Assembly (NCBI GenBank): GCA_021803405.1
Contig: JAJZLO010000005.1
Coordinates: 1-19,551, forward strand
DNA: 19,551 bases
Source: Microcaldota archaeon
Lineage (GTDB): Archaea > Micrarchaeota > Micrarchaeia > Micrarchaeales > CABMGC01
Direction: 5' to 3'
Below the pieces are notes generated by a model that ran no database searches, was not told the origin of the DNA, and saw only the letters and a program-made list of their open reading frames with translations. Both the position numbers and the translations under genes were made by a program. Shown in pieces: positions 1 through 19,551 of the stretch. Each line of letters opens with the position of its first letter. The stretch's first letter is position 1.

Positions 1-214
1 AATTTTCCTCCAAGTCCTGTTCTATCTTTTTGATTTTTGCAGTGATGGCAGAAAGTATCTTGTTTGTTTTTTCTCTCTCTTCCATCATGTACTTAAGCAT
101 GGCACTAACCCCATCCTCAGAAGAGATACTCTTTTCTGATCTGTTAGATAAAGAGGCTATCTCACTTTTGAGAGATAGAAGCTCCTTTTCTATTCTTTTT
201 TGTGTTTTTGCCAT
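1..214 (-). CDS. Partial gene: small coiled-coil protein (N-terminal 71 residues; C-terminus outside window)
   Basis: The frame reads from an ATG at 212-214 leftward to the window edge without a stop. It encodes a hydrophilic, Lys/Glu-rich peptide beginning MAKTQKRIEKELLSLKSEIA, with heptad-like spacing of Leu/Ile over roughly residues 6-25 and again over 45-70, so it is probably a coiled-coil or long-helix protein. There is no signal peptide or membrane segment. A GAGG (225-228 on the complement) lies 10 nt before the ATG, and a TATA-like element near 291-300 would leave a leader of about 55 nt holding an inverted repeat. The gene is divergent from the KH/top6B operon. I do not recognise the family. 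The plus-strand frame over the same bases is a less plausible Phe/Ser/Leu-rich shadow. Confidence 0.62.
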   Translation of the reverse strand, partial: MAKTQKRIEKELLSLKSEIASLSNRSEKSISSEDGVSAMLKYMMEEREKTNKILSAITAKIKKIEQDLEEN

Positions 215-235
215 TTTAATACATCCTCGACAAAA

Positions 236-285
236 CCATGAACTCCATGAACATTACATGGAGATATCTTGAAACAATCATGATT
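236..285. repeat. Direct and inverted repeats in the divergent intergenic region
   Basis: CCATGAAC occurs twice with 9-bp spacing (236-243 and 245-252). CTCCATG (243-249) and CATGGAG (257-263) form a perfect 7-bp inverted repeat around a 7-nt spacer. A 10-bp palindrome AATCATGATT follows at 276-285. The inverted repeat could be a regulator-binding site or, in the transcript of the leftward gene, a 5'-leader hairpin. What is seen is only the symmetry; the regulatory role is inferred. Confidence 0.4.
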
Positions 286-370
286 CAATCATATTAATAT
301 AAAGAAAGATATTTAAATGTATTGTATTAAAACACAGTATATAGTATATATCTTGCCTCGAAACCATTTA

Positions 371-388
371 ATAAAATATAAGATATAT
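371..388 (+). promoter_or_regulatory. Probable archaeal TATA region for the KH-top6B operon
   Basis: The stretch ATAAAATATAAGATATAT lies 33-50 nt before the ATG at 421. If its right half acts as TATA box, transcription would start about 10 nt before the ATG, giving a very short leader. No Shine-Dalgarno sequence is seen before 421, in line with a nearly leaderless mRNA. The background is very AT-rich, so the exact box is uncertain. Confidence 0.35.
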
Positions 389-420
389 CTAAAATGACCA
401 GTATAATTAGACTGATTTAA

Positions 421-912
421 ATGGAAACAGTTTTGATATCTCCAAAAAGAGTAGCCGCACTGCACAAGGTACTTGAAAAGCTAAGTAAAAAACTTAACTG
501 CAGCATAGAAATCTTGCAGGATGGAAGAGTAAAAATAGATGGCGCAGCTTATGACGAATATAACGCTAAGAATGTAATAGAGGCATTTGGTAAGGGTTTT
601 TCTATAGGCGAGTCGTTCAAACTACTAAATGACGAGTATTACTTTAAGTATGTTAATCTTAAGGACCTTTTAAAGAATGATGCAGAAATTAAGAGAATAA
701 AGGCAAGAATAATTGGCCAGGACGGAAAGACAAAAAGTTATATTGAAGACGTAAGCAATGTATCGCTTTCATTATTTGACAATACAGTAGGAATAATAGG
801 CACTACTGAGGAGCTCGCAATTGCAACGGCCGCTCTGCAGATACTTGTAGAAGGAGGAACGCATAAAAAAGCTTACAGAATAATGGAAAGCCTAAGAAAA
901 AAATATAGATGA
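421..912 (+). CDS. KH-domain RNA-binding protein, archaeal Dim2/Pno1 family
   Basis: The 163-residue cytosolic protein has the two-KH layout of the universal archaeal Dim2/Pno1 (Krr1-like) family and its usual length. The first KH fold (about residues 1-75) lacks a clear GxxG loop. The second (about 85-160) carries it in RIIGQDGKTKSYIED, followed by the strand containing VGIIGT and a C-terminal helix rich in Arg/Lys. In eukaryotes this family acts in maturation of the small-subunit rRNA 3' end; archaeal members bind rRNA and have been linked to initiation factor 2 alpha. The stop codon overlaps the top6B start as ATGA, so the two are co-transcribed. From memory, many archaea place this gene between RIO1/eIF1A genes and the topo VI genes; only the KH-top6B half of that block is seen here. 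Confidence 0.9.
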   Translation: METVLISPKRVAALHKVLEKLSKKLNCSIEILQDGRVKIDGAAYDEYNAKNVIEAFGKGFSIGESFKLLNDEYYFKYVNLKDLLKNDAEIKRIKARIIGQDGKTKSYIEDVSNVSLSLFDNTVGIIGTTEELAIATAALQILVEGGTHKKAYRIMESLRKKYR

Positions 913-2564
913 TTTTTATGGTAGAAAGCGTAAATTCAGAGGAGATATTTAAGGAGTTTAAGGAACACTCAATATCGGAGTTTTTCAGGAAAAATAGCCA
1001 GATGCTTGGATACTCAGGAAAGGTACGCTCATTAACTACAATAATACACGAGTATGTTACAAACAGCTTAGACGCTTGTGAAGAAGCTGGGATCTTGCCT
1101 GAGATAGAGGTAGTGATAAAACTTATTGAAGAGGGTAAGTACAGCATAAGCGTAAAGGACAACGGTCCTGGAATACCATCAAAGCACGTTGGAAAGGTAT
1201 TTGCTACGGTTCTTGCAGGAACAAAGTTTCATAGGTATGTACAGCAAAGAGGGCAGCAAGGAATAGGAGCATCAGGTTGCACATTATTTTCAAAAATAAC
1301 AACAGGAAAGCCAATAACTGTAAGGTCAATGAACGAAAAGGAATCATATGAATGCAACGTAGATCTTGATATTAAATCAAATAAACCTATAATTACAGAA
1401 ATGAAGAAGATAGAGATACAAAATAAGGGCACAGAGGTACTAGGAGAGTTTGGTGAGCTTAAGTATGAGAACAGCGAGCATGGAGTATTTGAGTACTTGA
1501 AGAGAACCGCATTATCCAACCCACACACCACCATAAAACTCTTAGATCCAGATGGGAAAGAATCGATTTTTATAAGAGCCGTAAATGAAATGCCTAAAAG
1601 ACCTAAAGAGGTTAAACCACACCCACTAGGCGTAGACACAAATGATCTTATAGAGTTTGCACATAGAAGCCATGAAAAAAGATTGTCTGTTTTTTTAATA
1701 GAGACCTTTTCTAGAATGACTCAAGGAAAGATAGCAGAGCTTAAGGCTATAGCTCCAGATATTGATTTTGAACAGGAACCTAATAAGATGCAATGGAGTG
1801 AGTCTGAAAAACTAGTGAAAGCATTCAAAAAAATTAAATGGATGATACCTGAACTAGACGCGTTGTCAACAATAGGTGACAAACAGATTGAGATAGCGAT
1901 TAAAAATATATTAAATCCTAAGTTCTTAAGCGTTGTAGAGCGTAAGCCTAAGGTGTTTAGAGGAGGAATACCATTTGTCGTTGAAGCTGGAATAGCCTAT
2001 GGCGGAGAGTCAGGAAAGGCGGTCAATCAAGTCGATAAAAATGGAAACATAATAGAAGCAGAAGGTAATGTCTTAAGATTTGCAAATAAGGTTCCGCTAC
2101 TTTTTGATGGTTCTAACTGTGCAATAACTGAAGCTATAAAAGGAATTCAGTGGAAGAGGTATGGACTAGGAAATTTTGATGAAGAGCCGGTAAGCATATT
2201 TGTAAATGTTTCCAGCGTTTATGTCCCTTACTCTGGAGTAGGAAAACAGGCAATAGCAAAAGAAGATGATATAATAGAGGAGATACGTCTGGCGGTTATG
2301 GACTGCGGAAGAATATTACAGAGATATCTAAGCGGGATAAAAAATATGCAGCTACAGGAAACAAGGTATAAAACTATTATGAGATATATATCACAGCTTT
2401 CAAAAGATTTATCTGAAATAACCGATATAACTCAAAAAGAAATAGAGAGCTCGCTTAAAACACTTATTGAGAACAAATACAAGAAATTTTTAGGCGAAAG
2501 TCCTGAAGAGTTAAAAGATAAAAAGGAAGATGTTGAAGTAGAAACTGAAGAAGCAGAAGAATAA
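909..2564 (+). CDS. top6B: DNA topoisomerase VI subunit B (ATPase subunit)
   Basis: This is the GHKL-ATPase subunit of the type IIB topoisomerase, which with Top6A passes one duplex through another to relax and decatenate DNA. The Bergerat fold is plain: N-box around HEYVTNSLDACEE with the expected catalytic Glu48 and Mg-binding Asn52; G1 box DNGPGIP at 84-90; G2 loop GQQGIGASG at 115-123. The transducer domain carries the conserved ATP-contacting lysine in SGVGKQAIA (Lys446). The length of 551 residues is normal, ending in an acidic Glu/Lys tail. The ATG at 909 overlaps the KH stop by four bases; Met4 (918) is an alternative start. No Top6A gene follows: the next gene is convergent and unrelated, so the catalytic partner must be encoded elsewhere. 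Confidence 0.97.
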   Translation: MIFMVESVNSEEIFKEFKEHSISEFFRKNSQMLGYSGKVRSLTTIIHEYVTNSLDACEEAGILPEIEVVIKLIEEGKYSISVKDNGPGIPSKHVGKVFATVLAGTKFHRYVQQRGQQGIGASGCTLFSKITTGKPITVRSMNEKESYECNVDLDIKSNKPIITEMKKIEIQNKGTEVLGEFGELKYENSEHGVFEYLKRTALSNPHTTIKLLDPDGKESIFIRAVNEMPKRPKEVKPHPLGVDTNDLIEFAHRSHEKRLSVFLIETFSRMTQGKIAELKAIAPDIDFEQEPNKMQWSESEKLVKAFKKIKWMIPELDALSTIGDKQIEIAIKNILNPKFLSVVERKPKVFRGGIPFVVEAGIAYGGESGKAVNQVDKNGNIIEAEGNVLRFANKVPLLFDGSNCAITEAIKGIQWKRYGLGNFDEEPVSIFVNVSSVYVPYSGVGKQAIAKEDDIIEEIRLAVMDCGRILQRYLSGIKNMQLQETRYKTIMRYISQLSKDLSEITDITQKEIESSLKTLIENKYKKFLGESPEELKDKKEDVEVETEEAEE

Positions 2565-2644
2565 TAATAAAAAATAAAATAATATGAATCATTAGGAGTA
2601 GAGGCCAAGGTAGTAAATAAACGCAGACTAATCTCGCTTCAAAT

Positions 2645-2656
2645 ATTAACGTTAAT
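2645..2656. repeat. 12-bp perfect palindrome in the convergent intergenic gap
   Basis: ATTAACGTTAAT sits in the 104-nt gap between the convergent ends of top6B and the 789-residue gene. It is AT-rich and may be coincidental, or part of a transcript-end region. Nothing else recognisable (no tRNA, no C/D-box motifs) is seen in 2565-2668. Confidence 0.25.
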
Positions 2657-2668
2657 TAAAACTAGGAA

Positions 2669-5038
2669 TTAAGAAAACATATCTTTTAGAGAGTCGATAT
2701 CGGCTAATTTAAGATAATTTAAGTATAATGCCATACGCAACTTGTTTGTTTCGTCATTATACTGATTGTCCAGTTTATCCTTAAATGAAAGTCTTATTTC
2801 CTTGTTTAAAAATATGATTATGTTTTTTTCTTCGGCATTTATCTTAATGTCTCTCACTCCTGCGATCTCAGAAAAAATAAAAAGCTTGAAGTTTTTATCC
2901 CTTACCGTAGCTATTATGTCTGCATCTGATGACATATCTAAATCGGTAAATGGTATTGCATGAGAAACGAAAAAGTCACGGAGCTTTCTAAATATTACAA
3001 GATACTCCACATCGTGTTTTGATTTGTTAATCCACTCAGTAGGCAGGTAATACTCGTCTAAGGATTCCAACTTTTTATTTGACGCTAATTTATATAGAAT
3101 TTTTCTGGTATTTTGAAGTGTTATAGATATTGGCATGTTGTTCTCGCGTATATTAGAGCTTATGCCTGCTTTTATTTCTTCAGGAGTTAAAGGCATGTAC
3201 TGCCATTTATATTTAAAATTTAGTATATCGAAGATAGATATTATCTGATCTTGTTTTACTGTTATTTCCTGTTTTTTTATTGGAGGTATTTCAGGTATGT
3301 CTATATAATAATCTTCACGGTTTGGAGGTTTTAGAACAACATTCAATAAAAGTATCAAGAACGCAGCAACTCCGAACTCTATATACAAAGATGGTATTCC
3401 AGGAGGCGCAGCGTAATAAGAATACAGAGTATAATTAACATTTATCAATGAGATATTGAAGCGTTGATATCCATAATTAAGAACCGTTCCTTTTGGAACT
3501 TTGTATTCTATATTGCCATTATTAATGGTTCCTTGTTGAGGATACTCGCCATTTACAGTTATAGTATATGGCATGTTTGAAAGTCCCTGATTATCGCTTA
3601 ATATTTTAAAGAAGAATGTGCCGTTTTGGAAATCAGGTGAGGGAAGCGTTATGTTAAGATATGGAGTATAAAATATTGCACTGCCATGAGATATGTTATT
3701 TATATCTATAAGAGATGCAAGATAATATCCACCCGTAGGCACATCCAATGTACCGTACTTTACTATCGAGTATGAAGTATTGAAAAAGTTCAATGGAAAA
3801 CCATATATTGATTTTAATGAACCGTTGTAGGCTACTATACTAAAGGCCTTATTTGTTGAGAACTGGCTTATTGAAACACTGACAGGAACTTGATCACCAT
3901 AACCAACTACGCCAGGAACATTAAGAGTTGCAGTATTATTATAAACTATATGGAATGGTAATTCGTAGTTTTGATATGTATGTTCATTGCTACTATTTAT
4001 CAAAATTAAAGGATATGACGCATTCAGAAGAGAGGTTGCATTGGAGGTAAAATTTACAGATTTTTGAGTCGTAAATAGAAACTTATTCCCAGATAATGGG
4101 GAGGAGCTTGCAGGCTTAGATATATTAAAACTGCCCTTTGCAAGTATATTTATCCAGAACCTTAGAAAAACTGCCCTAGATAAGTCATAAGATAATGCGG
4201 AAGAGTTTTCCCAGCCTGCGGTAGGGTAATTGCTAAATGAGACAACCGTACCATTCTCAATATTCGTATATGATATTGCTCCAAAGGAGGTTCCATTTAA
4301 AAGCATAAATGTAGGTTTGTCAAAGAAAAATGAATTGGTAGAGGTTATATTTTTATCCGAAAATGTTGCCAAGCTCACGTTATAAAGTGTAGATGTTGTT
4401 TTATTATTTGTAAATAAGATTTGGCCATTTTCTATAATTCTTGAAAAGTTTTGCCCTACATAGATTATAGTATCTTTTTCATTTAGTAATTGTATTAAAT
4501 TTTTATTTTTACGTGAGTTTGAAAAGCCAGAGTATGGTACCAGATCTGCAGGTAAAAGCCCAGTAGGGAGTATAACTATAGAATCTGGAGCTATGTTACT
4601 GGTATTTAAAATACTTACAACTTGGAAACTTGAAGAATTAAGCAGCAGTCCATACTTAGAAAGATCAGAGGTCAGATTCCCCTCTATCGCGGCAATATTA
4701 AAACAATCAAAGCATGAATAAATTGGATTTAAAAGATAAATCTTCATTATTGGATTTCTTTGGAATACCTCGAGGTTTATTGAAGCGTTGGTCGCATTTT
4801 TAATGTTGTATTTTATAAATGAATAAACTGCAAGCTGATTTGAGTAGTTATATGAAGCAATACCGGCCTTGAAGATTGAGATGTTTGTGGATATTGTACC
4901 GTTTTCTATGTATACGGGTTTTATATTAGAAAGAAGCCCATTTACATAAAAATAAAGAAAAATAATAAACATAGATATAAGCACGGCTAATACGGAGCTT
5001 ATTATTAAAATCTTTTTTTTTGAAACCATTAATACCAT
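2669..5038 (-). CDS. Large membrane protein: two TM segments flanking a ~510-residue ectodomain, plus cytoplasmic C-terminal domain
   Basis: The 789-residue protein has one transmembrane helix at about 10-34, a long extracytoplasmic region to about 545, a second helix at about 545-567 (core AFLILLLNVVL) and a 220-residue hydrophilic C-terminal domain that should be cytoplasmic. The ectodomain is dense in Asn-X-Ser/Thr sequons and aromatic/beta-strand patterns, suggesting a glycosylated multi-domain beta-rich surface. Its only two cysteines form a CFDC pair at 109-112. Residues around 150-300 alternate strand and helix in a way that could be a degenerate Rossmann/GATase-like domain; the following part looks Ig-like. 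I do not recognise the family. The start is ATG 5038, with Met4 as alternative, only 3 nt after the 48-residue gene, so it belongs to the operon starting at 5915. A role as the outward- or partner-facing component of the machine is inference. Confidence 0.85.
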   Translation of the reverse strand: MVLMVSKKKILIISSVLAVLISMFIIFLYFYVNGLLSNIKPVYIENGTISTNISIFKAGIASYNYSNQLAVYSFIKYNIKNATNASINLEVFQRNPIMKIYLLNPIYSCFDCFNIAAIEGNLTSDLSKYGLLLNSSSFQVVSILNTSNIAPDSIVILPTGLLPADLVPYSGFSNSRKNKNLIQLLNEKDTIIYVGQNFSRIIENGQILFTNNKTTSTLYNVSLATFSDKNITSTNSFFFDKPTFMLLNGTSFGAISYTNIENGTVVSFSNYPTAGWENSSALSYDLSRAVFLRFWINILAKGSFNISKPASSSPLSGNKFLFTTQKSVNFTSNATSLLNASYPLILINSSNEHTYQNYELPFHIVYNNTATLNVPGVVGYGDQVPVSVSISQFSTNKAFSIVAYNGSLKSIYGFPLNFFNTSYSIVKYGTLDVPTGGYYLASLIDINNISHGSAIFYTPYLNITLPSPDFQNGTFFFKILSDNQGLSNMPYTITVNGEYPQQGTINNGNIEYKVPKGTVLNYGYQRFNISLINVNYTLYSYYAAPPGIPSLYIEFGVAAFLILLLNVVLKPPNREDYYIDIPEIPPIKKQEITVKQDQIISIFDILNFKYKWQYMPLTPEEIKAGISSNIRENNMPISITLQNTRKILYKLASNKKLESLDEYYLPTEWINKSKHDVEYLVIFRKLRDFFVSHAIPFTDLDMSSDADIIATVRDKNFKLFIFSEIAGVRDIKINAEEKNIIIFLNKEIRLSFKDKLDNQYNDETNKLRMALYLNYLKLADIDSLKDMFS

Positions 5039-5041
5039 CGA

Positions 5042-5188
5042 TCATATCTGTTGTTTCTTTAAAAAATGTTTGTCCACAAATGACTGGACCGAACGAGATA
5101 TAACGTTAGTATTGCTCTTTGCACTTTTGATAACTCTATAAGAGCGTATGTTATTGAACTTTTTATTTATATATACAAAATACTTCAT
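5042..5188 (-). CDS. Small basic 48-residue protein encoded between two operon genes
   Basis: The frame fits between its neighbours with almost no slack: the ATG at 5186-5188 is 1 nt after the upstream TAA, and the TGA at 5042-5044 is 3 nt before the next ATG. A GAGGT ribosome-binding site (complement of 5193-5197) sits 4 nt before the ATG, one of the best in the window. The product begins MKYFVYINKKFNNIRSYRVI and ends FVDKHFLKKQQI; it is Lys/Arg-rich, with a beta-like N-terminus and no membrane segment. The site placement and tight spacing argue that it is translated. I do not recognise it; it may be a small accessory subunit or nucleic-acid-binding peptide. Confidence 0.7.
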   Translation of the reverse strand: MKYFVYINKKFNNIRSYRVIKSAKSNTNVISRSVQSFVDKHFLKKQQI

Positions 5189-5189
5189 G

Positions 5190-5915
5190 TTAACCTCTTA
5201 GTTCAATATATCCTTTAGACACCATCTTGTCAAGTATTTCTTCCACTCTTGGAGACGTAAGACTGTAGGTTTTGGCGAACTCGTCTACATCTATGCTGCT
5301 GCCATGAACGTTTATCCAGTCCTCAACCATTGACATTAAAGACTCGTCAGAGTATTTTTGTAGTTTGCTTAAGCTATCTTTTAATTTTTTATTTTCTTCA
5401 AGTAAATCTGCCGTTTGAATAGAAAGATTTCTGTTTGATGCTAAAAGTTCTATGTTAAGCCTCTTTATGGCGCGGTACTCGCTAAGCAATGAGTCGTATT
5501 TATTGAAAAGTACACTGTAGTTTTGCGACATTCCAGAAAGAAGCTTATCTAGCGTAGAGTCCACATATTGCAAGAACGCCTGCTTATCTATATCGAAAAG
5601 ATCATTTATACTGGAAAGAAACGATGCCGTATTACGCAGTACATAAGACCTCCTTAACGTCTCGCTGGTATCGTTAGGTATAGAGTAGGTTATCTCAATT
5701 GAATCGTTGGTTATATTAAAAATATAGAAAAGATACGGTTGTTTTTTGATATTTCTGCTCTCTATAACTGCTATTGTTGCAAAATCGGTAGATGCGGAAC
5801 TTACATAGAATGGTGCTTTAGAAACTCTATCAACAATACCTTGAAACGTACCTAGGAGTTTGCCATTAATATTTAATTTCTCGACCTTTGGTGCAAGAAT
5901 GCTTTCTTCAGCCAA
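5190..5915 (-). CDS. Coiled-coil protein with C-terminal winged helix-turn-helix
   Basis: The 241-residue soluble protein has an alpha/beta N-terminal part (about 1-115), a coiled coil at about 125-190 (SLLSEYRAIKRLNIELLASN region and following KKLKDSLSKLQK) and a C-terminal winged-helix pattern at about 192-241: helix MVEDWINVHG, then VDEFAKTYSLTSPRVEEIL, then KMVSKGYIEL. The family is unknown to me. The start is a TTG (5913-5915): no ATG is available nearby, and a good TATA box centred about 31 nt upstream would place transcription start within a few bases of it. It heads an operon with the 48-residue and 789-residue genes. It could be a local transcription regulator or, because it travels with the machine, a structural or docking subunit that uses a winged helix for protein contact. 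Confidence 0.8.
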   Translation of the reverse strand: MAEESILAPKVEKLNINGKLLGTFQGIVDRVSKAPFYVSSASTDFATIAVIESRNIKKQPYLFYIFNITNDSIEITYSIPNDTSETLRRSYVLRNTASFLSSINDLFDIDKQAFLQYVDSTLDKLLSGMSQNYSVLFNKYDSLLSEYRAIKRLNIELLASNRNLSIQTADLLEENKKLKDSLSKLQKYSDESLMSMVEDWINVHGSSIDVDEFAKTYSLTSPRVEEILDKMVSKGYIELRG

Positions 5916-5940
5916 AATACCACAGTAATAGCTAAGTCTT

Positions 5941-5953
5941 GAATATATTTATT
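5941..5953 (-). promoter_or_regulatory. TATA box for the 5915-2669 operon
   Basis: On the complement this reads AATAAATATATTC. Its centre (about 5946) is roughly 31 nt before the TTG start, predicting a leader of only about 5 nt. It supports both a separate transcription unit and the TTG start. The remainder of the gap up to 6089 shows no gene or convincing element. Confidence 0.5.
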
Positions 5954-6089
5954 GCTTGCGTTTTTGTATGTGTCGTTTTTTTCTGTTATTTTTCAGTAAT
6001 TATTCCGTTAATATATGAAATTGACGACATATTGCATACTTTAACTTCTTTGTTTTATAGCTTCTTTTTAATAGTATATCAATAGCATG

Positions 6090-6509
6090 TTATTTTGAGA
6101 TTTTCTTTTTCTCTTTTACTGCGTTTGATGTTATTGCAGAATTATTTTTAGGCTGTTTTATTTTCAACTCTGGAGTATAATTAAGGAACGATATTAGATA
6201 TAAAAAGAGTAATATCAAAATAGAGAGCCCGAAGGTCGGCAGGCTAGGAGCTATTAATACTGAAAATATTACAAAAAGAAGCCCCAATCCGACATAAAGG
6301 CGTTGCCTAGATATATATCGTTTCCTATTTTTCATATATGTTTCATAGCACTCCTTTGATACAACAAGCCTGTTGTTTTTTTCTGTTTTGAAAAGCTTTT
6401 TCTTTATGTATCTTATTGTACGAATTACGTTATCTATCTTTATTTCTATACCATCTGCTTCTTTACCGCAGATAATGCAATAGCTTTTTTGTTTTTCTTT
6501 TATTGCCAT
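6090..6509 (-). CDS. Small membrane protein with N-terminal CxxC (zinc-site-like) domain
   Basis: The 139-residue protein has a cytoplasmic N-terminal domain with cysteines at 11, 14 (YCIICGKEADG) and 54 (SKECYETY), then two transmembrane helices at about 71-88 and 92-110, and a basic tail. CIICGK resembles a zinc knuckle, but only three cysteines and no histidine are present, so either the site uses another ligand, is shared between subunits, or is degenerate. Many Lys/Arg residues flank the cysteines (KNRKRYISRQR before the first helix). The ATG directly follows the TAA of the upstream gene (no spacer). I do not recognise a family; location at the end of the ATPase operon suggests an accessory membrane subunit. 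Confidence 0.78.
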   Translation of the reverse strand: MAIKEKQKSYCIICGKEADGIEIKIDNVIRTIRYIKKKLFKTEKNNRLVVSKECYETYMKNRKRYISRQRLYVGLGLLFVIFSVLIAPSLPTFGLSILILLFLYLISFLNYTPELKIKQPKNNSAITSNAVKEKKKISK

Positions 6510-6815
6510 TTACTCAACCTTTAACTCGGCTACCTTTCCAAAAGCAGCCTCTATTTTTTCCTCGTCTAGTGCGTTGAAGATCTCAACTATCCTAGCATCA
6601 TCAATGCCTATTCTCCTAAAGATATTTTCTATGTCAAATGGTTTTAGACCAAGTTTCTCTAACATGCCAACGAATGCTATTGCATCAACATGCCTGTGAG
6701 ATTTTTCTATAATTCCAAGCATAGCCTCTATGTTTCCAGGGCTTATGCCCAAGGAGGATAACATTTTTTTAATATCTATTTTGCTTATTACAAAGGTTTT
6801 TTGCACCAAAGCCAT
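6510..6815 (-). CDS. Small helical protein sharing a domain with the ATPase C-terminal tail
   Basis: The 101-residue, all-helical soluble protein aligns without gaps with the C-terminal tail of the adjacent ATPase: residues 23-76 here against 440-493 there, with 15 of 54 identical by my count, including RHVD, a Phe four residues later, and RxIGIxD. It also repeats internally: MLSSLGISPGNIEAML and MLEKLGLKPFDIENIF are 33 residues apart with a shared M-L-x2-L-G-x2-P-x2-I-E pattern. A tandem helix-hairpin repeat is likely. It begins 8 nt after the ATPase stop and ends flush with the next gene. It may bind the ATPase through its tail-like domain or compete with it; that role is inference. Confidence 0.82.
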   Translation of the reverse strand: MALVQKTFVISKIDIKKMLSSLGISPGNIEAMLGIIEKSHRHVDAIAFVGMLEKLGLKPFDIENIFRRIGIDDARIVEIFNALDEEKIEAAFGKVAELKVE

Positions 6816-6823
6816 ATACTCAC

Positions 6824-8332
6824 TTATGTAGTTATATAGGACATAATCCTAGAGATAATTGTATCTGTAATACCTATTGAACGTAAAAAGGATATAAGAG
6901 CAGTTTTGTTTATTCCAGTAGCTAAGGATATTCTTGCGAACTCGCGTATATCTACATGCCTGCCTTGCTCGCCCATCTTCTTTAGTATTGTCTGTATGGC
7001 CTCAGAGTTAAATCCAGTTTCTATGAGTTTTGAAGTTATTGCCATTTTATCAAAAGAGTAATCTTTTTTGATTTGTACATCGCCAAGCTCCTTCTCAGTT
7101 AGTATATCAGATGTGAAAACAGAGTATGTATCAAGAGGCAGCTCACCTACAATTCTATCTACCAAAAAGATGTTTGGAAATCTTACACCCGTATTAAAGG
7201 CCATATCTATTGCCGCTTGACCTACACCCAACTTGCTTATCTCGCTTCGTATAAAATCAGAAAAATTTAAAGAACCTTGAAGATAATTCATGAACTTCTC
7301 GAACCTTATCCTAAGCATAAAAGTAGTACCTACGTTTGAGAATATTGCTTCGTTTACATCAGTAGGATTTTGTGATGCCACTATTAGACCGAAACTGTAC
7401 TTTCTTCCCTCCCTTATTATTGTAACTGCGTCGCTTCTTTCATCGCTAGCTACCTTCCATGCTTCATCAAGTACAACCAAGGTTTTAAGACCTGCTGAAG
7501 CACTCCATGTTTCAAGGCGCATCTTCTCCTTTAATGTTTGAAGAATAAAAAGAGCGGCCATTGCCCTAAACCTTTCATCAGGAAGGCTAGATAGATCAAG
7601 ATCTATTAGCCCTGATGAGGTAAGCTTTCCTATATCTATTGTGCTTTTGTTTGCAAAGTAATCCTCACCTTCTCGTGAAAACTGCCTTAGTCTATATATT
7701 GCGTTCTCAAGCTCTGCAGGATAAGAATATGTGCCTTCTTGAAGTTTTTCATCTAAGAGTTTAGTCACATCCTTGAGCGTTGGAGGCTCCTTTCCAGGAG
7801 GAGGTGGAGCTGCAAGAGGAAACCCAAGATTTAGGTATGCCTGTTCTATTGCTTCTGCAGTAAGTCGCCTCTGTTCTGGATATAATGCTATGTCAGTAAG
7901 TATATCTAAGGAGTTCATTATCTGCTTTGCGCGATCTATAGGCTTCATTCCAGACAGATCCATTATATTAAGATAATCTCCTTTAGAAAGAGCTACAACC
8001 TTTCCGCCACTTTGTTTTACCCATGAAATATACTCTCCAGCCCAGTCTATTATTATTGCATTTGTATTCCAGATATAACTAGCTCTTGCTAGGAAGGTCT
8101 TTACAAAAAAACTTTTTCCTGCCCCTGTTATTCCGACAACTGAGATATGGGGATTGGTTATGTTTGAAAATGTCCAGGTAAAAGGTATCTTAAAAATCTT
8201 GGTAGTCCCTATAAAAATTGAGTTGGTAGGATCATTTAGGAGGTACTCTGGAGGAGGCTCTGGAGGCCTGCTTAAAAATATCCTTTTTGATATTTCATTG
8301 CTCATTAAAGTTTGAATTCTTATAAGGGTCAT
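6824..8332 (-). CDS. VirB4/HerA-class ATPase, likely motor of a T4SS/Ced-like machine
   Basis: The 502-residue P-loop ATPase belongs to the VirB4/TraC/HerA-FtsK group. Walker A is GITGAGKS at 67-74, preceded by the typical NPHISVV strand; IIIDWAGEY at 93-101 matches the post-Walker-A acidic motif of HerA-like motors; Walker B is LVVLDEAWK with Asp289/Glu290; IVASQNPTDV is the following sensor strand; the C-terminal FPNIFLVDRI matches the family ending. Walker A lies close to the N-terminus, so the VirB4 N-terminal domain is absent here and appears to be supplied by the two upstream genes. Residues about 425-502 are an extra helical tail shared with the next gene. No membrane segment is present. 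It lies 69 nt downstream of its neighbour with its own TATA-like region. HerA of DNA repair is the main alternative, disfavoured by context (no NurA). Confidence 0.88.
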   Translation of the reverse strand: MTLIRIQTLMSNEISKRIFLSRPPEPPPEYLLNDPTNSIFIGTTKIFKIPFTWTFSNITNPHISVVGITGAGKSFFVKTFLARASYIWNTNAIIIDWAGEYISWVKQSGGKVVALSKGDYLNIMDLSGMKPIDRAKQIMNSLDILTDIALYPEQRRLTAEAIEQAYLNLGFPLAAPPPPGKEPPTLKDVTKLLDEKLQEGTYSYPAELENAIYRLRQFSREGEDYFANKSTIDIGKLTSSGLIDLDLSSLPDERFRAMAALFILQTLKEKMRLETWSASAGLKTLVVLDEAWKVASDERSDAVTIIREGRKYSFGLIVASQNPTDVNEAIFSNVGTTFMLRIRFEKFMNYLQGSLNFSDFIRSEISKLGVGQAAIDMAFNTGVRFPNIFLVDRIVGELPLDTYSVFTSDILTEKELGDVQIKKDYSFDKMAITSKLIETGFNSEAIQTILKKMGEQGRHVDIREFARISLATGINKTALISFLRSIGITDTIISRIMSYITT

Positions 8333-8356
8333 GTAATCTCTTTTCTAATTTAAATA

Positions 8357-8374
8357 TGAATATAAATATTTAAA
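8357..8374 (-). promoter_or_regulatory. Probable TATA region for the ATPase operon
   Basis: The complement reads TTTAAATATTTATATTCA in a 69-nt gap. The ATG at 8332 lies about 30 nt from the box centre, predicting a short or absent leader. The CGCC just upstream could serve as BRE-like sequence. It suggests that ATPase, 101-residue and 139-residue genes can be transcribed separately from the upstream pair. Confidence 0.42.
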
Positions 8375-8401
8375 GGCGTGTGTTTTTAATTTATGTTTTT
8401 C

Positions 8402-9226
8402 CTATTTTTGATGATTGAAGAGCTTTTCCATTATGCTAGGATCAAAAAGAGAGTAATTTAATTTATGCAGTGTGTGTATCTCTCTCCCAGCAACCCTAAG
8501 GATGTTTAAATCAAAGGTGTGAAAAACCGTCTCTAGCCTATTGAGCTGGCTTGTTAAAGCATCAGTTGCCTCCTTTTCACTTATGCCTACTGCCGTTGTT
8601 TCAAGATACATTATAGTGTTTAGCGGAAGTTCTCCAGAGGACATCCTATCTATCTTTGCCTGAAGTACACTTACCTTTCTTTGAAGTTCTGTAAGAGTCA
8701 TTTGATTTGGATTCGAAGAGTTTGATTCTCTTGATATTTGAAACTCTAGAAATCCTCTATCGCCTTCTAAATCCTCCCTATACTTTTGCACATCACGGGC
8801 ATTGGTTATCACATTGAACTTAAATGGAAAATCAACATTCATTACTATTCTTTCCCACTTTTCAGGGGCAAGAATCATTTCTTGGTCATCAGATGACTCT
8901 ATGCCTTCTTCCCTAAATACATAATTATATAGATTAGCAGTTAGATAACCTGTCGCATAGTATATCCCGTTAGTATATTTTATTACACGGTTTTGCTCTT
9001 TTGGACAGTAGTATTCTTTTGAGAGTTGTATTTTTATCCCCAATAGACTTGTTACAACAGGAAATATTAGAAAGTCAACGTAATTTATTAAAAGTATAAG
9101 TACTATTGCAATAACCGAAAGCACGCCTATTATAATGCCGATTGCTCCAAGGCTTGAAGCGCTTATCAGTAATACAAACGCGGGTATGCAGGAAATTCCA
9201 AGATACATTACGGTCTGTTCATCCAT
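8402..9226 (-). CDS. Membrane-anchored VirB4 N-terminal-domain-like protein, copy 2
   Basis: The 274-residue protein has two transmembrane helices within about 8-60, then a soluble domain. It shares a colinear pattern with the upstream gene: N-x-V/I...NG-x2-A-T-G-Y (NGIYYATGYL), a central strand with FNVITNARDVQKYREDL, a coiled-coil stretch (LTELQRKVSVLQAKI), and a final YLETTAVGISEKEATDAL...LNRLETVF...LRVAG block. The last block resembles the end of the VirB4/TraC N-terminal domain, where a strand, a long helix of paired acidic/Ala residues and a second strand precede the motor. Cytoplasmic side is presumed because neighbouring ATPase lacks this domain. Start ATG 9226 has a strong GAGG at 9234-9237 overlapping the upstream stop. 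Homology to VirB4-N is inferred, not tested. Confidence 0.82.
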   Translation of the reverse strand: MDEQTVMYLGISCIPAFVLLISASSLGAIGIIIGVLSVIAIVLILLINYVDFLIFPVVTSLLGIKIQLSKEYYCPKEQNRVIKYTNGIYYATGYLTANLYNYVFREEGIESSDDQEMILAPEKWERIVMNVDFPFKFNVITNARDVQKYREDLEGDRGFLEFQISRESNSSNPNQMTLTELQRKVSVLQAKIDRMSSGELPLNTIMYLETTAVGISEKEATDALTSQLNRLETVFHTFDLNILRVAGREIHTLHKLNYSLFDPSIMEKLFNHQK

Positions 9227-9233
9227 CTTAAAA

Positions 9234-9237
9234 CCTC
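9234..9237 (-). promoter_or_regulatory. Shine-Dalgarno site overlapping the upstream stop codon
   Basis: The complement reads TGAGGTTTTAAGATG: the GAGG overlaps the TGA stop of the upstream gene and lies 7 nt before the ATG at 9226, suggesting translational coupling of the two related proteins. Confidence 0.6.
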
Positions 9238-10099
9238 ATATGCCCTCTTCTATGCTTTTTTGTCGTATCATCTCATTTACGGTCTCCACAGGTATCATAT
9301 AGTTGGGCTCTATCAAAGAAAGAAGTTCTTCGCCCTCAGTTATGTATGCCGATACTCCAAGAGCAGCGCTAATTCCGGCTGCAAGTTCCTCAGCTCTTTG
9401 ATGAACAATGCTGGTTGCTTCTTCCTCATTTTCTCCATTTGCGCTGACCATATAATATGTAACTAAACCTTGAGACTTTGAAGCACTTATGTTTGATATT
9501 AAATTTTCCCACATTGTAAGCTCTCCTTTTAACCTGTTTATCATTTCTGGTTTTTGAGGAACTTCTGCCTCGGCTTCCCTTAAGCGTTCTGCGGTGTCAT
9601 CTAATTTTGATCTTATTTTTGAGATATCTTCATCTTTATTTACGACCAGCATCTCAGAGGATATCTTTGTGGTATTCTTAGACAACGTTATAACCCTGCT
9701 AAAGGTTCTACCAAAATCAAGCTTCTCTGAATCGGTCATCTCTGTAGAAGATTTATAAAGAGGTATTTTAACATAAGCTGAAGCAATTGTTCCATTCTCT
9801 CCTCTTAAAACTATTGAGTTGCCCGATGGAGAAAGAATAAACATCTCTCCATTATCAAGAGTTATTGTCCTATTCTTCATCTTGAAAGCAGGTATGTATA
9901 AATATGTATAATATTTAGAAGAAAATCCTATTACTGAAAAAATAAGCGAGAGTATAGCAAAGATTATAGCGAGTATCGCATTGGTCATTGAAAGGGACAA
10001 TACAGCTAGCACAACACTTATACCTATGAATATTATAAAGATAAGCATATCTATTTTTATTGCCACTTCTACACCAATATTTAATACATAATAATTCAA
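9236..10099 (-). CDS. Membrane-anchored VirB4 N-terminal-domain-like protein, copy 1
   Basis: The 287-residue frame has two transmembrane helices at about 18-37 and 40-62, then a soluble domain related to the next gene: NSIVLRGENGTIASAYVKI, FSRVITLSKNTTKISSEM, a predicted coiled coil around 165-200 (KLDDTAERLREAEAEV), and VTYYMVSANGENEEEATSI followed by a helix and strand ending in a short helical tail. The two products are thus divergent paralogs, with two-TM anchors like VirB3/PrgI-type subunits fused to a VirB4-N-like domain. The start is uncertain: the longest frame begins with TTG at 10099, but a GTG at 10064-10066 (residue 12) has GGTG five bases upstream and gives a more usual N-terminus, MAIKIDMLIF. 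Function in the machine is inferred from context. Confidence 0.8.
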   Translation of the reverse strand: MNYYVLNIGVEVAIKIDMLIFIIFIGISVVLAVLSLSMTNAILAIIFAILSLIFSVIGFSSKYYTYLYIPAFKMKNRTITLDNGEMFILSPSGNSIVLRGENGTIASAYVKIPLYKSSTEMTDSEKLDFGRTFSRVITLSKNTTKISSEMLVVNKDEDISKIRSKLDDTAERLREAEAEVPQKPEMINRLKGELTMWENLISNISASKSQGLVTYYMVSANGENEEEATSIVHQRAEELAAGISAALGVSAYITEGEELLSLIEPNYMIPVETVNEMIRQKSIEEGI

Positions 10100-10126
10100 T
10101 TATATTATACTTTCTCTTTGCATACC

Positions 10127-10140
10127 AATTAATATATTAT
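10127..10140 (-). promoter_or_regulatory. Probable TATA region for the VirB4-N-like pair
   Basis: The complement reads ATAATATATTAATT in a 78-nt gap; transcription would start near 10108. A second TATA-like TATAATATA (10101-10109) would instead suit the GTG start at 10066. The gap carries no coding sequence. Confidence 0.35.
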
Positions 10141-10177
10141 TTTCATATTTATTTTAATGATTTGATGAATTTTATGA

Positions 10178-11347
10178 TTAAAGTATCTTCAAACGTGAAG
10201 AGGTTTGGGTGGCTCCCCCTATAAAATCGGCAAGCTGTGTTATTAGTGCATATGTCATTGCAAAGATTAGAGACGGATAGAAAAGCACCGACATCCAAAA
10301 AGCCCCAAGACCTTGTTGTATTATATTTGCTTCGGTTACAAGAGGACCGTTAAGCGATGCGGCATTTATTTGAGCCTCTCCACCTGCCGAGTTTCTTGCA
10401 AGAAATGAGGTTGCTGCATTTAGCTGATTTATAACCGTAGTATTTGTAAAGTAGAATGCAACTGAAAATAGTGTAGGCATTATTACATAAAAGCCTATTG
10501 CTATAGAGATCATAAGTCCGCCTAATGCACGAGTGGGAAGCAATGCTCTTAGTATTATTCCAGGTATTAAAAATACCGGTATTGCAGCGTACATAAACAA
10601 AAGTATTATGTAAAACTCTCCGTAAAGGAAGGTAAGGCCATCAAGAAAGAAGGTTATAAGAGTAGATGAAGGAAGATAGAAAAGATACTCTATTGCAAAG
10701 GAGAATACACCGATTATATTTGTAAAGCAGGTAAATGAAACGCACACCTGAAGCTTTGTAGCCGTATAGCTCTGATCAGCTACTGCTATACCAAATAATT
10801 GTGAGGTTAAACTCTGTGTAGATGAAATCGTGTTGCTTATATACGAGAGTGAGGTCGAGTATGGATTTGCATTTACTATTAACGATGGAACAAGACCCAT
10901 TATTGTTGCAGCTAATGAAAGAAAACCTATGACTATCAAAGCAGTTGCTATAGTTTCATAAAACTCTGAAACTGCAAAGTTCTTAACCTGTTCATTTGCT
11001 AGAATAACACTTGCGATATAAATTAAAAGAGCTATATCAAAAGATATGAATATGGCAACACCGGCTACCGGAGCCCATTCGTTCCAATAGGAGATCATTG
11101 CCTGGTTTATCTGGCTGCAGTACCAAGGCGCATTCTGGTATACCACCTGCGTACTGGAACAGTAGGAAGAACTACTAGAAGAGCCACCTTGCGAGCTTGA
11201 GTATGGAATGGTTGTAGATGAGGTGGTTATTCCAGAAGATATAGACGTTGTAGAGGTTGAGGTTTGAGCATATGAAACTGCCAAGAACAACTGTAATGTA
11301 ATCACAAGAATAGAAATAAATAATAAAACAAGTTGTTTTAATTTCAT
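10178..11347 (-). CDS. P6: polytopic membrane protein, sixth of the tandem paralogs (VirB6/CedA-like candidate)
   Basis: The 389-residue protein has a signal peptide (about 1-27, ending SYA-Q), a Ser/Thr-rich extracellular stretch (28-62), then membrane segments at about 94-116, 131-155, 236-267, 275-300 and 350-372. It keeps both signatures of the set: the cytoplasmic VKNFAVSEFYETIATALIV after the first segment (Glu128/Glu131) and TRALGGLMISIAIGFYVIMP with Arg273. The C-terminal helix ends in DFIGGATQ. Four cysteines (63, 77, 202, 207) all fall in predicted extracellular parts. The start has GTGATCA two bases before the ATG, matching the distal anti-Shine-Dalgarno pairing region, and overlaps the P5 stop. 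It is the last gene of the six-gene operon. The polytopic layout fits an inner-membrane channel subunit; direct VirB6 homology is unproven. Confidence 0.82.
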   Translation of the reverse strand: MKLKQLVLLFISILVITLQLFLAVSYAQTSTSTTSISSGITTSSTTIPYSSSQGGSSSSSSYCSSTQVVYQNAPWYCSQINQAMISYWNEWAPVAGVAIFISFDIALLIYIASVILANEQVKNFAVSEFYETIATALIVIGFLSLAATIMGLVPSLIVNANPYSTSLSYISNTISSTQSLTSQLFGIAVADQSYTATKLQVCVSFTCFTNIIGVFSFAIEYLFYLPSSTLITFFLDGLTFLYGEFYIILLFMYAAIPVFLIPGIILRALLPTRALGGLMISIAIGFYVIMPTLFSVAFYFTNTTVINQLNAATSFLARNSAGGEAQINAASLNGPLVTEANIIQQGLGAFWMSVLFYPSLIFAMTYALITQLADFIGGATQTSSRLKIL

Positions 11348-11351
11348 TTGA

Positions 11352-12458
11352 TCACAAAAGACTTAAGAAAAGCTGGCCAAAATCAAATCTCTCTCCTAGA
11401 GCGGTTGAAAAGTCCGATACAAAGGTCGTAACTATAGTAAAGACAAGCATAGGAATTATTGTTATTCCAACAACTATAAGCCCTATATATATGAATAAAT
11501 ACTCAGGTATTAAATTTGCTGCAAAGCCTAATGGAGAGCTGCTACCTAGAGCAAAACCAGTTATCGCAGATACAAATGTTATTACAGGATTTGCAAGTGG
11601 TAGTATAAGTTGGGTAGCAGAAACGCCTGGACCTAAACCCAAGGTAAGAGCGTTTTGAACCGCATAATCCATAAAACCATAATTTAAACTTACTATTATA
11701 GGATATATAAAGCCAAGAGCTATTGCAAATGCCATAAGCCCATTGCCAAAGGTTCTTGTTATCTCAAATGAACGTGCCAGAAGCCCTATAGCCATGAAAA
11801 GAGCAAACAGTAATGGAGCCGCCGCAAGCAATAATAACTCTACCTGATTTAGAAGCGCAAAGTCATATAACAAAGGTATTGCAAAGCCATCGAACTTGTT
11901 TGTCTTTCCAAATGGATCAAGATCTGCCTGACCGGTATTTACTTGCAATTTAGGATTTAACGAACTAAAAAATGTAGTCCCTGAAAGACCCACATTTAAT
12001 GAAGCTCCAACCTTTGGAGTTATGGAAAATAGAAGTAATGCGTAATATAGGTATTGATTGAACTGTAAGGTGTATGTGTTAAATTGATTTAAGTCGCATA
12101 AGGATATAGCATATATGTTATTGACCAGCGGAGCTGAACATGCAACAGGAAGAAGTCCGGCGCTTGAGAAGTATGAAGAAGGATTGCTTGAACATATAAG
12201 CGTAGATACCGTTCCAAAAGCCATCACTAGAATAAGAGTTATTAAGAGATCTATTATTTTATTCTTGGTCCATGACCTCACATTTGATGCATTTATCAGT
12301 GGAGCTAATGCGTATATTAAGATAAGAACGCTCATACTTGCAAGTACGGCTATTACAACAACAGAGAACCATGCAGTATATGGAGAGCTCAAGAAGTAGC
12401 TTACGCTGCTTATACAGGAGTTCACAGTTGTCAAAACCAAATTGTCTATTATGCTCAT
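11352..12458 (-). CDS. P5: polytopic membrane protein, fifth of the tandem paralogs
   Basis: The 368-residue protein lacks a cleavable signal peptide; its short N-terminus, holding Cys15, is predicted outside. Membrane segments are at about 30-54, 70-90, 195-227, 238-262 and 318-350. The first paralog motif is weak (NVRSWTKNKIIDLLITLILV, no paired Glu); the second is ITRTFGNGLMAFAIALGFIYP with Arg235, where one Gly of the GG is replaced by Asn. Cysteines 15, 89, 107 and 121 are all predicted extracellular. The loop 150-195 is polar and Asn/Gly-rich. The start ATG overlaps the P4 stop as ATGA. It is the shortest and one of the more diverged members. Confidence 0.8.
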   Translation of the reverse strand: MSIIDNLVLTTVNSCISSVSYFLSSPYTAWFSVVVIAVLASMSVLILIYALAPLINASNVRSWTKNKIIDLLITLILVMAFGTVSTLICSSNPSSYFSSAGLLPVACSAPLVNNIYAISLCDLNQFNTYTLQFNQYLYYALLLFSITPKVGASLNVGLSGTTFFSSLNPKLQVNTGQADLDPFGKTNKFDGFAIPLLYDFALLNQVELLLLAAAPLLFALFMAIGLLARSFEITRTFGNGLMAFAIALGFIYPIIVSLNYGFMDYAVQNALTLGLGPGVSATQLILPLANPVITFVSAITGFALGSSSPLGFAANLIPEYLFIYIGLIVVGITIIPMLVFTIVTTFVSDFSTALGERFDFGQLFLSLL

Positions 12459-13705
12459 ATAATCTTACTAAATAATTTTTTGCCGCTGAATGAAGGAGAG
12501 CCCAAAAGTTTTGATAAGACCTCCAATAAATCATAAGATATTAAAAAGGAAATAAATAAACCAACAAGCATTAAAACATAGAAGGCAACTTCCTCGGAAT
12601 ACAGATCAATATTAGCTCCAAAGCCTACGCCATTTTTAAACAGGAAGCCTAGAATGAATGAGCCTGTAGACCCAGAGGAAAGGGAGCTTATGCCAAACTG
12701 CTGTGCGAACGAGACTATGTTATCGCCGCTTGAGGTAATACAAAGATTGCTTATTGCCGAAGAAGAACTGCCGGAAGTTGTTTGGGTGTGGTAATTAGTA
12801 CATAATGAAGAGATATTTGAAAGTATGTTTGATGCCGTAGCAAATGTGAAAACAGAAAGTATTGATGGAAAGATTATAAAGAATGATATAAACAAGGCTA
12901 TAAGAGAGCCTCCTGCGGCTCTTGTCCATGGAAATGAACGGAATAATATACCAACATAAAACAGTATTGGAAATAGGAAGTATATTACAAAAAGCAACAG
13001 AACGGTTGCTATGCTAACTCCTATAAAACCGGATAACGCTGAAAACTCCGTATATAAAAATCCTTGTACAACAGCAAGACCACCAAATGGAGTAAATGAT
13101 ACTGAAGGCAATAAGCTTCCAAGCGAAAATCCCTTTGTTCCTGAAAAACTGAAGCTTACAGTCAAGCCTTGGAGCAATTGATAGCCGACAAGCTGTAGAT
13201 AAGAGCCGAGAATTATTACAATACCGGTAAGTATTTGTACATTTACAATATTGTTGCATGTAATCAAATAAAGATTTTCTATGCCGGTAGATGATGAGGT
13301 TATCTGCGTAGTTCCGCTTGATGTTGGAGAACTAGGAAGAATTGATGAAGAAAGATTTGAAAAGAAAGAGGTTACTCCATTTGCAGAAAATATAGCCCCT
13401 GCAGCAAACATAAGTATGAGTAGATTTACAAACGATTCTATGTATTCGGTTTTGGCGAACTGTTTAAAGCTGCTTATGCCAAATGCTACTCCAAGACCAT
13501 ATATTAATGACATTACAAGCAATACCGCTATTATAATTAAACCGGTAAAGGATAGCAACGTATTAAATGTTGATAAATTATAAATAGAGCTGCTTACTAT
13601 TCCATGTATATTTCCAAATAAATCGCTGCAGTATGTTTGTGATGCTCCGGTAATTCCAAGTAATGAAAGCAGGAAAAAAATACTCAATAAAATTTTTAAT
13701 CGCAT
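12455..13705 (-). CDS. P4: polytopic membrane protein, fourth of the tandem paralogs
   Basis: The 416-residue protein has a signal peptide (1-22, GITGAS-Q) and membrane segments at about 52-75, 91-110, 155-180, 222-256, 265-292 and 370-395. It holds the clearest versions of the shared motifs: SFKQFAKTEYIESFVNLLIL (Glu87, Glu90) and LFRSFPWTRAAGGSLIAL followed by IIFP, with Arg262. The C-terminus EVLSKLLGSPSFSGKK matches the P1 ending. Cysteines are at 26, 150, 302 and 322, all predicted outside: one before the first segment, one after the second, and a pair after the fifth, the same positions as in P1 and P2. Ser/Thr-rich loops lie at 115-142 and 308-320. Nine bases separate it from P3. Confidence 0.82.
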   Translation of the reverse strand: MRLKILLSIFFLLSLLGITGASQTYCSDLFGNIHGIVSSSIYNLSTFNTLLSFTGLIIIAVLLVMSLIYGLGVAFGISSFKQFAKTEYIESFVNLLILMFAAGAIFSANGVTSFFSNLSSSILPSSPTSSGTTQITSSSTGIENLYLITCNNIVNVQILTGIVIILGSYLQLVGYQLLQGLTVSFSFSGTKGFSLGSLLPSVSFTPFGGLAVVQGFLYTEFSALSGFIGVSIATVLLLFVIYFLFPILFYVGILFRSFPWTRAAGGSLIALFISFFIIFPSILSVFTFATASNILSNISSLCTNYHTQTTSGSSSSAISNLCITSSGDNIVSFAQQFGISSLSSGSTGSFILGFLFKNGVGFGANIDLYSEEVAFYVLMLVGLFISFLISYDLLEVLSKLLGSPSFSGKKLFSKII

Positions 13706-13714
13706 AATTAAACA

Positions 13715-15256
13715 CTACAATAATTTATTTAATCCGAGTATGCTTGTTGTACCACCTATAAGTCCTGATATGCCTATTGTTGCGGTAACTGCAATAAAGA
13801 TGTTTATTATAGGAAATATTATGCCCATCACTGACATTATTCCATAAAGATTTATAAGACTAAATATGGAGTTTATCGCATTCTGAGGAGCACAATAAAA
13901 GTATGGTATTGGAACTACCGTTGGAGTAGAACCAGTAAGTGAACCAAAAGCATTTACTATTCCTAAAATCAGACCATATCCTGGAAATGCATATGCACCT
14001 ATTACTAAAAGTTCCTGAGATACTAAACCGCCATGCGGCCAACATCCATCATTGTTTATTACATAAGCGGCCTTTGGAAACACAAAGAAATTTACTCCGC
14101 TTTGATCATAATTTATTATATTGTTATTTAGATCCTTTCCGATGAGCGAGAGTGTTGGGAAGGATGATGCGCCTATGGGTGATAGCGTATTAGAGGTAAA
14201 TGCCGTGTACTCCATCAAATAAATTATTGGAAATATTATAAGCGCTGCTAAAACAAAGGCTATTAGAAAACCTCCGGCCTTCCTGGTTATTGAAGATGCA
14301 CTCAGTATTATTCCAGCAGCTAAGATATAAGGCCATGAAAAAAGTATGAATAGTATGAAAAGTAACTGAATGAGGAACATATAGAAGGTTATCGTAGATT
14401 GATTATACAGTAATTCGGTAGCTTTTGATATTATATCATAACCGGCAAATGGTTTATATGAATAAACAACGGATAATGAAAGTGCATCGCCGCCTTCAAG
14501 GCATAGCTCTTGTGGATAACACAAACTGTCAGTTGCAGTGAATCCAGAAAGGAAACCGACATATGACCTGTATATATATAGGGCATTTAGATTTGAAGCT
14601 GATTGATTTGTCAGATTAGATATTATGACGTAAGTTGATGCTAGCCCATAATCTATATTAGAGGTTATATTAGTAGCGCCGGCGTTGTTTATTATCCCAG
14701 AGCAGATGTTATAAGTTGGTGAGTTTGCAGAAGGAGCGGTATTTACAAATGCTAGAGAGCTATCAAGATTAGGATTATTGAGTTGTTTGCATATTCCAGA
14801 GATAGATGATTTTGAAATTAACTGAGTGGAGTATGTTGCTTGACCAACATAGTTAAGAAGAAGTATTATAATCGCAACCAATACTGCGGTCATAATCACA
14901 CGCTCTAACTCAGTCTTTCCTCCAGAAACCATATTTTTATTATTTAGCACATATCCTAGCACAAAGTAAAGTATAACGACCGAAAAACTCACAAGTATAG
15001 CAAGCAGTATTATTGGAAACCAATTTCCAAACTGCGCTACTGGAGTAGCAAGAGCATAATTAATAGTAGTTAATGCCGAAGAAGAACTAGAACTTGATGT
15101 AGAAGTAGACGTAGAAGTTGATGTAGAAGTAGATGTAGAGGATGAAGAGGTTGTTGTAAAGGTTGATGCCGCAGATATATTAGATATGCAAAATAGCAGT
15201 ATAAATAACACTGAAAGAGAAATGATCTGTACTTTTATTTTTTTATTTTTAACCAT
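13715..15256 (-). CDS. P3: polytopic membrane protein with Ser/Thr stalk, third and largest of the tandem paralogs
   Basis: The 513-residue protein has a signal peptide (about 1-29), a 30-residue almost pure Ser/Thr stretch (31-60), then membrane segments at about 80-103, 117-136, 288-320, 328-350, 400-420 and 470-500. Motifs: KTELERVIMTAVLVAI (Glu116, Glu118) and ITRKAGGFLIAF followed by IIFP (Arg325). The extracellular insert between segments 2 and 3 is about 150 residues, longer than in the other members. Six cysteines in the mature protein (four in this insert, including an LCYPQELC pair, and two after segment 4) are predicted outside. The C-terminus GISGLIGGTTSILG follows the family ending. 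It starts 4 nt after the P2 stop, with GGTTGAG upstream. The Ser/Thr stalk may be O-glycosylated; that is inference. Confidence 0.82.
   Translation of the reverse strand: MVKNKKIKVQIISLSVLFILLFCISNISAASTFTTTSSSSTSTSTSTSTSTSTSSSSSSSALTTINYALATPVAQFGNWFPIILLAILVSFSVVILYFVLGYVLNNKNMVSGGKTELERVIMTAVLVAIIILLLNYVGQATYSTQLISKSSISGICKQLNNPNLDSSLAFVNTAPSANSPTYNICSGIINNAGATNITSNIDYGLASTYVIISNLTNQSASNLNALYIYRSYVGFLSGFTATDSLCYPQELCLEGGDALSLSVVYSYKPFAGYDIISKATELLYNQSTITFYMFLIQLLFILFILFSWPYILAAGIILSASSITRKAGGFLIAFVLAALIIFPIIYLMEYTAFTSNTLSPIGASSFPTLSLIGKDLNNNIINYDQSGVNFFVFPKAAYVINNDGCWPHGGLVSQELLVIGAYAFPGYGLILGIVNAFGSLTGSTPTVVPIPYFYCAPQNAINSIFSLINLYGIMSVMGIIFPIINIFIAVTATIGISGLIGGTTSILGLNKLL
15096..15137. 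repeat. Degenerate hexamer tandem repeat encoding the Ser/Thr run
   Basis: Seven tandem 6-bp units of GA(T/A/C)GT(A/T) type (GATGTA, GAAGTA, GACGTA, GAAGTT and variants) lie within P3 and encode alternating Thr-Ser on the complement. The units are diverged at third positions, which suggests selection for the protein sequence rather than recent slippage. A loss or gain of whole units would keep the frame. Confidence 0.7.
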
Positions 15257-15260
15257 AAAC

Positions 15261-16523
15261 TCAACCAGATTGCAACAACCCAGGTATAGTATTTAAAGCC
15301 TTATTTAGCCCTTGCGCAAATGCAAGAGTTATCATAAAATCTATTGCCACAAGCAAAACACCTTCGAAAAAGTACTCGGCTATCTTTGTGCTAAAGCTAT
15401 CTATTTGCAATGGCGTAGCTACAACACCCTCAAAAAGATTTGTCACAGCGGCGCCTACGCCGCCAGCATTTCCTGCAAGAGAACTATAGAAATTTACAGG
15501 TAAATTGAAGGATATGCCACCGTAGTTAAGGAAGCTTACCGTATTTTGTTTAAAAAGATCACCAAGAGGTATCTGCGCTATTTTATAATTACCAGTATAT
15601 TGGAGATATGGGTTACATACCTGGCCGGTATTTGTACAAAATAACCAGCTTATAACATATGAGTTCATACTTATTGTAAGGGGAAATACTATGTAAAAAG
15701 CTATCGCAAGTGCAAGTAGCGTATTTGAGACCTCTCGTATTTTAGGACCTAGAAATGAGAATGAACGCATTATTAAAGAAACAGGAACCACTAATGCAAA
15801 TGCAATTACACTTATTATAGGAAAGAGAAAGTATAGGACAAATAGTAAACCAAAGGTTATCACTATTATTATGCCATAAGACACATATACTCCAGCGTAG
15901 GCGTCGAAAAGTGATTCTACATCACCACTATTTGCCAATGTTATTCCAAAACCCGCAGTTACGCTGCTGCTTGGTTGTGATCCGCCTATAGTTGCTGCGC
16001 CGCTACCGCCACTTGTTCCTGAAGCTGCTGAGCCGGCACTGCCTATTGAAATTCCATGTATTCCACCTAATGCAGAGTTAAGAGAGCTGGTAACCTGATC
16101 TAAAAGTATAGAAACTATATTGCCATCTATTGAGAGGGTAATGCCCTGAAAGGTAAGATCAGTAACAAGGGAGGTACCTTTTACAAAAAGTAATGTCCCT
16201 ACATAGTACTCATCTGCTTGAAATAGGTTTTGATAATTGCTTTGCCCCGATAGCCCAGCCCCGACAGAACACGAAGCATATACTAAAGATATCAAGGTAA
16301 TGAAGATAAGCAGACTTATTATGCCTTCGCTTAATTCATAAATTATGGTATTTTTAATTTTTTTGGAGTTTTGTGATGGAAGCAGCGTACTTAAGCTATA
16401 AACTAGCGCACCTATTGAAAACATAGCTAGTATTACCATGGCATTTATCCAAATCCAGTTATTGGCATTTATATTACCAAGATTGCACGCAGTTTGGATT
16501 GTAGAAAAGATAAAGGATATCAT
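15261..16523 (-). CDS. P2: polytopic membrane protein with Gly/Ser-rich extracellular loop, second of the tandem paralogs
   Basis: The 420-residue protein has no cleavable signal; its short N-terminus with Cys13 is predicted outside. Membrane segments are at about 24-47, 64-83, 212-252, 265-292 and 388-410. Motifs are recognisable but diverged: KKIKNTIIYELSEGIISLLIF (Glu63, Glu66) and IMRSFSFLGPKIREVSNTLL followed by IVFP, with Arg263 but no GG. An extracellular Gly/Ser/Ala linker spans about 157-190. Cysteines at 13, 85, 296 and 303 match the P1/P4 pattern. The start overlaps the P1 stop by one base (TAATG). The missing GG may mark a different role from P1, P3, P4 and P6. Confidence 0.8.
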   Translation of the reverse strand: MISFIFSTIQTACNLGNINANNWIWINAMVILAMFSIGALVYSLSTLLPSQNSKKIKNTIIYELSEGIISLLIFITLISLVYASCSVGAGLSGQSNYQNLFQADEYYVGTLLFVKGTSLVTDLTFQGITLSIDGNIVSILLDQVTSSLNSALGGIHGISIGSAGSAASGTSGGSGAATIGGSQPSSSVTAGFGITLANSGDVESLFDAYAGVYVSYGIIIVITFGLLFVLYFLFPIISVIAFALVVPVSLIMRSFSFLGPKIREVSNTLLALAIAFYIVFPLTISMNSYVISWLFCTNTGQVCNPYLQYTGNYKIAQIPLGDLFKQNTVSFLNYGGISFNLPVNFYSSLAGNAGGVGAAVTNLFEGVVATPLQIDSFSTKIAEYFFEGVLLVAIDFMITLAFAQGLNKALNTIPGLLQSG

Positions 16524-17779
16524 TAAACCAGCTTCAACTTTTTGCTTACAGAAAGACTTATGCTGCCTCCTAGAAGCCTCGCTATATTATCGGTAATGGT
16601 ATAGGTTATAACAAGATCAAACATGAAAACTATGAAGATCTGAAACAGTATGTAAAGCGTATTCTGCAGTATATAATTTAACGAAGGATATATTGAAAAA
16701 AGAGTTGAAAATGCTAACGTAAATGAGTTAATAGTTCCTGAGGTTATACTGCCACCAGCTACTCCTGATGTTTCAAAGTATACAAAGTTAGAAAGTCCAT
16801 TGCATATAGAAGAAACAAGCCCTAAACTTGAACACCCAGTAGAAAGAGGTACCTCTCCATGTACTGAAAGATAGCCGTAAAAAAAGTTAGAGACCGGAGC
16901 ATTGAATAAAACAAGTACAGAAGGCCAGATAAGAGCTATGCCTATGCCAAATGCTATAAGAGTACCGCCTATGCCTCTTACAAAAGGCAGCGCACGAAAT
17001 ATTATTCCCAATGGAATAAGGACCCACAAACCTAGAATCTCAAATATGGGAAGGACAGATATCTGTACAGTTATAATGTTTACCGCTGGAAAGTATATGT
17101 AATTGAATAAATCGTTCATCATTGAAGTTGTAAACTGCGAACCTGACACAAAATCTGTTTGAAGTATGTTGTTTTTAAGCAAAGAAAAGCTTACACCTGA
17201 TTTTACAACTGGGAGTATTAAACCTAACGGACCAGGTATAGGAACAGGTGGTATTGGAAGACCGCCCCATGAGATTAAAAGTCCCTTAAAAATTCCATCG
17301 GCAAGAGATAAACTAGTGAGGCTCTCTATACTTTGCATTAGAACATTATTAACACCGCAAAGATACACCTCGCTATTATATAAAAGATTACCAGTATTAG
17401 TAGCAAAGTTACCTATAGAAGCCCCGGTAAATGAAACTGCTATTCCACTTACGAATGATATTGCTGCATATATTATCACTATTATTAAAATAGATTTTAC
17501 AAGCTCTCTGTATTCATTGCCTAGAAAAGAACCAATTTTAGTCTCAGGGAATATCTTACTGACTATATATATTATGCTTATAAAAACGAATGAAACAAGT
17601 AATGAAACTGCGGATAGGAATATGGCCATGCTTAGAGCAATGCTCGAGAATGATGCTACAGTAGTATATACGTTATTATTCAACAGTGTTGAACTGCATA
17701 AAATAGGAGAGGCATAAGTAACCCCAAGCATTAACATAAATAATAATAGTGATAAACGCAGATTCCTTAATTTATGCAT
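16523..17779 (-). CDS. P1: polytopic membrane protein, first of the tandem paralogs
   Basis: The 418-residue protein has a signal peptide (1-23, TYA-S) and membrane segments at about 46-74, 93-112, 228-262, 272-295 and 370-395. Motifs: IGSFLGNEYRELVKSILII (Glu89, Glu92) and IFRALPFVRGIGGTLIAF followed by IWP (Arg268). A Pro-rich extracellular loop IPPVPIPGPLG lies at 176-186. Cysteines at 28, 141, 316 and 326 are predicted outside. The C-terminal NIARLLGGSISLSVSKK is the family ending. It begins the operon and appears leaderless: a TATA box is centred 26 nt before the ATG. Similar polytopic subunits in T4SS (VirB6/TrbL) and in the archaeal Ced system (CedA) sit in the membrane next to the VirB4-class ATPase; correspondence here is inferred from layout. 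Confidence 0.82.
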   Translation of the reverse strand: MHKLRNLRLSLLLFMLMLGVTYASPILCSSTLLNNNVYTTVASFSSIALSMAIFLSAVSLLVSFVFISIIYIVSKIFPETKIGSFLGNEYRELVKSILIIVIIYAAISFVSGIAVSFTGASIGNFATNTGNLLYNSEVYLCGVNNVLMQSIESLTSLSLADGIFKGLLISWGGLPIPPVPIPGPLGLILPVVKSGVSFSLLKNNILQTDFVSGSQFTTSMMNDLFNYIYFPAVNIITVQISVLPIFEILGLWVLIPLGIIFRALPFVRGIGGTLIAFGIGIALIWPSVLVLFNAPVSNFFYGYLSVHGEVPLSTGCSSLGLVSSICNGLSNFVYFETSGVAGGSITSGTINSFTLAFSTLFSIYPSLNYILQNTLYILFQIFIVFMFDLVITYTITDNIARLLGGSISLSVSKKLKLV

Positions 17780-17800
17780 GTGTTATTATTCTAATAGTAA

Positions 17801-17810
17801 TATTATAAAG
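17801..17810 (-). promoter_or_regulatory. TATA box for the six-paralog operon (leaderless)
   Basis: The complement reads CTTTATAATA; its centre (about 17805) is 26 nt before the A of the P1 ATG, exactly the archaeal spacing to a transcription start, so the mRNA would begin at or next to the start codon. No Shine-Dalgarno site precedes P1. The rest of the 89-nt gap to 17868 is featureless. Confidence 0.55.
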
Positions 17811-17868
17811 ATACTGTTTTTTATTAGAAGTGAAAATGCCAAGAAGTTTTAGTATGAAAATTGATTTT

Positions 17869-19065
17869 TTACTCTTCTTTAGTCTTACCTTCCCCTCTAC
17901 CAAAATTAAATGATATGAGCCCTAATTCTTCAGGATTTTCTTCGGCTTTTTCATTGCCTATAGTTAATTTATAACCATATCTCTTATATTTTAAAGCAGC
18001 TTTTGGTTCTGTTATTTTTTTAATAAGCTCATTGGTCTGTAGATCCTTTCTTGTATCAAATAAGGTATTATATATCTTAGTAAAGTTGTTTAACATCTGG
18101 TCATCAAGCTTTTTCTGCTCTCCTGCACGGATATTTTTATCTTGTATACCACTTATCTCGTGAAGACGTTTTTTGTATATGTCTTGTTGCCTATTTATCT
18201 CATCAAAAGAGTCCTCGAGTTTCTTCAATCTCCTTGAAAAAAATGCATCTGCTCCGTTAAGCTCAGCTATTTTGATTGATTTCTGAGTTTTTGATAGCAC
18301 ATTTGAAGAAACAGTATCTTTCTTTAACTTTGAAAGTTTTTGCCTTGCTATTGCTATAGATGCCATAGTATCCTCAAGCACAGTGCTACTTTGATCTGAA
18401 GAGTACCTAGAGGGATACTTTTCTTCAACCTTTTTTTTATAGAAAAGTTCCTTTGTTTTCTTTGGAAGTTTTCCCTTAGCTACCATATTCACAAAACCAG
18501 CACTTGCAAGAATAGATCCCCTCACTAATGGAGAGGTCAACGAAGTGGCTTTGCCAAGACCAGATATAAACTGATTTCCAATTGTTCTTTTTGAGTTTGG
18601 AGTCTCTGTAGATGTAGCATTTTTGTTAGGTATGCTAGCTGCTCCTGAACCTTTATTTCCCTCTGCACTACGCTCTTGTGAAAATATAGCTGCTCCTGAT
18701 TTGTCGGTGGTTTTTATCTGCGCTGCTCCAGCAACCAAACCAGTCTTAAAGTATGTTTGAAAGTCCTTATTTATTGCCTCTTGTTTTTTCTTTTCGTCTT
18801 CTTTGATTTTATTTTTTGTAACGCTAAGTGGTTTTTGCCTTGGTTTTAGATATGACTTCTTCAGGGTTTTATAAGCAAGAGTACCTTTACCTTTTGGACC
18901 TAGACCAAAAAAAGTTCCTATTCCGAAAAGATTAAAAAAACTAAATCCTCTGCTCAATCCAGCAGCTGCGCCTATAAATATGATTATTATAAGTACAGGA
19001 ACAAGGGCGTTTATTGCACCTACTGAAAGTATTATTGAATAAAGAATAGGAAGTATAAAGGCCAT
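17869..19065 (-). CDS. Membrane-anchored cytoplasmic protein with disordered and coiled-coil regions
   Basis: The 398-residue protein starts with one hydrophobic hairpin or two helices (about 3-37), then a Gly-rich turn and a long basic, cysteine-free hydrophilic region that should be cytoplasmic. Residues about 85-175 are low-complexity (Lys, Ser, Ala, Gly) and probably disordered; about 228-335 contain long amphipathic helices (SRRLKKLEDSFDEI, YKKRLHEIS, KKLDDQMLNNF) typical of a coiled coil; the tail is acidic. I do not recognise a family. Absence of cysteines contrasts with the cysteine-bearing outside parts of P1-P6. It is located directly upstream of the paralog operon, so a scaffold linking the membrane complex to the ATPase is a reasonable but untested idea. 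Start ATG 19065 follows a TATA-like box by about 35 nt. Confidence 0.8.
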   Translation of the reverse strand: MAFILPILYSIILSVGAINALVPVLIIIIFIGAAAGLSRGFSFFNLFGIGTFFGLGPKGKGTLAYKTLKKSYLKPRQKPLSVTKNKIKEDEKKKQEAINKDFQTYFKTGLVAGAAQIKTTDKSGAAIFSQERSAEGNKGSGAASIPNKNATSTETPNSKRTIGNQFISGLGKATSLTSPLVRGSILASAGFVNMVAKGKLPKKTKELFYKKKVEEKYPSRYSSDQSSTVLEDTMASIAIARQKLSKLKKDTVSSNVLSKTQKSIKIAELNGADAFFSRRLKKLEDSFDEINRQQDIYKKRLHEISGIQDKNIRAGEQKKLDDQMLNNFTKIYNTLFDTRKDLQTNELIKKITEPKAALKYKRYGYKLTIGNEKAEENPEELGLISFNFGRGEGKTKEE

Positions 19066-19093
19066 TGCATCATATATCTCTTAAACTGCAACT

Positions 19094-19107
19094 AATATAT
19101 TTATTTA
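19094..19107 (-). promoter_or_regulatory. Probable TATA region for the 19065-17869 gene
   Basis: The complement reads TAAATAAATATATT within the 66-nt gap; a start of transcription near 19074 would give a leader of about 9 nt before the ATG. Confidence 0.4.
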
Positions 19108-19131
19108 CTAATTTAGCTATTTTATACTTGA

Positions 19132-19551
19132 TCATGTATTTTGGAACACTATAGCTGCAAAAGACATAGGAGGAGCGCAACCTGCACTAAGACCAGAAAC
19201 GGTATAAGTTCCAGGAGCTTGATTTTGATATAAATCATAATAGTTAAGATCTTCTTCTACATCTTGTTGAAACAGTAAAATATCTCCTCCGGAAGGTACG
19301 CTTGGATTACTCCAGTTACTACAAGCGTTACTTCCAGATATTGCAATTACAACTGTGTTTATACTGTTTGTGACTGTGTACTCCAACTGTGGATTGTTTG
19401 ATGTAGATGAATATGATGCTGCATAGATTGTGTTAGAGGTTGTTGGTATACTTACCCCATAAGCGCCGACTATTGATGCTTGTCCTGAAGGAGATGTTGC
19501 ACTGCATATGTTTCCGGATTGAAGCCCTATAGAAGTATATAATGTATTTGT
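19132..19551 (-). CDS. Partial gene: secreted/surface beta-rich protein (C-terminal 139 residues)
   Basis: The frame is open from the right edge of the window to a stop at 19132-19134, so the true N-terminus lies outside; the internal TTG at 19384-19386 is not needed as a start. The visible part is rich in Ser, Thr, Asn and Gly, nearly lacks Lys/Arg, has three cysteines (in NICSAT, NACSNW, AGCAPP) and alternating beta-strand patterns (TVVIAISGS, GTYTVSGL, FAAIVFQ). It has no transmembrane helix in this part. The composition is that of an extracellular archaeal protein, such as a pilin-like or adhesin domain. Its position ahead of the membrane genes suggests an external component of the same machine, but a pilin identity needs the missing N-terminus. 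Confidence 0.75.
   Translation of the reverse strand, partial: TNTLYTSIGLQSGNICSATSPSGQASIVGAYGVSIPTTSNTIYAASYSSTSNNPQLEYTVTNSINTVVIAISGSNACSNWSNPSVPSGGDILLFQQDVEEDLNYYDLYQNQAPGTYTVSGLSAGCAPPMSFAAIVFQNT

Follow-up and report, generated by a model that had tools for sequence, protein, structure and literature searches.

Two archaeal systems, Ced of the Sulfolobales (CedA, CedA1, CedB, CedD and CedE) and Ted of the Thermoproteales, have been reported with homologues of VirB2, VirB4 and VirB6 only; the VirB4 N-terminal domain is matched in one part by CedB and in another by CedD, and CedE is a paralogue of CedA (PMC11868833 and PMC9905601, in their accessible portions). The available text of PMC2653234 describes the rvh type IV secretion system (T4SS) of Rickettsiales, a host-dependent lineage, with a duplicated VirB4 and five divergent VirB6 duplicates held to be vertically inherited. 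In Patescibacteria, ultrasmall host-dependent cells, a reduced T4SS with pilin arrays is widespread, VirB4 being present in 2,417 of 3,035 assemblies (PMC12102498, available sections). VirB4/TraG-like ATPases of DPANN archaea, at the SPEARE/VirB4 loci of Nanohaloarchaea, have been proposed to serve host interaction (accessible part of PMC10266531). Imaging has shown ARMAN cells joined to those of Thermoplasmatales by cytoplasmic bridges and pili, many of the connections being credited to the Thermoplasmatales, and the available text of PMC4110969 assigns no Micrarchaeal machine. The exchange of molecules between DPANN archaea and their hosts is a long-standing question, for which a nearly phylum-wide candidate with a gene list is now offered.

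We analysed a 19,551-nucleotide stretch of a Micrarchaeota chromosome (hereafter the window), whose minus-strand genes between positions 2669 and 19551 are present as first described. This block contains a conserved operon (P1-P6, B287, B274, ATPase, S101, ZnTM, W241 and ECTO; Table 1). With a probability of about two in three, it encodes a T4SS-like transfer machine of Ced/Ted type that is fixed in the chromosome of Micrarchaeota, and the original prediction of a related but distinctly built T4SS/Ced-like apparatus is largely supported. Like Ced and Ted, the machine is archaeal, and it would combine a VirB4-like ATPase with candidate VirB6-like polytopic proteins and, in relatives, a candidate VirB2-like pilin. 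It differs in the number of VirB6-like paralogues, six here against one or two there, by an N-domain carried on separate anchored proteins and not fused to the motor, and by the additional conserved S101, ZnTM, W241 and ECTO. With rvh it would share divergent VirB6-type duplicates, vertical inheritance and a duplicated VirB4; however, rvh has five VirB6 proteins and not six (VirB6e is missing in R. massiliae and Anaplasmataceae), lacks only VirB5 from the bacterial set, and both of its VirB4 copies have the normal large size (PMC2653234, as far as accessible). The Patescibacteria T4SS is bacterial and FATA-related, with VirD4 homologues in 2,918 genomes, and no six-VirB6 set is mentioned in the available sections of PMC12102498. 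In SPEARE, a giant Ig-repeat protein bears the ATPase domain, and the accessible part of PMC10266531 describes no P sextet. In fold comparison, B274 and P5 matched the R388 VirB/D4 T4SS best (TrwK/VirB4 and TrwI/VirB6, the P5 match not being significant alone), the matched chains being taken as VirB4 or VirB6 from entry titles and chain lengths; unlike R388, the Micrarchaeal locus has no Pfam match to VirB8-10, VirB11 or a coupling protein. No prior description of the P-sextet machine was found in the accessible part of the open PMC literature.

Table 1. Features of the window. Each hhalign value refers to one pair (0.1-5.8% where the two were unrelated); pos, positional clade with its SH-aLRT support.
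Feature	Positions	Strand	Description	Evidence
KH	421..912	+	KH-domain PNO1/KRR1-like protein; flank, outside the machine	
TopoVI-B	909..2564	+	Topoisomerase VI subunit B; flank, outside the machine	PF09239, 3.1e-49
ECTO	2669..5038	-	Presumed large ectodomain between two hydrophobic windows	66/80 loci
W241	5190..5915	-	Cytoplasmic, predicted coiled coil	67/80 loci
ZnTM	6090..6509	-	Cysteine-motif protein, two hydrophobic windows; predicted Zn binding	Family in 62/80 loci
S101	6510..6815	-	Free copy of the ATPase C-terminal helical domain	hhalign 98.6%, 77 columns
ATPase	6824..8332	-	VirB4/HerA-class motor ATPase without N-domain	Family profiles; nearly phylum-wide
B274	8402..9226	-	N-terminal hydrophobic helices and VirB4 N-terminal domain	Structure model
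B287	9236..10099	-	Membrane hairpin and VirB4-N-like domain	Homology to B274
P6	10178..11347	-	VirB6-like, 389 aa; of the six, closest to single-copy P	pos6 100; hhalign 99.6%
P5	11352..12458	-	VirB6-like, 368 aa	The P that was structure-modelled
P4	12455..13705	-	VirB6-like, 416 aa	pos4 100; hhalign 99.2%
P3	13715..15256	-	VirB6-like, 513 aa, longest of the six here	pos3 99; hhalign 97.9%
P2	15261..16523	-	VirB6-like, 420 aa	pos2 99; hhalign 98.9% to single-copy P
P1	16523..17779	-	VirB6-like polytopic, 418 aa, first of the sextet	pos1 100; hhalign 99.1% to single-copy P profile
CC398	17869..19065	-	One-TM basic protein, accessory	16/80 loci; 1/7 longer upstream regions

The same-strand arrangement initially described was borne out, and the tight packing holds from P1 to ZnTM. 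Spacing there is operon-like, most gaps being of 0-9 bases, with overlaps of 1 base (P1/P2) and 4 bases (P4/P5) and the largest gaps at P6/B287 (78) and B274/ATPase (69); packing is looser ahead of W241 (174) and ECTO (151). Beyond ECTO lie the convergent topoisomerase VI-B and KH genes. Coiled-coil proteins had been counted in the machine. W241 recurs in most loci; the 398-aa coiled-coil gene is not part of the core, as its counts in Table 1 show. The putative secreted protein (19132-19551) runs past the window end. It was found in 0/80 loci, whose 10-kb reach stops short of its position, and was also absent from the seven longer upstream regions.

The assignment of the motor to the VirB4/HerA class was confirmed by Pfam matches over cut-off to DUF87 (2.7e-14), AAA_10 (2.1e-11) and the TraG P-loop (5.2e-8), with a Walker A motif (GITGAGKS) at residue 67 and a Walker B motif (LVVLDE) at residue 285. 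Its best NCBIfam model is CedD (3.6e-20; 72 bits vs. a cut-off of 600); VirB4-like NCBIfam models gave 3.7e-17, under their curated cut-offs. A HerA repair or defence locus was considered and rejected: the ATPase scores to HerA models (3e-20), but Pfam showed no NurA among the 18 window proteins, and PADLOC, run on seven proteins, added just a weak match of W241 to LmuC (0.0016) and an HTH_VI match (0.0045). In its structure model, B274 has the fold of a VirB4 N-terminal domain preceded by membrane helices, with R388 TrwK/VirB4 as its best match. B287 is a paralogue of B274 (hhalign 97.7%, and 97.9% to the B protein of the simple locus described below) and adjoins it in 68/80 loci, so that the two membrane-anchored VirB4-N-like proteins first proposed are upheld, one by its model and the other by paralogy. 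Since the ATPase has no N-domain while B274 is modelled with the VirB4-N fold, a split VirB4 is supported, in which the motor is separate from an N-domain carried on the anchored B287 and B274.

In relatives, the region upstream of P1 encodes candidate VirB2-like pilins, and none was found within the window. Pilin-profile matches occurred in 4/5 fetched upstream regions holding P1. Among the families matched by the pilins, TrbC and T4SS_pilin were the most frequent (9/18 each at E<=0.01); the six pilins looked at singly gave matches under curated cut-offs. The sole match in a PDB profile search was TrwL, the R388 pilin. A minimal locus homologous to the sextet locus, with the order pilin-P-B-ATPase-W, was found in three genomes examined; it (L101-L104) occurs in the same genomes as the sextet locus and looks more like Ced. 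A W241 homologue adjoins its ATPase (hhalign 95.9%). The protein first proposed to have a large ectodomain, which is presumed here too, belongs to a conserved family; its hydrophobic windows lie at 10 and 551, and it ends in a C-terminal stretch of some 220 aa. Homology of this stretch to the small TM protein that the simple locus encodes was considered and found no support (hhalign 0.1%).

The most likely work of such a machine would be contact-dependent transfer of macromolecules with host or neighbouring cells. One copy of each P would form a closed, six-part membrane pore, with an ATPase hexamer beneath it, coupled through B287 and B274, and a short pilus or contact structure on top; ECTO and W241 may help contact or gating. 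As to the cargo, uptake of DNA or another nucleic acid is tentatively favoured, at slightly short of even odds, over the less probable export of protein effectors. A secretion machine injecting effectors into a host, on the pattern of host-associated bacterial T4SSs, with the sextet as export pore and ECTO docking the host, would suit a locus that encodes a large ectodomain protein and is nearly phylum-wide in a DPANN group known in culture from host-associated members (PMC8975820, accessible part); a T4SS is also essential to epibiotic growth in a Patescibacterium (PMC12102498, available sections), which is equally a parallel for the transfer machine in general. We consider it unlikely, as no effector gene was recognised in the block by Pfam and the PF02534 coupling ATPase was found in 0/10 related genomes (the same search was positive in 5/14 controls). 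The PF03432 relaxase, the one relaxase family searched, was likewise found in 0/10 (1/14 controls positive). For these two families, the lack of relaxase and coupling ATPase originally noted extends to these ten genomes, as in Ced rather than in conjugation.

A Ced/Ted-like importer serving recombinational DNA repair between Micrarchaeal cells, without host contact, appears somewhat less probable still. CedD is the closest NCBIfam model of the ATPase, the set of pilin, VirB6-like and VirB4-like proteins comes without coupling ATPase or relaxase, and Ced itself has paralogous CedA/CedE and CedB/CedD (PMC11868833, accessible portion). However, the more Ced-like minimal locus could already do that job, and by Pfam neither NurA (among the 18 window proteins) nor Rad50 (among the window's proteins) was found.

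Returning to the transfer machine and its pore, the data support an ancient origin of P1-P6 as six paralogues whose order is fixed. Each of the 49 countable P arrays has six genes: 24/24 among the 80 loci, 13/13 in distant lineages (from six genomes), plus array L105, and 11/11 of the uncut arrays from nine further genomes that served as a second sample. Of the 80 loci, 20 have no P gene in reach, 36 have arrays truncated where the locus stops (six genes remain in 15, fewer in 19, and two show seven or eight ORFs) and 24 have bounded arrays, bounded by just 319-1184 bases upstream. The counts of seven or eight (L020 and L019) arise from split or fragment ORFs. Two apparent five-gene arrays proved to be artefacts of the ORF caller, which keeps the longest ORF and may hide genes beneath antisense ORFs. 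No P gene precedes P1 in the longer upstream regions of five loci, nor the L105 array (in L142). Further P-bearing contigs of the distant genomes (G089 C8, G040 C122 and G040 C200) carry runs cut by contig ends, as do nine uncounted arrays or runs of the second sample (L143-L145, L151 and L154-L158), among which the four genes of L158 do not match the position profiles in clean order.

Positional clades received SH-aLRT support of 99-100 across 14 loci (13 loci hand-picked among those with full arrays) in quick IQ-TREE runs with SH-aLRT as sole support. Seventeen sextets, including 11 of the 13 distant arrays (L130 and L134, with one interrupted gene each, were excluded), group by position with 7 changes vs. 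a shuffled mean of 74.9. In the 11 new arrays, from genomes outside profile building, 65/66 genes score best with the profile for the position they occupy.

Each P shows 6-7 hydrophobic windows by hydropathy, which agrees with the six tandem polytopic proteins originally noted. The expected fold match to VirB6 came out only in part: the best PDB fold matches of the P5 model are VirB6, but with a Foldseek E of 0.54, not significant alone. A PDB profile search with P5 matched ABC transporters only, which we read as similarity of helical composition and which counts against the VirB6 reading. Pfam gave no TrbL/VirB6 match in 52 sequences, and the P and B proteins tested had no credible family in Pfam, NCBIfam or PHROGs. 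The P proteins agree with CedA in their 6-7 TM architecture only; single-copy P (n = 8) had no CedA-type match in NCBIfam, and a protein search with its alignment returned 93 proteins and no link to CedA, the few organism names given being Micrarchaeota-type or Marsarchaeota labels. P2 lacks the shared motif (0/47), and its first hairpin resembles pilins (hhalign 86.8% to the pilin profile); a pilin likeness of the P1 and P3-P6 N-termini was rejected as weak (0.2-36%).

This statistically weak link to VirB6, together with the lack of linkage between sextet and ATPase in G192 and in one lineage, would fit six separate channels or transporters on one motor, the T4SS likeness being limited to the ATPase and the N-domain. 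We regard this as improbable: P number and order are invariant in the counted arrays, sextets duplicate as whole sets, the P genes adjoin the VirB4-N-like genes, and the simple locus has its one P next to pilin, B and ATPase. For the transfer machine, we put at even odds an obligately hetero-hexameric VirB6-type pore, in which six non-interchangeable subunits, one of each, in fixed order would match a hexameric VirB4 motor in an asymmetric channel that predates the divergence of the phylum's sampled lineages and was afterwards duplicated in complete six-gene sets. The invariant sextet predicts a six-part VirB6-like ring, a concrete structural prediction, whereas the R388 VirB6 is a homopentamer (PMC9259494, available part). 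Such a ring would bear on T4SS evolution and the five VirB6 paralogues of Rickettsia, and on the R388 mismatch between a VirB6 pentamer and hexameric VirB3.

Finally, the adjacency of these genes recurs beyond chance over the 80 loci, many of which are cut: B274-ATPase in 73, B287-B274 in 68, W241-ECTO in 65 and ECTO-TopoVI-B in 57, with an uninterrupted P1..P6 in 38; the ATPase is conserved beside these genes in relatives, as foreseen. A P-type match, single or sextet, was found in 263/301 phylum genomes, and an ATPase match better than 1e-50 in 251/301 (by hand count, 277 matches minus 26 weaker ones). The searched phylum was identified as Micrarchaeota through locus L049, which lies in genome G001. 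Mirror-tree correlations were 0.84 with TopoVI-B and 0.85 with KH (0/1000 permutations); the machine is therefore vertically co-inherited with them. Given the near phylum-wide ATPase and this co-evolution with flanking housekeeping genes, it is chromosomally fixed. Integration of a mobile conjugative element into the chromosome, suggested by the conjugation-related families of the ATPase and pilins, is very improbable and was rejected on the shared chromosomal flank, the mirror-tree distances, the lack of PF03432 and PF02534 in the ten genomes and the absence of any relative in viral contigs. One of the genomes, carrying locus L049, is that of Candidatus Micrarchaeum sp. A_DKE.

We scanned an alignment of the ATPase, the VirB4/HerA-class motor that lacks the N-domain, against genome contigs, which gave 153 encoding loci, 80 of which were kept. 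The window is part of a Micrarchaeota chromosome, since 73 of these 80 closest ATPase loci are labelled Micrarchaeon (the others being 5 Marsarchaeota, 1 "uncultured archaeon" and 1 "bacterium"); the 80 include the complete Candidatus Micrarchaeum sp. A_DKE chromosome (L049). The GC content of the 19 551 bases is 33-39% in 1-kb steps, and no tRNA was found within them. A single minus-strand block, convergent to the plus-strand genes for a KH protein and topoisomerase VI-B (TopoVI-B), encodes in transcription order CC398 (a basic accessory protein with one TM), the VirB6-like polytopic proteins P1, P2, P3, P4, P5 and P6, the membrane-anchored VirB4-N-like proteins B287 and B274, the ATPase, S101 (a free copy of its C-terminal helical domain), ZnTM (a cysteine-motif membrane protein), W241 (a predicted coiled coil) and ECTO (a large presumed ectodomain protein). 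The last ORF, open-ended at the window's edge, looks like a gene for a secreted surface protein (see table); the searched loci and upstream regions, the majority stopping short of that position, yielded no relatives of it.

The gene order, read with iterated profiles, is the same in most of the 80 loci. Although many loci are cut, B274 adjoins the ATPase in 73, B287 adjoins B274 in 68, W241 adjoins ECTO in 65 and ECTO adjoins TopoVI-B in 57, and P1 to P6 are uninterrupted in 38. The ATPase profile matches 277 of the 301 genomes of A_DKE's phylum (251 better than 1e-50, by hand count), and the single-copy-P profile, built from lone P homologues, matches 263. The machine is vertically inherited. 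ATPase pairwise distances correlate with those of the flanking TopoVI-B (r = 0.84, 56 loci) and KH (0.85, 49) genes, and with those of B274 (0.88, 71), B287 (0.87, 68), W241 (0.88, 65), ECTO (0.88, 62), P4 (0.83, 53) and P6 (0.78, 57); all eight correlations were equalled in 0 of 1000 permutations. No relatives were found in the viral contigs searched.

P1-P6 are mutually homologous, with hhalign values of 96.8-99.5% across all 15 pairs, against 0.1-5.8% for unrelated pairs. In a tree of 14 loci (the window and 13 hand-picked among full arrays), each position forms one clade (SH-aLRT 99-100). In 24 of the 80 loci the array is preceded, and thereby bounded, by 319-1184 bases of sequence; the ORF caller found six P genes in 22 of these, and the apparent five of L015 and L066 became six once frames were read stop to stop. 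Longer upstream sequence, fetched for some of the arrays, revealed no earlier P gene. Another Micrarchaeota lineage carries its P genes in arrays away from the ATPase; the 13 arrays fetched, from six genomes, all have six, if the fourth gene of L130, which is interrupted, and the third of L134, apparently frameshifted, each count as one; decay or assembly error would explain both defects. L105 also has six, with two putative pilins directly upstream (L142).

A second sample comprised nine further genomes matching the single-copy-P profile, with 17 P-bearing stretches, read with profiles that had been built from the 80 loci and the earlier distant sextets. All 11 uncut arrays hold six P genes, and the own-position profile is the best match, in order, for 65 of the 66 genes (the exception being the third gene of L153). 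In L159, two putative pilins lie directly upstream of the sextet and B287, B274 and the ATPase directly downstream, while in L162 (G192) the sextet is away from the ATPase of the same genome. Runs cut by contig ends, in the remaining six stretches and in three contigs from the six genomes sampled first, were left uncounted. Six P genes are thus present in 49 of 49 counted arrays (24 + 13 + 1 + 11); the second sample adds weight to the rule of six genes but does not bear on pore stoichiometry. Whole six-gene arrays away from the ATPase are found in L129-L141, L146-L150, L152, L153 and L160-L162. G035 carries three P sets, and G089, G067, G004, G017, G040, G008, G030 and G108 at least two.

The origin of the sextet was examined in a tree combining nine single-copy P with 17 sextets, namely those of the window, L016, L028, L049, L077 and L105 and of 11 of the 13 distant arrays fetched first. 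Grouping by position costs 7 changes for 7 groups, the least possible being 6; shuffled labels cost 74.9 on average, and 0 of 200 shuffles were as low as 7. Positions 2, 5 and 6 are single groups (88, 98 and 56), and positions 1, 3 and 4 are each split in two pieces. From this grouping, the six paralogues therefore most likely predate the split of the sampled lineages, sextets having been copied whole.

A second, smaller locus occurs in all three genomes examined (G001, G002 and G003, with two copies in G002), which carry the large locus as well. Its genes encode a protein of 125-134 aa, one P, one B, an ATPase of 353-386 aa and a W-like protein. It is a minimal Ced/Ted-like locus, with a putative pilin, a VirB6-like P, a VirB4-N-like B, a short ATPase and a W-like protein. 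The four shared components of the minimal and large loci are homologous, with hhalign values of 97.9-99.6% for P (the single-copy profile also including four single P of other genomes), 97.9-98.0% for B, 99.9% for the ATPase and 95.9% for W. TrbC/VirB2 and T4SS_pilin each match 9 of 18 sequences of the first, small protein and its relatives, and TrwL, the R388 pilin, is the only PDB match of the pilin profile at E ≤ 1 (0.026). Pilin matches lie upstream of P1 in four of the five fetched upstream regions containing P1; the sixth region, L127, has no P gene. The window has no pilin match, and neither does the region preceding P1 in G002 (L125), a close relative. A protein of about 245 aa with six TM segments lies directly upstream of P1 in several relatives, at the spot where the window holds a coiled-coil gene.

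Coordinates of the minimal loci and of features at or upstream of the arrays
Feature	Stretch	Positions
Minimal locus	L101	3657-8236
Minimal locus	L102	3976-8498
Minimal locus	L103	3690-7981
Minimal locus	L104	991-5501
Six-TM protein	L123	2269-3003
Six-TM protein	L126	7657-8388
Six-TM protein	L128	6619-7368
Open-ended ORF	window	19132-19551

As far as the available parts of the descriptions go, Ced pairs CedA with its paralogue CedE, and CedB with CedD, the N-domains of the latter two matching distinct portions of that of VirB4 (PMC11868833); Ted is called the most simplified system (PMC11868833; PMC9905601); Rickettsia has five VirB6 duplicates (PMC2653234); and R388 has a pentameric VirB6 and a hexameric VirB3 (PMC9259494). 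In contrast to the Micrarchaeal loci, none of these partial accounts includes six fixed-order VirB6-like paralogues copied whole, and no prior description of such a sextet was found in the open PMC papers searched.

The gene set, its order, the split VirB4, the sextet and vertical inheritance are direct observations; the following mechanism can be proposed. One copy of each P would form a pore above a hexameric motor, B287 and B274 would tie this pore to the ATPase, and a pilin-based or ECTO-based contact structure would top it. The coupling ATPase (PF02534) and relaxase (PF03432) had no match in the 10 genomes searched; with no coupling ATPase among the matches, a Ced-like import is somewhat more likely than export. 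Candidatus Micrarchaeum harzensis, according to part of its description (PMC8975820), cannot fully make its own DNA, RNA and lipids, their synthesis being incomplete, and such dependence would give a reason for import.

Some ATPase copies depart from the common pattern. In L009, L010, L011 and L012, S101 and ZnTM follow the ATPase, but no P gene was recognised on its upstream side within the locus; these copies possibly belong to a divergent or secondary system. A second large-type copy with a weaker profile match is present in G004, G017, G056, G067 and G080. The ATPase genes of L121 and L122 reach 1054 and 1025 aa through in-frame insertions of about 500 aa each, one near Walker B and the other at Walker A; the L122 insertion has an HN-S end, and both are putatively intein-like.
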